Positions 1-64,000 of a DNA stretch of 64,000 nt are shown one piece after another. Origin of the DNA: Bartonella tribocorum CIP 105476 (GTDB taxonomy: Bacteria > Pseudomonadota > Alphaproteobacteria > Rhizobiales > Rhizobiaceae); NCBI RefSeq assembly GCF_000196435.1, contig NC_010161.1:744001-808000 (forward strand). Direction: 5' to 3'. The position numbers were made by a program, and so were the translations under genes. The stretch's first letter is position 1; the number at the start of each line of letters is the position of its first letter. The notes beneath the pieces were generated by a model. That model saw only the letters and a program-made list of their open reading frames with translations. It did no database searches and was not told the origin of the DNA.

Positions 1-1
1 A

Positions 2-1363
2 GGGTTTGCTGATATCGTTGCTCAAGTAAAACCAGCGGTTGTTGCGGTGCAAGTAAAGAGCAATAAAAAGAAAGAAGATTGGTTCTTTAGCAACTTTTTT
101 AGTGGTCCAGGGATTGACCAATTACCCGATCAACATCCTTTGAAAAGGCTTTTTAAAGAGTTTTATGATTTTGATAAGCCTAAAAATAAATTTCCCAATC
201 ATTCACAAAGACTCCGTCCTGTTGCTTTTGGATCGGGTTTTTTTATTTCATCTGATGGTTATATTGTGACCAATGATCATGTAATTTCTGACGGGACAAG
301 TTATACTGTTGTTCTTGATGATGGTACAGAATTGAATGCAAAGCTCATTGGGAAAGATCCTAAAACCGACCTTGCTGTATTAAAGGTGAATGATACAAGA
401 AAATTTTCCTATGTTGATTTTGGGGATGATTCAAAGCTTCGTGTTGGAGATTGGGTTGTTGCTATTGGTAATCCATTTGGTCTTGGTGGAACTGTGACAG
501 CAGGTATTGTTTCGGCACGTGGGCGTGATATTGGTACGGGTGTTTATGATGATTTTATTCAGATTGATGCTGCTGTTAATAGAGGAAATTCTGGAGGTCC
601 AACTTTTGATTTGAATGGCAAGGTTGTTGGCGTTAATACGGCGATTTTTTCTCCTTCAGGAGGCAATGTTGGGATCGCTTTTGCTATTCCGGCAGGGACA
701 GCGAAACAGGTTGTGCAACAACTTATCGAAAAAGGTTCAGTTCAACGTGGTTGGCTTGGGGTTATGATTCAGCCAGTAACGAAAGAAATTTCTGATTCGA
801 TAGGTTTGAAAGACGCGAAAGGTGCTTTGGTTACGGATCCATTAAAAGGACCAGCAGCAAAGGCTGGTATCAAGGCAGGTGATGTCATTATTTCAGTAAA
901 TGATGAGAAAGTTAATGATTCTCGTGACTTGGCAAAGCGTATTGCAAATATGAGTCCGGAAGACACCGTGACTTTAGGGATTTTGAGATCCGGTAAGGAG
1001 GAAAAGATCAAAGTTAAACTTGCTGCAATGCCTGAAGATGAAGGGAAGAAAGAAAATTCAAAATATTTAAATGAACGTGGTGATTCAGATGAAACATTGG
1101 AAGATTATGGGTTAATTGTTTCTCCTTCTGACGATGGCTTAGGATTGGTTGTAACAGATGTGGATTCGGATTCAGATGCTGCAGATAAGGGAATCCGCCC
1201 AGGTGATGTCATTGTAACAGTGAATAATAAATCTGTTAAAAAAACCTCTGATATTACTGATGCAATCAAAAATGCCCAAAAACTAGGGCGAAAAGCGATA
1301 CTTCTACAGATCCGAACAAATGATCAAAATCGTTTTGTCGCTCTTCCAATTTTCAAAAAATAG
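2..1363 (+). CDS. htrA: HtrA/DegP-family periplasmic serine protease (5' end truncated by window)
   Basis: Do-like serine endoprotease that degrades or refolds damaged envelope proteins in the periplasm. The reading frame is open from base 2, so the signal peptide and true start lie upstream; the GTG at 47 is internal. Counting from codon 47, the catalytic triad is visible: His78 in TNDHV, Asp108 in KTDLAVL, Ser182 in GNSGGP. Two PDZ domains follow (about residues 220-310 and 345-430), each with a typical GIKAGDVI or GIRPGDVI turn. The two-component pair that follows in the same direction suggests an envelope-stress locus, comparable in logic to CpxRA-DegP; that link is inferred. Family assignment is very secure. 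Confidence 0.95.
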   Translation, partial: GFADIVAQVKPAVVAVQVKSNKKKEDWFFSNFFSGPGIDQLPDQHPLKRLFKEFYDFDKPKNKFPNHSQRLRPVAFGSGFFISSDGYIVTNDHVISDGTSYTVVLDDGTELNAKLIGKDPKTDLAVLKVNDTRKFSYVDFGDDSKLRVGDWVVAIGNPFGLGGTVTAGIVSARGRDIGTGVYDDFIQIDAAVNRGNSGGPTFDLNGKVVGVNTAIFSPSGGNVGIAFAIPAGTAKQVVQQLIEKGSVQRGWLGVMIQPVTKEISDSIGLKDAKGALVTDPLKGPAAKAGIKAGDVIISVNDEKVNDSRDLAKRIANMSPEDTVTLGILRSGKEEKIKVKLAAMPEDEGKKENSKYLNERGDSDETLEDYGLIVSPSDDGLGLVVTDVDSDSDAADKGIRPGDVIVTVNNKSVKKTSDITDAIKNAQKLGRKAILLQIRTNDQNRFVALPIFKK

Positions 1364-1443
1364 CACTTTATGATGAGTGGGACAGAGATTTTTTAGATTT
1401 CTGTCCTACAAGTAATTTTATAAAAATAACGGAGATGCGTTTT

Positions 1444-2130
1444 ATGAAAATACTCGTTATCGAAGATGATCGTGAGACAGGACGTTATCTCGAAAAAGCT
1501 TTTTTGGAGGTAGGGCATTCCATTGATGTTGCCTATGATGGTGATACGGGATACGCTTTAGCGACCACGGAAAATTATGATGTTATGGTTGTTGATCGAA
1601 TGCTTTTGCATCGTGATGGCCTTTCTATTATTACTGAATTGCGGGCTAAAGGCAATGAAACACCGGTTCTCATCCTTTCAGCTTTAGGGCAAGTAAATGA
1701 CCGTGTGACGGGTTTGCGTGCAGGGGCGGATGATTATTTGACAAAGCCTTATGCTTTTTCTGAACTTCTTGCGCGTGTTGAAGTTTTGCAACGGCGGAAG
1801 AATCCTAAAGAAGCAGAAACTGTTTATTGCGTAAGCAATCTTGAGCTTGATCGGTTAGCTCATACGGTAAAACGGGGTGATAGAAACATTCTATTGCAAC
1901 CACGTGAGTTTCGTTTACTTGAATATTTGATGCGCTATGCGGGGCAGGTTGTTACACGCACTATGCTTTTGGAAAATGTTTGGGATTATCATTTTGATCC
2001 ACAAACAAATGTCATTGATGTCCATATTTCTCGTTTGAGAGCCAAAATTGAAAAAGATTTTGATGTTCCGCTTCTTCATACTGTGCGAGGCGCTGGATAT
2101 ATGCTGAAAGCACCAGATAACAAAGCATGA
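1444..2130 (+). CDS. OmpR/CusR-type response regulator
   Basis: DNA-binding response regulator: receiver domain (residues 1-115) followed by an OmpR-type winged helix (about 130-225, ending LHTVRGAGYML). Phospho-acceptor is Asp51 in VVDRM; acidic pocket Asp8/Asp9; Lys in TKPYAF. The usual Pro four residues after the Asp (DxMLP) is Leu here, a small oddity. I chose ATG 1444 because GGAG at 1431-1434 is well spaced for it, whereas the upstream ATG at 1435 overlaps that site. A 7-bp inverted repeat (1380-1386/1400-1406) lies between htrA and this gene. It overlaps the kinase gene by 4 bp (ATGA), so the two are translationally coupled. Target genes are unknown; htrA next door is a candidate. Confidence 0.93.
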   Translation: MKILVIEDDRETGRYLEKAFLEVGHSIDVAYDGDTGYALATTENYDVMVVDRMLLHRDGLSIITELRAKGNETPVLILSALGQVNDRVTGLRAGADDYLTKPYAFSELLARVEVLQRRKNPKEAETVYCVSNLELDRLAHTVKRGDRNILLQPREFRLLEYLMRYAGQVVTRTMLLENVWDYHFDPQTNVIDVHISRLRAKIEKDFDVPLLHTVRGAGYMLKAPDNKA

Positions 2131-3509
2131 ATCGTTTGATTAATATAATGCGCACGACAGCGCTAAGGCTTTCAGCGCTTTACATTTTATTGTTTGGATT
2201 GGTGGCAACAAGTCTTTCTATTTATATGACGGCATTTTCTGCTTCGTTGTTAACAGAGCAAACTGAACAAGCTTTACATGAAGAATTAAAGTATATTGAA
2301 AATGCTTATAATTATGGAGGGCTTCCTTTATTAATACGCACGATAGATTATCGTTCAAGACAACCAGGGGCATTTCTTTATCTTGTCACGGATCCTATGG
2401 GGCGTATTTTAGCAGGCAATGTAGCACGTATTGAATTAGGTCTTTTAAATCAGAGTGGTTTTATTTCGACCTCCTTTTTGTATTCACGTTTTGGAGAACA
2501 TGGCAAAACAAGTGAACATCGCGCTTTGGCGGTTGTTTTTGATTTGCCTAATGCTATGAAGATTCTTATAGGACGCGATTTAGATGAGCCAGAACGTTTT
2601 GCCGCGGTTATTCGTAAAGCTGTGATCATTGCACTTGCTGCAATGGTGGGAGGCGCTTTACTCATATGGTTTTTTGTTGGCAGGAGAGCTTTACAAAGGA
2701 TTGATCAGGTCACGGCAGCGTCACGGCGCTTGATGGATGGTGATTTCAGTGGGCGTTTACCGGTTTCTGGGGTAGGAGATGAGTTTGATCGATTGTCAAC
2801 GAATCTTAATGTTATGTTAGATCGCATTGAAGAGTTAAATGTTGGTTTGCGTCAAGTATCAGATAATATTGCTCATGATCTGAAAACACCGTTAACGCGT
2901 CTTAGAAATCGTTCTGAAGAGGCGCTTTCGGCAAATAAGACAAAGCTTGAATATCGTCAGGTTCTTGAGAGTGTTATTGCTGAATCAGATCAACTTATTC
3001 GTACATTTAATGCGATTTTAATGATTTCACGCATCGAAGCGAGCAGTGCAATTGAGCATCTTGAGATGATGAATATGAAACTGATCCTTGAAGATGCTGT
3101 TGAGCTTTACGAACCTTTTGCTGAAGAGTCAGGTGTTTTACTTCAGTTAGGAGATATATTTGATAAAGAGCTTAAATTGAATCGTGAGCTTATTGCGCAG
3201 ACAATTTTTAATCTTATCGATAATGCAATTAAATATGCATCTAAAGATAGGGAAAAAGCGAAGGTTTGCTTATCAATGGAATATCGTGATGAACATTTAT
3301 TAGTTGTTGTAAGCGATAATGGTCCAGGAATAGCAGAGGATAAACGTGAAAAAGTCACAGAACGATTTGTTCGTCTTGAAGAAAGCCGTACACAACCTGG
3401 CTTTGGGATTGGTTTAAGTATAGCAAAAGCAGTTATGAAGCTGCACGGGGGTGAATTGTTATTTGAAAATGCAAATCCAGGGCTTAGGGTTGTTTTGTTA
3501 TTTCCTTAA
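2127..3509 (+). CDS. Sensor histidine kinase paired with upstream regulator
   Basis: Inner-membrane sensor kinase of 460 residues. Two membrane segments (about 13-34 and 166-185) bracket a periplasmic sensor region of roughly 130 residues; a HAMP linker follows (about 185-240). The HisKA box has His250 in IAHDLKTPLTR, and the ATPase domain shows N366 (NLIDNAIKY), DNGPGI and a GFGIGLSIA lid. It overlaps the response-regulator gene by 4 bp, making them a cognate pair. Homologues of this type in Proteobacteria respond to metals or envelope damage, but the signal cannot be read from the sequence. Confidence 0.93.
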   Translation: MNRLINIMRTTALRLSALYILLFGLVATSLSIYMTAFSASLLTEQTEQALHEELKYIENAYNYGGLPLLIRTIDYRSRQPGAFLYLVTDPMGRILAGNVARIELGLLNQSGFISTSFLYSRFGEHGKTSEHRALAVVFDLPNAMKILIGRDLDEPERFAAVIRKAVIIALAAMVGGALLIWFFVGRRALQRIDQVTAASRRLMDGDFSGRLPVSGVGDEFDRLSTNLNVMLDRIEELNVGLRQVSDNIAHDLKTPLTRLRNRSEEALSANKTKLEYRQVLESVIAESDQLIRTFNAILMISRIEASSAIEHLEMMNMKLILEDAVELYEPFAEESGVLLQLGDIFDKELKLNRELIAQTIFNLIDNAIKYASKDREKAKVCLSMEYRDEHLLVVVSDNGPGIAEDKREKVTERFVRLEESRTQPGFGIGLSIAKAVMKLHGGELLFENANPGLRVVLLFP

Positions 3510-3568
3510 AAATATTTTCTTCATTTTTTTCTTTTCATACGGAACGACTGTTTTAAAAGTATAATGCA

Positions 3569-6532
3569 ATGGATAAGGAAGGCAAAATGCTTTTCAAGGG
3601 AGATGAGATGAAACAAGCTTTTTTAAAAACACAGCTTCTCCCTTTATGCCCTCTCAATGAGAGTGGTTCCCAGTGGTTAAAAGACATGGAAGAACAAGCA
3701 AGGAAAGAAGGTTTAGAACCGCTTGTTTCCATTATTTCAGAAAATGGAATGCAGATTGATTTTATCCGTGCGGTTATGACCTTATCTCCTTTTTTGCGTG
3801 AGGTTTTAATTGCTAATCCATCGTATCTTAGTCCTTTATTGCATGTTGATATAGAAACAAGGCTGAGCAAAATTATCGATGATATTACGGTTATCGATAA
3901 GGATGAATCTACAAATGAAACTTCATTGATGGCTGCTTTAAGGTGTAAAAAGCGAGAAGCGCACGTTCTCATTGCTTTAGCTGATTTGAGTGGTGTCTTT
4001 ACTTATGAAGTTTCATGTGCTTGGTTGACGCGTTTGGGTGAAGCTGCATTAGGTGTAGCATTGCGTTTTCTCTTAAGAGAAGCCCATGATCATGGTAAGA
4101 TCAATTTGCTGAACCATGAGAATCCGGAAAAAGACTGTGGTTTAATCATTTTAGGGATGGGAAAATTAGGAGCAGGAGAACTTAATTATTCTTCTGATAT
4201 TGATCTTATTGTTTTCATTGATGAAACGTCCCCTCATATTGGTAATCTTTCTGAAAGTGTCGACGTATTTTCTAAAATGGTACGTCGATTAATCCGTATC
4301 ATTCAAGAGCGCACTGCGGAAGGATATGTTTTTCGTCTTGATTTTCGTCTTCGTCCAGATCCAGGATCAACACCTTTGGCTTTACCAGTAAGGACTGCCT
4401 TGCGTTATTACGAAGGGCGTGGACAAAATTGGGAACGAGCGGCTATGATTAAAGCACGTCCAGTTGCTGGCGATAAAAAAGCAGGCTTTCACTTTCTGAA
4501 AGAGCTTTTTCCTTATGTGTGGCGAAAATATTTAGATTATGCTGCGATTGCTGATATTCATTCGATCAAACGTCAAATTCATGCGTATAAAAATTATGGT
4601 CAAATTGCGGCTTATGGCCATAATATAAAGTTAGGTCGTGGTGGTATTCGTGAAATTGAGTTTTTTGTCCAGACACAACAACTTATTGCTGGTGGACGTT
4701 TTCCTCAATTACGTGGACGTCAGACAGTTGCAATGTTAGCAGAACTTCATACGCTTGGTTGGATTAGTGAGGAAACAAGAGATAATCTTATAAAAAGTTA
4801 TGCTTTTCTAAGAAATGTGGAACATCGTATTCAGATGCTTGCGGATGAACAAACGCATCTTCTTCCAAGTGATATTTCTCAATTTACGAGTATTGCTTAT
4901 TTAATGGGTTATCACGACAGGAGCAGTTTTATCCGTGATTTATTAAAAACACTTCAGGTTGTTGAAAAACACTATGCAGCACTGTTTGAGAATGAACAGG
5001 AGCTTGGTTTAGAAATTGGTAATTTAGTTTTTACAGGAGAAGAAGATGATCCGGAGACATTAATAACATTAAGCCATTTAGGTTTTGAAAGAGCGAGTGA
5101 TATTTGTCGGATTATGCGTACCCTCCATTGTGGTCGTTATAAAGCAACGCAATCCGCTGAAGCGCGTGAGAGATTAACAGAATTAACACCAGCTCTTTTG
5201 AAAGCTTTTGGCGCAACAAAACGAGCCGATGAGGCGATGTTGCGCTTTGATCGTTTTTTACAGGGCTTACCCTCAGGAATTCAGCTTTTTAGTCTTTTGC
5301 AGTCTAATCCCTCTCTTTTAGATATGCTTGTCCTTATTATGGGGGCTGCACCACGTCTTGCGGAAATTATTACACGCAGATCTCACGTTTTTGATGGAAT
5401 GTTAGATCCAAATATTCTTTCAGAATTACCGACAAAAACTTATTTAGAAAAACGGCTTGAATATTTCCTTGAAGATGTTCTTTCCTATGAGGAAATTCTC
5501 GATCATTTAAGGATTTTTGCAGATGAACAACGTTTTTTGATTGGTATTCGAATTTTGAATGGTACAATTACAGGAGAAAGAGCAGGTTTTGCTTTTACTG
5601 CGCTTGCTGATCTTATGATTACAAAAACATTTTCTGCTGTTCAAGAGGAGTTTTCTCGTCTTCATGGCCGTATTAAAGGGGGACGTGTTGGCATATTGGG
5701 AATGGGGAAACTTGGAAGTCATGAATTAACAGCGGGTTCGGATGTTGATATCATTTTGCTTTATGAACACGATGATGATGCAGAAATATCTGATGGAGAA
5801 AAGCCTCTTTACATCTCTCAATATTATACGCGTTTAGCACAGCGCCTCGTTTCTTCTTTATCTACACTTACAAGCCAAGGTGTTCTTTATGCTGTTGATT
5901 TAAGGTTACGGCCCTTAGGTAATAAAGGACCTATTGCTGTTTCTTTTCCATTTTTTAAAAAATATTATCGTCAAGAAGCATGGGTATGGGAATATCTCGC
6001 TTTAACAAGAGCTCGAGGCATTACAGGAGATCCTGATTTTTTACAAAAGTTAGAAAATGAAGTGTGTACAATTATTGCTGTTTCTCGTAATAAGAACCAA
6101 GTCGCAAAAGAAGTGTGTGAAATGCGCTCTTTGATTGCAAAAGAAAAGCCGCCAAAAAATCAATGGGATTTTAAAACGATGTCTGGTGGCATTATGGACT
6201 TGGAGTTTATCGCTCAATTTGCTCTTATTACGCATGTCATTGAGTTTAAAATTGGTGCGACGACAGCGGATATTTTAGACCATTTACCAAATGGTTTTCT
6301 TAATCAATCATGTATTGCTGATTTACGTTATGCCTATGGTCTTTATACAAATTTGAGTCAAATTATACGACTTTGCTTAAATGATCCTCTTGATCCCAAT
6401 GATATGCCACCTGGATTAAGTGACCTTTTGTTAAATAGTGTTGGTGAACCTGATTTACTTCGTGTTGAAAAATTAATTGCAGAAACTGGGCAATTGGTCT
6501 GTTCAGTTTTTACAAAAATTATGAAATATTAA
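3569..6532 (+). CDS. glnE: Bifunctional glutamine synthetase adenylyltransferase/adenylyl-removing enzyme
   Basis: GlnE switches glutamine synthetase off and on by adding or removing AMP in response to PII protein. The 987-residue length fits the family. Two nucleotidyltransferase domains are visible: the N-terminal deadenylylase (GMGKLGAGELNYSSDIDLI, near residue 210) and the C-terminal adenylylase (GMGKLGSHELTAGSDVDII, near residue 710), each followed by a helical regulatory region. Start is uncertain: ATG codons at 3569, 3587 and 3608 are in frame, and the last has AGGGAGATGAG just upstream. Gene stands alone after the two-component pair with a 59-bp gap. Confidence 0.95.
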   Translation: MDKEGKMLFKGDEMKQAFLKTQLLPLCPLNESGSQWLKDMEEQARKEGLEPLVSIISENGMQIDFIRAVMTLSPFLREVLIANPSYLSPLLHVDIETRLSKIIDDITVIDKDESTNETSLMAALRCKKREAHVLIALADLSGVFTYEVSCAWLTRLGEAALGVALRFLLREAHDHGKINLLNHENPEKDCGLIILGMGKLGAGELNYSSDIDLIVFIDETSPHIGNLSESVDVFSKMVRRLIRIIQERTAEGYVFRLDFRLRPDPGSTPLALPVRTALRYYEGRGQNWERAAMIKARPVAGDKKAGFHFLKELFPYVWRKYLDYAAIADIHSIKRQIHAYKNYGQIAAYGHNIKLGRGGIREIEFFVQTQQLIAGGRFPQLRGRQTVAMLAELHTLGWISEETRDNLIKSYAFLRNVEHRIQMLADEQTHLLPSDISQFTSIAYLMGYHDRSSFIRDLLKTLQVVEKHYAALFENEQELGLEIGNLVFTGEEDDPETLITLSHLGFERASDICRIMRTLHCGRYKATQSAEARERLTELTPALLKAFGATKRADEAMLRFDRFLQGLPSGIQLFSLLQSNPSLLDMLVLIMGAAPRLAEIITRRSHVFDGMLDPNILSELPTKTYLEKRLEYFLEDVLSYEEILDHLRIFADEQRFLIGIRILNGTITGERAGFAFTALADLMITKTFSAVQEEFSRLHGRIKGGRVGILGMGKLGSHELTAGSDVDIILLYEHDDDAEISDGEKPLYISQYYTRLAQRLVSSLSTLTSQGVLYAVDLRLRPLGNKGPIAVSFPFFKKYYRQEAWVWEYLALTRARGITGDPDFLQKLENEVCTIIAVSRNKNQVAKEVCEMRSLIAKEKPPKNQWDFKTMSGGIMDLEFIAQFALITHVIEFKIGATTADILDHLPNGFLNQSCIADLRYAYGLYTNLSQIIRLCLNDPLDPNDMPPGLSDLLLNSVGEPDLLRVEKLIAETGQLVCSVFTKIMKY

Positions 6533-7303
6533 AAATATATTTTATAATAATTTTATGAAATTATTTTTAGATAAAACATAAACAGATATTATAAAATAAT
6601 AAACACTATTCATTCCATTTTTATATCTTAATTTTGATATTTCATTATATGCTTGAGAGCTTTAGAGAGTAAAAATTTTTCTCTAATTGGTTTTTCAAGC
6701 GTGATGAAAGATTTTTTTGTTCAATGAGCTTATTCTAGGCATTATTCTTTATAAAAAAGCAATGTAGTGACGACCTTTTAGTGAGTGATTATAACCTTAG
6801 TTCATGGAGATGATAGAAGCATATGGCTCATTTATAAAGCAGCAGTCTCTTAGATACACTGATGAATTGAGAAATCTTCAACATAAGAATATGGACAAGA
6901 GTGTTTTTTATCACCCAGTTTTAGATAACCTCTTATAGAGGGAGTGGTTATATATGACTTCTTATAACACTCATATTACGAAGATATTTAAGTAAATAAG
7001 ACAAAGATTTTTATTGATTATCGCTCTCATTTTTTCAAAAAATTGATATTATAATTATTTATACAATGCTCGATAATAATGAAAAATATGAAGATATAAA
7101 AGATATTATAGAGTAATAATTAATGGAAATGTAAAGCATATTTAAAATTTTTTATAATATATTTATTAAAAAAATACTTTTATTGTTTAAAGTATAAAAT
7201 TTAATTTTTTATAAGTGTGTCATTTTTGCTATAGATTTTTTTCAAAAAGTGTGAAACGATTTACTATTATTTATGTATCACATTAGCTTTTAGGGGAGCA
7301 ATT
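6533..7303 (+). other. Gap of 771 bp, AT-rich, no gene recognised
   Basis: No convincing coding region or integrase relic was found. One potential structure is a long hairpin at 6651-6700 with outer arms GCTTGA/TCAAGC and inner arms TAGAGAG/CTCTA, about 120 bp after glnE. The right end should hold the promoter of the Hbp-like gene; an AGGGGAGC ribosome site precedes its ATG. Stretches around 6780-6990 have mixed composition that could be very decayed coding DNA, but I could not identify it. Confidence 0.4.
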
Positions 7304-8143
7304 ATGATTACAAAGTATTTAATCTCAACATCTATCTTTTCTTTAATTTCAATTTCTGTATTACAGGCAGCAGATATCGTTGTTTCTGAGCAGCCTGTTC
7401 CTGTTATTACAGTGCCTTCTTTTTCTTGGACAGGATTTTATCTTGGAGGGCAGATTGGTAACTTTTCAGGTAAAACAACTGCAAATTATTTAACAAAAGA
7501 GACAGGGATATGGAATCCAGTTGAAAAAGAGTATTTACCTAAACTTTCTGGTTTTATGGGGGGCGTTTATGCCGGTTCGAATATTGATATCGATAATGGT
7601 TTTATTATAGGTATTGATACAGATGTTATGTGGTCTAATAAAAAGAGTACGAAGGATATCCTTCTACCGAAGAAAGATGAAACTGGAGAAAAAAAATCTT
7701 TAGAAAAAACAAGTCACACAAGAGATTCTCATGAAGATGCTTCAACAACGCTTGTTGAAGGTGTAAGTCATACTTTAAAACAAAAATGGTCTGGTGCTAC
7801 GCGGGTGAAAGTTGGTTTTGCATTTGAACGTATGATGCCTTATGTTTCGGGAGGGATTGCTTATACGCAGCTTCAGAATATTTTGTCGGCAGTCGTTGAT
7901 AGCGCAACGGTAGCTGATAGCGAAAGTAGAGCAATTGATTCTTCCGATTGGTTGCATGATGAAAAAAAGACCATGATTGGTTATACCCTTGGAGGGGGTG
8001 TTGATTTTGCAATGACTGATAATGTTATTGTACGTGCGGAATATCGTTACTCGGATTTTGGTAAGAAGAAGTTCGTACAGGATAAAGTTGAAATGAGCTA
8101 CAAGACAAACGATTTTCGTGTGGGTGTAGCTTATAAATTTTAA
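7304..8143 (+). CDS. Outer-membrane beta-barrel protein, hemin-binding protein (Hbp/Pap31, Omp25/31) family
   Basis: Small outer-membrane porin-like protein. Signal peptide with cleavage predicted after LQA (residue 22); the mature start has the family hallmark SWTGFYLGGQIG; the C terminus VGVAYKF ends in the aromatic residue needed for barrel assembly. In Bartonella this family binds hemin or host surfaces and is often present as several paralogues; which paralogue this is cannot be told. A charged, His-containing stretch (about residues 120-155, KKDETGEKK and HTRDSHED) looks like an enlarged surface loop. Strong ribosome site (AGGGGAGC) and its own terminator downstream suggest a single-gene transcript. 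Iron/heme regulation is expected from the family but no operator was identified. Confidence 0.88.
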   Translation: MITKYLISTSIFSLISISVLQAADIVVSEQPVPVITVPSFSWTGFYLGGQIGNFSGKTTANYLTKETGIWNPVEKEYLPKLSGFMGGVYAGSNIDIDNGFIIGIDTDVMWSNKKSTKDILLPKKDETGEKKSLEKTSHTRDSHEDASTTLVEGVSHTLKQKWSGATRVKVGFAFERMMPYVSGGIAYTQLQNILSAVVDSATVADSESRAIDSSDWLHDEKKTMIGYTLGGGVDFAMTDNVIVRAEYRYSDFGKKKFVQDKVEMSYKTNDFRVGVAYKF

Positions 8144-8166
8144 TTTTTTGCAGAATTAAACAATTT

Positions 8167-8194
8167 AAAAGCCTCATTTTCAAATGAGGCTTTT
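8167..8194 (+). terminator. Rho-independent terminator of Hbp-like gene
   Basis: A 13-bp perfect inverted repeat (arms AAAAGCCTCATTT at 8167-8179 and 8182-8194) begins 24 bp after the stop codon and ends in a T-run continuing to 8200. The A/T arms make it potentially bidirectional. Confidence 0.88.
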
Positions 8195-8267
8195 ATTTTT
8201 CAAATAAATACTGGAAAATATTCCTTCACTCAGATTGGGTGCTATTTTATCCGAATAATATCTTGAT

Positions 8268-8690
8268 TTATAAAGATAATTCGCTATTTCATGCAGAATG
8301 AGAATTACGAATATCATAAGATTCCCTCATTTTGAACCTATTTATTGTATGTTGGAACAATCGAAATCATGTCTTTTGTACGTCAAAAGTTGAGAGAGTT
8401 GTGAGGATAAAAAATATTAAAGAAAGAAAAAAATGCCTCTTATGAATCGTCTCAATGGTTGTGCTACATTAGGGATTGGCAAAGTGTGAGATGGTACGAC
8501 TTTTTTTTCATAAACATAAAGATGGTGCAGCTCAAAGGGCTTATCCTTATACCACTCACGGGCACCGTCACGAAATAGGTTTGGGGGCTTTAAAAGAGAT
8601 CTCCTTAAAATAAACGCACGAATTGGAAACACAATGGCGTTTTGTTTTTATTGGAAAGATCTCTCGTACAATCAACTTTTCGTTGTTTTA
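8268..8690 (+). pseudogene. Decayed integrase relic, copy 1 (5' flank plus N-terminal domain)
   Basis: Remnant of a tyrosine-recombinase gene. The start region ATGCCTCTTATGAATC (8433-8448) is identical over 16 bases to the relic at 19909. Downstream, broken frames read HKHKDGAAQ, GHRHEIGLGALKEISLK and THELETQWRFVF, matching the N-terminal arm domain (DUF4102 type) of phage/island integrases and the relic at 51.0-51.3 kb. The sequence becomes unrecognisable after about 8690; middle and catalytic domains are gone. The 165 bp upstream of the ATG is also shared with other copies (TTGTACGTCA at 8376-8385 corresponds to TTGCACGTCA at 50979). Confidence 0.8.
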
Positions 8691-9151
8691 CATTATCATA
8701 AAATATTTTATTTAATAATAAAAAAAATCGCATGAAACGACATCCGTAAGATAACTCAATAATAATAAAAATTCATAGCATAATTTTTCATTATTACTGG
8801 ATATTTTATGCTTTATTATAGATAATAATACAGAGTAATACAATAATTATAAAGAGTATTATGAAGTAATTTATAATAAAAAAGAGATAGAAAATTAAGA
8901 GTTTATCAAGACATAAAAAATGTTATTACCTATGCCTATTATTGAAATATAATCGAACATTTTTTATAAATTTTTTAAATATACGATAATAACTGTAGCG
9001 TATAAGAGTAGGGGATAATTTCAAATCTATTTACCATAAATCAACCAACATCGTTTGATTATGAATCGCAAGGGGAGTGGATTATTGAAATGATATGTTT
9101 TCGGTGTTATTGGACTTTTTATCGTCATTGATATTTAGCTATAGAAGCTAA
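8691..9151 (+). other. AT-rich gap, possible further relic
   Basis: No gene recognised. Around 9018-9095 the sequence TTTCAAATCTATTTACC...ATCGCAAGGGGAGTGG faintly resembles the 5' flank of the integrase relic family, but the match is too weak to annotate. Confidence 0.25.
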
Positions 9152-9409
9152 ATGAGATTATCTGTTATCCTAAAAAATATTATGACTGTAGATATTGAGT
9201 ATTTTTTTTATGAGATGCTTTTGGAGGAGTATGCGAGGAAGTACAAAGCAAGGTTTATAAAACTTTGTGAGATAAATCACATGCGCAATTGGCAGGTGAA
9301 TGCACCCGTACGAAAAAATCCAGATTTTTATAGTTCAGATATGGTAGAATTTTTGTTCTTGAGAATAGGAAGGAAGTCAACCAATGAATTTGTAAAGTCA
9401 GTCACATAA
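9152..9409 (+). CDS. Small hypothetical ORF, 85 aa
   Basis: I do not recognise this protein. It has no signal peptide or membrane segment, is mixed in charge, and ends VKSVT. The section reading RKNPDFYSSDMVEFLF is faintly like the closing part of acetyltransferase-like domains in HAD-IIIC/FkbH proteins (N-x-P-V-x-x-FY pattern), which would make it a gene fragment, but this is only a visual impression. No good ribosome site precedes the ATG, and it lies in a decaying region between an integrase relic and the metallophosphoesterase. A 20-bp perfect palindrome (9518-9537) follows. Confidence 0.3.
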   Translation: MRLSVILKNIMTVDIEYFFYEMLLEEYARKYKARFIKLCEINHMRNWQVNAPVRKNPDFYSSDMVEFLFLRIGRKSTNEFVKSVT

Positions 9410-9517
9410 GTGAGGTTCCCAATGGAGCTCTCTGAGAGAAATTGATCTATCGACAAAGAAGGGAGAATTTTGTTCAGAGAAGAAGGGCAATAAAATTATG
9501 ATTTATAAAGGAATATG

Positions 9518-9537
9518 AAGTGAAAATATTTTCACTT
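9518..9537. repeat. 20-bp perfect palindrome
   Basis: AAGTGAAAATATTTTCACTT reads the same on both strands. It lies 39-58 bp beyond the stop of the metallophosphoesterase gene (minus strand) and 109 bp after the small ORF. It could be a weak terminator or a protein-binding site; no T-run follows in either direction. Confidence 0.5.
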
Positions 9538-9575
9538 TAGATTGTTTGGATAATGTTGGATATGCTTAAGAGTAT

Positions 9576-10466
9576 TTAAAGATTAATTGTTTCAGTACAG
9601 GCTATCTCGTTTTGGGGGGTGATAATGCTATAACGTTGCAACTGACAATGCCATTGATTTCGTAAGTGTTCAATGGAAAATAAATTAAAGCCTGCGGGTG
9701 GTTTTTTATCACCAAAAGCTTGTGATGCAGAAGGAACACCAACAATAGGGATTTTTTTAGTTGGTCCTTCAGTGTATTTTAAAGTGGGTAAATGAGTATG
9801 TCCGTGAAGAATAAGTTCGCAACCGTGATGTTTAATAACGTTTAGAAAACGTTTTGTATCCCGTAATTTTTTATGCCAGGACGTTGCTTTGGGAAAAGGG
9901 GGATGGTGGATCATGACGACACGAAAAAGGTTGCGCTGCGCTGCTTCATTTAAAAGGTGCGGTAACATTTGCGCTTGCATTTTACCAAAATAACCAGAAG
10001 CGTGAAAAGGGGGGGTCGCAATGGCGGAAGAAGCAGCTATGATGGCGACATCTTTGCGAATGCGCATATAAGGAAAAGGAAAGACGCTTTTTTGAGGCAC
10101 GTCACCTGTAATCCAAGGTTTAAAGAGAGTACATGCTTTTTGAAGGGCTCCACGGACATAGGCATCGTGATTTCCAAATGTCAAAGAAATATCTTGAGGT
10201 TGTCCCAAGTTAAGGAGCCAACGATGAGCTTGTTCAAATTCCTTATCGAGAGCAAGGTTCACAAGATCACCAGAGATCACAAGATGATCAGGCTTTTTTT
10301 GGTTCAAGGCATCTATTAAAGTTTCGAGGACATTTATGGTGATTTGATTCTTACGTTTTTTTTGCCAATTCAAATAACCGGTAAGACGCTTTCCAGAAAG
10401 TTCAAAAAGGGAAGGTTTTGGAAGAGGGGAAAGATGTACATCCGATATATGGGCAAGATAAAACAT
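9576..10466 (-). CDS. Calcineurin-like metallophosphoesterase
   Basis: Cytosolic metal-dependent phosphoesterase of 296 residues. All five metal-binding motifs of the family are visible in order: Asp9/His11 in HISDVHL, Asp67 in SGDLVN, Asn99/His100 in FGNHD, the HHPPF motif near residue 195, and HGHTHL near residue 225. It resembles the CpdA/3',5'-cyclic-nucleotide phosphodiesterase branch, but the substrate cannot be assigned. Single gene, flanked by decayed DNA on both sides. Confidence 0.9.
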   Translation of the reverse strand: MFYLAHISDVHLSPLPKPSLFELSGKRLTGYLNWQKKRKNQITINVLETLIDALNQKKPDHLVISGDLVNLALDKEFEQAHRWLLNLGQPQDISLTFGNHDAYVRGALQKACTLFKPWITGDVPQKSVFPFPYMRIRKDVAIIAASSAIATPPFHASGYFGKMQAQMLPHLLNEAAQRNLFRVVMIHHPPFPKATSWHKKLRDTKRFLNVIKHHGCELILHGHTHLPTLKYTEGPTKKIPIVGVPSASQAFGDKKPPAGFNLFSIEHLRNQWHCQLQRYSIITPQNEIACTETINL

Positions 10467-10959
10467 AAAATCTCATAGAGTATTAAAAATGATTTAAAGA
10501 ATAAGCATAAGATAAGTTTATGCTGAAAGGCAAGGAGGATTGTAAAATGAAAAATAGCCTATTGAAAATACGATGAAATATTGGAGAGAATTGATGTTGT
10601 ATTATATTTTTTATGAAAAAGAATAGGGCAATACAACAGATCATTCCTAGCAACCGATATGTCTTTTGTATGATAGGATAAATTTTAAAAGAATAGTCAT
10701 AAAATTTTAAGATTTTTAAACGGCTTTTATACGACCAAATATTATCATAAAAAAATCTAATCACTCAGTGAAAATGCAAAAGAATGTATTGTATTTATCA
10801 GGATTTTTTATGGCTTTACGCTGCCATATATCACTTTTAATGGGAGATGTTTTTACACAAAACAGAACGCTTTAAGAGGAATATCCCCCAATAAAATATC
10901 ATTATGTTGTACATTCACATATTTTTTGGAAAAATATTTTCTAGAGCGCTTGATTTCAT

Positions 10960-11285
10960 TTCACGAAAATTTTCAATTCTATGAAAAGTCTCGTTTATAA
11001 GATTTATTATGCACTACTATCTTTACACTTATACAGGTTGCTAACCAAAAGCATCATACTACTTCATCCCAACTTTATAAAAATCCTTACTTTAATAGGA
11101 TTCATAAGAAACATTTTTTTCTCCTTTTCAATAGTCTTTATTCATACAATTCTCTTCTAATGATGTGCAAGAGAACAATTTTCATTGATTTAATATGGAA
11201 AGGATTACAAATAAGGAAAACCCTACAGAGAAGAATAGCGCAATATGAATAAATGATAAATTATTTTATTATAAATCAATACCTT
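10960..11285 (-). pseudogene. Decayed integrase relic, copy 2 (minus strand)
   Basis: Read on the minus strand, this holds the same 5' flank as the other relics (TTGCACATCA at 11170-11161) followed by an ATGTTTCTTATGAATCC start block and AAAGTAAGGA, also present in the relic at 19.9 kb. Further on TATAAGTGTAAAGAT (11033-11019) is the counterpart of CATAAGCGTAAAGAT in the best-preserved copy and is identical over 15 bases to the relic at 41.0 kb. Reading frame is broken by many stops and indels; nothing beyond the N-terminal domain remains. Together with AT-rich DNA on both sides it fills the 10467-11363 gap. Confidence 0.75.
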
Positions 11286-11363
11286 ATCTAAATATAAAAA
11301 ACAAGTAAATACATAAAAAGATAAGCTGAATTTTAAAACTATTTTACGAAATCTTAAGATTTT

Positions 11364-13460
11364 TTAACGGCTTTCACGATACCACATGCTGCTCAACAGT
11401 AAAAGGCAAACAAGCAGTGCCAAAAAACCAGAAAATACCGAAAAATAAAAGGTATTGATTAAACGAGTTTCTGTCGCTTCTTTCAAAATAATTGAATGTG
11501 CTGGGGAAGATGATAGGCTTATTTTTGATTGAATCAGCTGGAAAGGAGGAAGATGAATGTTTTCTTTTCCATCAGGGTGTAAACGTCCAATGTAGCCACC
11601 AGTGTGCTTAATAATAGGGGCTAATTTTTCTTGTGTTGAAATTAAGTCAAACAATTCAAGATTATCGAGCATCCCTACAGAAGACAGTATTGTTAGATCG
11701 CCATTTTTGATGGTAAAAATCCCTGTCTCATCAGTGGCGGCAGTTGCGGTGAAGAGGCCTTCTTGCGCTTTAGTAAGGATGATCTGTTGTTTTTTCCCAG
11801 AAGGAAAAGTTATTTCAGCGGGTTCTGGATGGTCTTTCAGAGTTTGGCGGCGAATTGTTAAATGATGATGGCTGCTGGTCGCGCTTAATTTTTCTTCCTC
11901 AAGTTCTGGTTCTTTCATGAGCCAATGGGCAATTCTACGATAAAGAGCTGCATAAGGACCACCACCTTCAAAACCTCGTGCCCAAAGCCAACTTTCATCG
12001 GAAAGCAACATACCTACACGCCCTTTATCAACATGGGAAAGAAGTAAAAGTGGTTGTTCATCGGCTCCTTTCATGAGAGCAATGCCGTTGTTACTATTTT
12101 GAATAGCAATTTGTCGCAGCCATCGCCCCCATTGAGAAGCCTGAAGGTTAAGCGTTGCAAGATCCCTCGTAACAGGATGACGCTCACCCTCTCTGGTTAA
12201 TGTGGGACGAAAAGGCTTTTCAATAATATCTCCATTAGGCAATGCCGGTAGAATGCTTATTAAAGGTGTTTTTGCAAGTGAGTTTTTTTGGGTAAATTCA
12301 GGTCCTGTTACCATCAGCAATGCGCCACCCTTTTGTACATATTGGGCAATATAATCATAATAGATTAAAGGCAGAACAGCAGAGTGCTGGTAACCATCAA
12401 GGATGATGAGATCAAAGTTATTAATCTCTTCAACAAAGAGTTTTCTTGTGGGAAAAACCACCAAGGATAATTGGCTTAAAGGCGTATTATCTGCTTTGGT
12501 GGGGGGACGCAAAATCGTAAAGTGAACAAGATCAATATTGGAGTCGCCTTTTAAAAGGTCTCGCCATGTCCGTTCTCCATTATAAGGGGCCCCTGAAATA
12601 AGAAGAACGCGTAAATTTTCTCTAATGCCTTCAATGGTTGTTATGGCGCGGTTGTTTTCAAAGCTTAGTTCAGCTTTGTAAGATTCAGTTGTCGCTTGGA
12701 TAATATTTTTTTCAGCGTGAGTAAGGGTAATTTCAGTTTGAAAAATAATACCAGGAGTCACAGAATAATGGCCAACTTCTTGCCCATTAACACTAAGTGT
12801 AATATTGGCTTTCTGGGGTATTGTTTCTTGAGGGGCTCCTTGATCCTCTACCAAAATGGAGAGCTTTTGTGGTTTATTGACAAGGGCAAAGCGTGGAGGA
12901 GAAATAAACTTGATTTGACGATCAAATTCATCCGAACGCCCTGTGATCAAAGCATTAAGAGGTGCATCATGATGAAGATTTGATAGGTCAGGAATGTCAT
13001 GCACTTGTCCATCAGTGATAAAAATAGTTCCGGCATAACGAGAGGGCGGTACATCAGAAAGTGCTTGTGTTAAAGCATTAAACAACTTCGTTGAGGGAGC
13101 ATATCGGTTATCAGTAAGTTTTCCAGCTTCAATAAAACGTGGTTCAAATTGTGGATAATGTGCCAATGTTTCGATTAATTGCGCGCGCGCTTCATCACTG
13201 TCCTTTATTCGTGCTCCAAAAGTTTGGCTTTTGCTGCGATCAATAACAATACCTACTGTGCTTTTCAGGGGTTCGCGCTGTTCTTTGATAATCATTGGAT
13301 TGAGCAAAGCAAGAATGAGAGTGCTCAATGTCATCAGACGAAATAAAGATCCTTGACGTCGTGTAACGAGACCAACAACGACAAAAAGAATGGATATTCC
13401 GCTTAACAGCAGAATCCAAAAGAGCGGTAAAAAAGGCTGAAAAGTGAACAGTGGTATCAT
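11364..13460 (-). CDS. Large membrane protein of MoxR/DUF58 operon (last gene)
   Basis: Uncharacterised 698-residue inner-membrane protein. Two membrane helices at the N terminus (about 9-31 and 40-57) and one near the C terminus (about 670-692) frame a large extracytoplasmic or cytoplasmic region. The middle contains a glutamine-amidotransferase-like fold pattern (LIILDGYQHS then GGALLMVTGPEF, around residues 345-385), a feature common in this family but without an obvious catalytic Cys. The start overlaps the preceding gene by 4 bp, so it is the fourth cistron of the moxR operon. Likely works with the other three in an envelope-associated assembly or maturation process; the substrate is unknown. 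Confidence 0.85.
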   Translation of the reverse strand: MIPLFTFQPFLPLFWILLLSGISILFVVVGLVTRRQGSLFRLMTLSTLILALLNPMIIKEQREPLKSTVGIVIDRSKSQTFGARIKDSDEARAQLIETLAHYPQFEPRFIEAGKLTDNRYAPSTKLFNALTQALSDVPPSRYAGTIFITDGQVHDIPDLSNLHHDAPLNALITGRSDEFDRQIKFISPPRFALVNKPQKLSILVEDQGAPQETIPQKANITLSVNGQEVGHYSVTPGIIFQTEITLTHAEKNIIQATTESYKAELSFENNRAITTIEGIRENLRVLLISGAPYNGERTWRDLLKGDSNIDLVHFTILRPPTKADNTPLSQLSLVVFPTRKLFVEEINNFDLIILDGYQHSAVLPLIYYDYIAQYVQKGGALLMVTGPEFTQKNSLAKTPLISILPALPNGDIIEKPFRPTLTREGERHPVTRDLATLNLQASQWGRWLRQIAIQNSNNGIALMKGADEQPLLLLSHVDKGRVGMLLSDESWLWARGFEGGGPYAALYRRIAHWLMKEPELEEEKLSATSSHHHLTIRRQTLKDHPEPAEITFPSGKKQQIILTKAQEGLFTATAATDETGIFTIKNGDLTILSSVGMLDNLELFDLISTQEKLAPIIKHTGGYIGRLHPDGKENIHLPPFQLIQSKISLSSSPAHSIILKEATETRLINTFYFSVFSGFLALLVCLLLLSSMWYRESR

Positions 13461-16255
13461 TGCCTTCTTTCTCTTTTAAAGCGTTCTAAGAGCGCTGGAA
13501 CATGAACTTGGTCTGCTTTATAGTTTCCAGTAAGCACATAAAGGACAATATTGAGTCCTGCACGAAATGCCCATAGACGTTGCATCGGATCATTGGGAAC
13601 AAGGGGATATTTCCATGTCCCTTTTTCATCGAGTGCCCAAGCACCGGCAAAGTTATTTGCGGTGATAAGCAGGGAACTTACATTATCGCCGCTGGCAAGG
13701 GAATTTTTATTTTTTTTGTTCGTTGATGAGGATTCAATCCATAAAGGTGAACCACGATAGAGACCAGGAAAATCTGGCATAATATAAAAAGAACGAGCAA
13801 CAACGTGATCTGTTGATGCGGGCTCAATAGAGGGAATGTTCAATCCTTTTAAGATGGTTCGTAATCTTTGTGTTTCTGGAGTAGCATCTCCTTCAAGATT
13901 AAGATTGCTCTTTATCTGATCGCGCGTGTCAAATAAAATAGTTCCCCCATGCTTCATAAAATTATTTATTTTTTCAAGATTTTTTGGAGTTAGTATAGGC
14001 CCCTTAACATCAATGGGCCAGTAAATAAGAGGATAAAAGGAGAGTTCATCTTTATCGAGATCAAGTGCTGTAACAGAGCCGGGGGTAAGCATTGTGCGTT
14101 CTGCAATAAATTGGCTTAAGGCTTCTAGACCACTTTTACTTGTTGTATCAATTTCATGATTGTTGGTTATAACGTAGGCAAGATGCGTTGCACCAGCAGC
14201 TTCTATACTATCATGATAATTTTCTGTCGTTTGTGCATGAAGCCTTGGGTCATATGAAAACAGGGCAATCAAAATGATGAGAGGGAGGAGAAATATATTA
14301 CGCCGTTTATTAAAAGAAAAAATACCTCCCATCCATAAAATGAGAAAATTATCAAAAGCGAACAATAAGAGGGCTAATCCTAAAAGAGGACCAATAAGAT
14401 TTTTTTCTTTTGTATTATAAGATAAAGGGCTCTTGTTAAGAGAAGTTGGCAATGATGATTGTTTCATCAAGTGCGATGAATCCGTTAAGAGATTGAGTGC
14501 ATAAAAATCGTTTTTAACCCCATAAAGTCCTGGAGGCGTATGATAGGAAGGATGGGGTGGATTTTGAGCGTCAAAGACCAGTCGAACAACATCAGAGGGT
14601 GGTACTTGTAATTGTCCATCAGCGGCTATAGTTCGCCAAGGATTTTGGACCATTGTTCTTTTTTCTCTGTGTGTTAGGTTTGTGTTTTCGTAAGACCCTA
14701 ATGTGATTAGTTTTTGCAACATTTGTGCAAAAAAGCCAGAAAGAGGAAGATTAGACCACGTAGGGTCAGGGGCAATATGAATGAGAACGAGAGTTCCTTT
14801 ACTACGTTTTGCTGCGGTAATAAGAGGGGTTCCATCCGAAAGGCTAAGCCATGTTTTTTCAAAAAGATCTGGGATTGGTTCTGCCAAGATTTGGCGCGAG
14901 ATAGTGACATCTTCTGGAAAAGGAAGATCAAAGAAAAAGCTATTTTTTGCAAAAGGGGCAAGCTTTTGTGGTTTCGTCCAAGACATAATACTTCCAAGAG
15001 AACGTTGCCCTTGACGTAGCGGTACCGGAAGAAGACTATCGTAATGTTCTGCACTACTGAGTTTTTCTCCTGCAAAGCGGATGAGTGTTCCCCCTTTATT
15101 CACAAAATCAGAAAGCTTTTTTTCTGCTTTTTCAGGGATATTAACCATGTCGCCCATAATGAAAACAGATGGATTTTGTTTAAGCAAATGATCAATATCT
15201 GTTGAAAGTTCTCTTCCTCCGGAAGTTATAAGCTGTGTGTGGCCTCGTAATGCTTTGATAATATAATAAAATGGAGAAAGTAAAGGCTGTGCCATTTCAT
15301 TGGTATCGGGGGAGAGAAGAGCAACACGGCTCATTCTGTTATGGCTGTCTACTAAGAAAGTTGCCGCAGCATGGTTTTGGTTATTGATTTTTATCCAAGC
15401 AATATCGTTGCGTAGTTCAAGGGGGACATCAAAAGGAACAAGAGCTGTTGTTTCGCCTTCAGAGAAATTTTTTGTAAATCGACCGAGAAGTTGATTGTTT
15501 AAATCGTAAAGGCTGAGTGTAACAGGCGTTGTGCCATGTGTTGTTGAGCGAATAATACGCGCAACCATATTTCCATCGTTATTTTCTATGGATGTTATGC
15601 CGGTTAAATCGGAAATATCAGCCAAATACCATAAGAAGTTTTTAGGCTTTAATTCTTCAAGCAGAGCAAAAGTTTGCTCATCTTCATTTGTTTGTAATCC
15701 ATCACTTAAATAAGCGATATCAAGAGGTTTTCCTTTGGTTATTTCGCTAAGTTTTTTTAAGGTATGCACACGATTGACAGGCCAAGGACGCGGTTGCAAA
15801 TGCATTAAATGCTTCTTTATAATCTTGGCTGGTTGGGGTTCTATATTGGAGATATCATTTTCAGCCGTTGCAACAAGATAAATATTTTTTTGCTGTTTTT
15901 CTGCCTGTGCAAGGAGCGTTTCAGCGATAGAGATGCGTTTTTTCCATTCTTTTACAGATGCCCAACCATTATCAATAATGAGTGCAAGGGAGTGAGATCC
16001 GGAAAAGCTTATTGGTTTTTGATTCCAAGTGGGGCGGGCTAGAGCGATGATAACAAGTGCAGCGATGGTTAAACGCAACAAAAGAAACCACCAAGGGGTA
16101 TGTTTTGCTTCTTTCTGTTGATGAGTTGGCTTGGGTAAGAAACCGAAAGGCGGAAAGAGCTCTTTACGCGGAGATGGAGGGGTTATCCGCAACAGCCACC
16201 AAATGACCGGTAGAAACAAAAGTCCTAATAACAGAAAAGGAGCAGCAAAACTCAA
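13457..16255 (-). CDS. DUF4159 membrane protein with BatA-like N terminus
   Basis: 932-residue membrane protein. The N terminus has two helices (about 5-21 and 55-74) separated by a cytoplasmic loop with ITPPSPRKELFPP, the BatA N-terminal signature. Two more helices occur around 625-690 (LIGPLLGLALLLFAFD; NIFLLPLIILIALF). The C-terminal region (about 700-925) is a DUF4159 domain with AERTMLTPGS and FYPLIYWPID. Overlaps the DUF58 gene by 4 bp upstream and the next membrane-protein gene by 4 bp downstream. The von Willebrand-like region (residues 90-200, LALIIDNGWASVKEW) lacks a clean MIDAS DxSxS, so metal-dependent ligand binding is doubtful. Confidence 0.88.
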   Translation of the reverse strand: MSFAAPFLLLGLLFLPVIWWLLRITPPSPRKELFPPFGFLPKPTHQQKEAKHTPWWFLLLRLTIAALVIIALARPTWNQKPISFSGSHSLALIIDNGWASVKEWKKRISIAETLLAQAEKQQKNIYLVATAENDISNIEPQPAKIIKKHLMHLQPRPWPVNRVHTLKKLSEITKGKPLDIAYLSDGLQTNEDEQTFALLEELKPKNFLWYLADISDLTGITSIENNDGNMVARIIRSTTHGTTPVTLSLYDLNNQLLGRFTKNFSEGETTALVPFDVPLELRNDIAWIKINNQNHAAATFLVDSHNRMSRVALLSPDTNEMAQPLLSPFYYIIKALRGHTQLITSGGRELSTDIDHLLKQNPSVFIMGDMVNIPEKAEKKLSDFVNKGGTLIRFAGEKLSSAEHYDSLLPVPLRQGQRSLGSIMSWTKPQKLAPFAKNSFFFDLPFPEDVTISRQILAEPIPDLFEKTWLSLSDGTPLITAAKRSKGTLVLIHIAPDPTWSNLPLSGFFAQMLQKLITLGSYENTNLTHREKRTMVQNPWRTIAADGQLQVPPSDVVRLVFDAQNPPHPSYHTPPGLYGVKNDFYALNLLTDSSHLMKQSSLPTSLNKSPLSYNTKEKNLIGPLLGLALLLFAFDNFLILWMGGIFSFNKRRNIFLLPLIILIALFSYDPRLHAQTTENYHDSIEAAGATHLAYVITNNHEIDTTSKSGLEALSQFIAERTMLTPGSVTALDLDKDELSFYPLIYWPIDVKGPILTPKNLEKINNFMKHGGTILFDTRDQIKSNLNLEGDATPETQRLRTILKGLNIPSIEPASTDHVVARSFYIMPDFPGLYRGSPLWIESSSTNKKNKNSLASGDNVSSLLITANNFAGAWALDEKGTWKYPLVPNDPMQRLWAFRAGLNIVLYVLTGNYKADQVHVPALLERFKRERRQ

Positions 16256-17175
16256 AGTGCCCTCCTTTTTTGCAATGAAGAGTCACGCATTGTATTTGCA
16301 AGATGTAAAATGGTTTCTGCTAAAGGTTGATCCGTTGTACTCACGTGATAAGACCACCCTTGGCGTGCGCAAAAATTGACCAATTCTTGTCGCCGTGCTT
16401 GATATAGTTTACAATAGTTTTTACGAAGATTTTCTGCTTTTCCAAAAATGTGTTTTTCTTTCGTTTCAGGATCAGAAAATTCTGTATGCCCTGTGTAGGG
16501 AAAGCTTTCTTCTGCAGGATCAGCGATTTCAATTAAATGAGCTGTTACCTGTTTTGTCGATAAAATGTTTAAATGTTGGATGATTTTTTTAGGATGGTCG
16601 AGGAAATCACTCATTATAATGGCATGTGAAAAGCGTGTAATCGTTGAGAAATCCGGAAATGAATTTTTATCTGAATAATCTTCTAAAGCAAAGGCTATTC
16701 GTTCTACAACATTGGATGTCATTGTGGGAGGCATTAAGTTGGGAATAGCAATATGTTCACCGCTGCGTGCAAGAAGTGATGCCAAGGCAAGGGTCAAAAT
16801 GATGGCATGATTGCCTTTAGAGATTTTAGAAAAGCGCGAACAGTAATGCATCGATGCGCTCTGATCAGTCCAAAGCCAAACGGTTTGTGTCATTTGCCAT
16901 TCGTGCTCGCGTAGATACATATTTTCATCACGCGCTGAGCGACGCCAATCAATGCGGGTAATGGATTCTCCTTCCATATAGGGACGAAATTGCCAAAAAT
17001 TTTCTCCATTACCGCGTTTGCGTTGTCCATGCCAGCCGGTTATCAATGTATTGGCAATATGACGTGCTTGTAAAAGGAGATATGGCATTTTGCCAGTATC
17101 CTTATACAACTCTTTTGCCAGAGACAATGGAGATTTTTGTAAAACTTTTTTGCCAAGTGCCATTTTAAAGAGCAT
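16252..17175 (-). CDS. DUF58 domain protein
   Basis: 307-residue soluble DUF58 protein, the usual partner of MoxR AAA+ ATPases. The family hallmark EGESITRIDWRRSAR is present near residue 75, followed by a VWA-like fold with the strand WLWTDQSASMHY (DxSxS metal-site pattern) around residue 103. Overlaps the moxR gene by 11 bp and the downstream gene by 4 bp. The conserved four-gene arrangement supports a joint role; in other bacteria MoxR systems act as chaperones for metal insertion or envelope stress, but here the client is unknown. Confidence 0.92.
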   Translation of the reverse strand: MLFKMALGKKVLQKSPLSLAKELYKDTGKMPYLLLQARHIANTLITGWHGQRKRGNGENFWQFRPYMEGESITRIDWRRSARDENMYLREHEWQMTQTVWLWTDQSASMHYCSRFSKISKGNHAIILTLALASLLARSGEHIAIPNLMPPTMTSNVVERIAFALEDYSDKNSFPDFSTITRFSHAIIMSDFLDHPKKIIQHLNILSTKQVTAHLIEIADPAEESFPYTGHTEFSDPETKEKHIFGKAENLRKNYCKLYQARRQELVNFCARQGWSYHVSTTDQPLAETILHLANTMRDSSLQKRRAL

Positions 17176-18196
17176 CTTTCACAAGGTTATTGATAATATC
17201 TTTTACGGTTATATCTTCAGCACGAGCAGAAAAATTAAGTGCCATGCGGTGTTGTAATACGGGATAGGCCAATGCTTCAACATCATCAAGTGAGGGGGCT
17301 AAACGCCCATAATAAAGAGCACGAGCGCGAACACAAAGTGAAAGGGCTTGTGCTGCGCGCGGTCCAGGTCCCCAAGAAACATAAGTATTGGCAAGACTAT
17401 TGTCTTTATCAGGGCGGGCTGAGCGAACAATTTTTAAAATAGCTTCGATTACATTTTCTGAAAGAGGCATTTTGCGAACGATATTTTGAATTTTTTGCAA
17501 TTTTTGGGCGGATAAAATTGCTTTTGCATTTGATTTTTTTTCTTGTGTTGTTTCTAAAATGATCCGCCGCTCTGTTGTAAGATCAGGATAGTCAATATTA
17601 ATTTGCATCAAAAAGCGATCGAGTTGAGCTTCAGGAAGTGGATAGGTCCCTTCTTGTTCGAGGGGATTTTGCGTTGCAAGAACATGAAAAGGTTGTGGCA
17701 AATCATAACGGGTACCTGCAACGGTTACATGATATTCCTGCATAGCCTGTAAAAGAGCTGACTGCGTGCGCGGAGAAGCACGATTGATTTCATCGGCCAT
17801 GAGAAGTTGCGTAAAAATAGGACCTTGGACGTAGCGAAAAGAACGTTTTCCCTCTTTATCTGAATCCATAATTTCAGAACCGATAATGTCCGATGGCATT
17901 AAGTCTGGGGTAAATTGAATACGTTTTTCATCAAGCCCTAAAACGGTTCCCAATGTTTCCACAAGACGTGTTTTTGCAAGCCCTGGAGCGCCGACAAGAA
18001 GAGCATGACCACCAGCAAAAATAGCCGTTAAAACATATTCAATGACATGACTTTGCCCAAAAATAACTTTGTCAATTTCTTGTTGTATAATATCTAATTC
18101 TTTGTGTGCTGCATCAATATCCTCAATAATGACTTGTGCCTCATGCTTGGTATTAACCTTTTTCACAGAATTAGATGCTGGATCACGGTGATTCAT
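17165..18196 (-). CDS. MoxR-family AAA+ ATPase
   Basis: 343-residue AAA+ ATPase, first gene of the minus-strand operon. Walker A GAPGLAKTRLV near residue 80, Walker B LLMADEINRA near 140, sensor motif ATQNPLEQEGTYPLPEAQLDR in which GTYPLPEAQ is MoxR-specific, and arginine finger DRFL. It probably remodels proteins with the DUF58 and membrane partners encoded downstream. The upstream 239-bp gap to the divergent CCA-adding enzyme should hold promoters for both directions. Confidence 0.94.
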   Translation of the reverse strand: MNHRDPASNSVKKVNTKHEAQVIIEDIDAAHKELDIIQQEIDKVIFGQSHVIEYVLTAIFAGGHALLVGAPGLAKTRLVETLGTVLGLDEKRIQFTPDLMPSDIIGSEIMDSDKEGKRSFRYVQGPIFTQLLMADEINRASPRTQSALLQAMQEYHVTVAGTRYDLPQPFHVLATQNPLEQEGTYPLPEAQLDRFLMQINIDYPDLTTERRIILETTQEKKSNAKAILSAQKLQKIQNIVRKMPLSENVIEAILKIVRSARPDKDNSLANTYVSWGPGPRAAQALSLCVRARALYYGRLAPSLDDVEALAYPVLQHRMALNFSARAEDITVKDIINNLVKDAL

Positions 18197-18435
18197 ATTT
18201 TTTCCTTAAGGCGTTTGTCGCAAAAATAGTAATTTTCTCTGTATGATAACGGATATCTTATTGTTTGTAACAGAAAATAAGAAGTGTCATAAGCCTTTTT
18301 TTCATAATCGTATAGACGAAGAGAAAAGTTTTTCTGAAAGAAAAAGACAGGTTTTATAAGGGATGTTTTAAAAATTTTGTTTTATGAAGAGGGGTCTTGA
18401 AAACAATGAAGACAACTTTTTGGGAAGGTTAAAGG

Positions 18436-19689
18436 GTGAATATAAGACAGAACTTCAAACAGGTTGCATGGTTACAAAAAAGTGATATCCAGACACTTCT
18501 TCGTGTTTTATCTTTAGAGGGGGAAGAGGCGCGTATCGTGGGGGGAGCGGTGCGCAATCAACTATTAGGGCAACCTATTAGTGATATTGATATTGCGACA
18601 ACCTGCTTACCGCAACAGATTATCACGCGTGTAGAAGAAGCTGGATTTAAAGCTATTCCTACAGGGATTGCGTTTGGTACAATCACAGTGGTTGCGCATT
18701 CATGTGCTTATGAGGTCACAACACTTCGCAGCGATATTGAAACAGATGGTCGTCATGCAAAAGTGGCTTTTGGTCGTGATTGGAAAAAAGATGCTGAACG
18801 GCGTGATTTTACGATAAATGCCCTTTATTGTGATGCTGCTGGCAACCTTTATGATGATGTGGGAGGTTTGAGCGATATTGAAAGCCAAACAGTTCGTTTT
18901 ATCGGTGTTGCAGAAAATCGTATTAGCGAAGATTATTTGCGTATTTTACGTTTTTTTCGCTTTTTTGCATGGTATGGAGTGGGGCGACCGGATGGGGAAG
19001 GATTGAAGGCATGTGTTCGTTTAAAAGATGGTTTACAAAAACTTTCTTCTGAGCGTATTTGGGCAGAAATGAAAAAGCTTCTTTTGGCTTCTGATCCAAC
19101 ACGTGCTCTTTTATGGATGCGACAAAGCAGAATTTTGTCACTCATTTTTCCTGAAACAGAAAAATGGGGCATTGATGCAATTCACGCATTGGTGGAAACA
19201 GAACAGACACTTGGTTGGAAAGTTGATCCATTTTTACGGCTAGAAAGTCTTCTTCCTCCTGATCCTATACGTCTTCATAAAATGGCACAGCGCTTGCGTT
19301 TTTCCCATAAGGAAACAACACGATTAAAGGAATGGGCTGAGTTAGAAATAATAAGCCAAAATTGTTCTGATCATTTTGTGCAAAAACTGATTTATTTTCA
19401 TGGGCGACAGCCGGTTTTAGATCAATTATCCTTATCTATCGCTGCATCACATGTCGATACTCTAGAAAAAGGGGATGCTTTGCAAAAAACAGAAGATTAT
19501 CTCAAACTTTATCAGCTTGTTCAAAAATGGCAGATTCCAACTTTTCCCATTAATGGTAACGATTTAATAAAAAAAGGTTTTTCAAAAGGTATCCTTTTAG
19601 GAAAAAAGCTTAAAGAACTAGAAATGATATGGGTTGAAAGTGGATTTTTAATGGATCGTCATGCATTATTAGAAAAAATTGATTTATAA
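18436..19689 (+). CDS. cca: CCA-adding tRNA nucleotidyltransferase / poly(A) polymerase family
   Basis: Class II nucleotidyltransferase that adds or repairs the 3' CCA of tRNA. The N terminus carries IVGGAVRNQLLG and the catalytic pair in SDIDIATT (about residues 35-55), then RRDFTINALYCD and an RISEDYLRILRFFRF motif typical of the family. Length (417) is normal for the alphaproteobacterial form. Translation appears to start at GTG 18436, preceded by AAAGG; no upstream ATG is in frame close by. Family members are hard to split into CCA enzymes and poly(A) polymerases by sequence; CCA addition is favoured because no other candidate is in the window and the gene sits in a conserved place beside moxR. 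Confidence 0.88.
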   Translation: MNIRQNFKQVAWLQKSDIQTLLRVLSLEGEEARIVGGAVRNQLLGQPISDIDIATTCLPQQIITRVEEAGFKAIPTGIAFGTITVVAHSCAYEVTTLRSDIETDGRHAKVAFGRDWKKDAERRDFTINALYCDAAGNLYDDVGGLSDIESQTVRFIGVAENRISEDYLRILRFFRFFAWYGVGRPDGEGLKACVRLKDGLQKLSSERIWAEMKKLLLASDPTRALLWMRQSRILSLIFPETEKWGIDAIHALVETEQTLGWKVDPFLRLESLLPPDPIRLHKMAQRLRFSHKETTRLKEWAELEIISQNCSDHFVQKLIYFHGRQPVLDQLSLSIAASHVDTLEKGDALQKTEDYLKLYQLVQKWQIPTFPINGNDLIKKGFSKGILLGKKLKELEMIWVESGFLMDRHALLEKIDL

Positions 19690-19747
19690 TATAGGGGTAT
19701 AAGGGGTGTAAAAGTACGGTTGTTTTTTTTAAAAATTAATATATTCA

Positions 19748-20095
19748 TTTATAATAAGAATTTATCATTATTCATATGAAATAAGAGCGCCGAATATTGT
19801 GAGATTATCTTATTTCAAACTTGTTCATATAACATCAATAAAAATTATTGCTTTATGCGCTATACGCGAGGGAGGTCGTGTGAGGAAAAACGGTTATAGG
19901 AAGGAAGAATGCCTCTTATGAATCATAACAAAGTAAGGAGTGTTGCGAGATTTTGAACTGACAAAAAGAATAATAATAACGGTTTGTTCTTTGGGTGAGC
20001 ATAAAGAGGGGGATGTCAAATGGTTCTTACTATGAGGGATATTTAATCATTCACAGGTGGTGATATGAAATGGATGTAATGAGCAATAGAATGGC
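19748..20095 (+). pseudogene. Decayed integrase relic, copy 3
   Basis: Plus-strand relic. The flank contains GAATATTGTGAGATT and ACATCAATAAAAATTATTG, homologous to other copies, then the start block ATGCCTCTTATGAATC at 19909-19924, identical to copy 1. Beyond it, GAGCATAAAGAGGGGGATG and CATTCACAGG...TGAAATGG keep the order of the N-terminal integrase motifs (HKRKDG, then IHGRRHEMG). No open frame remains. The rest of the 19690-20384 gap shows nothing recognisable. Confidence 0.75.
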
Positions 20096-20350
20096 ACTTG
20101 CTGCTTTGTGAGAGAAGTGACTTTAATTAAAGAATTCTTCTTCTTTTATAGCGGTTTATTTGATCAGCCCTTGATTGTCGGGAAACGATAGGTCGTATGC
20201 TTTAACTGTTATTTATAGGATAGCTTATGCGCTTTTAGAGGCTTTATTTCAAAAGTATCGTTGAAAAGTATCTGCTTTTAAGATTTATAAAATTCTTGAA
20301 AGATGAGTTTTTTCTCCTTATTTGAGAACCAGAGTTCATACATTTTGATT

Positions 20351-20374
20351 ATTCTATTAAAGCTTTGATAGAAT
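20351..20374 (-). terminator. Candidate terminator or palindrome after trmL
   Basis: A 24-bp near-perfect palindrome, ATTCTATTAAAG/CTTTGATAGAAT, starts 11 bp beyond the trmL stop on the minus strand. The following T-run is weak, so termination is only probable. Confidence 0.4.
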
Positions 20375-20384
20375 TGTTGTGTTT

Positions 20385-20861
20385 TTATAGATTACAGTTT
20401 CCTTCATGATAACCAATTTGACGCAGGGCTTCCCCTGTTGTTATGGCTACACTCATGGCGAGATTGAGAGAGCGGGACTGTGGTTGCATGGGAATTTTCA
20501 ATGTGTAATCGGCAGATTCATGGACGTAATCGGGGACACCAGCTGATTCACGACCAAAAAGTAAAACATCATTTTTTTGATAGCATATCTGCGTATAGCA
20601 TGTTTTTGCTTTTGTACTTAAAAGCAACAGACGGCGGTTAAAGCGTTTCATGGAGCTTATAAAATGTTGCCAATCAATGTGTCGTTCTAAGGAAGCATAT
20701 TCGAGATAATCCAATCCTGCACGTTTGAGATTACGATCTGACAGATTAAATCCTGCGGGTTCAATAATGTGCACATGTAAACCAAAACAAGCACTAAGAC
20801 GTAAAATCGTTCCAGTATTACCAGCAATATCAGGTTGGAAAAGAGCTATATGAAGTGTCAT
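20385..20861 (-). CDS. trmL: tRNA (cytidine/uridine-34-2'-O)-methyltransferase TrmL
   Basis: SPOUT-class RNA methyltransferase, 158 residues, that methylates the ribose of the wobble base in tRNA-Leu. The three SPOUT motifs are present: PDIAGNTGTILRLSACFG (motif 1, residue 10 on), LLFGRESAGVPD (motif 2, about 105) and PMQPQSRSLNLAMSVAI (motif 3, about 133), the last forming the trefoil knot that holds S-adenosylmethionine. Divergently placed upstream of petA, as in related Hyphomicrobiales. Confidence 0.93.
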   Translation of the reverse strand: MTLHIALFQPDIAGNTGTILRLSACFGLHVHIIEPAGFNLSDRNLKRAGLDYLEYASLERHIDWQHFISSMKRFNRRLLLLSTKAKTCYTQICYQKNDVLLFGRESAGVPDYVHESADYTLKIPMQPQSRSLNLAMSVAITTGEALRQIGYHEGNCNL

Positions 20862-21059
20862 GTTCTCTGTAATATGATTTTTTTCAACTTTGTAAAGAAG
20901 TGCTGTAATTGATTCGAAAAATATTTTTGAGAAATAATTTAGTTTTTATGCCCTTTAAGTTTAAGGGAAAAAGTTACGGATAAAGATTTGTTTGAGATAA
21001 GAGTAAATCTCTTGATTGATGATTTCCTTTGATTGAGCAATACATGAAATGAATTGGCT

Positions 21060-21295
21060 TATTATGGTGAAAAGTAGGATATTTAATGAGGTTGGATCAT
21101 TCATTTTGACTGAGATGTGACCATAACAGGAAAGTTTTTTCTTTAAGAGTGTTTATTTACCTGTTCTCTCCATTTTTATCAGGGAAGAGAAGGGTTTTGA
21201 TTGATTGAATAGGAACAGAGATTTGAAATACAAGAAACTTACGGTATTTGGGTTTCTTATTCACTCTGTAAAACGATAAATTATCATTAAACTCA
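21060..21295 (-). pseudogene. Decayed integrase relic, copy 4 (minus strand)
   Basis: On the minus strand this reads TACCGTAAGTTTC, TTTCAAATCTCTGTT, CAATCAATCAAAACCC and then TTTCCTGTTATGG, in the same order as the flank and start block of the other copies. Coding homology after the start block is faint. It fills most of the gap between trmL and petA; the remaining bases (20862-21059 and 21296-21437) hold only the expected promoters. Confidence 0.55.
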
Positions 21296-21437
21296 TTTTG
21301 TGCTAATCATGCAAATAACAGAAATTTTCTACAGGGATATTTTATGGGTTAAGACAATGGATTGATCAGTCATTGTACAAGGGGTGAGGCTATGATAAAA
21401 GAATATTTTTGAAAAGTGTCTCTTTGAAGTTAAGGTA

Positions 21438-21986
21438 ATGGGTAAGCAGACGAGGCGGGATTTTCTGTTTTTGGTAACAGCTGTTGCAGGAGCAGTTGGC
21501 ATGGGAGTTGTTACATGGCCTTTTATCCGTCAGTTGCGCCCAGATGAGGCTGTTTTGGCATCTTCTTCTGTTGAGGTTGACCTTTCTGGTATTGAAGAGG
21601 GGATGTCGGTAACGGTAAAGTGGCGAGGACAGCCTGTTGTTATTCGAAATCGTACGGCAAAAGAAATTTCTGATGCGCGCGCTGTGAATTTGAGTCTTCT
21701 AAAAGATCGTCAAGCTCGAAATCCTAATTTTGAAGGTGAAAAAGAAGCGACGGATTTTGCACGTTCAGCCGGCAAAGGGCGTGAAAATTGGCTTATTGTC
21801 ATTAATCTTTGTACGCATTTAGGCTGTGTAACACTTGGGCAATCGGGTAAGTTTGGAGGGTGGTTGTGTCCGTGTCATGGATCTGTTTATGACACCGCTG
21901 GAAGAGTGCGCTCAGGTCCAGCGAACTATAATTTAGCTATTCCGCCCTACCAATTTCTTTCTGATACTTTACTCAAAATAGGATAA
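21438..21986 (+). CDS. petA: Ubiquinol-cytochrome c reductase Rieske iron-sulfur subunit
   Basis: Rieske [2Fe-2S] protein of the bc1 complex, which oxidises ubiquinol and passes electrons to cytochrome c1. The N terminus has a Tat-type signal/anchor (TRRDFL followed by a hydrophobic helix, residues 5-30). Cluster ligands are Cys125 and His127 in CTHLGC and Cys144 and His147 in CPCHGS, with the stabilising disulfide Cys130-Cys146. 182 residues is typical of alphaproteobacteria. First gene of petABC; only 4 bp separate it from petB. Confidence 0.97.
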
Positions 21987-21990
21987 GTCC

Positions 21991-23247
21991 ATGACAAGGT
22001 TTCCTCCTTATTGTCCTAAAAATGCTCTTGCCCGTTGGTTTGATAAGCGTTTTCCTCTTCCTCGTTTTTTTTATAATGCATTTGTGATTTTTCCTGTTCC
22101 GCGTAATCTTAATTACTTTTATACATTTGGCGGTATTTTAACCATTATGCTTTTAGCACAGCTCTTGACGGGTCTTGTCTTGGCGATGCATTATGTTCCA
22201 GATGTTTATTTGGCTTTTGAAACGGGTGAACGATTTCGGCGTGAGGGGCAGTTTGGGTGGCTTTTTCGTCCATGGCATAGTGTAGGCTCTTCGTTTTTTT
22301 TTATTGCTGTTTATATCCATTTGGCGCGCGGACTTTATTATGGTTCTTATAAAAATATGCGAGAAATGGTGTGGGTCACAGGGATTTTGATTTATATCAT
22401 TATGATGGCAATTGCTTTTTTTGGTTATGTGCTTGTTTGGGGGATGATGTCTATTTCAGCCGCTTCAGTGATTGCAGGGCTTTTAAAAACGATACCTTTG
22501 GTGGGGGCATGGTTGCATGAGACACTTCTTGGTGGTTATGGCGTAGGACAACCAACATTGAATCGTTTTTATGTTTTCCATTATGTTTTATCATTTGTTT
22601 TGCTTCTTTTTGTAGGGCTTCATATTTGGGCAATTCACTGTGTGGGGCAAGGAAATCCAACGGGTCTTGCGATACAATCAGAGAAGGAAACGGTACCGTT
22701 TTCGCCTTATGCGCTTATCAAAGATATTTTTGCCATTACGGTTTTCCTGATCTTTTTTGCTTGGTTTTTATTTTATATGCCCGATTATATGGGGCAAGCC
22801 GAAAATTATAGCGTAGCTGATCCTTTAAAGGCACCGCTTCGTGTGGTTCCAGAATGGTATTTCTTGCCTTTTTATGCGATGCTGCGTGCTATAACTTTTG
22901 ATATTGGTATTTTTTCTTCAACTTTTGTGGGCTTTGTTCTCTTCGTCAGTTCGATTTTCGTGTTAATGTTTGTTCCATGGTTAGATCGTTCTAAAATATG
23001 TTCAGCGAGATATCGACCTGTTTATAAAATTTTCTTTTGGGCCTTTGTTATTGATGTCGTTTTTCTTGGTTGGTTGGGGTCAAGGGAAATAAGTGACAGA
23101 ATTCTTTTATGGACGCAATTGGCTACGGTTTATTATTTTATATTCTTTTTGGTTATTTTGCCGATTTTGCCTAGGTTTGAAAAAAGCCGTTCTCTTCCTT
23201 CTTCAATTATGCAAGATTTGAAACAGAAGAAAAAGAGACTATGGTAA
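21991..23247 (+). CDS. petB: Cytochrome b subunit of bc1 complex
   Basis: 418-residue integral membrane cytochrome b with eight helices. Seen are the paired heme histidines in helix 2 (HSVGSSFFF and HLARGLYYG) and helix 4 (FHYVLSFVLLLFVGLHIWAIH), the quinol-oxidation PEWY motif (VPEWYFLPFYAML), and the N-terminal NYFYTFGG. Ends in a Lys-rich tail overlapping the petC start by 7 bp, so the two are coupled. Confidence 0.97.
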   Translation: MTRFPPYCPKNALARWFDKRFPLPRFFYNAFVIFPVPRNLNYFYTFGGILTIMLLAQLLTGLVLAMHYVPDVYLAFETGERFRREGQFGWLFRPWHSVGSSFFFIAVYIHLARGLYYGSYKNMREMVWVTGILIYIIMMAIAFFGYVLVWGMMSISAASVIAGLLKTIPLVGAWLHETLLGGYGVGQPTLNRFYVFHYVLSFVLLLFVGLHIWAIHCVGQGNPTGLAIQSEKETVPFSPYALIKDIFAITVFLIFFAWFLFYMPDYMGQAENYSVADPLKAPLRVVPEWYFLPFYAMLRAITFDIGIFSSTFVGFVLFVSSIFVLMFVPWLDRSKICSARYRPVYKIFFWAFVIDVVFLGWLGSREISDRILLWTQLATVYYFIFFLVILPILPRFEKSRSLPSSIMQDLKQKKKRLW

Positions 23248-24134
23248 ATGTTTTTGTCAGACTGGTTGTTATTATTGCTATGAGCTTTTCTGCGCAGAGT
23301 TTGGCGAGTAATATCTCTGATCGATCTGATCAAGAGGAAGAATTTATTTCTTTTCCTTTACAGATTCCTAAAAAACAAGAATGGAGTTTTTCAGGGCCAT
23401 TTGGGTTTTATGATAAGGCGCAATTGCGGCGTGGGTTAAAGGTTTATAAACAAGTTTGTTCCAGCTGCCATGGGCTAAAATATGTGGCTTTTCGCCATTT
23501 AAAAGCTCTTGGATATGATCAAGAACAGATTAAAGCTTTGGCAGGGCAATATGAAGTGCGTGATGGCCCCAATCGAGAAGGAAAAATTTTTAAACGTGCT
23601 GGGGTTTCAACGGATTATTTTCCTTCTCCCTTTATGAACGAAGAAGAAGCAAAGTTTGTTTTGAATGGTTCTTATCCTCCAGATTTATCATTGATAGCAC
23701 GTGCACGTAGTGTATCTTTACCGTTTCCTGCTTTAATTACTGATATATTGACTCATTATGATACGGCGGGTCCAGATTATATTACAGCTCTTTTAACAGG
23801 ATATCAGGAAGCACCAAAGAAGATAGAAATTGTAGATGGTTATTGGTATAATCCTTATTTTATTGCCAGTCATTCTTTAACCATGGCGCCTCCTTTGCAT
23901 GATGATATGATTGCTTATGAAGATGGAACTCCCCAAACCGTTGAGCATTATGCGCGTGATGTTGCTGCTTTTTTGATGTGGGCTGCCGATCCTCATATGG
24001 AGATTCGTAAAAAAACAGGTTTTCGTGTTATTTTATTTTTAATCATTTTTGCAGGGCTTGTTTATATTTTAAAAAATCGTATTTGGTTTGGTTTAGAGGA
24101 AGAAACAAAAGAGGAAATAAAGAGAAAAGGATAA
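23241..24134 (+). CDS. petC: Cytochrome c1 subunit of bc1 complex
   Basis: Periplasmic, membrane-anchored cytochrome c1 of 297 residues. Signal peptide ends near residue 22 (SLAS); heme attached at Cys73, Cys76, His77 in CSSCHG; the sixth ligand Met is probably in the SLTMAPPLHDDM stretch near residue 215. A single C-terminal helix (about 255-275) anchors it. Translationally coupled to petB. In many other bacteria petB and petC are fused; here they are separate genes. Confidence 0.97.
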   Translation: MVNVFVRLVVIIAMSFSAQSLASNISDRSDQEEEFISFPLQIPKKQEWSFSGPFGFYDKAQLRRGLKVYKQVCSSCHGLKYVAFRHLKALGYDQEQIKALAGQYEVRDGPNREGKIFKRAGVSTDYFPSPFMNEEEAKFVLNGSYPPDLSLIARARSVSLPFPALITDILTHYDTAGPDYITALLTGYQEAPKKIEIVDGYWYNPYFIASHSLTMAPPLHDDMIAYEDGTPQTVEHYARDVAAFLMWAADPHMEIRKKTGFRVILFLIIFAGLVYILKNRIWFGLEEETKEEIKRKG

Positions 24135-24244
24135 ATTGACTGCTTTTGAAAGAGTAGAGAGTATAAAGAGCATAAGGAACAAATCTGTTTATAATGCATT
24201 GAGGTTTTATAAAGTAAAAGCAAAGTAAAAACGGAGATGTTAAA

Positions 24245-24685
24245 ATGAAAAAAATTGCATGTACTACTCTTATGTCAATTTTGATGATTTCTAGTACTTA
24301 TGCTCAGTCTTTTGAAGTGCCTTCTAAACCTGAAATAATTTCTTCGACGGGTATTGTACAGGTAGGGATCGATAAGTCTGTGCGTTATGTGACACCTTTA
24401 GCAACGGATTTTGTTGCTTCCAGCCTTATAGGCGCCAATGTTTATAATATAGAAGATGAAAATATTGGTGAAGTAAAGGATATTATTCTACGTGAAAATA
24501 ATATTGTAGGGTTTGTGATTGCTGTTGGCGGTTTCCTTGGCATAGGGGAGAGTTATGTGGTCGTTTCTCCAGAAACAATTCAGATGACAAATGATTATGG
24601 TAAGTGGAAACTTATTACAAATGCAACAAAGGATTCTTTGAAGAACGCTCCAACATTTAAATACGAAGGACGTTGGATACGCTAA
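24245..24685 (+). CDS. Secreted PRC-barrel domain protein
   Basis: 146-residue exported protein. Signal peptide MKKIACTTLMSILMIS..., cleavage after TYA (residue 20). A PRC-barrel domain follows (about residues 58-130): LIGANVYNIEDENIGEVKD and GFVIAVGGFLGIGE. PRC barrels in rhizobial relatives occur as small periplasmic proteins of unknown role. ATG is preceded by AACGGAGAT. The gene ends just before a strong terminator and is likely monocistronic although close behind petC. Confidence 0.85.
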   Translation: MKKIACTTLMSILMISSTYAQSFEVPSKPEIISSTGIVQVGIDKSVRYVTPLATDFVASSLIGANVYNIEDENIGEVKDIILRENNIVGFVIAVGGFLGIGESYVVVSPETIQMTNDYGKWKLITNATKDSLKNAPTFKYEGRWIR

Positions 24686-24712
24686 TTTGATATTTCCATT
24701 CTTTAATGGGTG

Positions 24713-24753
24713 AAACTGTTGCTGTCATAATAATATGATCGCAACAGTTTTTT
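24713..24753 (+). terminator. Strong terminator after PRC-barrel gene
   Basis: 10-bp perfect arms AAACTGTTGC (24713-24722) and GCAACAGTTT (24741-24750) with an inner TCAT/ATGA stem, followed by a T-run to 24753. Separates it from convergent ychF. Confidence 0.88.
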
Positions 24754-24842
24754 GTTCAAGAGAGCTTTGGGAGTGTTTGCAACAATCTTCCATGGATTTA
24801 TTACAGGATCTTCAAGATAAAATATTAAGGGAGAGTGAAGAT

Positions 24843-25946
24843 TTAAGTATTATGTTTAAATAATATGATATCGCCATCTTGCACAATGTATTCTTTTCCT
24901 TCATCGCGAGCTTTGCCAGCTTCTTTTGCACCGCTTTCTCCCCCCAAAGCAATATAGTCATCGTAGCTGATGGTTTGAGCACGAATGAAGCCGCGCTCAA
25001 AATCTGAGTGAATAACGCCAGCGGCTTGGGGAGCTTTTGTACCATGTGGAATTGTCCATGCTCGTGTTTCTTTAGGTCCACAGGTGAAATAAGTAATGAG
25101 ATTAAGTAAATGGTAACCAGCGCGAATAAGGCGATTTAAACTTGGTTCAAAGAGTCCTAGAGCATCGAGATATTCTGATGCTTCAGCATCACTCAATTGT
25201 GTGATTTCCGCTTCGATAGAAGCAGAAATGATAATGCTTTGCGCATTTTGCTCTATTGCCATTTTTTCTACTGTTTGGGTAAAGCTATTTCCATGAGCGG
25301 CGTCATTTTCGCTTACGTTACAAACATAAAGTACAGGCTTTGAAGTTAAAAGATTCAAATTTTTAAGAACGCAGTGTTCATCGGAAGAGATATCGTTGAG
25401 TAATAAACGGACAGGATTTCCTTGTTGCAGGATATTTAATGCTTTTTCCATAACGGGTAGAATTGTGAGAGCTTCTTTGTCTTTTCCCGTTGCTCGTTTA
25501 CGAATTTGTACGATTCGTCTCTCAAGACTTTCTAGATCCGCAAGCATGAGTTCAGTTTCAACTGTTGTCGCATCACAAACAGGATCAATACGTCCTTCTA
25601 CGTGAGTAATATCTTCGTTTTGAAAACAGCGTAAAACGTGGACAATAGCATCGACTTCGCGAATATTGGCTAAAAATTTGTTCCCTAAACCTTCACCTTT
25701 TGAAGCACCTCGTACAAGCCCCGCAATATCAACGAAATTAATACGTGTAGGAATAATTTCTTTTGAACCTGCAATCGATGCAATTTTTTCCATTCGTAAA
25801 TCTGGAACAGCAACTTCACCGGTATTGGGTTCAATGGTACAAAAAGGATAATTGGCAGCCTGTGCAGTGGCTGTTTTGGTTAATGCATTAAAAAGAGTTG
25901 ATTTCCCAACATTAGGTAATCCGACAATACCGCATTTAAAGCCCAT
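24843..25946 (-). CDS. ychF: Ribosome-binding ATPase YchF
   Basis: Obg-family P-loop ATPase of 367 residues. G1 LPNVGKSTLFNAL (residue 8 on), G3 DIAGLVRGASKGEGLGN, and the altered G4 NVSEND (instead of NKxD) that gives YchF its ATP preference. A coiled-coil insertion (about 130-200) and C-terminal TGS domain (about 285-365, ending DGDIILFKHN) are present. It binds the ribosome and participates in stress responses. In related genomes it follows pth and rplY; here an L,D-transpeptidase gene lies between on the other strand. Confidence 0.95.
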   Translation of the reverse strand: MGFKCGIVGLPNVGKSTLFNALTKTATAQAANYPFCTIEPNTGEVAVPDLRMEKIASIAGSKEIIPTRINFVDIAGLVRGASKGEGLGNKFLANIREVDAIVHVLRCFQNEDITHVEGRIDPVCDATTVETELMLADLESLERRIVQIRKRATGKDKEALTILPVMEKALNILQQGNPVRLLLNDISSDEHCVLKNLNLLTSKPVLYVCNVSENDAAHGNSFTQTVEKMAIEQNAQSIIISASIEAEITQLSDAEASEYLDALGLFEPSLNRLIRAGYHLLNLITYFTCGPKETRAWTIPHGTKAPQAAGVIHSDFERGFIRAQTISYDDYIALGGESGAKEAGKARDEGKEYIVQDGDIILFKHNT

Positions 25947-26199
25947 GAGAGTCTTTCTTTTCTATTGATTTATGGCTTTTCTATTGATTTATGGTCAAGA
26001 TAAAGCTTCTTTTCTATAGCATATTTTCAAAAGAGTCATAGTCTTTGTGTTGAGATAAACGAGAAAAAAGTCTACAGTGGCAAATAATCTGCTTTTTTAT
26101 CTTAATAATTAAGAAAACTTCGAGTTAATGTTAATAGTGTGCTAAGTTTTTCATGGTACGCAAATCTACATAAATAATTAACTCGGAGAAAATAGAAGA

Positions 26200-26940
26200 G
26201 TGTTATCTCGTTGTGCCTTTTTAATTGCAGCACTTTTAGCTTTAGCTGGATGTGCTACACATCAGTCAGATATGTCATCGGCTTCTTTTCAACAAGCTCG
26301 ATACATTCCACCAGAAATACAGGCTTTGTATGGTCCTGTAACCGATGAGACTTATCAGTTACCTGCTGTTGATCTTGCGACAATTGATCCAAAATATTGG
26401 CGACAAGAAGTTATTTATTATACATCTTATCCCCCTGGAACATTGGTTATCGATACGCAAGAATGTTTTCTTTACCTTATTGGTGAAAATGGAAAAGCTT
26501 TGCGTTATGGGATTGGGGTCGGTAAAGAAGGCCTAGCATTTGAAGGTGAGGGGGTTGTACAGCGCAAGCGTCGGTGGCCAAATTGGGCTCCTACTGCAGC
26601 AATGATGACTCGAGAACCAGAACGTTATGGTCATTTGGGGAAAGGAATGCCACCAGGACCTGATAATCCATTGGGTGCGCGCGCGCTTTATCTTTTCAAA
26701 AATGGGAAAGATACACTTTTCCGTATTCATGGTTCACATGAATCGTGGTCAATTGGGCGTGCTATATCAAGCGGGTGTATCCGTTTACTCAATCAAGATA
26801 TCATTGATCTTTATGATCGTGTTCCCGTTGGTTCGCGTGTCGTGGTATTGCAAAACAATAGGAGTATGCCTACAGTTTACAGCCAACAAACTAATGGCTA
26901 CGATCCACTACAATCAACCATTCAGCCAGATGATTTTTAA
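26200..26940 (+). CDS. Lipoprotein L,D-transpeptidase (YkuD/ErfK family)
   Basis: Exported peptidoglycan cross-linking or protein-anchoring enzyme of 246 residues. Starts at GTG 26200, preceded by CGGAGAA. N-terminal lipoprotein signal with lipobox LAGC (Cys18). YkuD domain begins at VIDTQECFLYLI and includes the catalytic motif HGSHESWSIG...SSGCIRLLNQD (Cys near residue 197). Such enzymes form 3-3 cross-links or attach outer-membrane proteins to peptidoglycan in alphaproteobacteria. It lies opposite to the flanking ychF and pth genes, has its own terminator, and so is its own unit. Confidence 0.93.
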   Translation: MLSRCAFLIAALLALAGCATHQSDMSSASFQQARYIPPEIQALYGPVTDETYQLPAVDLATIDPKYWRQEVIYYTSYPPGTLVIDTQECFLYLIGENGKALRYGIGVGKEGLAFEGEGVVQRKRRWPNWAPTAAMMTREPERYGHLGKGMPPGPDNPLGARALYLFKNGKDTLFRIHGSHESWSIGRAISSGCIRLLNQDIIDLYDRVPVGSRVVVLQNNRSMPTVYSQQTNGYDPLQSTIQPDDF

Positions 26941-26947
26941 TTCTAGG

Positions 26948-27034
26948 GAGAAGATTGGAGAGAGCCATTTGAGTATTTTGGTTTGCTATTCAATCTTCTC
27001 TTTCTTCAAAAAGAGAGTATAGCTCTCTCTTTTT
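26948..27034 (+). terminator. Two tandem hairpins after L,D-transpeptidase gene
   Basis: First hairpin: 10-bp arms GAGAAGATTG (26948-26957) and CAATCTTCTC (26991-27000) with a 33-base loop. Second: AAAGAGAG and CTCTCTCTTTTT arms around TATAG, 27008-27034, ending in a T-run. The second is a classical terminator; the first may strengthen it. Confidence 0.75.
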
Positions 27035-27054
27035 CAAAAGGTATGTACAAATAT

Positions 27055-27282
27055 CATTATGCTATTTGCCAGCTTTTTATGTTGTCCCAACAGGCTTTGC
27101 CTTTGAGAAGACTTATAGTAGGAATTTTTCTTTCTTTTTTCAAGAGTTTATCCGTATAACCGTTCAACTTTTGAGGTGTAAGCCAATGGTTTTGATTATT
27201 TCGTTATCAATAGATTTGAAATGAACCTTATGATATTGGGCGTTTTTATTCAGCTTACAAAACAATTAATTTTATAAATCAA
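27055..27282 (-). pseudogene. Decayed integrase relic, copy 5 (minus strand)
   Basis: Minus-strand reading gives TATCATAAGGTTC, TTTCAAATCTATTGAT, TTACACCTCAAAAGTTGA (TTACACCTCA at 27181-27172), a degraded start block ATTCCTACTATAAG and then TCTTCTCAAAGGCAAAGCC...AAGCTGGCAAATAG. The last part parallels CGTCTCAAGTGTCAAGGTC...GGCTGGCAAAGTG at 51.05 kb. It sits between the L,D-transpeptidase terminator and the 3' end of pth. Confidence 0.7.
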
Positions 27283-27343
27283 TATGTTATATAAAACTTC
27301 TATAGAGAAGAGTTGATTTTTTGCCGATGAGAGAAATAAGCGA

Positions 27344-27925
27344 TTAGAGTAAGTTCTTGTTTTTTATTGTCTGTGAAACTTCATTCATAAAGAGAGATTT
27401 GTCACCTTTTATGAGGAGAGCAATATTTTTTGCAAGTGCATCTAAGAGAGGGGATAACCATTCTTGATCAAATTTGGTAAAATTTCCTAAAACATGCTGA
27501 TGAACAAGTTCTTTGCTTCCAGGATGACCAATTCCTATACGTATACGACAATAGTCAGTACCACAATGAGCATCGATAGACTTAATACCATTATGCCCAT
27601 TATTTCCTCCTCCGATTTTTATACGAACTCTTCCCGGAGATAGGTCTAACTCATCATAAATGATGATCAAGTTCTTCAAATCTAATTTATAAAATCGCAA
27701 AGCTTCGCCAATAGCTTGACCAGAGAGATTCATGAAAGTTTGCGGTTTTATAAGAAAAACTTTCTCATTATTGATGAAACCATTGGAGATTTCTGCTTGA
27801 AACTTCTTCGACCATGGAGAAAAAGAAAAGGACTGATAAACAGCATCAACAGCCATAAAACCGATATTATGGCGGTTATTTCGATATTGTGAACCAGGAT
27901 TGCCAAGACCAGCAATAAGCCACAT
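27344..27925 (-). CDS. pth: Peptidyl-tRNA hydrolase
   Basis: 193-residue Pth, which recycles tRNA from stalled peptidyl-tRNA. N-terminal signature [19 protein letters not shown] with the catalytic His in RHNIGF (position 20), Asn in [10 protein letters not shown], and Asp in [13 protein letters not shown] (about 93). [13 protein letters not shown] gives the substrate-groove Asn. Co-directional with rplY, 66 bp downstream of it; the intervening GC-rich hairpin may separate or modulate expression. Confidence 0.96.
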
Positions 27926-27962
27926 GTGTACCTTTAGTCGAAGTGAGAGGGGGCATAAATTA

Positions 27963-27983
27963 AGGCGGGAAAAATTCCCGCCT
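27963..27983 (-). terminator. GC-rich hairpin after rplY
   Basis: 9-bp perfect arms AGGCGGGAA (27963-27971) and TTCCCGCCT (27975-27983) with a 3-base loop, 9 bp beyond the rplY stop. The minus strand continues TAATTTATG, so termination is likely partial, allowing read-through into pth. Confidence 0.6.
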
Positions 27984-27991
27984 GTTGAGTT

Positions 27992-28621
27992 TTATGAAGT
28001 TTGCGTCTCGCCTTCATCCTTTTCTTGTTCAGAAGTTTCATCACTGACATCCAAGCTAGCAGGAGCTGCAATGGTTGCAATGGTAAAGTCTCGATCTTGG
28101 ATAATGGGTGTCACATCTTTTGGCAGTTGCACAGCTGAAATGTGAATAGAATCGCCAATAGAATAGCTGGAGAGATCAATTTCAATGGCTTCAGGAATAG
28201 CATTGGCTGGAGCCGTACATTCAATTTCGTGGCGAACAATATTGAGGACACCACCCTTTTTAAGTCCAGGTGCTGTATCTTCATTGAGGAAGTGGACAGG
28301 AATATTCACTTCTACAACGGATTTTGCTGAAATGCGTAAGAAATCGACGTGCAAGGGAAAGTCACGCACAGGATCTAATTGATAATCTTTTGGCAAGACC
28401 ATAATTTTTTGCTTGTCGAGAACAATTGTTGCAATGGTGGTACGAAAGCCACCAGCATGGATTTTGTAGAAAATTTCTTTATAGGGAACTGTTATTGCCA
28501 AAGGAGGTTGTTTTTCACCATAAATGACAGCAGGAATAAGACCGTTGCGGCGAAGTTCACGGGAGGACCCCTTACCAACCCGCTCGCGTTTTTCGGCCTT
28601 AAGAGTGTAGCTTTTACTCAT
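27992..28621 (-). CDS. rplY: 50S ribosomal protein L25/general stress protein Ctc
   Basis: 209-residue CTC-type L25 that binds 5S rRNA. The N-terminal L25 domain (residues 1-95) has [17 protein letters not shown] and IPAVIYGE; the C-terminal TL5/CTC beta domain follows (about 100-190), with [17 protein letters not shown] and [16 protein letters not shown], then an acidic tail. AAGGACTT precedes the ATG. Adjacent rplY-pth is the usual order in this group. Confidence 0.95.
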
Positions 28622-28907
28622 AATTTAAGTCCTTTTTACATGATTGGAGATCCTTCAAAAACAATAAAAGTTTTTGCATGGATATGAAGATATACGCTGA
28701 TAAGCAGCGATTGCTCCATTCTACGTTGCCTCCAAGGGTGTCTACGTAGAAGTTTGTTCTATAATTCAAACTATTCATAGATGCAAGAGTTGTGGGAAAA
28801 ATCGATGATTTCTACCGTTAAAAAGGAGGAAATGTTACAAATCGCGGTACGGATAGAGAATCAACCGATAGGCGCTGATATATTTAAAATCAAACACTGG
28901 AGATGTT

Positions 28908-30407
28908 ATGAAGGTTGAAATTGCCTTAGGTGAGGTATCAGAGAGTCGTGCTTTGCATAAATCGATGCCAGCACTTCTTGATTTGGAAGAGTTATTGGCG
29001 ACGCGTCTTCTTGTGCAAGGTAATTCCGGTTCAGGGAAATCACATCTTTTGCGCCGTCTTTTAGAGCAAAGTGCTCAGTGGGTGCAGCACTGTGTGATTG
29101 ACCCAGAAGGCGATTTTGTAACCTTGGCGGATAAATTTGGTCATGTGATTGTGGAGGCTCAACGCAGCGAATTAGAGTTGACGCGTATTGCCCATCGCAT
29201 TCGGCAACATCGGGTTTCAGTGGTATTTAATCTTGAAGGATTGGACACCGAACAACAGATGCGTGCTGTGGGGGCTTTCCTTGGGGCATTGTTTGATGTG
29301 GAGCGTGATTATTGGTATCCTATGCTTGTGGTGGTTGATGAAGCACAATTGTTTGCTCCAACTGCGGCAGGAGAAGTTTCCGATGAAGCGCGTAAAATTT
29401 CTCTGAGCGCTATGACCAATCTTATGTGTCGAGGACGCAAACGTGGTCTTGCTGGTGTTATTGCGACACAACGTTTGGCTAAGCTTGCTAAAAATGTTGC
29501 TGCTGAAGCTTCAAACTTTTTAATAGGGCGGACTTTTTTAGATATTGATATGATGCGTGCGGCTGATCTTTTGGGAATGGAGCGTCGTCAAGCGGAAATG
29601 TTTAGAGATCTTGAGCGGGGACATTTTATCGCTTTAGGCCCTGCTTTATCACGACGTCCCTTACCAATTATCATTGGTTCGGTTGAAACTTTAGCACGCT
29701 CTTCTAGCCCTAAATTAATGCCCCTTCCAACAGAGCGAGATGATATACAAGAACTCGTTTTTACTCCTTCACCAGAGGAAATTTTAACGCCATTTAAACA
29801 AATACGAGAGCCAGTGAGAGAAAAATCAATGCACGAAATGTTAGAGGAGGTCGTGCATAAAAAACAAGAGGCGTTGGAAGAACCTCTAAGTTTATTTCCT
29901 GAACTTTCTGATGTTGAGCTTGATCGTCAAGCAGAACATGTTATTCGGGAAATTCTTCAGGACCCTGAGGCTTTTTATCGTTCAACAGCGGTGCTTTATC
30001 AAGATTTTTCAGTTCGTTGCCGTATTCATGGTATGTCACAGGTTCCTTTTAATCTTTCACAATTTCGGCGTAAATTGGCGATTGCTCAAGCTTTTGTCGA
30101 CGAACAAACAGCTGTTAGTGAGCACTGGAAACATATTCTGCAGATATCAGAAAGTTTGGAAGATGATGTTCAAGGAGTCTTCTTGAATGTGGCACAGGCC
30201 GCATTGAGCGGGAAGCCATGCCCATCCGATGCATTTTTAGCCCGTCTTTATGGGACCCATTCTTTAAGCCGTGCACGCCGACTTTTAACCTACTTTGAAG
30301 AGCGCGGACTCATTGTTATTCATACGCACTTTAGTGGTCAACGCATTGTTGCATTTCCCAATCTGGGTGTCGAAACAGCACCCGGAGATCCCAAAGAACC
30401 ACTTTAA
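28908..30407 (+). CDS. HerA-like (DUF87) ATP-binding protein
   Basis: 499-residue P-loop ATPase. Walker [17 protein letters not shown] (about residues 36-51), Walker [14 protein letters not shown] (about 140), [16 protein letters not shown] sensor region (about 178) and [16 protein letters not shown]. The N-terminal part matches the HerA central domain; the C-terminal 120 residues ([36 protein letters not shown]) look like a winged helix. HerA normally works with NurA nuclease in DNA end processing; no nurA is visible here, so a different partner or role is possible. Converges on prs with a 4-bp overlap of stop codons. Confidence 0.85.
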
Positions 30408-31336
30408 CCAAATAAGCTTGAGACAGATTGTTCTGCTGCTGTTCTAGCGATTGCTTCTCCAATGAGATCAGCAATGGGTAAAACACGAATATTATGAGCT
30501 TTCTCAATGGATTCTGTTGGCATAATTGAATCTGTAATAACCAATTCTTTCATTTCTGAATTGGTAATGCGTTCGATTGCAGTACCAGAAAGAACACCGT
30601 GCGTGATATAAGCTGTGACACTATTGGCACCATGTTTCAGGAGAGCACTGGCTGCATTGCATAAAGTTCCACCTGAATCAACAATATCATCCAGCAAAAG
30701 ACAATCTTTTCCCGATACGTCTCCAATAATATTCATAACTTCTGATTCACCGGGACGTTCACGACGTTTATCTACAATAGCAAGCAAACTGTTTAAGCGC
30801 TTGGCAAGTGAGCGAGCGCGTACCACACCACCCACATCAGGTGAAACAACAATAACATTTTCAAGAGAATAATGCATTTTGACATCGCGAGCAATGACTG
30901 GAACAGCATAGAGATTATCCGTAGGGATGTCAAAAAAACCTTGAATCTGTCCGGCATGAAGGTCCAACGTTAAAACGCGATGAGCACCTGCTTCAGTAAT
31001 CAGGTTGGCAACAAGTTTTGCAGAAATGGGAGTTCGTGGTCCAGGTTTCCTATCCTGGCGGGCGTAGCCAAAATAAGGTATTACGGCTGTAATACGACGT
31101 GCAGAAGAACGACGCAAGGCATCAATCATGATGAGCAATTCCATCAAATGATCATTTGCAGGATAAGATGTAGATTGCAAAACAAAAACATCTTGTCCCC
31201 GTACATTTTCATGCAATTCTACGAAAATTTCTTGATCAGCAAAGCGCTTTACAGTGGCCTTGCCTAAAGGTATGTTCAGATAATTTGTAACATCTTCAGC
31301 TAGGCGTGGATTAGAATTTCCGCAGAAAAGTTTCAT
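30404..31336 (-). CDS. prs: Ribose-phosphate pyrophosphokinase
   Basis: 310-residue class I PRPP synthetase, making the activated ribose for nucleotide, His and Trp synthesis. The ATP loop [16 protein letters not shown] and [13 protein letters not shown], the catalytic [19 protein letters not shown], and the PRPP-binding loop [13 protein letters not shown] are all present. Shares 4 bp at its 3' end with the convergent HerA-like gene. Confidence 0.96.
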
Positions 31337-32125
31337 AGTAGAACCTCTGAATAATCATGGTAGGAATGCGACACGGTTTTTAATTTCTTTTTATTAAATT
31401 GCAAGAAAACAATTACAAAAGCCTTACAATTTTATCGATAATTATTAAAGAGCTATGCGGTATGTTTTCTCTTTTTCCAAAATTTTTGTTTCTTTTAGAA
31501 TTAATTCTTGAAATTGTTAAGAAAAAACAGAGGATGCGGTTTATTTGTACGGGGGAATTCTCTGATAGAGAGAGACTGATTCATTGTATCTGTTGTGATC
31601 ATTAATAAGTAAGATCGCTTAAAGGGCTTTGTTACAAAATTTCAGTTAAATAGGTATGCTCTCTTATTTTTAAAATGAGATCGTCCACAATATGATGAAT
31701 TTTATTTCACAATTTAAAGATATATATTTATGAACCTTTATATATTACTTGTTTTCATTGTAATGCGTGTCATGTTTTTTATTTTTTGGGATTTCTAAAT
31801 GTTTTTTTTAATTGATGTGTCATTATTTGTAGAGAAAGTAAAAACAATAAAGATATTTCTAAATGATTAAATTTAGCTTTTTCTTCAATTGCTTGATTTA
31901 GAAAACAATTTCAATAATATTTTATATTTAAATAATTACGTGTTAAAGGTTATTATAAGCAAACATTGAAAAGAAGAATTCGTTTTATTTCTCATAGCTA
32001 CAGTTTTCATGTTTTGTGAAGCCAATAAGAATTTTTATGAAAAAGGTCATACTAGAAAAAAGCTTACTTATGTTATTAGTATTATTTTATTGGCGGTTTT
32101 GATACTTTTGTGAGGTAAAAAATGT
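31337..32125 (+). other. Gap of 789 bp
   Basis: The right side of prs should hold its promoter. No relic of the integrase family was recognised here. One short plus-strand frame, 32009-32113, would encode 34 residues with a hydrophobic C-terminal half (VISIILLAVLILL), but it has no ribosome site. Otherwise AT-rich and featureless. Confidence 0.35.
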
Positions 32126-32908
32126 TTATTTCAACATAATAGCAGAAATTTGCCGCCCATAATCAGGTTCGTTGCGGTGTATTGCACGTCGATAAGAAAA
32201 GAAATTCTGTTCATTTTGATAGGTACAAAGCTCTACGCAAGAAGCATTAACACCGGCTTCTTTGAGTTGATTTGTAATAAATGCCCATAGATTAAAATGA
32301 AAGTGATTGACTTTTTCTGTTTTTAAAAAATATTTTTGAAACTCGCTATGACACTCAATAAATTGGTTGTAAAATTCACTTGTTACTTCGTAGTAGTGTG
32401 GCCCAATACAAGGTCCAAGGGCTGCTATTATTGCTTGTCTTTTGGCTCCTTGTTTTTCCATAACAGCAATTGTTTTCTCAATAATTCCATTTAAACTTCC
32501 GCGCCAGCCAGCATGCGTTGCGGCGATGACGCCAGCTTGAGGATCAGCAAACAGTATTGGGCCACAATCTGCTGTAAGAATCCCAATAACAAGTCCTGGT
32601 GTGGAGGTAACAAGAGCATCTGCTTTGGGGGGCTCGTCAATAAAAGCTTGATTTACTACGACAACGTTACAGGAGTGTATTTGATTGACCGTGACGAAAT
32701 TTTGTACCTCAATAGAAAAATAATTAGCGATCAAAAGATGATTCTGTACAATATGTTCAGGTTGATCATTTGAACCTTTTCCGACATTAAGGTTGTGACA
32801 AAAATTTTTTGAAACACCAGCTTGACGTGTAAAAAATCCATGTTTTATCCCATGGATGTGTAAAGGGGAAAGATTTTTTGCGAGGATAGGATGATGGATA
32901 AGCTTCAT
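32126..32908 (-). CDS. pgeF: Peptidoglycan editing factor PgeF (YfiH/laccase-domain)
   Basis: 260-residue Cu/Zn-binding oxidoreductase-fold enzyme that removes mis-incorporated L-Ser from peptidoglycan precursors in E. coli. Signature motifs: HGFFTRQAG at the N terminus, ADCGPILF, ATHAGWRGSLNGI (metal-ligand His) and GPCIGPHYYEV (ligand Cys), plus SYRRAIHRNEPDYGRQISAI near the end. Last in the lgt-midA-pgeF cluster, after a 98-bp gap. Confidence 0.93.
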   Translation of the reverse strand: MKLIHHPILAKNLSPLHIHGIKHGFFTRQAGVSKNFCHNLNVGKGSNDQPEHIVQNHLLIANYFSIEVQNFVTVNQIHSCNVVVVNQAFIDEPPKADALVTSTPGLVIGILTADCGPILFADPQAGVIAATHAGWRGSLNGIIEKTIAVMEKQGAKRQAIIAALGPCIGPHYYEVTSEFYNQFIECHSEFQKYFLKTEKVNHFHFNLWAFITNQLKEAGVNASCVELCTYQNEQNFFSYRRAIHRNEPDYGRQISAIMLK

Positions 32909-33006
32909 AAAAGTTCCTTATGAGATTATTTGAAGTGGAAGAGATGTTTGTATTTGTTAATGAATATTTCGGATAATGATGTACTTATTGACAAAATTAC
33001 TGATCA

Positions 33007-34086
33007 TCAAAATTGGGGAGGTATGGGTATATTTTTATCACTGAAATGTAAAACTTTAAATAGTTTACCCATTTGATCTGGGCTAGCGAGCCGTTCGATA
33101 TCTTGGCGGATTTTGTCTTGCAAGGAAGCACTTTTTCCCGCTCCGAGTTGTTGTGCACGTTCTAGCAGCCCCATTTTTAAAAGAAATTCTCCTTGCTCGA
33201 AGATTTCAGCAAAACAGCCTTGTTCAAGGGCTATATTTTTTAAAAAAGAAAAATCAACATGGGATGTTAAATCATGTTCACCAGGGGCATCAAAAACATC
33301 ACGAAATCTATGTTTTGAGAGTGCTTGCAAAGTATCACCAAAGGCAAGATCACGAGCCCCATAATCGATAAGCAAAGCAGAACCTGTTACTTGTACTAAA
33401 TGGTTGCTGATTTGTTGCATAAATTGATGTCGCAAGGGGGCATGTTCGAAAATTGTTCCGTCGGGGACTTTAGAACAATAGGTTTGTAGACAAGAAGAGG
33501 GAAGCTTATGCGGGGCAGCAATAAAGATGAAATCTCCATCTTGATTGATTGTAATACAGCGTTCTTTCCATTCCCCATTGACTTTAATATATTGGTTGAT
33601 GGGGAGTGTATCGAGGAATTCATTACCAATGAGGAAGAGAGGTTTTGGAGGAATTTGATTAAGATTTTCAATGCTATGGATTTTTTTTTGATAAGAGAAA
33701 AGACGCTGTTTTTGTTCTTTTGCGAGTTTTTTACTTATTTCAATCAGAAAAATTTCAGCAGCATTAAATGCTATTGCAGAAAGTTTTTGGATGGTTCGCA
33801 AAATGTCATCCATCAAAGTTCCACGTCCTGGACCTATCTCAGCGAGAATAAAAGGATGAGGACAGCCTTGCGCTTTCCAGCTCGCAAGGGCCCAAATGCC
33901 AATCATCTCTCCAAATAATTGGCTTATTTCAGGCGCTGTAATGAAATCACCAGTGCGCCCAAAAGGTCTTTGTGTTTGATAATAACCAAATTGATGATCT
34001 GTGAGCGCCAATGTCATATATTCACTGACAGTAATGGGACCATGAGATGCGATAATTTCTTTAATTTTTTCTTTGAGGGGTGTCAT
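33007..34086 (-). CDS. MidA-family SAM-dependent protein methyltransferase
   Basis: 359-residue homologue of mitochondrial NDUFAF7/MidA, which methylates an Arg of complex I during assembly; in bacteria the target is presumed similar. Motifs: [51 protein letters not shown] (SAM site), [11 protein letters not shown] and LLIDYGA. Overlaps lgt by 26 bp, so co-transcribed. Confidence 0.92.
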
Positions 34087-34939
34087 TTTCGGTAGATTTG
34101 TCTTTAAATGCTTGAAGGAGGAGATAAAACCCTAAAAGAAGCATGGGAAGAGATAAAGCCATGCCATAAGTAAAGCCTGTAGAATGGAAAAGGGTCGAAA
34201 ACCATTCTGGATCTTCTTGAGGAGCACGGTAAACTTCTGAAATACTGCGTGCGATTGCATAACCTATAATAAATATTCCTGACACAGTTCCACGGCGTTT
34301 GAATGCTTTGAAGGTAAAAATAACAATGAAGAGAATCATGAAGAGAATAAATCCTTCCATGAATGCTTCGTAAAGTTGGCTTGGATGGCGCGGTAAATAG
34401 TAAGGATCTAGAGGAAAACAAACTGCCCAAGGTTGTGTGGTAGCGTTGCCCCATAATTCTTGGTTGATGAAATTGCAGATTCGTACAATGCCGATACCGA
34501 TAGGAGCTCCGGCAGCAATGATGTCAAACATAGATCGTATGTTGATGTTATTTTTACGAGCGAACAAAATCATTGCAATGATAATGCCAATGAGACCACC
34601 ATGAAAGGACATTCCCCCATCCCATACGGCAATGATAGAACTTGGATGACTAAAGTAATAAAGAGGATCCCATACAAGAACTTGTCCTAAACGCCCTCCG
34701 ACAACAACACTGATTGCAGACCAGACAACAAAATCTCCGATCTTCTCTTTAGTCATAGGAGGGTGGTTTTTATGCCATAGAGATGGTTTTTTTAATAATT
34801 TTTGCGCATACCACCAAGCAAAAAGAATACCCACAACGTAACCAAGTCCATACCAATGAAGTGTTATGGGGCCTAGTTGGATAATGACAGGGTCAAGAAA
34901 AGACGGAAAAGCAATGGCTGGACAGACAAGATTGTTCAT
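34061..34939 (-). CDS. lgt: Prolipoprotein diacylglyceryl transferase
   Basis: 292-residue inner-membrane enzyme that transfers diacylglycerol to the lipobox Cys of lipoproteins, the first step of their maturation. Seven helices; key motifs are [25 protein letters not shown] (catalytic His), and [16 protein letters not shown] (Lgt signature with Arg and Asn), then [12 protein letters not shown]. It would process lipoproteins such as the L,D-transpeptidase encoded at 26.2 kb. Divergent from ubiK. Confidence 0.96.
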
Positions 34940-35205
34940 GAATTAAGCACTTTACATTATATGGGATGGATATGAAGTGACTCTTATGATCAGAAATGAC
35001 AGATGAATGCGTAACGGTCAAGTCAGGAAGAAAACAACTCAAAAAGGGGAATAGATTTCCACTAGTTTATTACGGTAAAAAATTATCATGAAAAATTGGT
35101 ACAATAGGACAAAAATAGGGTAAAAGGAACAAATTACAGTATCTAAATGTTATGAGAATACGCTATAATGTGTGCGTCAATAATTAAAATTTAAGGAAAA
35201 ATGTT

Positions 35206-35478
35206 ATGCGTAATGGATCAAACCGTATTCTTGATGAATTAGCAAAATTAGCAACAGATGCCGCTGACGTCGCGCAAGGTGTACGACGTGAAGCTGGAAC
35301 AGCTTTTCGTGTGCAGGCTGAAAAGATAGCCAACAAACTTGATCTCGTTTCACGCGAAGAATTTGAGACCTTTAAGGAGATGGTGCTGAAGGTTCATGCT
35401 GATAATGCTGATTTAAAAAGGCGTCTTGATGATCTAGAAAAAGATAATTTGGAAAAAAGCAGACACAAAAAAAAATAA
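35206..35478 (+). CDS. ubiK: UbiK/BMFP-family accessory factor
   Basis: 90-residue small protein of the BMFP/UbiK family, an accessory factor for ubiquinone synthesis that binds lipids and forms trimers. N-terminal amphipathic helix with ILDELAKLATDAADVAQGVRRE, then a C-terminal coiled coil (SREEFETFKEMV...LKRRLDDLE) and a basic tail. TATAAT at 35164-35169 and TAAGGAAAAATG before the start support expression. It lies divergent from lgt, as in relatives. Confidence 0.88.
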   Translation: MRNGSNRILDELAKLATDAADVAQGVRREAGTAFRVQAEKIANKLDLVSREEFETFKEMVLKVHADNADLKRRLDDLEKDNLEKSRHKKK

Positions 35479-35838
35479 AATAGTTTCTCTAAAAAAATAT
35501 CCCCAATTTTTCAATATGATGCGTGAAACTAAAAAATGCTTAATCTTGCGTCTGTTAGAGCGGAGCATTTGTTTATTTTTAATTTTTTTGGGGGTAAAAT
35601 GCATTTTTTTGAATCAGGGGGGCTGGCGCTATGGAATTGTATCAATACACTGAAAAGACTTGATGATTCGTTTTATGATAATCAGGTTACCCTAGAGAGT
35701 GCGATAGTGTTCTGGGGGGGGGTAGTATCAATGTTTTAATGTGTATTTGTTTGGTGTAAAGGTTTTGATTGTAACAAAATATTGTTACAATTTAAGTGGT
35801 TTGTATTCTGTTGACAATGTAGATGATTGAGGATTGTG
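35479..35838 (+). other. Gap of 360 bp
   Basis: Contains a short open frame (35536-35739) that lacks a ribosome site and recognisable motifs; considered fortuitous. A G-run (eight or more G) occurs near 35715. Nothing else seen; the promoter of the YbjN-like gene is presumed near 35770-35820. Confidence 0.35.
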
Positions 35839-36339
35839 ATGAGGCTTGCATTTTGCGCCACAGAAAGAAAAGAGCATCCTGTTGACTTTATCGAACAGAT
35901 GGCTTGTGAATATGATTGGTCGTTTGAGCGGAATGCACAAGATGAAATTAGTGTTTGTGTGGAAGGAAAACGGGCAAATTATCATCTTGCTTTTTCATGG
36001 ATGGAAGAGCAGGAAGCACTTCATTTGGCTTGTTCATTTGATCTTTCTATTGAAAATGCTCGAACAGCCGAAATACAACGCTTATTGCTAGCGATTAATG
36101 AAAAATTATTGTTGGGACATTTTGATTACTGGCAAAGAAATAATTCGGTTATTTATCGGCAAGGTCTTCTTTTAGCTGGTGGTGTGCACCCATCCCATAT
36201 ACAGGTTGAAACATTGTTGATACACGCCCTTAAAGCCTGTGAAAGCCATTATGTTGCCTTTCAGATGGTGGCTTTATCGGGAGAAAGCGCTTACAAGGCA
36301 CTGCAATACACTTTGTTTGAAACTGTAGGGAATGCCTAA
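35839..36339 (+). CDS. YbjN domain protein
   Basis: 167-residue cytosolic YbjN-family protein, function not established. Typical motifs: HPVDFIEQMACEYDWSFER near the N terminus, ALHLACSFDL, INEKLLLGHFDYW and LLAGGVHPSHIQVETLLIHALKACE. I placed the start at ATG 35839, preceded by GAGG (35829-35832); the frame can be read from TTG 35827 but family alignment favours starting near MRLAFCATE. Followed by convergent two-component genes; a weak hairpin (AAAATATC/GGTATTTT) sits in the 46-bp gap. Confidence 0.85.
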   Translation: MRLAFCATERKEHPVDFIEQMACEYDWSFERNAQDEISVCVEGKRANYHLAFSWMEEQEALHLACSFDLSIENARTAEIQRLLLAINEKLLLGHFDYWQRNNSVIYRQGLLLAGGVHPSHIQVETLLIHALKACESHYVAFQMVALSGESAYKALQYTLFETVGNA

Positions 36340-36385
36340 AATATCAAGCCTGGTATTTTTTACAGATGGTTTGCTGAAAGATTGC

Positions 36386-37726
36386 TTATAGGGGGATATC
36401 AAGAATAGCGCGTAATCCCCCCAGAGGGCTCTCATCGAGTTGTATGTTTCCACCATGGCTGCGTGCTATGTCTTGAGCAATAGAAAGACCAAGTCCTGTT
36501 CCACTTGCATCTTGATTTCGTGCTTTATCAATTCTGAAAAAAGGTTTAAAAACTTCTGTGCGCATATTTTTATGAATTCCAGGTCCATCATCGTCGATGA
36601 TCAATATAAAAGATTCTTGTTGAGAGTTGGCTGTTAGTATAACCGTTGTGCCGTAACAAAATGCATTTGAGACAAGATTGCTAACCAAGCGGGTGAAAGC
36701 ACGGGGGCGTACTTGTATTTGTGTAGCGCCTTCAATGGTATAAGAAAATTGACGTTTGTGAAGATGAGCATCAGTGGAAAATTTTTGCATAAGAGTATTT
36801 AAATCAAAGGTCTTGACACTTTCATTTCCTTTACCACGGGCAAAAGCAAGATAATCTTCTAACATATTTTGCATATCATTGACATCTTGCTCAAGCGGTT
36901 TAATATCAAAGTCAGTATTTGCTAGTGCGAGCTGAAGTTTAAAACGTGTAAGAATAGTTCTTAAGTCATGGCTTACGCCTGAGAGCATCATAGTGCGTTG
37001 TTCTATTTGGCGTTCAATGCGTTCGCGCATGCGTAAAAAAGCAATGCCAGCGCGACGAACTTCATCGGCTCCTTGCGGTTGAAATCCTTTTGGTAAGGGA
37101 CGCCCTCGTCCAAAACTTTCAGCTGCTTCAGCGAGTTGTTGAATTGGTTTTATTTGGTTGCGCAAGAAATAAATTGCTATCAGCAATAAAACAAGAGCCG
37201 TTCCTACCATCCAGCTTAAAAAAATAGCAGTGTTGGAAGCATAGGCTTGGCTGCGTGGCGCAAAGACACGCAAGATATTGTGACCAAGATGAATACGGAT
37301 TTCAACAAGATCAGAATCTCCTACGGTATCAATCCAGAAGGGACGGTTAATTTGGCGGGTGATTTCTTCACTGAGAAAATAATCAAGAATTGCAAAAAAT
37401 GGCTTAGGTCCTGGAGGGGGTAAGGGGGCAGGAGAGAGAATAGAAATATTTAATCCCATACGTTGTTGTGCAATACGCTTGATATCTTCATAGTTATCTT
37501 GCTGCGGATACATTTCAATAATATCAATAATGGCTGAAATATCATGCACGACAGCCGTTGAAAGACGCTCAGTTACCATTTGCCAATGACGTTCCATAAA
37601 GACGTAAGCAATGACTGTTTGCAGAAGCACCATGGGAGCAATAATAATGATCAAAGAGCGGGCATAAAGCCGTTTAGGCATCTTTTTCGTTAACCATCGA
37701 AAAAAAAATCTTAAAGGTTTGATCAT
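36386..37726 (-). CDS. EnvZ-like sensor histidine kinase
   Basis: 446-residue membrane sensor kinase. Helices at about 24-44 and 166-188 flank a periplasmic sensor region; HAMP follows (about 188-240). Phospho-acceptor His253 in GVSHDLRTILTR; the usual Pro after Thr is Ile, as is common in alphaproteobacterial EnvZ-like kinases. ATPase motifs NAFCYG, DDGPGI and GTGLGLSIAQDIA. Gene follows its response regulator with an 8-bp gap. Signal unknown. Confidence 0.93.
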   Translation of the reverse strand: MIKPLRFFFRWLTKKMPKRLYARSLIIIIAPMVLLQTVIAYVFMERHWQMVTERLSTAVVHDISAIIDIIEMYPQQDNYEDIKRIAQQRMGLNISILSPAPLPPPGPKPFFAILDYFLSEEITRQINRPFWIDTVGDSDLVEIRIHLGHNILRVFAPRSQAYASNTAIFLSWMVGTALVLLLIAIYFLRNQIKPIQQLAEAAESFGRGRPLPKGFQPQGADEVRRAGIAFLRMRERIERQIEQRTMMLSGVSHDLRTILTRFKLQLALANTDFDIKPLEQDVNDMQNMLEDYLAFARGKGNESVKTFDLNTLMQKFSTDAHLHKRQFSYTIEGATQIQVRPRAFTRLVSNLVSNAFCYGTTVILTANSQQESFILIIDDDGPGIHKNMRTEVFKPFFRIDKARNQDASGTGLGLSIAQDIARSHGGNIQLDESPLGGLRAILDIPL

Positions 37727-37734
37727 TCTTGTGC

Positions 37735-38439
37735 CTATTCAATTGAGAGTTTATACCCTATTCCTCGTACGGTTTGGAGCCATATAGGCAGAGCCGGATT
37801 TCTTTCGATTTTACGACGAAGGCGGTTGATTTGTACATCAATAGCACGTTCACCGATCGTGTTGTCATCCATTGCAAATTGATGACGCGGAATAATGTTT
37901 CCTGCATTTTCTGCAAAAATAATCATCATTTTTTGTTCTTTATCGGTTAATTTAATAATTTCTCCTCCCCTTTTGAGTTCGCGCCGTGAAATTGAAAATA
38001 TATAAGGACCAAAAACGATTTGCTCAATTTTGGGTTGGCTAAGGGGAAAACCGCGTCGCAAAATGGCGTTGATACGAAGGAGAAGTTCACGAGGGTCAAA
38101 TGGCTTAGCCAAATAATCATCTGCGCCTGCTTCTAATCCACGGATACGATTGTCCGTTTCGGATAAAGCTGTCAGCATAAGGATAGGAACATCTTTTGTT
38201 TGGCGGAGTGAATAGGTAAGGCTAATACCGTTTTCACCAGGCATCATGACATCAACAATAAGAAGATCAAAATCTAAACTTGCCAATAGTTTTCTTGCCT
38301 CATTGGCATTGGCTGAAACTGAAACACGAAATCCATTTTTAATGAGAAACTGCAATAAAAGATTGCGAATACGTGTATCATCATCAATCACAAGAAGGTG
38401 GGGTGCATCGTCACACAAAACTTGAACGTGATTGGTCAT
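37735..38439 (-). CDS. OmpR/PetR-type response regulator
   Basis: 234-residue response regulator: receiver domain (phospho-acceptor Asp63 in IVDVMMPGENG, Lys in AKPFDP) and OmpR winged helix (IDVQINRLRRKIERNP, VRGIGYKLSIE). Close to the OmpR/PetR branch of alphaproteobacteria. Starts the minus-strand pair and is divergent from the MBL-fold gene. Confidence 0.93.
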   Translation of the reverse strand: MTNHVQVLCDDAPHLLVIDDDTRIRNLLLQFLIKNGFRVSVSANANEARKLLASLDFDLLIVDVMMPGENGISLTYSLRQTKDVPILMLTALSETDNRIRGLEAGADDYLAKPFDPRELLLRINAILRRGFPLSQPKIEQIVFGPYIFSISRRELKRGGEIIKLTDKEQKMMIIFAENAGNIIPRHQFAMDDNTIGERAIDVQINRLRRKIERNPALPIWLQTVRGIGYKLSIE

Positions 38440-38575
38440 TCTTCAAAACCTTTAAACGACGTTTTCAAAAGATTTAACTTTACATAAGTTGCATAAAGCT
38501 GTCGAGCAGGCTATCCTATAGAATGAAGGAAATGTTTCTTGTAAGCTTAAAAAGATTTATTTTAAAAAGGATTTC

Positions 38576-39226
38576 ATGAGTCATTTTAGTACCCACATTA
38601 TTCCCGTTACGCCTTTTCAGCAAAATTGCACCCTGCTTTTTGATACAGAACAAAAAGGAGGGGTTCTAGTGGATCCTGGTGGAGATTGGCGTCGAATTCA
38701 AGAGGTTATTGAAAAGAAAGGTATTACGGTTGAAGCGATTTGGATAACGCATGGTCACTTTGATCATGTGGGAGCAGCAATGCAAGCAAAAGAGGACCTT
38801 GGCGTTAAAATTATCGGTTCGCATTGCGATGACAGACCTGTAATGGATGCTGTGGTTGAGAGTGCAAGAAGCTATGGTATCACGGATGCATCTGTTTGTA
38901 TTCCTGATCAATGGTTAGAAGATGGCGATAGTGTTCATTTTTCTGACCACGTGTTTAGGGTTTTTCATACACCAGGGCATTCTCCTGGTCATGTTATTTA
39001 TTTTAATGAAAAAGAACGTTTTGCTTTATTGGGTGATGTTCTCTTTCGTGGTTCTATTGGACGTACAGACTTTCCTTTTTGTTCGCATGAAAAATTGATG
39101 AGATCACTTCGAGAAAAAATTTTACCTTTAGGGGATGACGTTCGTTTCATTTGTGGGCATGGTCCTGGAAGTTATCTAGGCTATGAGCGTCAGTGGAATC
39201 CTTTTCTTCAAGAGCTCAATACATAA
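38576..39226 (+). CDS. MBL-fold hydrolase, glyoxalase II-like
   Basis: 216-residue metallo-beta-lactamase fold enzyme. Metal-binding motif THGHFDHVG (about residues 60-68), HTPGHSPGHV, LLGDVLFRGSIGRTD and a late GHGPGS. Belongs to the YcbL/GloB-like group that hydrolyses thioesters such as hydroxyacyl-glutathione; the exact substrate cannot be set. Ends in a terminator. Confidence 0.9.
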   Translation: MSHFSTHIIPVTPFQQNCTLLFDTEQKGGVLVDPGGDWRRIQEVIEKKGITVEAIWITHGHFDHVGAAMQAKEDLGVKIIGSHCDDRPVMDAVVESARSYGITDASVCIPDQWLEDGDSVHFSDHVFRVFHTPGHSPGHVIYFNEKERFALLGDVLFRGSIGRTDFPFCSHEKLMRSLREKILPLGDDVRFICGHGPGSYLGYERQWNPFLQELNT

Positions 39227-39255
39227 CCCCATAACACTTTAAAGCGTTTTGGGGT
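39226..39255 (+). terminator. Hairpin terminator after MBL-fold gene
   Basis: Arms ACCCCATAACACTTT and AAAGCGTTTTGGGGT pair with two mismatches; starts on the last base of the stop codon. T-run is poor (CACTCAAAATTTT), so efficiency is uncertain. Confidence 0.6.
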
Positions 39256-39287
39256 CACTCAAAATTTTCTGAACCAAAGCAAAAATA

Positions 39288-40010
39288 TTAGTTCAATGGA
39301 GCATAACAAAAGTGGTCTTGTCCATCATAGCCTCGAAAAGTACCTGTTTGGGGGTTAAATGAACGGTATTTTTTCTTGCAATATTGAAGCCAGCCACGCG
39401 TCCATGGTTGCTGGAGTGGTTGGTATGTAGCTGTTGACTGGGATTCATAAATGATTTGGGTTTGAGGAACTTGTTGATACACCACTTGCGGAACCTCTTG
39501 ATATACGACTTGCCTTTGGGGCATGGGTTGGTAGATAATTTGTGGCTGTTCTGTTTTTTTCAAAACATTGCCAAGAACTGCTCCGGCCGCGAGACCAAGA
39601 ATACCTGCTGCTAAAGCATCTCCTGAGTTATTACGCGTTACATGATGCTGATGTATATGATGATGTGTTGTTTTTTTGCGCTCTACATAATGATATGTTT
39701 TGCGTTCAACATGATGACGATGATGTTCTCGCCTTTTATGGTCAACATGGCGGTGAGGATGAGAATGAGAGGAATGATGTCTTTCAACAGTAGAACGGCT
39801 GTTAGAACTATAAGAAGGGAAATGCGCATTCATTCCTTTTCTCATATCTTCTATTTGCTTATTCATACCGTTTCTCATATCATTTATTTGCTTCTCAATA
39901 GGATGTTCACTATTCATCCATTGGCTATTTGCAAGCGCTGTACCTATTGGCACCAAAATGGTTGCTGCTGATATCGCTGATAATACCGCTAGTTTAGTAG
40001 ATTTTTTCAT
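39288..40010 (-). CDS. Secreted His-rich BA14K-family protein
   Basis: 240-residue exported protein. I chose ATG 40010, which has AAGGAGTG five bases upstream and starts a good signal peptide (MKKSTKLAVLSAISAATIL, cut after ALA at 27); an upstream in-frame ATG at 40046 would spoil it. A His/Arg-rich tract (about residues 65-125) follows two repeats of the type QINDMRNGMNKQIEDMRKGMN. A Gly/Ala-rich hydrophobic stretch (about 135-150, AAGILGLAAGAVLG) and Gln/Pro-rich PQ(V/T)(V/I)YQ repeats lead to the C-terminal BA14K motif YCKKKYRSFNPQTGTFRGYD. BA14K proteins are immunogenic lectin-like proteins in Brucella. The His tract suggests metal or heme binding; that is inference. Confidence 0.82.
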   Translation of the reverse strand: MKKSTKLAVLSAISAATILVPIGTALANSQWMNSEHPIEKQINDMRNGMNKQIEDMRKGMNAHFPSYSSNSRSTVERHHSSHSHPHRHVDHKRREHHRHHVERKTYHYVERKKTTHHHIHQHHVTRNNSGDALAAGILGLAAGAVLGNVLKKTEQPQIIYQPMPQRQVVYQEVPQVVYQQVPQTQIIYESQSTATYQPLQQPWTRGWLQYCKKKYRSFNPQTGTFRGYDGQDHFCYAPLN

Positions 40011-40939
40011 AGCGACACTCCTTAACTTAAATTCACATTTTTTCACATCATATACGTGACAAACTGAATATAATCTGAATGACTTTTGGCTTTATTTTGA
40101 CAAAACGAATAAAGAGCTATTTGGTTGACAAAAAATGATAAAATAAACGAGGAATAAAGATCTTTTTTCATAAAAAAACACTCTATTTATGTTAACTGAC
40201 AAAAATTATATCTATAAAGTCTCATTTTCTACAAAAATAACAAAACTTTTTATTGAAGAGATAATTCTTGCATCATACGATTCCATATAACTTAAAAAAA
40301 CAAAAATATGAATCAAAGATATTACCTCTATTATCATAGAGTTATAATTTTATGATAAGAAAATATTTTATATTTTAAAGTGCATAGATCATTCTTCATT
40401 TTTCGATAAGTTAAGTTTTTTCTGTAGATTTGGAAGAAAAATCAGTGAGCAAGATGTTTTTCTTCAAGAGATTTACAATTTGCTTACCAAAAAAGCAAAG
40501 GGTTATCATAAAGATTTTTATAATTAAGTTTCCGTATTTATTTGACTGGTATATTATTTATATGTTTTCGAGAACTTTGTATTGATTTTCATTAACAGAG
40601 AGCTGGTAGAAAAAGAGGTGCTTTGTAGAGAAAATTTAAGAATCTTGTTGTTTATTTTTATGGATGCATCCCTCAACTTTTAAAATGTATTAAACGAGCA
40701 TATTTTTTTGATTAATAAAAATGGTACCATATGAAGGCGTAAAAATAAAAATATATTTTCCATCTTGAGTATTCTTTTAAATTTGACTTTACACTTTTCA
40801 AAAGTATTCACTGTATTTAGAAGAAAATATTATGTATTTCTTTAGGTTATTTTTATAGTTTAACTTAAAAGACATGATTTTTATTTAAAATAAAACGCTA
40901 TTATACTTTGCATGCACTTATTAAAAAATATTTCGTGTT
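40011..40939 (-). other. Long AT-rich gap, promoter side of BA14K gene
   Basis: No gene identified in this 929-bp stretch. The portion nearest the BA14K start holds its ribosome site and presumably its promoter (TTGTCA at 40107-40102 and 40132-40127 on the minus strand). Remainder is AT-rich without clear motifs. Confidence 0.35.
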
Positions 40940-41190
40940 TTTTTCAAGGAAACTTCAGTGTATTGCTCGTAAATGATATGCTGCATCATCTTTACACTTA
41001 TAAAAGTACAAGGGGGTTGTATATCTATGATCTCTTTATTTTGTGATAGGTTTTGACATTGAGATAGTTCAAGAGAGATGAGAATCTTTTTAAAATGAGT
41101 TTTATTTAAAAGAACGTTATTTTTATCAGGTGCAAGTCGAATGTTTTTTGGTTTTTATGCAATATAAAAAACGATAAATATATTTATTAC
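40940..41190 (-). pseudogene. Decayed integrase relic, copy 6 (minus strand)
   Basis: Minus-strand reading shows TTGCACCTGA (41135-41126), then TCTCTTGAACTATCTCAATG TCAAAACC, matching the CTCTTTTGAACCGTCTCAAG block of copy 8, and TATAAGTGTAAAGAT (41002-40988), identical over 15 bases to copy 2. Frame is destroyed. The rest of the gap up to uvrB (41191-41456) shows nothing. Confidence 0.65.
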
Positions 41191-41456
41191 ATCAAATCTT
41201 ATGGTCATAAAAACATTTTCTTTAATTTTTTATTCCTTATTGGGAATTTAGAAATGTTTTTAGAAAATCTTATCGCTTTTTAGTATAATATATTTAATAA
41301 GAAAAAATTGTTTAAAAAGATTTATATTTGAAGTTTTTCAAGTATTTTTTCTTTTTTTGGTTTTTCAAAACGTTAGTGTCTATGGTTGAATCTTCGTGAG
41401 CAAGATTTGTACCCCTTATAAGAGTTAATGGGAGCATGAGTGGGGTGTTTTCTGTA

Positions 41457-43592
41457 CTATTTTAAAGGCTCATCCGCGATTTCTAGTTCTATTTTCTGGA
41501 GTTGTTTTATTTCATCACGAAGTCGAGCTGCTTCTTCAAAATTAAGATCTGCTGCTGCTTTACGCATTGATTTTTCCAGTGATTGAATATGGCTTGCTAA
41601 ATTGTTGTGATCCATATTATTTTGCGTGATAAAATTAGAAATCCTTGTAAGAGTTTTTTGGTTTTCATTGCCTGCATTGAGAATATCGTCGATATTTTTT
41701 TTGATACTGGTTGGTGTGATATGGTGCTCTTTATTATAGGTTATCTGTTTTTGTCGACGTCTTTGTGTTTCTTGTAAAGCACGTTCTATAGAGCCCGTAA
41801 TTGTATCGGCATAAAGAATAACCCGACCATCTACGTTGCGTGCGGCGCGTCCGATGGTTTGTATGAGCGAAGTTTCTGAGCGCAAAAAACCCTCTTTATC
41901 GGCATCGAGTATGGCAACAAAACCACATTCTGGAATATCTAAACCTTCTCGAAGAAGGTTGATTCCAATGAGAACATCAAAGGTACCAAGCCTCAAATCG
42001 CGAAGAATTTCAATACGCTCTAATGTATCAATGTCGGAATGCATATAGCGGACGCGAATACCTTGTTCGTGGAGATATTCCGTTAAATCTTCGGCCATGC
42101 GCTTGGTGAGGACAGTGACCAATGTACGGTAGCCTTTTTGAATTGTGTTACGGATTTCATTGACAACATCATCAACTTGAGTGCGTGCTGGACGAATTTC
42201 TGTTTCTGGATCAACAAGCCCTGTTGGACGAATGATTTGTTCAGCAAAAATACCATGGGATTGTTCTATTTCCCAACGTCCTGGTGTTGCGGAGACGGCA
42301 ATTGTTTGTGGGCGCATAGCGTCCCATTCTTCAAAGCGCAAAGGACGGTTATCCATACAGGAAGGAAGGCGAAAACCATATTCTGCGAGAGTGGCTTTTC
42401 TGCGAAAGTCACCGCGATACATGCCACCAATTTGGGGAATCGTTACATGGCTTTCATCGATAAAAACAAGAGCATTGAGTGGAATATATTCGAATAAGGT
42501 TGGTGGTGGTTCACCAGGATTTCGTCCAGTTAAATAACGTGAATAATTTTCAATTCCCGGACATGAACCCGTTGTTTCTAACATTTCTAAATCAAAAATT
42601 GTACGTTGTTCTAAGCGTTGTGCCTCTAAAAGCCGTCCAGCAGCATTCAATTCATCAAGACGTTGAGCCAGTTCCATTTTGATGGCTTTCATGGCTTGAT
42701 TTAAGGTTGGACGCGGTATTACATAGTGTGAATTGGCATAAATTTTAATAGATTGAAGGTCCTCTGTTTTTTGTCCTGTGAGAGGATCAAATTCCGTAAT
42801 TGTTTCTACTTCATCGCCAAAGAGCGAGATACGCCATGCTCGATCCTCAAGGTGGACTGGAAAAATTTCAATTGTGTCTCCTCGCACACGAAAGGAACCA
42901 CGAGTGAAATTGATATCTTGTCGATAATACTGTTGAGAGACTAAATCAGCCAAGAGTTTTCGTTGATTGAGTTTGTCCCCTTTTTCTATTTGGAAGGTCA
43001 TGGCTGTGTAGGTTTCTACCGAGCCAATCCCATAGATACAGGAGACAGATGCAACAATAATAACGTCATCACGCTCTAAGACGGCGCGTGTTGCAGCATG
43101 GCGCATCCGGTCGATTTGTTCATTAATAGAGGATTCTTTTTCAATATAAGTGTCAGAGCGTGCAACATAGGCTTCTGGTTGATAATAGTCATAATAAGAA
43201 ACAAAATATTCGACAGCATTGTGAGGAAAAAAGCTTTTAAATTCCCCATAAAGCTGTGCCGCTAAAGTTTTATTGGGAGCTAAGATGAGAGCTGGACGTT
43301 GTGTTTGTTCAATGACTTTCGCCATCGTATAGGTTTTTCCCGAGCCAGTAACCCCTAAAAGCACTTGTGTGCGTTCATCTTTTTCAATTCCCTCAACCAG
43401 AGTTTTAATGGCTTGAGGCTGATCTCCTGCCGCTTTAAAGGATGTCTCGAGTTGAAACGGAATACCACCTTCAGATTTTTCAGGGGGAATAGGGCGGTGA
43501 GGTGTCCATAATGCACCATTCTTAAAAAGAGGATTACCTGAAGCAATGAGGGCAGAAAGAGCTTCTACGGTTGCAGTAACACCATTTTTCAT
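41457..43592 (-). CDS. uvrB: Excinuclease ABC subunit B
   Basis: 711-residue helicase-like damage-verification subunit of nucleotide excision repair. Walker [15 protein letters not shown], the beta-hairpin [20 protein letters not shown], motif [18 protein letters not shown], helicase motifs V and VI ([32 protein letters not shown]), and a C-terminal UvrC-binding UVR domain ([24 protein letters not shown]). Length is typical. Stand-alone minus-strand gene. Confidence 0.97.
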
Positions 43593-43884
43593 TGTTGTAT
43601 CCTTTGATAGAAAAGTGCTCGTAATTTTAAAGGGAATACGAATTTTTACAACTTCATTACGATAACAGCAAAACGTTATTGAACAAGTTTATTTTGGTTG
43701 ACTGAAGCTTTCGTTAGGATATTGATCAAGTTTTTTCTATGAGATGAATTCTTCGAAATATTTCTTTGTAAAAGACATGTTTGTGGTTGTTCATGGACAT
43801 TATTTATATTTTTGCCATGATGATGTTCAAGAGGGGGCATTATGACTGTTATGAATTATATGTGGTATGTTTGGGAGCCAAAGA

Positions 43885-44184
43885 CTATGATTTAGGAATT
43901 AAAGACATTGTGTATGTGTGATAAAGATCACTTCCATCTTTAAACGAAAGATAACGAGAGGAAACCCAGCCTATTTGAGCGTTATACCGGATATGACACC
44001 AATTTCCTTCACAATTTTTAACAAAAACCAATTCTCCAGCAGAAATTAAGCCACAAACTGTATACTGAGTGCTGGGGCCTGTTCTAAAATTAAGATCTGC
44101 TGTCACAAAGGCTTCTGCTGCCTTGGATATTGTTGTGGTTAAAAAGCAAAGGCCCAACATAAAAAAAATGACGAAAACTTTCAT
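43885..44184 (-). CDS. Small secreted SH3-domain protein
   Basis: 99-residue exported protein: signal peptide (residues 1-22, cut near SKA) and one bacterial SH3b domain (NFRTGPSTQYTVCGLISAGELV, GNWCHIRYNAQIGWVSSRYL). Contains a pair of Cys (CEGNWC) that could form a disulfide. SH3b domains commonly bind peptidoglycan; role here unknown. Upstream of it on the other strand is the greA leader. Confidence 0.85.
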   Translation of the reverse strand: MKVFVIFFMLGLCFLTTTISKAAEAFVTADLNFRTGPSTQYTVCGLISAGELVFVKNCEGNWCHIRYNAQIGWVSSRYLSFKDGSDLYHTYTMSLIPKS

Positions 44185-44418
44185 TTTTCTGCAAAGAAAT
44201 CCTTTAAAAATTATCCTTCTTTCTTCGTATCCTATGTGATCTCTTTTGCGAGACTATGATAAAATAAACAAAATTACAATTCTTTCTTCTTTGTGAGACT
44301 TTAAGGAGGAGAGTAAAGTTTAACGTTTTAAACACCAAAATGAGATGTTTTAAGCACTATTCGTGCATGTTTTGTTCCCTTTATTTATTTTTATATGGAA
44401 AACAGGGATACTGTACTA

Positions 44419-44424
44419 TATAAT
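44419..44424 (+). promoter_or_regulatory. Candidate -10 box of greA leader
   Basis: Perfect TATAAT about 20 bp before the leader hairpin and 95 bp before the greA ATG. A matching -35 is poor, so this is a suggestion only. Confidence 0.35.
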
Positions 44425-44442
44425 GAAAAAGATCGTAGTTTT

Positions 44443-44476
44443 CGGATTCCAAAAGTAATTTTGGAAGCCGTTTTTT
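44443..44476 (+). terminator. Intrinsic terminator in the greA 5' leader
   Basis: Hairpin CGG-A-TTCCAAAA / TTTTGGAA-G-CCG (44443-44470) with a 4-base loop and a run of six T (44471-44476). It stands on the plus strand 43 bp before greA, while the only upstream gene is divergent. It therefore ends either a small RNA or a short greA leader transcript (attenuator). Confidence 0.8.
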
Positions 44477-44518
44477 GTATTTTTATTAAACCTTCCGTGT
44501 AATAGAAAGGGACGGATT

Positions 44519-44992
44519 ATGGAAAAAGTTCCGATGACTACAGCTGGTTTTGAAAGTCTTAAAGAAGAGTTGCGTTGGCGTCAACAACAAGAACGTCCAC
44601 GAATTATTGAAGCAATTTCTGAGGCGCGTGCCCATGGTGATTTGTCAGAAAATGCCGAGTATCATGCTGCTAAAGAAGCACAGAGTCATAATGAGGGGCG
44701 TATAAATGAGCTTGAAGATTATATCGCGCGGGCAGAAGTTATAGATGTCTCTCGTCTTTCAGGCGACAAAATCAAATTTGGAGCGACCATTAAACTCTTG
44801 GATGAGGATACTGAAGAAAAAAAAGTGTATCAGATTGTAGGGGATCAAGAAGCTGATGTAAAGATTGGTAAAATCTCTATTTCTTCACCGATTGCACGTG
44901 CACTCATTGGCAAGCAAGAGGGTGATGTGATTGAAGTGAATGCGCCTGGTGGTGCGCATAATTACGAAATCATTAAGGTTCAATACATCTAA
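44519..44992 (+). CDS. greA: Transcription elongation factor GreA
   Basis: 157-residue factor that rescues backtracked RNA polymerase by stimulating transcript cleavage. N-terminal coiled coil (residues 1-75) with the tip acidic residues in [15 protein letters not shown], and C-terminal FKBP-like domain ([20 protein letters not shown]). Preceded by AAAGGGACGG. Followed after 14 bp by the lpcC-like gene; in many relatives greA follows carB, which is 11 kb away here. Confidence 0.97.
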
Positions 44993-45006
44993 ATATCTAA
45001 AGTGTT

Positions 45007-46065
45007 ATGCGTGTGTCTTTGGAAGAAACTGAAATTATAGCGCCTCACTTTAAAAGGCCTTTATCGGGAGAGACATCTACGATTGTTCAGCTTGTTCCAT
45101 TGATGCGCGAACAAGGGGTGCGTATATCTACTCTGGGGGTTGGATTGCCAAAAAAAATGCCGGCTCTTGCCTTTAGAGACCTTTTCGGACTTTGGAAAAG
45201 TCCGAAAGGGAAGTCGTTTCGTATTTGGCATGCAAGGCGTAATATTGAGATGCTTTGTGGGATCTTTTTGCGCGATATTTTGAAAATGAAGCTGAAACTT
45301 ATCTTTACATCGGCTTCACAACGCCATCATAAGCCTTTTACAAAATGGTTGATTCGCCGTATGGATAGGGTTATTGCGACCAGTACACATACGGGCGCTT
45401 ATCTAGAAGTGCCACATAAGGTTATTATGCATGGGGTGGATGTAAGGCGTTTTACGCCACCACAGACGCATGATGATTGTTTTGCTTCAACAGGATTTCC
45501 AGGAAAATATGCGGTAGGGTGTTTTGGGCGTGTGCGTTATTTAAAGGGTACGGATTTGTTTGTCGAGGCAATGATAGCATTATTGCCTCACTATCCTGAG
45601 TGGACAGCGCTTATCGCTGGTCGTACGACAGAGCAACATTATCATTTTGAAAAAGAATTGCGCCAAAAGATTGCTAAGGCTGGTCTGGATGATCGTATTA
45701 TTTTTCTTGGTGAGATTTTAGACATCCCTTTGTGGTATCGCCGCTTGTCGCTGTATGTAACACCTTCGCGTCTGGAAGGTTTTGGTTTGACGCCTTTAGA
45801 GGCAATGGCATCACAGGTTGCGGTTGTAACGAGTGATGTAGGAATTTTTAAAGAGTTGGTGGTGGAGGGAACAGGAACGGTTGTAAAAGTAGGAGATGGT
45901 TCGGCTTTAACGGCAGCAATTGAACCTTATTTTGCTGATGTAGAAAAAACATTGGCCGCTGGAAAGAAAGCTTTAACGCACGTTCGTACGCATTTTCCTT
46001 TGGAAAAAGAGGCAAACGAGATTGAAAGTGTTTACAAAGAACTGTTTGCGGAAAAAATACCTTAG
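45007..46065 (+). CDS. lpcC: LPS core glycosyltransferase (GT4), LpcC-like
   Basis: 352-residue family-4 glycosyltransferase, GT-B fold. N-terminal acceptor domain begins ETEIIAPHFKRPLSGETSTI, and the C-terminal donor domain has YAVGCFGRVRYLKGTDLFVEAM and the EX7E region SRLEGFGLTPLEAMASQ. This pattern matches LpcC, a mannosyltransferase of rhizobial lipopolysaccharide core. The sugar specificity is inferred from the family. Only 14 bp after greA, so probably co-transcribed with it. Confidence 0.88.
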   Translation: MRVSLEETEIIAPHFKRPLSGETSTIVQLVPLMREQGVRISTLGVGLPKKMPALAFRDLFGLWKSPKGKSFRIWHARRNIEMLCGIFLRDILKMKLKLIFTSASQRHHKPFTKWLIRRMDRVIATSTHTGAYLEVPHKVIMHGVDVRRFTPPQTHDDCFASTGFPGKYAVGCFGRVRYLKGTDLFVEAMIALLPHYPEWTALIAGRTTEQHYHFEKELRQKIAKAGLDDRIIFLGEILDIPLWYRRLSLYVTPSRLEGFGLTPLEAMASQVAVVTSDVGIFKELVVEGTGTVVKVGDGSALTAAIEPYFADVEKTLAAGKKALTHVRTHFPLEKEANEIESVYKELFAEKIP

Positions 46066-46544
46066 ATTATATCAAAAGTCTTCTTGAGGAATGATAAAAA
46101 GTGCTTTCCTTAAAGATTATTTCATAATCATCAAGAAAATAGCGCAATGATATAAACGTTATTTTATAAAGTTGATCTTGGCTTTAGTAGAATACTATAA
46201 GAAGTTCTAAAAAATTTAAATAAAAGACTAAAATGTATAGGCTTGAGAGCGATATGTGGCTTATGATAAAAGCACACAAGGAGGGAGAAAAGCTATTTTC
46301 ATTCTAGTGATATTTTAGAATAAGAAAATAGTGTTTTAACTCAAGTCCAGAGATTTATGCACTATCTTAACGGTGGTGTGCTGGTATTGTTACATTTTAT
46401 AAAATTTAAATAGATAGCAAAAAAATGCTTTCTTATCTTAAAAAAAGATAATGATTGTATCGCCATGAATAAAATATTCATCCATATTTTCAATTAATTC
46501 ATAATAAGATGGGTCTAAGATCAATATATTGATTCATATAGATA
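46066..46544 (+). other. AT-rich gap after lpcC with a hairpin
   Basis: No gene seen. A hairpin with arms CTATTTTC-TTCTA and TAGAA-GAAAATAG spans 46293-46331, about 230 bp after lpcC, followed by TGTTTTAAC. It could be a late terminator. Confidence 0.35.
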
Positions 46545-46890
46545 ATTTATCTCTTCAATTTGAATAAGAACTTTGAATATCGTAAGATTTTCTCATGTCA
46601 AATCTGTTAATATTACATCAATGAGAGCCACAATTAGAAGATGGCATGTGGTAGATAAAAACTATTGAAGATAAGGTGTAAAGAGATTTCTTATAAATTG
46701 CCTGAAATGCAGATTTTTGTAACATTAACAGAAAGAAAATAGTATGGTGGTGTATTTATATCTTTTTTTCTGCTATCGACTTGCAGCTTATTATTTAAAT
46801 AAAAATAATAATGATCATTTTATCTTTCATGAAGACTGTCATGAAATGGGAGTGAAGAGCATTGTGAGATGTTTTTTTAAGATTATGAGT
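46545..46890 (+). pseudogene. Decayed integrase relic, copy 7
   Basis: Plus-strand copy. The flank GAATATCGTAAGATTTTCTC (46574 on), TCAAATCTGTTAATATTACATCAATG and GGCATGTGG-GATAAAAACT (46640 region) follow the order seen in copy 8. Coding homology is reduced to TGTCATGAAATGGGAGTG (about 46847), equivalent to the RHEMGL motif of the integrase N-terminal domain. The rest of the gap to trkH (46891-47255) shows nothing recognisable. Confidence 0.55.
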
Positions 46891-47255
46891 TTGTAACAAA
46901 TGATATTTTTTTTACAAAGACATGACTTATTAGAGAAGAAACATTTTTATCAGTAAATATTCATATTTTTTGTGTGAGAGCTTATTCGTAAAAAAGGATG
47001 TTCTATCTATCCATTTTATTTGATAGAGAATCTTAATAATGTAATGTGAAGTGTTATACGTTATGGCTTTGAAAGCTGTTGACACTTGATTGTTTTTTCG
47101 AAATATTTTTATTGTCGATCATTTATCCGCTAATTTATTTAAAATTTTAAGAAATATTCAGTTGATTAATTGAAGATTGAATATTATTCCGCATATTGTT
47201 CATGCCTGTTTGTCTTGTTAATTTTTTACCATGGTAGAATAAAATGCTCTATGCA

Positions 47256-48662
47256 TTAGAATTGTTCACGCCAGAAAGCGGGAATAAAAAGGACGAATAT
47301 TGTTATGATTTCAAGGCGTCCAGCTAACATGAGAAAACTTAAAATCCATAAAGCATTATCGTTGATTGTAGAGAAATTACCAACGGGGCCAATAATATCT
47401 CCAAAGCCTGGGCCAACATTTGAAAGTGCTGTTAAGACGCCCGTAAAAGAAGAGGTAAAGTCAAGACCGGTTGTAAGCAAAAGTGCAGTGCCGATAATAA
47501 GGCAGAACATATAAAGACAGACAAAAAACAAAACGGCTTGAGCAACATCGTTTGATATATTTGAGTGATCGTAGCGCGCTTTTACAACGACATGAGGAGA
47601 AAGAAGTTTTTCTATATTGGTTTGTGTAATACGCCAAAGAATAATAAGGCGATTGATTTTCATGCCCCCAGAAGTAGAGCCAGCACATCCGCCTGTAAAA
47701 GAAATAATGAAGAAAATTCCAAGCGCAAATGGTCCCCAAAGTTGATAATCTTCAGCGCTGTAACCTGTGGTGCTAATAATGGATGAAAGGTGAAAAATGA
47801 CATCAAGGAAAATCAAGTGGAAAGCGCGATGATCATGAAATCGTAGCCATGCTGCTAAAGCAAAGCTGAAAAGGAGAACGATGTGGAGAAAAACAATCAC
47901 TTGGGGGTCAAGAAAGCGTTTGGAGTGTCCAGGAAGGACTAATTTAACATAAAGTACGAAGGGCAAAGCAGAAAGCAACATGAAGATTGTTGAAATAATT
48001 AAGATGGCTGGTATATCAGCAAAATAGCCAAAAGAAGCATCATGCGTTGAAAAACCAGCCGTTGCTACTGTACTCATTGCATGGTTAATGGCATCAAATA
48101 AACTCATGCCTGCAGCAAAATAAGAAAGCATACAAGCCAACGTGAGTCCAACATAAGCGATAATAATTCCGTTAGCAATTTGGTTGATACGAGGCAATAT
48201 TTTTTCAGATTTATCAGATGATTCCATATGGAAAAGTCGTACGCCCCCCACACGCAGTGAAGGCAAAAGCAAGAGAGCTAAACCGATAAAACCAATTCCT
48301 CCAATCCAGCATATAATAGAACGCCATAACAAAATACTTCGCGATAAATGATCAAGACCAGAAAGAACAGTGGAACCTGTTGTTGTAATGCCAGAAACAG
48401 ATTCAAAAATGGCTCCTGCGAGAGAAATAGGAAGGGGAGAAAGATAAAGCGGTAAGGCACCTACGATACTTCCTGTAAGCCAAAGACAAACAGTGAGCAT
48501 AAAGCCAAGCCGTGCTGAAAAACGACAAGTAGCTCCTTTCGTTGCTAAAAGAAGCAGTGTGGCTAACATGGTGGTTATGGCACAAGAATAGAGAAAGATT
48601 ATCCAATTACGGTTATTGTCGTGCAAATCCACAAAAATTGGCAAAAGCATCGCTCCTCCCAT
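47256..48662 (-). CDS. trkH: TrkH-family potassium uptake protein
   Basis: 468-residue integral membrane K+ transporter subunit. Selectivity-filter-like repeats are present: SGITTTGSTVL (P1), VATAGFSTHDAS (P2), STTGYSAEDYQL (P3), ALSNVGPGFGDIIG (P4). It normally works with TrkA. The assigned ATG (48662) is doubtful: upstream codons 48663-48710 are open and read VIFQFIINVCARFALI, the expected TrkH N-terminal helix, but there is no ATG, GTG or TTG in this stretch before a stop at 48719. Possible starts are ATT 48707 (AGGGA upstream), ATG 48662, or ATG 48650 (GGGAGGAGCG upstream). Confidence 0.92.
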   Translation of the reverse strand: MGGAMLLPIFVDLHDNNRNWIIFLYSCAITTMLATLLLLATKGATCRFSARLGFMLTVCLWLTGSIVGALPLYLSPLPISLAGAIFESVSGITTTGSTVLSGLDHLSRSILLWRSIICWIGGIGFIGLALLLLPSLRVGGVRLFHMESSDKSEKILPRINQIANGIIIAYVGLTLACMLSYFAAGMSLFDAINHAMSTVATAGFSTHDASFGYFADIPAILIISTIFMLLSALPFVLYVKLVLPGHSKRFLDPQVIVFLHIVLLFSFALAAWLRFHDHRAFHLIFLDVIFHLSSIISTTGYSAEDYQLWGPFALGIFFIISFTGGCAGSTSGGMKINRLIILWRITQTNIEKLLSPHVVVKARYDHSNISNDVAQAVLFFVCLYMFCLIIGTALLLTTGLDFTSSFTGVLTALSNVGPGFGDIIGPVGNFSTINDNALWILSFLMLAGRLEIITIFVLFIPAFWREQF

Positions 48663-48963
48663 GATTAACGCAAAACGTGCACAGACATTGATAATAAACT
48701 GAAAAATGACCGTTCCCTATCTTTGTATCTCTTTTTTTATTATGGCTTTGTGCTCATAAAAATTTACGTTTTTCTCTTTATAGGATAAAGATTAATTCTT
48801 AACATGAATATGCCTTGATGAATTGGCAATCAGACCTTTTCATAAAACTTGAAAAGGAGTATACCTATAGCATAATTGAGACTCTTTAAAAATATTTTTT
48901 TAAAAGGCTGCATTCCGTTATCATTTATAGAATAATTAAGTTGTAAAAAGTGAAGGGGATTGA

Positions 48964-49920
48964 ATGATACAATCGCATATTCGTTTGCTGATTATTGGCT
49001 CAGGTCCGGCTGGTTATACAGCGGCGGTCTATGCGGCAAGAGCAATGCTCCAGCCGGTTTTAGTGACAGGCTTGCAGCAGGGTGGACAGTTGACAATTAC
49101 AACGGATGTTGAAAATTATCCGGGTTTTTCTGATCCTATTCAGGGACCATGGTTAATGGAACAAATGGCAAAACAAGCTGAAAATATGGGGGCAAAAATT
49201 GTCTATGATACAATTATAAAGGCAGATTTATTGAAGTATCCTTTTATCTTATATGGGGATTTAGGAACACAATATTCTTGTGATGCACTGATTATTGCAA
49301 CAGGTGCTAAAGCGCGCTGGCTTGGTTTAGAAAGTGAGCAGACCTTTATGGGCGGTGGTGTTTCTGCTTGCGCTACATGTGATGGCTTTTTTTATCGGGA
49401 TAAGGATGTTATTGTTGTAGGAGGAGGAAATACGGCCGTTGAAGAAGCCCTTTATTTATCGCATATAGCAAAAAGTGTAAGCGTGGTTCATCGGCGAGAA
49501 CAGTTTCGGGCAGAGAAAATTTTGCAAGATAGGTTGTTTGCTTGTAATAATGTACGTGTTCTTTGGGATCATGTGGTCGAAGAAATTGTGGGGATGCCAG
49601 CTCAAGGGGCAAGGGGGGCTGTTGTAACAGGGGCACGTTTGAAAAATGTTAAAACAGGTGACGAGATGAAAGTGGAAGCAGAGGGAATATTTATTGCCAT
49701 TGGGCATGATCCTGCTGTTTCTCTATTTGAAGGACAATTGAAACAAAAACAAAGTGGCTATTTATGGACAGCACCAGATTCAACAGCAACAAGCATTGCG
49801 GGTGTTTTTGCTGCAGGGGATGTAACAGATGAAACATTTCGCCAAGCTGTAACAGCCGCGGGAAGGGGATGTATGGCAGCATTAGAAGCAGAACGGTTTT
49901 TAGATCTATCTAAGCGTTAA
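48964..49920 (+). CDS. trxB: Thioredoxin reductase
   Basis: 318-residue low-molecular-weight thioredoxin reductase (FAD, NADPH). FAD site IIGSGPAGYTAAVYAARA, redox-active Cys136/Cys139 in CATCDGF, NADPH site VVGGGNTAVEEA, and closing FAD motif FAAGDVTDETFRQAVTAAG. Reduces thioredoxin for redox homeostasis. Followed by a LysR regulator 42 bp downstream on the same strand. Confidence 0.97.
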   Translation: MIQSHIRLLIIGSGPAGYTAAVYAARAMLQPVLVTGLQQGGQLTITTDVENYPGFSDPIQGPWLMEQMAKQAENMGAKIVYDTIIKADLLKYPFILYGDLGTQYSCDALIIATGAKARWLGLESEQTFMGGGVSACATCDGFFYRDKDVIVVGGGNTAVEEALYLSHIAKSVSVVHRREQFRAEKILQDRLFACNNVRVLWDHVVEEIVGMPAQGARGAVVTGARLKNVKTGDEMKVEAEGIFIAIGHDPAVSLFEGQLKQKQSGYLWTAPDSTATSIAGVFAAGDVTDETFRQAVTAAGRGCMAALEAERFLDLSKR

Positions 49921-49962
49921 TAATTCATTGAGAATAGAGAGAATCTAGAGGTAGAATTAATT

Positions 49963-50868
49963 GTGGCGCCACCGTTGGATTGGGATAAGTTAAGGGTTTT
50001 TCATGCTGCAGCAGAAGCGGGATCTTTTACGCACGCTGCCCAAAAGCTTCATTTATCCCAATCAGCAGTTTCACGACAGGTATCGGCTTTAGAACAAGAG
50101 GTTGGAGTATCTTTATTTCAGCGTCATGCGCGTGGTTTGATTCTTACACAACAAGGAGAAACTCTTTATCGTACAGCGCATGACGTTTTGATGAAGCTTG
50201 AAAGTGTACGTTTGCAATTGAGTGAAAGCTACGCAAAACCAACAGGGCATTTGCGTGTAACTTCGACCTTTGGAATGGGGGCAGGGTGGATTGCAGAGCG
50301 TATGCCAGAATTTCTTAGTCTTTATCCAGATATGCAGGTTCAGCTTTTGCTTTCCGATGAAGAACTTGATTTGACAATGTGTCATGCAGACTGTGCTGTT
50401 CGACTCCATCAACCCCAACAACCTGATCTTATACAAAGAAAATTATTTACAATTCATATGCATGTTTATGCTTCAGAAAAGTATATTGCTAATTATGGAA
50501 AACCTGAAAAATTGTCTGATCTCGATGAACATCGTATTATTTCATTCGGAGAACCTGTTCCCCCTTATTTGTCGGGTTTAAATTGGTTGGAAAAAGCTGG
50601 TAGAAATGATGGATCATTGCGTGTTTCAGTCCTACAAATCAACAATATCATCTCAATCAAGAATGCGCTTATGCGTGATCTTGGAATTGCTGTGCTGCCT
50701 GATTATATTGTCAACAATGATGAGCACTTGGTACGTCTTTTTCCTGATATGGTTGATATTCCTTCTTTTGATACTTTTTTTTGTTATCCTTATAATTTAA
50801 AGAATTTGGCAAGGTTGAATGCTTTTAGAGATTATATTTTTTTGAAAGCGCGTCAGTGGTCTTTTTAA
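49963..50868 (+). CDS. LysR-family transcriptional regulator
   Basis: 301-residue LysR regulator. N-terminal winged helix (LRVFHAAAEAGSFTHAAQKLHLSQSAVSRQVSALE) and a ligand-binding domain of the substrate-binding-protein type. Starts at GTG 49963 with a poor ribosome site; no in-frame ATG upstream. trxB-lysR adjacency is conserved in relatives. Ligand and targets unknown; family members often control neighbouring redox genes. Confidence 0.93.
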   Translation: MAPPLDWDKLRVFHAAAEAGSFTHAAQKLHLSQSAVSRQVSALEQEVGVSLFQRHARGLILTQQGETLYRTAHDVLMKLESVRLQLSESYAKPTGHLRVTSTFGMGAGWIAERMPEFLSLYPDMQVQLLLSDEELDLTMCHADCAVRLHQPQQPDLIQRKLFTIHMHVYASEKYIANYGKPEKLSDLDEHRIISFGEPVPPYLSGLNWLEKAGRNDGSLRVSVLQINNIISIKNALMRDLGIAVLPDYIVNNDEHLVRLFPDMVDIPSFDTFFCYPYNLKNLARLNAFRDYIFLKARQWSF

Positions 50869-50914
50869 TATCCATGCCTTAGATTTATAAGGAACAATTA
50901 ATTGTTTTGCACCT

Positions 50915-52140
50915 TAAGACTCTCTTAATATTCTCTTCTTTTAAATTTTCCCATATTGAATCAATCAAAATCACTTTCTTGCACGTCACAAGCGGGTGGG
51001 ACATGTGGATAAAAATTGTACAAGAAAGGCATGCCTCTTTTGAACCGTCTCAAGTGTCAAGGTCTGTCGAAACATGGGGGCTGGCAAAGTGTGTGATGGT
51101 GCCGGCTGGCTTCTTCATAAGCGTAAAGATGGAAGGGTTCAATGGCTTTATCGTTATAACGTTCACAGGGCACCGTCGTGAGATGGGGCTGGGTGCCCTG
51201 AAAGATATCTCTTTAAAACAAGCGTGTGAGTATGCAACGCAATGGCGATCTGTTTTACATGCAGGTATGAAGGTCGTGACCCTATTAAAGAACGCAATAA
51301 ACAAAAGTGTGAGGCAATAGCAATCTCTGTTATTTAAAGGATATTTCTCTCAAAACTTTTGAAAATCGAAAAGCAGAATTAAAAGGCGATGGTAAAGAAA
51401 GCCGTTGTTTTTTTACCCTTAAAAATTCATATTTTCCCTTCAACTAGGTTGCCTTCTCTTTTCAGAAATTACAAAGAACAGAAATACGCTCATTTTTATT
51501 TGGCATTAAAGGCTAATATGACTCGTAAAGCGCTGAACTATCTTTGTTTCAAATATGCTGCGACTCGTTAGATTTGGATGTTGATTGATAAGCAGTAAAA
51601 TAAGCACGGATTTTCTTAAGGAAACAACGCTATAAAACTCAAAACAACATACCGCCAATGGATTGGGGAGGTATCTCAATTTTTTACAAAATACTTTGCC
51701 AAATAATAACCATAATCACAACTGACTTTGCGTTTGCTTATTTTTACAAGGAGACATTCTTTTCCCTTATGTCATATTCATAAAAATCAGGTTGAGGATG
51801 ATATTTGGATCATTCTTGATTCGAGAATATGAAAGACCGACAGATACGATAACAGAGTTTCACGTGCCTTTATCATTAGAGGGATTAGAAATTTTAAAAC
51901 AAGAGCGTCTACTGTCTCACAAAGATTTTTTCTGTTAAAAATCGCCATTACTTTGCTGATAGTTCTATATCAAAGGATATGAAAAAAATAAACTTGAAGC
52001 TTGTTCGCATGGGTTTTACTCTAGTTGACAGAACTGGCTCGCTGAAACAACCAATGCTCCTTATGAGGTCTCTGAAACCATTTTAGGTCATACGGCGGAA
52101 GGTCTTCGTGTGGATAAATACTTTTGCAGAAAGGGATAAA
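50915..52140 (+). pseudogene. Integrase pseudogene, best-preserved relic (copy 8)
   Basis: Tyrosine-recombinase gene spread over the full length but broken by frameshifts and stops. Flank 50915-51030 (TTGCACGTCA at 50979-50988), start ATGCCTCTTTTGAACC at 51031. Frames in order: N-terminal DUF4102 domain (HKRKDGRVQWLYR, GHRREMGLGALKDISLKQA, ATQWRSVL), middle (ENRKAELKGDGKESR; NIPPMDWG), and C-terminal catalytic region (HGF then NWLAETTNAPYEVSETILGH, TAEGLRVDKYFCR ending near 52140). The catalytic Arg of HGFR and nucleophile Tyr context are degraded. Related to prophage or island integrases of Bartonella. Nothing else recognised between it and 52433. Confidence 0.88.
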
Positions 52141-52432
52141 ATATCTTTTATAAATGCGTTCAAATGTGAAGGCCGTTATAACATTGAAAATTGGACAATC
52201 GTATGAGGGTGATTTCTTTCTATTTAATTATAGAGATAAATCCAAGATTGAGAAAAAATTAAAGCTATGTGTTTGTTGCATAGCAGATACGCTTAAGTCT
52301 TTATTGTGCTTCTGCTTATAAAATGACATAGAATATTATCTCTTGATTATGTTGCCTCCCATTGCATTTTCTTGAGTGTTCCCTTACGAAGATCTTACAG
52401 ATCGATTTTATCTCTGAAGATTTTCCAAATTC

Positions 52433-52459
52433 GCCGGGCATTGGTCCGGCTTTTTTTTT
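52433..52459 (+). terminator. Orphan GC-rich terminator
   Basis: GCCGG-GCATTGGT-CCGGC hairpin (52433-52450) followed by nine T (52451-52459). This is the strongest terminator signature in the region, yet no intact gene precedes it; it may mark the end of a lost gene or an unrecognised RNA. Confidence 0.75.
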
Positions 52460-52639
52460 ATTCCTAAAAGAATGCCAAGAAATAGAAAAGATTTAATTGT
52501 AAAGACATTTAATTGTAAGGATAATTGTTTTTTTAAAGTACGAGGTCTTTCTTAGTGTTATAAATTGGATAGAGAAGGCAAATTTTATTAATTTGCGCGC
52601 TTCTTTAAGAAATGTTTTTCAGTATGCCTAAGCTTTCTG

Positions 52640-52965
52640 ATATCCGTGAATAGCATCACGTAAAAGTTTTGACAAAATGGTATAAGATTCACTGTACAAC
52701 CATTTTTACACTCATGAAGAAGTAGGTTGAGTATTATCATTCTTTATAAGCTTTCAATAGTTGCGTAATTCTTGCATTTGAGAGAGGGAGGTATTTTGCT
52801 CCTTTTTTTTAAGTTTTTACCAACACATCAACTCTGCTTGTGAGATATATAAGAAAATGATATCGACTGGTCTCAGATAGGCAGATTTGAAATAAGAGAA
52901 TCTTACAAGGGGATAATTCAAGTTAAGAAACAATGAATTATTATAAATCAATATTCTTCTATGTA
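52640..52965 (-). pseudogene. Decayed integrase relic, copy 9 (minus strand)
   Basis: On the minus strand: TTGTAAGATTCTCTTATTTC, CTCACAAGCAGAGTTGATGTG, GGTAAAAACTTAAAAAAAAGG and ATACCTCCC follow the same order as the flank and start block of copy 8. Then CTTCTTCATGAGTGTAAAAA TGG translates LLHECKNG, matching the LLHKRKDG block of copy 8. It converges with copy 8 across a 500-bp stretch. No open frame. Confidence 0.7.
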
Positions 52966-53690
52966 TCACTTATTATAACTTAACGTGACTATAAAATATA
53001 ATATAATTTGTATTGTATCTGGAGAAAATAAAGAGATGCGAAATTTAAATCGGTTCATTTCCATAGGAGGGTGAAAGACCACAATAGATTTCCAAATTTG
53101 GGGAAAAATATTATACGATGTAAACTTTGTTTAAGAGGCTTTGGTTTATAATCTCTCATATGAGACATACGTTCAAAAACGATAGAAACAACTAAATTTT
53201 TTAATGTATAAAGATATCTCTTTTTTAGAAATTCCTCTGTATATAGAAAAAACATTGATTATAATTCAACTAAAATTCGCGAGAAGAATGCCCGTGCCTA
53301 TATAAATTAAAAGAAATGTAGATATAATGAGCTTTATCTGAAATTCCATTTTTATCGTACATTTATAACAAAAAATGCATCATCCTTTCTAAGTGAGGAG
53401 AGGGCGAACAAAATAACTTCTTAATTTGAATTTCCCTATTAATCTTGAAATTTATATTTTCGATAGAGAAAACTAAATAGTTGTTTCATCTCTCATGACA
53501 ATAAACTGATTCATTTATTTGATCGCTGGATTTTGTTGATCTTTATCTGCAGCTTCTATTTTTTTATTATATTTATTCATGAATATTTTTGTTAAATCGA
53601 TAGGCTCTATCCTTAACATAGCTTTCTATATTTTGTCGGATAGATTGGCATTCGGCAAAAAAACAATTACAAGAAATAATGTTAAAAATT
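52966..53690. other. AT-rich gap before aspartate aminotransferase gene
   Basis: No gene recognised. Small open frames in this stretch lack ribosome sites and motifs. Possible 3' end of the aatA transcript near 53690. Confidence 0.35.
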
Positions 53691-54896
<1,206 letters not shown>

Positions 54897-55153
54897 TTAA
54901 AATCCTTATACTATATCAACAAATGATTATTGCTTTAAGGATATTCTATAAGAGATTATATTGTATGCAATAAAAAACTTCTAAAATACTCTGATACGCG
55001 TTTTTATAGTGTTGTTTTTTGAGAATTTTAACAAGGAATTCTTCTCTTAAGGATTATAAAAATTTTAGAGGAAGGATAGGAATGTCTTGATAAATTGTGC
55101 AAAATAGATAAACTGTATTTTCTTTTATCCAGGTCAATTTTGCTTTCTACAAA

Positions 55154-55188
55154 ATAAAAAAATCTCCGTCGCTATAGACGAAGATTTT
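55154..55188 (-). terminator. Terminator of cold-shock gene
   Basis: Minus-strand hairpin AAAATCTTCGTC / GACGGAGATTTT with TATAGC loop, ending in a T-run; lies about 30 bp after the cspA stop. Confidence 0.8.
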
Positions 55189-55215
55189 TAAATAAAATAT
55201 TGCAGAATTCAAACT

Positions 55216-55425
55216 TTAAAGAGCTGCAAGGTTGCCAGCGGCAAATTTCCCTGAACGACGATCTTGAAGAACATCATAAGACACTTTTTGCCCTTCATTA
55301 AGATTGCTTAGACCAGAACGCTCAACGGCAGAAATATGTACAAATACATCTGCACTGCCATCACTAGGTTGAATGAATCCGAAACCTTTTGTTGTATTAA
55401 ACCACTTCACTGTTCCTGTAGACAT
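55216..55425 (-). CDS. cspA: Cold-shock domain protein
   Basis: 69-residue single-domain cold-shock protein that binds single-stranded RNA or DNA. RNP1 KGFGFIQP and RNP2 VFVHISA are intact. Start ATG 55425 (MSTGTVKWFN) is preceded by AAGGAG; a longer frame upstream is open but not part of the protein. The long AT-rich leader (55426 onward) is typical of cold-regulated transcripts. Confidence 0.96.
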   Translation of the reverse strand: MSTGTVKWFNTTKGFGFIQPSDGSADVFVHISAVERSGLSNLNEGQKVSYDVLQDRRSGKFAAGNLAAL

Positions 55426-55591
55426 AGGAAACTCCTTAAATATATAATTATATTGTGTACTGAAGCTACAATTCTTCAATACGGCTGTAGATCGAAATTA
55501 GGTGGGAGAAGTCTCGTCAAAAGTGCAGAATACACAGGAAAGAAAGTCACGTAACCGAAAATTCGATAAAACTCGTATAGGCGCCTTTAGA

Positions 55592-55621
55592 ATAAAAAGC
55601 AAGCTTTAATTGCTATTTTTT
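55592..55621 (-). terminator. Terminator of carB
   Basis: Minus-strand AGCAA-TTAAAGC-TTGCT hairpin followed by TTTTTA, about 60 bp beyond the carB stop. Short stem, moderate strength. Confidence 0.55.
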
Positions 55622-55681
55622 ATAAAGAAAAAATCGAGAAAAAGTATCAAAAAGCGTATGCTTTTCCACATAGCAAGAAAT

Positions 55682-58600
55682 TCAACTGAAATAACTTTGC
55701 AGGGAACGCACTTTAAGGCGCTTTTTTTTGAGTGCTTTGATCGCTTCTACAACGGCTTCGGCACCTGCTATTGTTGTATAATAGGGGACATTTTGCATGA
55801 GTGCTGCATAGCGTAATGATTTAGAATCTGAGATGGCACTGGCAGTGCTGGTTGTATTAAAAATCAATTGAATTTGGCGATTACGAATAGCATCTTCAAT
55901 ATGAGGGTGTCCTTCTAAAACTTTGTTGATTTTTTTTGCCTCAACATGATGTTCGGTGAGGAACTTTTGTGTTCCACTTGTGGCAACAATAGAAAAGCCA
56001 AGCTCTGTTAAACGTTTTACAGGATTTAAGATGCGTTTTTTGTCTTCATCTCTTACAGAAACGAATACGATTCCCTCCTTAGGGAGTTTTACACCAGCTC
56101 CAAGTTGCGCTTTAGCAAAAGCAAGCGCAAACTCATAGTCAAGTCCCATAACTTCACCGGTTGAGCGCATTTCTGGACCAAGAAGTGTATCAACGCCTGA
56201 AAAACGAGCAAAAGGAAACACGGCTTCCTTAACGGCAATATGTTGTTTTTCCTGTGAAGAAGGTAATCCACCATAAGCTTGGAGAGCATTGTGAAGCGTT
56301 TCTCCTGCCATAATACGTGCCGCCATTTTAGCAATAGGGCGACCAATTGTTTTGGCAACAAATGGAACCGTCCGTGAAGCACGGGGATTGACTTCTAAGA
56401 CATAAATAGTGTCATCTTTAATGGCATATTGTACATTCATTAAGCCACGAACATGAAGTGCTTGTGCTAATGCTTTGGTTTGGCGCTCTAATTCAGCGAC
56501 TACACTATGTGAGAGCGTATGGACCGGTAAAGAACACGCGGAATCACCGGAGTGGATCCCTGCTTCTTCAATATGTTCCATAATCCCCACGATCAGTGTT
56601 TCTTTACCATCACAGAGACAATCAACATCTACTTCAATTGCTTCTGTTAGATAGGTGTCAAAGAGAAGCGGATTTTTACCAAGCAATATATTGATTTGTC
56701 CTGTTTTGTCGTTGGGATAACGGGCTTTGATATCTTCTGGAATTAATTCAGGAACACTTTCAAGTAAATAATGTTGCAAGCTTCGCTCGTCACGGATAAT
56801 TTGCATAGCACGTCCTCCTAAAACATAAGAGGGACGTACAACCAATGGGAAGCCTAGTTCATGGGCGATAAGGCATGCTTGTTCGATAGAGTGGGCAATA
56901 CCATTTTGAGGTTGTGTTAAGTTAAGTTTAAATAACAGTTTTTGAAAGCGATCTCGATCTTCTGCTAAATCAATGGCATCAGGTGAAGTGCCTAAGATGG
57001 GAATGTTGTGTTTTTCAAGAGCACTTGCCAATTTCAATGGTGTTTGTCCACCAAATTGAACGATGACTCCCACCAATTCGCCTTTTTCCTGTTCTGCTTC
57101 TAAAATAGCGATAACATCTTCTGTTGTTAAAGATTCAAAGTAAAGACGATCAGAGGTATCATAGTCAGTTGAAACGGTTTCAGGATTGCAGTTAATCATA
57201 ATCGCTTCAAAGCCTGCATCACGCAGTGCAAAAGCTGCATGGCAGCAACAGTAATCAAATTCAATCCCTTGCCCAATGCGGTTTGGACCACCGCCTAGAA
57301 TAGCAATTTTTTTGCGTTCAGAAATCTGTGCTTCTGAGTGTTCTACACCGGCAAAGGGAACTTCATATGTTGAATACATATAGGCTGTAGGAGAAGAAAA
57401 TTCAGCAGCACAAGTGTCAATTCGTTTGAAGACTTGTTTAACATTCAGTGATTTGCGTAAAGCGGCGATATCCTCGGGTTCTTGTCCTGTAAGGGTGGCT
57501 AATCGTGCATCTGAAAATCCCATAGCTTTTAACATACGTAAGTTATCTGCGTCTTGGGGTAATCCATGGATGCGGATACGCTGCTCCATTTCAATGATGG
57601 AGGCTATTTGTTCTAAAAACCACAGGTCAATTTTGCTGATTTGGTGAATTTCATTTAAGGGTAAGCCCGCGCGCATGGCTTGGGCAATATAGCGCAGACG
57701 ATCAGGGCTTGGGATGGCAATGGCTGAGCGTATAGAACTTTTTTCATCACCTTCAGCATGTTCTGGGATGACAATTTCATCAAAACCAGTAAGTCCTGTT
57801 TCAAGTCCACGGAGTGCTTTTTGTAATGATTCTTGGAAAGTGCGTCCAATGGCCATGACCTCTCCTACAGATTTCATTGCAGTTGTCAGGACAGGTGATG
57901 ACCCAGGAAATTTCTCGAAAGCAAAACGAGGAATTTTTGTCACGATATAGTCAATAGAAGGCTCAAATGATGCGGGTATCGCACCACCTGTGATATCATT
58001 TTTTAATTCATCAAGTGTATAGCCAACGGCGAGTTTTGCTGCTACCTTGGCAATGGGAAAACCCGTTGCTTTTGAGGCAAGCGCTGAAGAGCGAGAAACG
58101 CGTGGGTTCATTTCAATAACAATGAGACGCCCATTTTCAGGATTGACAGCAAACTGTACATTGGAACCTCCCGTTTCAACACCAATTTCACGCAAAACAG
58201 CAATCGAAGCATTGCGCATACATTGGTATTCTTTATCGGTTAAGGTGAGAGCAGGGGCTACGGTGATCGAATCACCAGTATGAATCCCCATCGGATCAAT
58301 GTTTTCAATAGAACAAACAATGATACAGTTGTCATTCTTATCACGAACAACTTCCATCTCATATTCTTTCCACCCTAAAACACTTTCTTCAATGAGAACT
58401 TCTGTTGTAGGAGAAGCTTCAAGCCCCCGTTCAATAATTTCATAAAATTCGGAGCGGTTATACGCAATTCCACCCCCAGTCCCGCCAAGGGTAAATGAAG
58501 GACGAATAATAGCTGGAAGTCCAACAACATCAAGCGCCTGAACTGCTTTTGCTGTTGCATGGGCGATATAATGTTGTTTGCGATCAGTTTCGGTATGTCG

Positions 58601-59167
58601 CCAGTTGCGTTCAAGTTCTTCGAGGGCTTTTTCAAGGGCTACACCAGAAAGTTTTTCTTTAAGTTCAGCACGCGTTTTTGCATGTTGTCGGCGATTTTCT
58701 TCTTTCAGTTCTGTTGCATTGGCCAACATAGACCGTGGTGTTTCCAAACCGATTTTTGCCATCGCTTGTCGGAATAAAGCACGATCTTCCGCTTTATCAA
58801 TAGCTTCGGCATTGGCCCCTATCATTTCAACATGATAGCGGTCTAAAATACCCATACGCTTTAATGATAAAGCGGTATTGAGCGCTGTTTGTCCTCCCAT
58901 GGTGGGTAAAAGGGCATCAGGACGTTCATGGGCAATAATTTTGGCAACGATTTCAGGCGTAATGGGCTCTATATAAGTTGCATCCGCTAAATCTGGATCT
59001 GTCATAATCGTGGCAGGATTAGAATTAACCAAAATAATTCTGTACCCTTCTTCTTTTAATGCTTTACAAGCTTGTGTGCCTGAATAGTCAAATTCACATG
59101 CCTGACCAATGATAATAGGTCCTGCTCCGATGATAAGAATAGATTTTATATCTGTGCGTTTGGGCAT
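55682..59167 (-). CDS. carB: Carbamoyl-phosphate synthase large subunit
   Basis: 1161-residue enzyme that makes carbamoyl phosphate for arginine and pyrimidine synthesis with CarA. Two homologous ATP-grasp halves ([22 protein letters not shown]... and [20 protein letters not shown]...), the oligomerisation domain between, and the C-terminal MGS-like allosteric domain ([12 protein letters not shown]). An insertion near residues 160-200 (rich in Lys/Glu) is usual in alphaproteobacteria. carA is not in the window. Confidence 0.97.
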
Positions 59168-59875
59168 GGTTTTTTCCTATGACAAATATCTGTGCACGAT
59201 TATGGCAAGAAAAATATTTAAGTTTTGAGGCTCCGATCATTTTATAAGTTATGTGACAAAGAAAGTAAGCACTAAAATACCTTTTCCATGCTTTTTTTCA
59301 TAAAATTGAAGATAAATTTCTTTTTTGAGGTTGAGTTACCTTATCACTATATCAAAAGGATAACCTTTGATAAGAAAATAAGAATGCTTAGAAGAATGAG
59401 AATATTCAAGCATTCGTGGGGAATAAAACATGAATCATTATGCTTTGATGAAGTTTTGTAAAATGAAATGGGAAGTTTATTGTGTTGTTCCGTAAAACAC
59501 GACTGTTTAGAGCGGTGATATAAGGCATAAAATTATACATGAGGTATTTTTGTTAGAGTGTGCGATAAAATTCAATCTAGGATTTTTTAGGAGAATTTAT
59601 GAAATGAGTCATATTGAGGTGGTTAAGGTTGGAGACTGCGAGAGGAGAAGTTGGATTATTTAAAGATTGTCTCTTGTCGTAGTCTTGGTTTTCTAGGGGA
59701 AGAAGAAGGTCAATCTCTGTTTGTGTCTATTCCATAAAATAGTAAGAGTGTATTTTAGGACAGTAATGAAGAAAATAATTTCAGAATCATCATGTTTGGT
59801 TTTAAAAGATAGTAAATACTTTCCCTTTATTTTATGATGATGTTCAGAACTTTTTGAAATATAGAGAAAGTTAAA
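59168..59875. other. Gap of 708 bp with several hairpins
   Basis: No gene or integrase relic recognised. Potential hairpins: TATCAAA..TTTGATA (59350-59372), GAATGCTT..AAGCATTC (59382-59415), and a longer imperfect one with arms AGACTGCGAGAGGAGA and TCTCTTGTCGTAGTCT (59633-59685). Such clustering could mean a structured RNA or just inverted-repeat debris. Confidence 0.35.
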
Positions 59876-60409
59876 ATGCTGAACATTTCCCAAAAGAGAA
59901 TATTCTGTCTAAAAGATGTATCCATAGGAAAACTTTTGGTGGCTAAGTCTCAACAAGGGATTTGCCATATCGCATTAGGGGATACAACAGAGCAATTATT
60001 ACAGGAGTTTACGGTACGCTTTGGTGATGCACAACAAGTTGTGGGTGACAATGCATTTAAGAGAGACGTTGCTCATATTATAGCCATGATAGAAACGCCT
60101 AAGTTGGTAAAAAAATATAATTTTCCTTTAGATATAAGTGGTACAGTTTTTCAACGGCAAGTATGGGCGGTATTATGTGATATACCGTGTGGTGAAACAA
60201 TTTCATATGAGGAATTAGCGTGCCGTGTAGGGATGCCAAAAGCTTTTCGTGCCGTTGCTAATGCGTGTGCACGTAATGAATTGGCTGTCATCATTCCTTG
60301 TCATCGTGTTGTGCGTAAAAATGGTTGTATTTCAGGGTATCGTTGGGGAGTTAAACGGAAACAGATTTTGCTACAACGGGAACAAAATGGGGAAATTAAA
60401 AAAAATTAA
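59876..60409 (+). CDS. ogt: Methylated-DNA-protein-cysteine methyltransferase
   Basis: 177-residue DNA repair protein that removes O6-alkyl groups from guanine by transfer to Cys142 in IIPCHRVV. The DNA-binding helix (ISYEELACRVGMPKAFRAVANACARN) and the substrate-binding SGYRWGVKRK are present. No Ada-type N-terminal regulatory domain is fused. Converges with the PAS kinase gene with a 4-bp overlap of the ends. Confidence 0.92.
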   Translation: MLNISQKRIFCLKDVSIGKLLVAKSQQGICHIALGDTTEQLLQEFTVRFGDAQQVVGDNAFKRDVAHIIAMIETPKLVKKYNFPLDISGTVFQRQVWAVLCDIPCGETISYEELACRVGMPKAFRAVANACARNELAVIIPCHRVVRKNGCISGYRWGVKRKQILLQREQNGEIKKN

Positions 60410-62727
60410 CTTTGCGTGATGGGCATTATAATCGTTACCGTTGTTCCTTTCATTTCTTTTGATGTAATTTCAAGTTTTCCTTTGTGTAGTTCTAATAAGG
60501 AGCGTGAAATAGCCAATCCAAGACCCGATCCCGTATGGGATTTAGTAAGCTGATTTTCAACTTGTTCAAAAGGTTGTCCAAGTTTTTTGATGGCTGATTG
60601 CGGAATACCAACGCCTGTATCTGTAATTTTAAAAATAAGGTTATTTTTTTTCTTGAAAGCGCAGACATCAATATTTCCACCAGAAGGCGTAAATTTAACG
60701 GCATTAGAGATGAGATTAAGGAAAATCTGTTTCATTGCACGCCCATCAACTTCAGCATGAAGTTTTGGGGTGATATTTGTTGTAACAGCAATATTTTTTT
60801 CTTGAGCTTGAGGCGTTAGTGTTCGTACTGCTTCACTAATGATGGGCTCAAGATCGGTATTTTTACAATCAAGCGTAAATCTTCCAGCTTCGATTTTTGA
60901 CATATCAAGGATATCATTGATAAGGGTTAGAAGATGGGTTCCTGAATTATAAATATCATGCATATATTCCTTATAGCGTTGTGAACCAAGAGGGCCAAAA
61001 GTCGATTGCAACATGATATCTGAAAAGCCGAGAATAGCATTCAGTGGTGTGCGCAATTCATGAGACATATTGGCTAAAAATTCTGATTTAGCCTTATTAG
61101 CACTTTCGGCGCGCTCTTTTTCTGCTTTCAGACTTTTATTAAGTTTTTCAACTTCTGTTGCACGTTGTTGAGCACTTCCTCTCGTACGTTTGAGTTCTTG
61201 AATAAAAGAAAAAAGACGCCTTTCACTGTCTTCAAATTTTTCTTGTTGTTGTTTAAGCTCAGAAATATCAGTACCAATACAAACCAATCCTCCATCTTGG
61301 GTTCGCCGTTCATTAATTTTAAGCCAATAACCATCTGCCGTTTGGCGAATACTGGTTAAGTTGCCAGTACCATCATCTTTGAGGGGATATTCACTGAGTG
61401 CAGGGCGGGCCATGGCTTCAACGGTTGCACGTTGAATCCCTGATTGTAGAATTTGTTTAGGAATAGCGGCATATTCGCAAAATTTGCTGTTAGACATGAC
61501 TAAACGTCCCTCAGCATCCCACAAGACAAAAGATTCTGAAATATTTTCAATTGCATCACGGATACGAAGGTCGGCTTGTGCTGTTTGTTCAGCCAGTTGT
61601 TGCTGTTCACTAATGTCGAAAGAAATACCAACCAAATGAGGTTCTTCTTCTTCAGTAACTTCGGCGCGAAGCCGCATCCATACATAATGACCATCAGCAT
61701 GACGCATGGGAACATTGATATCGATATGTTTTTTTTTGCCTCCCATTAATTCTTGAGCAAGGTCAAAAAAATTAGCATCATTGGGATTGATAATGGCGCT
61801 AATTTGCGAAATTGAGAGCAATGCATCTTGAGGGACATAGCCAAGCATTTCGTACATTGCACGTGACCAATAGACGCGCCCACTTGCCATATTCCAATCC
61901 CATAATCCACAACGCCCACGCATCATTGCCATATCAATACGGTTTTGAAATTTTTCTGAAACAAGATCTGTCTTACGTGCTCGTAAAAGTTGATTATAAT
62001 AAGCATAAAGAAGAACAAGAATAATACCGCTTGTTCCGATGAAGAGGGTTATATTAAGCGAAAAAAATTTGCGCCATTCCATAGCGCTATCTTGCATCTT
62101 TTCACTAATGAATACGCCATATTGCCCGTTTTCTGTTTGGTGAAATGAAGCAAGAGCAGGGGTATCCTTGCCTATTGTGATTTTCATAATTCCAGCGCGT
62201 TGTCCAAGAGATTGCAAAGCAATGCTGTCAGAGATAAAATCTTGCAAAGGCTTTCCTAAGACAATCTCTGAACTGGATGAAGCTAAGACATGGCCTTTTT
62301 GATCAACAATGGCGATTAGAGCGCTGGGATTAATAAGATCTTGATTGCGAAAAGTGGCGAGAATATCTTGTAAGTGACTATGAGAAAGGGCAGAGACTTT
62401 TCCTTTCTGAGAAAGAGCCAATAAGTCACGATCAATTGTATTAGTAATATGAGAAGCTAAGAGCGTGAGGGTAGAACGCGTGCTTTTATCAACTGTATTG
62501 CGCCAATCATAGATTGATACAAAACGAATGACCGCAAGGACAATAAGAAATGCGACAATGACAAATGGAAGTGAGCGTCGTAACCAAGGTTCAATAAAGA
62601 GAAGCTTTTGATAGGCAGAGCCAGAAAGCAGATGAATAGGTTTTGTCTGCGCTTTATGATTTTGAGCGCTCGATTTTGAATCAGCATATATCTCCGTTGG
62701 CGCATTATATGCGTCCAATTTAGTCAT
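60406..62727 (-). CDS. PAS-domain sensor histidine kinase, PleC/PdhS-like
   Basis: 773-residue membrane kinase. Helices at about 52-72 and 223-245 bracket a periplasmic sensor domain. Two PAS domains follow (about 265-375, GLWDWNMASGRVYWS; and 385-490, FVLWDAEGRL), then a coiled coil (490-545), HisKA with His556 in NMSHELRTPLNAILGFSD and the ATPase domain (NLISNAVKFTPSG, DTGVGIP, GSGLGLAI). The FGPLG...HLLTLINDILDMSKIEAGR segment matches the PleC/DivJ/PdhS group controlling the alphaproteobacterial cell cycle through DivK; which member it is cannot be fixed here. No receiver domain is fused. Confidence 0.9.
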   Translation of the reverse strand: MTKLDAYNAPTEIYADSKSSAQNHKAQTKPIHLLSGSAYQKLLFIEPWLRRSLPFVIVAFLIVLAVIRFVSIYDWRNTVDKSTRSTLTLLASHITNTIDRDLLALSQKGKVSALSHSHLQDILATFRNQDLINPSALIAIVDQKGHVLASSSSEIVLGKPLQDFISDSIALQSLGQRAGIMKITIGKDTPALASFHQTENGQYGVFISEKMQDSAMEWRKFFSLNITLFIGTSGIILVLLYAYYNQLLRARKTDLVSEKFQNRIDMAMMRGRCGLWDWNMASGRVYWSRAMYEMLGYVPQDALLSISQISAIINPNDANFFDLAQELMGGKKKHIDINVPMRHADGHYVWMRLRAEVTEEEEPHLVGISFDISEQQQLAEQTAQADLRIRDAIENISESFVLWDAEGRLVMSNSKFCEYAAIPKQILQSGIQRATVEAMARPALSEYPLKDDGTGNLTSIRQTADGYWLKINERRTQDGGLVCIGTDISELKQQQEKFEDSERRLFSFIQELKRTRGSAQQRATEVEKLNKSLKAEKERAESANKAKSEFLANMSHELRTPLNAILGFSDIMLQSTFGPLGSQRYKEYMHDIYNSGTHLLTLINDILDMSKIEAGRFTLDCKNTDLEPIISEAVRTLTPQAQEKNIAVTTNITPKLHAEVDGRAMKQIFLNLISNAVKFTPSGGNIDVCAFKKKNNLIFKITDTGVGIPQSAIKKLGQPFEQVENQLTKSHTGSGLGLAISRSLLELHKGKLEITSKEMKGTTVTIIMPITQS

Positions 62728-62906
62728 CTCTTGTTCCTTTAATTCCGGAATAATGTGATTTAAAAACTGCTTCGATCTTCATGAGTAAACCCCATGAGAG
62801 CGCAGTGAATCAAAACAGGAGTCTTCTGTCCAGTCTTTTTTTTAAAAAAAAGTATTTTACTTTTATGAATGTGGAATATGAAAAGGAAAAGGCATTTGAA
62901 ACATGA

Positions 62907-62939
62907 CCAATAAACAGGCGATTTAAGCCTGTTTATTGG
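62907..62939. repeat. 13-bp perfect hairpin between pepN and PAS kinase gene
   Basis: Arms CCAATAAACAGGC (62907-62919) and GCCTGTTTATTGG (62927-62939), loop of 7. No T-run on either side, so it does not look like a standard terminator. Lies 78 bp beyond the pepN stop and 180 bp before the kinase start. Could be an RNA-stability or processing element. Confidence 0.7.
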
Positions 62940-63016
62940 TGTCAATGATAATCGAGGTGTTTGTAGAATTTATTTTAAAAATATTATAGCATATTGATTT
63001 AAAATATTTTTTTGTC

Positions 63017-64000
63017 TCAAGTGAGCAGACGATTGATGATATCAGCGACATCGCTTGATAATTTTGGCGCAGAAGCAATTGTTTTTAATTCTGTTTTAAG
63101 TTTTTGCTGTCGAATGGGTTCTAATTGTCGCCAAGAGCGCATCATGGTTAATAATCGTGAAGCAAGCTGTGGATTTTTTTTGTCAATTTCCAAAATGATT
63201 TGGCAAAGAAAATGATAAGATGCGCCATCCATCCTGTTGAAGCCTGTGAGGTTGTGAGATGCAAAGATACCAATCAGGGACCGTACACGATTAGGATTAT
63301 CTTTTGAAAACAGCGGGTGTTGCATGAGCTTTTGAACATTTTCGAGTGTTTCTGCGCCAGCAACCATTGCTTGAACAGAAAACCATTTATCCATGACCAA
63401 AGGGTCATGCCGATAGCGGTTTTCAAAATCATTTAAAGCATTTTGTGCCTGCTCACTTTTATTAAAACGCTTCACGAGAACAGCAATACTCGCCATTCGA
63501 TCAGTCATATTATCAGCTGTTGCATATTGTGTCGCTGCACGATTTGGATTGTTCTCAGCAATGGAAAGATAATCCAATATTATATTCTTTAATGCTCGCT
63601 TTCCAGCTTGTGCAGTGTTTGGTGAATAGGGTTCTAGGATTTGCATTTGCTCGTAAAATTTTGTTAAGAGCTTTTGATGGATTTGTGCAAGTGAAGCTAA
63701 AAATTGATTACGGATATAATGAATACGATCTGGGTCAATATTTTTACCGATTGTATGCGCAAGCTCAACTTCACTAGGTAAATTTAAACAGAAAGCACGA
63801 AATTCAGGCTCTAAGTTTTCATCTGTTATGATTGTTTCAATGAGCTTTAGCAAAGCAGAAGGGAGTGTTGCTTTTGTCTGTGTTTTGTTTTGAATGCTTT
63901 GAATCAAAGCTTGCATCATTAATTGATTAAGAGACTGCCAGCGATTGATGTGATTGTCATCATGCTGTGCAAGAAAAATAAGTTCGCTTTCATTGAATGG
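63017..64000 (-). CDS. pepN: Aminopeptidase N, C-terminal part (5' end outside window)
   Basis: Reading frame stays open to the right edge (position 64000), so only the last 328 residues are visible. They are the C-terminal helical domain of an M1-type aminopeptidase N of the E. coli class: FLAQHDDNHINRWQS at the edge corresponds to the HDxDPFNRWE stretch, and the end reads NPNRVRSLIGIFASHNLTGFN..DGASYHFLCQII, typical of this family. The metal-binding HExxH domain lies outside. Probable function: release of N-terminal amino acids from peptides. Confidence 0.88.
   Translation of the reverse strand, partial: PFNESELIFLAQHDDNHINRWQSLNQLMMQALIQSIQNKTQTKATLPSALLKLIETIITDENLEPEFRAFCLNLPSEVELAHTIGKNIDPDRIHYIRNQFLASLAQIHQKLLTKFYEQMQILEPYSPNTAQAGKRALKNIILDYLSIAENNPNRAATQYATADNMTDRMASIAVLVKRFNKSEQAQNALNDFENRYRHDPLVMDKWFSVQAMVAGAETLENVQKLMQHPLFSKDNPNRVRSLIGIFASHNLTGFNRMDGASYHFLCQIILEIDKKNPQLASRLLTMMRSWRQLEPIRQQKLKTELKTIASAPKLSSDVADIINRLLT

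Follow-up and report, generated by a model that had tools for sequence, protein, structure and literature searches.

Among described systems, the closest are the P4/CP4-type integrase islands and phage satellites, the fha-repeat of Bartonella grahamii, the bacterial MITEs, and the integrase fragments of Xylella fastidiosa. The Bartonella element considered here resembles the islands and satellites in its integrase domains, an HTH/excisionase-like gene, a helicase, defence cargo and a length of about 15 kb. Its short copies recall MITEs: both are brief non-coding parts of a larger element, scattered through gaps, with short direct repeats. For X. fastidiosa, the consulted portions of PMC2605562 record 13 truncated integrase fragments in four strains; these, like the Bartonella copies, are truncated integrases resulting from the decay of integrated elements.

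The window, the whole 64,000-nucleotide stretch that was analysed, corresponds to positions 744001–808000 of a 2,619,061-base contig of Bartonella tribocorum CIP 105476. A sequence-only reading had reported nine decayed copies of one integrase gene in its intergenic gaps, and the observation of nine related segments is confirmed. The exact shared stretches which it cited were found where it had placed them, ATGCCTCTTATGAATC at 8433 and 19909 (+) and TATAAGTGTAAAGAT at 11019–11033 and 40988–41002 (-), each with a chance expectation of 0.00. Using blastn (E≤0.01), eight of the nine segments were linked to at least one other, and 40940–41190 to none. An nhmmer profile of 1849 positions, built from 12 long copies in the same genome and from none of the nine, matched eight of them at E≤1e-3; there were no matches in 20 dinucleotide shuffles of the window or in the reversed window. 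The ninth gave only a weak profile match (40813–40723 (-), E=0.005) and was recognized by alignment: against profile consensus positions 1–700, 41330–40650 (-) scored 624, compared with 379 ± 26 in 300 shuffles (z=9.3), the best stretch being 41260–40658. The score of its opposite strand was 424; in nine control gaps, taken on both strands, z ranged from -1.7 to 1.2. The window revealed no Rfam match and no tRNA. As claimed, all nine copies lie between gene-like ORFs (at least 80 aa). Shorter ORFs lie in or beside copies, for example 50907–51320 inside one of them.

Most copies start somewhat further 5' than the sequence-only reading had them, at one common left end. All nine begin at or near the left end of a parent element and stop at differing points. 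On the plus strand, the left-end stub at 8260–8648 (profile positions 4–397, E=4.3e-65) begins 117 bp past the stop of the gene at 7304–8143, and that at 19741–20073 (4–327, E=5.7e-32) begins 52 bp past the stop of the gene at 18436–19689; a further stub occupies 46526–46881 (4–358, E=5.1e-20). The minus-strand stubs are 10798–11284 (2–463, E=5.9e-18), with its left end 80 bp past the stop of the gene at 11364–13460; 21139–21295 (8–163, E=3e-14), which lies wholly upstream of the integrase start; 27055–27287 (2–240, E=8.3e-20), with its left end 57 bp past the stop of the gene at 27344–27925; and 52590–52953 (5–373, E=6.1e-24), which faces the longest copy. The latter, 50877–52102 (+; 4–1246, E=4.6e-252), contains a broken integrase, keeps two thirds of the profile and has its left end 9 bp past the stop of the gene at 49963–50868. 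The most decayed copy, 40658–41260 (-), corresponds approximately to profile positions 1–650.

The claim that the family is that of an integrase is borne out weakly by a window fragment (Pfam Arm-DNA-bind_3, 1.3e-4, below the cut-off) and clearly by an intact relative, which contains Arm-DNA-bind_3 (3.7e-16), Phage_int_M (5.4e-6, at the cut-off) and Phage_integrase (9.7e-10) domains and matches a PHROG integrase (4.9e-37). With arm-binding (residues 17–88), central and catalytic domains, the parent gene belongs to the tyrosine recombinase (phage integrase) family. Plausible residues for the catalytic R-H-R-H-Y motif are visible by eye in its translation. The nearest solved structures are pieces of CP4-like integrases (E=2e-4). 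With 40 of 163 candidates scored, the longest window copy matches at least 51 places in its own genome, of which 12 besides itself are nearly full length. Counting it, 13 long copies were examined, and in eight of them the integrase frame stays open for 389 codons or more. All these long copies begin at the same sharply defined left end, ATTGATTTATAATGATAAT, which precedes the integrase start by about 170 bases; outside it their flanks differ. The left-end consensus is AYAASRYATTGATTTATAATGATAAT, and a logo drawn from 48 copies supports a common left end.

Reading from the left end, the gene order is tyrosine integrase, a small HTH/excisionase-like gene (a weak match to Pfam HTH_17, and 5.9e-7 to PHROG excisionase and transcriptional regulator), a DUF3987 helicase, cargo and a separate right end. 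The helicase and cargo genes were scanned in one copy (seven ORFs, two of which are halves of one ORF); besides the DUF3987 helicase it has a restriction-modification gene of type ISP and genes for solenoid-repeat proteins. The gene set of P4-like and PICI-type satellites (integrase, AlpA-like regulator, replication gene) is represented, the helicase from that one copy; no capsid-size or packaging genes were seen among its seven ORFs. The identity of the parent with the fha-repeat of Bartonella grahamii was considered and not upheld. That repeat carries the fha/hec operon, and the same seven ORFs of one copy gave no FHA hit; the consulted portions of the papers on that repeat (PMC2697382, PMC2847970) mention no stubs of this kind.

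A common right edge, defined from repeats between copies, was established in eight of 12 long copies. It lies 14.8–15.9 kb from the left edge in seven of these eight and 26.3 kb from it in the other, so that the source measures about 15 kb, has a right end of its own, and is not an element with little more than an integrase as had been proposed. Several long copies are flanked by direct repeats. Those of the copy at 1110 kb are 15 bp long and a relative has uninterrupted sequence there; the two flanks of the copy at 507 kb do not come from one such uninterrupted site. Phage genes, for major head protein, DNA methylase, transglycosylase and tail collar protein, adjoin several long copies or are entered by them. 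Frames of at least 110 codons stand just outside the left end of long copies in 6 of 12 cases in this genome and 20 of 51 in named genomes, and are rarer at short copies (8 of 81 and 0 of 4, respectively). The counterpart of the 21.3-kb window stub in Bartonella sp. AU18XJBT is followed, about 200 bases further on, by the start of a long copy, which indicates that long copies land in core gaps too.

Stubs are numerous in this genome. The left end is kept (start at profile position ≤15) in 102 of 132 profile hits in the sampled sequence; 71 of these go no further than position 443, near integrase codon 90, while 19 stop at 444–1700 and 12 beyond, proportions that are not genome-random since the 24% of the contig sampled was chosen around matches and left ends. 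A left-end 19-mer with up to three mismatches has 136 sites in the genome versus five for the reversed control. Because this 19-mer recovers only four of the nine window copies, the true number of left ends is probably above 200. Across 61 Bartonella genomes, this one included, it has at least 60 sites in 19, at most 10 in 23 and an intermediate number in 19, with a maximum of 184 in one genome and 0 to 7 per genome for the control. The best 80 of 287 integrase loci in the named genome collection all belong to Bartonella; outside the genus, 12 of 16 order-level relatives have matches, at most six each.

Synteny was investigated in 20 other Bartonella genomes (40 stretches), comprising the nine nearest relatives and 11 more distant ones, over all window copies except 27287 and 41260. 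For six copies, seven to nine of the nine nearest relatives have a counterpart with matching gap and strand: 8260 in seven (the gap being empty in relatives G048 and G023), 11284, 19741 and 21295 in eight each, and 46526 and 50877 in all nine. Copy 52953 is present in none of the nine. In the 11 distant genomes, gaps for which both neighbouring genes could be located hold no copy, except for separate ones in G020 (10.8–11.3-kb gap) and G052 (19.7–20.4 and 20.9–21.4-kb gaps); here the 8260 gap was scorable in no genome, and two other gaps were unscorable in one or two of the 11. An additional copy occurs in the 20.9–21.4-kb gap of G023. Some gaps have thus been hit more than once. The copy-free gap at 48.7–49.0 kb gave no hits in all 21 genomes.

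At 43847–43850 the window has an empty site, at which G048 carries a young copy of 572 bases (profile 2–566) flanked by CTTCATA. Three young copies of the B. tribocorum genome (right ends 401, 389 and 378) are shared with G062, their sites being empty in seven, seven and four of the other eight near relatives; the remaining relatives did not align on both sides or, at the first site, have a separate copy about 60 bases off (G023). Such short copies are already short wherever they are seen at young sites. Compared with the empty sites, short inserts entail little or no loss of target DNA in seven of eight cases, exactly so in the clearest; in the G052 insert about 150 bases of target were lost. 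Most short copies have the left end exactly and pass, where they stop, into target DNA that is still present. Direct repeats at the edges of short copies include CTTCATA, TTTTATTYGAA, AAATACAA and GCATAT, their length differing by site, and longer ones at two sites (CTTAAGAATTTA-like and TTGCAAGAGCAAT-like) require mismatches. Over 71 short copies the mean edge-similarity score is 5.72 versus 5.20 ± 0.13 for permuted pairs (z=4.0, 40 permutations).

These results divide the original interpretation. The copies do belong to one integrase family, are numerous, lie in both orientations, and are old and decaying, and an ancestral multiplication is upheld. Their nature was misjudged: they are truncated left ends of a larger element, from repeated landings in several lineages. 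Most of them are not whole integrase genes that have eroded, since young short ones are already short where sister species have empty sites, and a single ancestral burst is contradicted by separate younger insertions in G020, G048, G052 and the B. tribocorum genome together with G062. True decay also occurs, the 50.9-kb copy being variously deleted internally in relatives.

The right ends of the copies cluster, nine of 60 falling within nine bases (reached in 0.0015 of simulations). A quick tree built from 74 left ends places young short copies next to long ones. The eight copies with a right end at 415–430 require seven changes on this tree, against a mean of 7.7 after shuffling (132 of 500 shuffles were as low); this end class is scattered and hence arose repeatedly. 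The right-end classes A, B and D cluster on the tree, with orthologues left in. An integrase-like half-site near the right junctions was sought and two tests failed (p=0.15/0.28 and 0.44/0.20), leaving the pseudo half-site idea unsupported. The G020 insert has at its right edge a motif that was considered as a shared right end or terminal inverted repeat; it proved to be ordinary integrase coding sequence. Among 12 rows with a shared flank, no site was found to be full in one genome and a stub in another; three of these rows involved the stub at 2432436 of the B. tribocorum genome, which was rejected as such a pair because its flank is element sequence and the outer flanks mismatch. Nested landings (16 rows) fall at positions 65 to 1243 of the older copy, at no single site.

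On the left-end side of short copies, the neighbouring gene presents its 3' end 40 times and its 5' end 16 times (p=0.0018; within 100 bp, 17 versus 1), and the right side leans the same way, 27 versus 16. These counts use ORFs of at least 100 aa and drop copies screened by another copy, leaving 56 left and 43 right sides. Targeting of gene 3' ends was considered for the left-end bias and not retained; as the right side leans likewise, the bias may be due in part to gene-end gaps tolerating insertions.

The explanation that we favour, and to which we would give an even chance, is that the nine copies are stubs left by repeated, integrase-linked truncation of Bartonella integrative elements of about 15 kb, of which the left ends survive. 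The integrase would insert an element at a site of low specificity, leaving a short stretch of target at both edges. Later, we infer, the copy of that stretch on the right would recombine with some point within the integrase gene and so remove the rest. The remaining stub would be immobile, lose its reading frame and drift, and many such landings in several lineages would fill the intergenic gaps. Against this stand the failed half-site tests, the lack of a full/stub pair among the rows compared, the target loss in G052, the clustering of classes A, B and D, and a cargo scan confined to one copy. Direct one-ended insertion fits the facts almost as well. Here the integrase would join the fixed left end to the target, the other end being closed at a variable point by way of small circles or an incomplete copy; short pieces would thereby enter directly, with a short target duplication. 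We regard this as possible but doubtful. It accounts for the fixed left and variable right end, for young short copies at sites where no relative compared has a long one, and for a target stretch duplicated where the integrase sequence would read otherwise; the clustered right ends, on the other hand, need explaining, and we know of no precedent for one-ended insertion by a tyrosine integrase. The landing of long copies in core gaps, as in Bartonella sp. AU18XJBT, also speaks against it, making a full-length precursor available for truncation. That a tyrosine integrase joins a fixed left end to nearly any gap and closes the variable end with a short target duplication, so that the element sows truncated copies genus-wide in the manner of 5'-truncated LINE elements, seems to us rather unlikely.

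The abundance of short copies, the clustering of their right ends and some clustering of labels on the tree would also suit a re-mobilised mini-element, MITE-like, in which short copies with two working ends are copied in trans by the integrase. This is improbable given that there is no common right end and no terminal inverted repeat, that the 415–430 class is scattered and that young short copies stand beside long ones. Lower still we place an integrase-only element that multiplied once in an ancestor, all copies being eroded whole genes. Such a history agrees with broken copies common to relatives and with the internal deletions of the 50.9-kb copy; it is very hard to reconcile with long copies that belong to elements of about 15 kb, a left end kept far more often than other parts (102 of 132), young copies that are already short, and insertion ages that differ between lineages. 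Finally, the stubs might be kept as a source of the arm-binding domain of the integrase, blocking new landings, a reading suggested by the many right ends that lie close to where that domain finishes. All 50 scorable rows, however, have a stop ahead of the junction (from 54 rows, duplicates and orthologues included, less two cut pieces of long copies and two without a start), which renders this scarcely credible, and domestication of the stubs was rejected on these reading frames.

Repeated landings of one integrase-carrying element supply part of the long gaps of Bartonella genomes, and the shared and private insertions form a fossil record which could serve as phylogenetic markers. How a tyrosine integrase leaves one fixed and one variable edge is a question that can be tested. 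No prior description of this repeat was found in full-text searches of open-licence papers, although an earlier notice is possible. Islands with integrases, remnants of them and short repeats are all familiar; in these searches we met no account of the present variant, a family of repeats made in this way whose left end is fixed and whose right end varies. MITEs are recognized by terminal inverted repeats and two fixed ends. The Bartonella stubs lack such repeats, have a single fixed end with no right end in common, and come from a parent with a tyrosine integrase. The Xylella fragments, as far as the consulted portions of PMC2605562 describe them, are few and mostly in prophage remnants, whereas the Bartonella stubs stand by the dozen, alone between core genes, with the left end fixed. 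Unlike P4/CP4 islands, which are tied to one tRNA or gene site, the Bartonella element has many landing sites in one genome and is accompanied by numerous left-end stubs.

Seven of the 12 long copies (the left parts, with the integrase gene, of the ~15-kb integrative elements) that the B. tribocorum genome carries besides that of the window are located at 1.06–1.18 Mb of the contig, within the region 1.05–1.19 Mb (stretches L118–L124). Every long copy whose flanks were scanned, in this region and at 559 kb (L127, L128), adjoins or enters phage genes, those at the flanks specifying a major head protein, a methylase, a transglycosylase and a tail collar protein, with a terminase nearby. The 1.05–1.19 Mb region is apparently a prophage riddled with satellite-like elements.

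Left-end sites, scored as 19-mer matches with up to 3 mismatches, number 184 and 147 in the compared genomes G055 and G052, respectively, as many as or more than in the source genome (136). Several young copies were seen in the small part of G052 looked at.

Facing pairs of left ends are frequent (L032, L038, L048; window 50877–52953), some later copies lie inside older ones, and a 130-bp part (profile positions 138–267) of a stub, as the short left-end remnants are termed, is tandemly repeated at L037:552–1347. In several stubs of different genomes, for example L014, L019, L020 and L067, the integrase frame is lost near the same place, at about codon 14–21 (..NIGGWQIV stop), which hints at a run of G prone to slippage.

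Another integrase family, 54% identical, is represented by two copies (G000:C2:375607–376746 and 520762–521901), both within a 1.8-kb repeat (95% identical).

A very long ORF with YadA-like head and stalk repeats (L126:8007–20000) begins where the copy at 193 kb has its right edge. Inside this copy is a type ISP restriction-modification gene (L125:17314 to L126:2275), and the ~15-kb elements may therefore ship defence systems.
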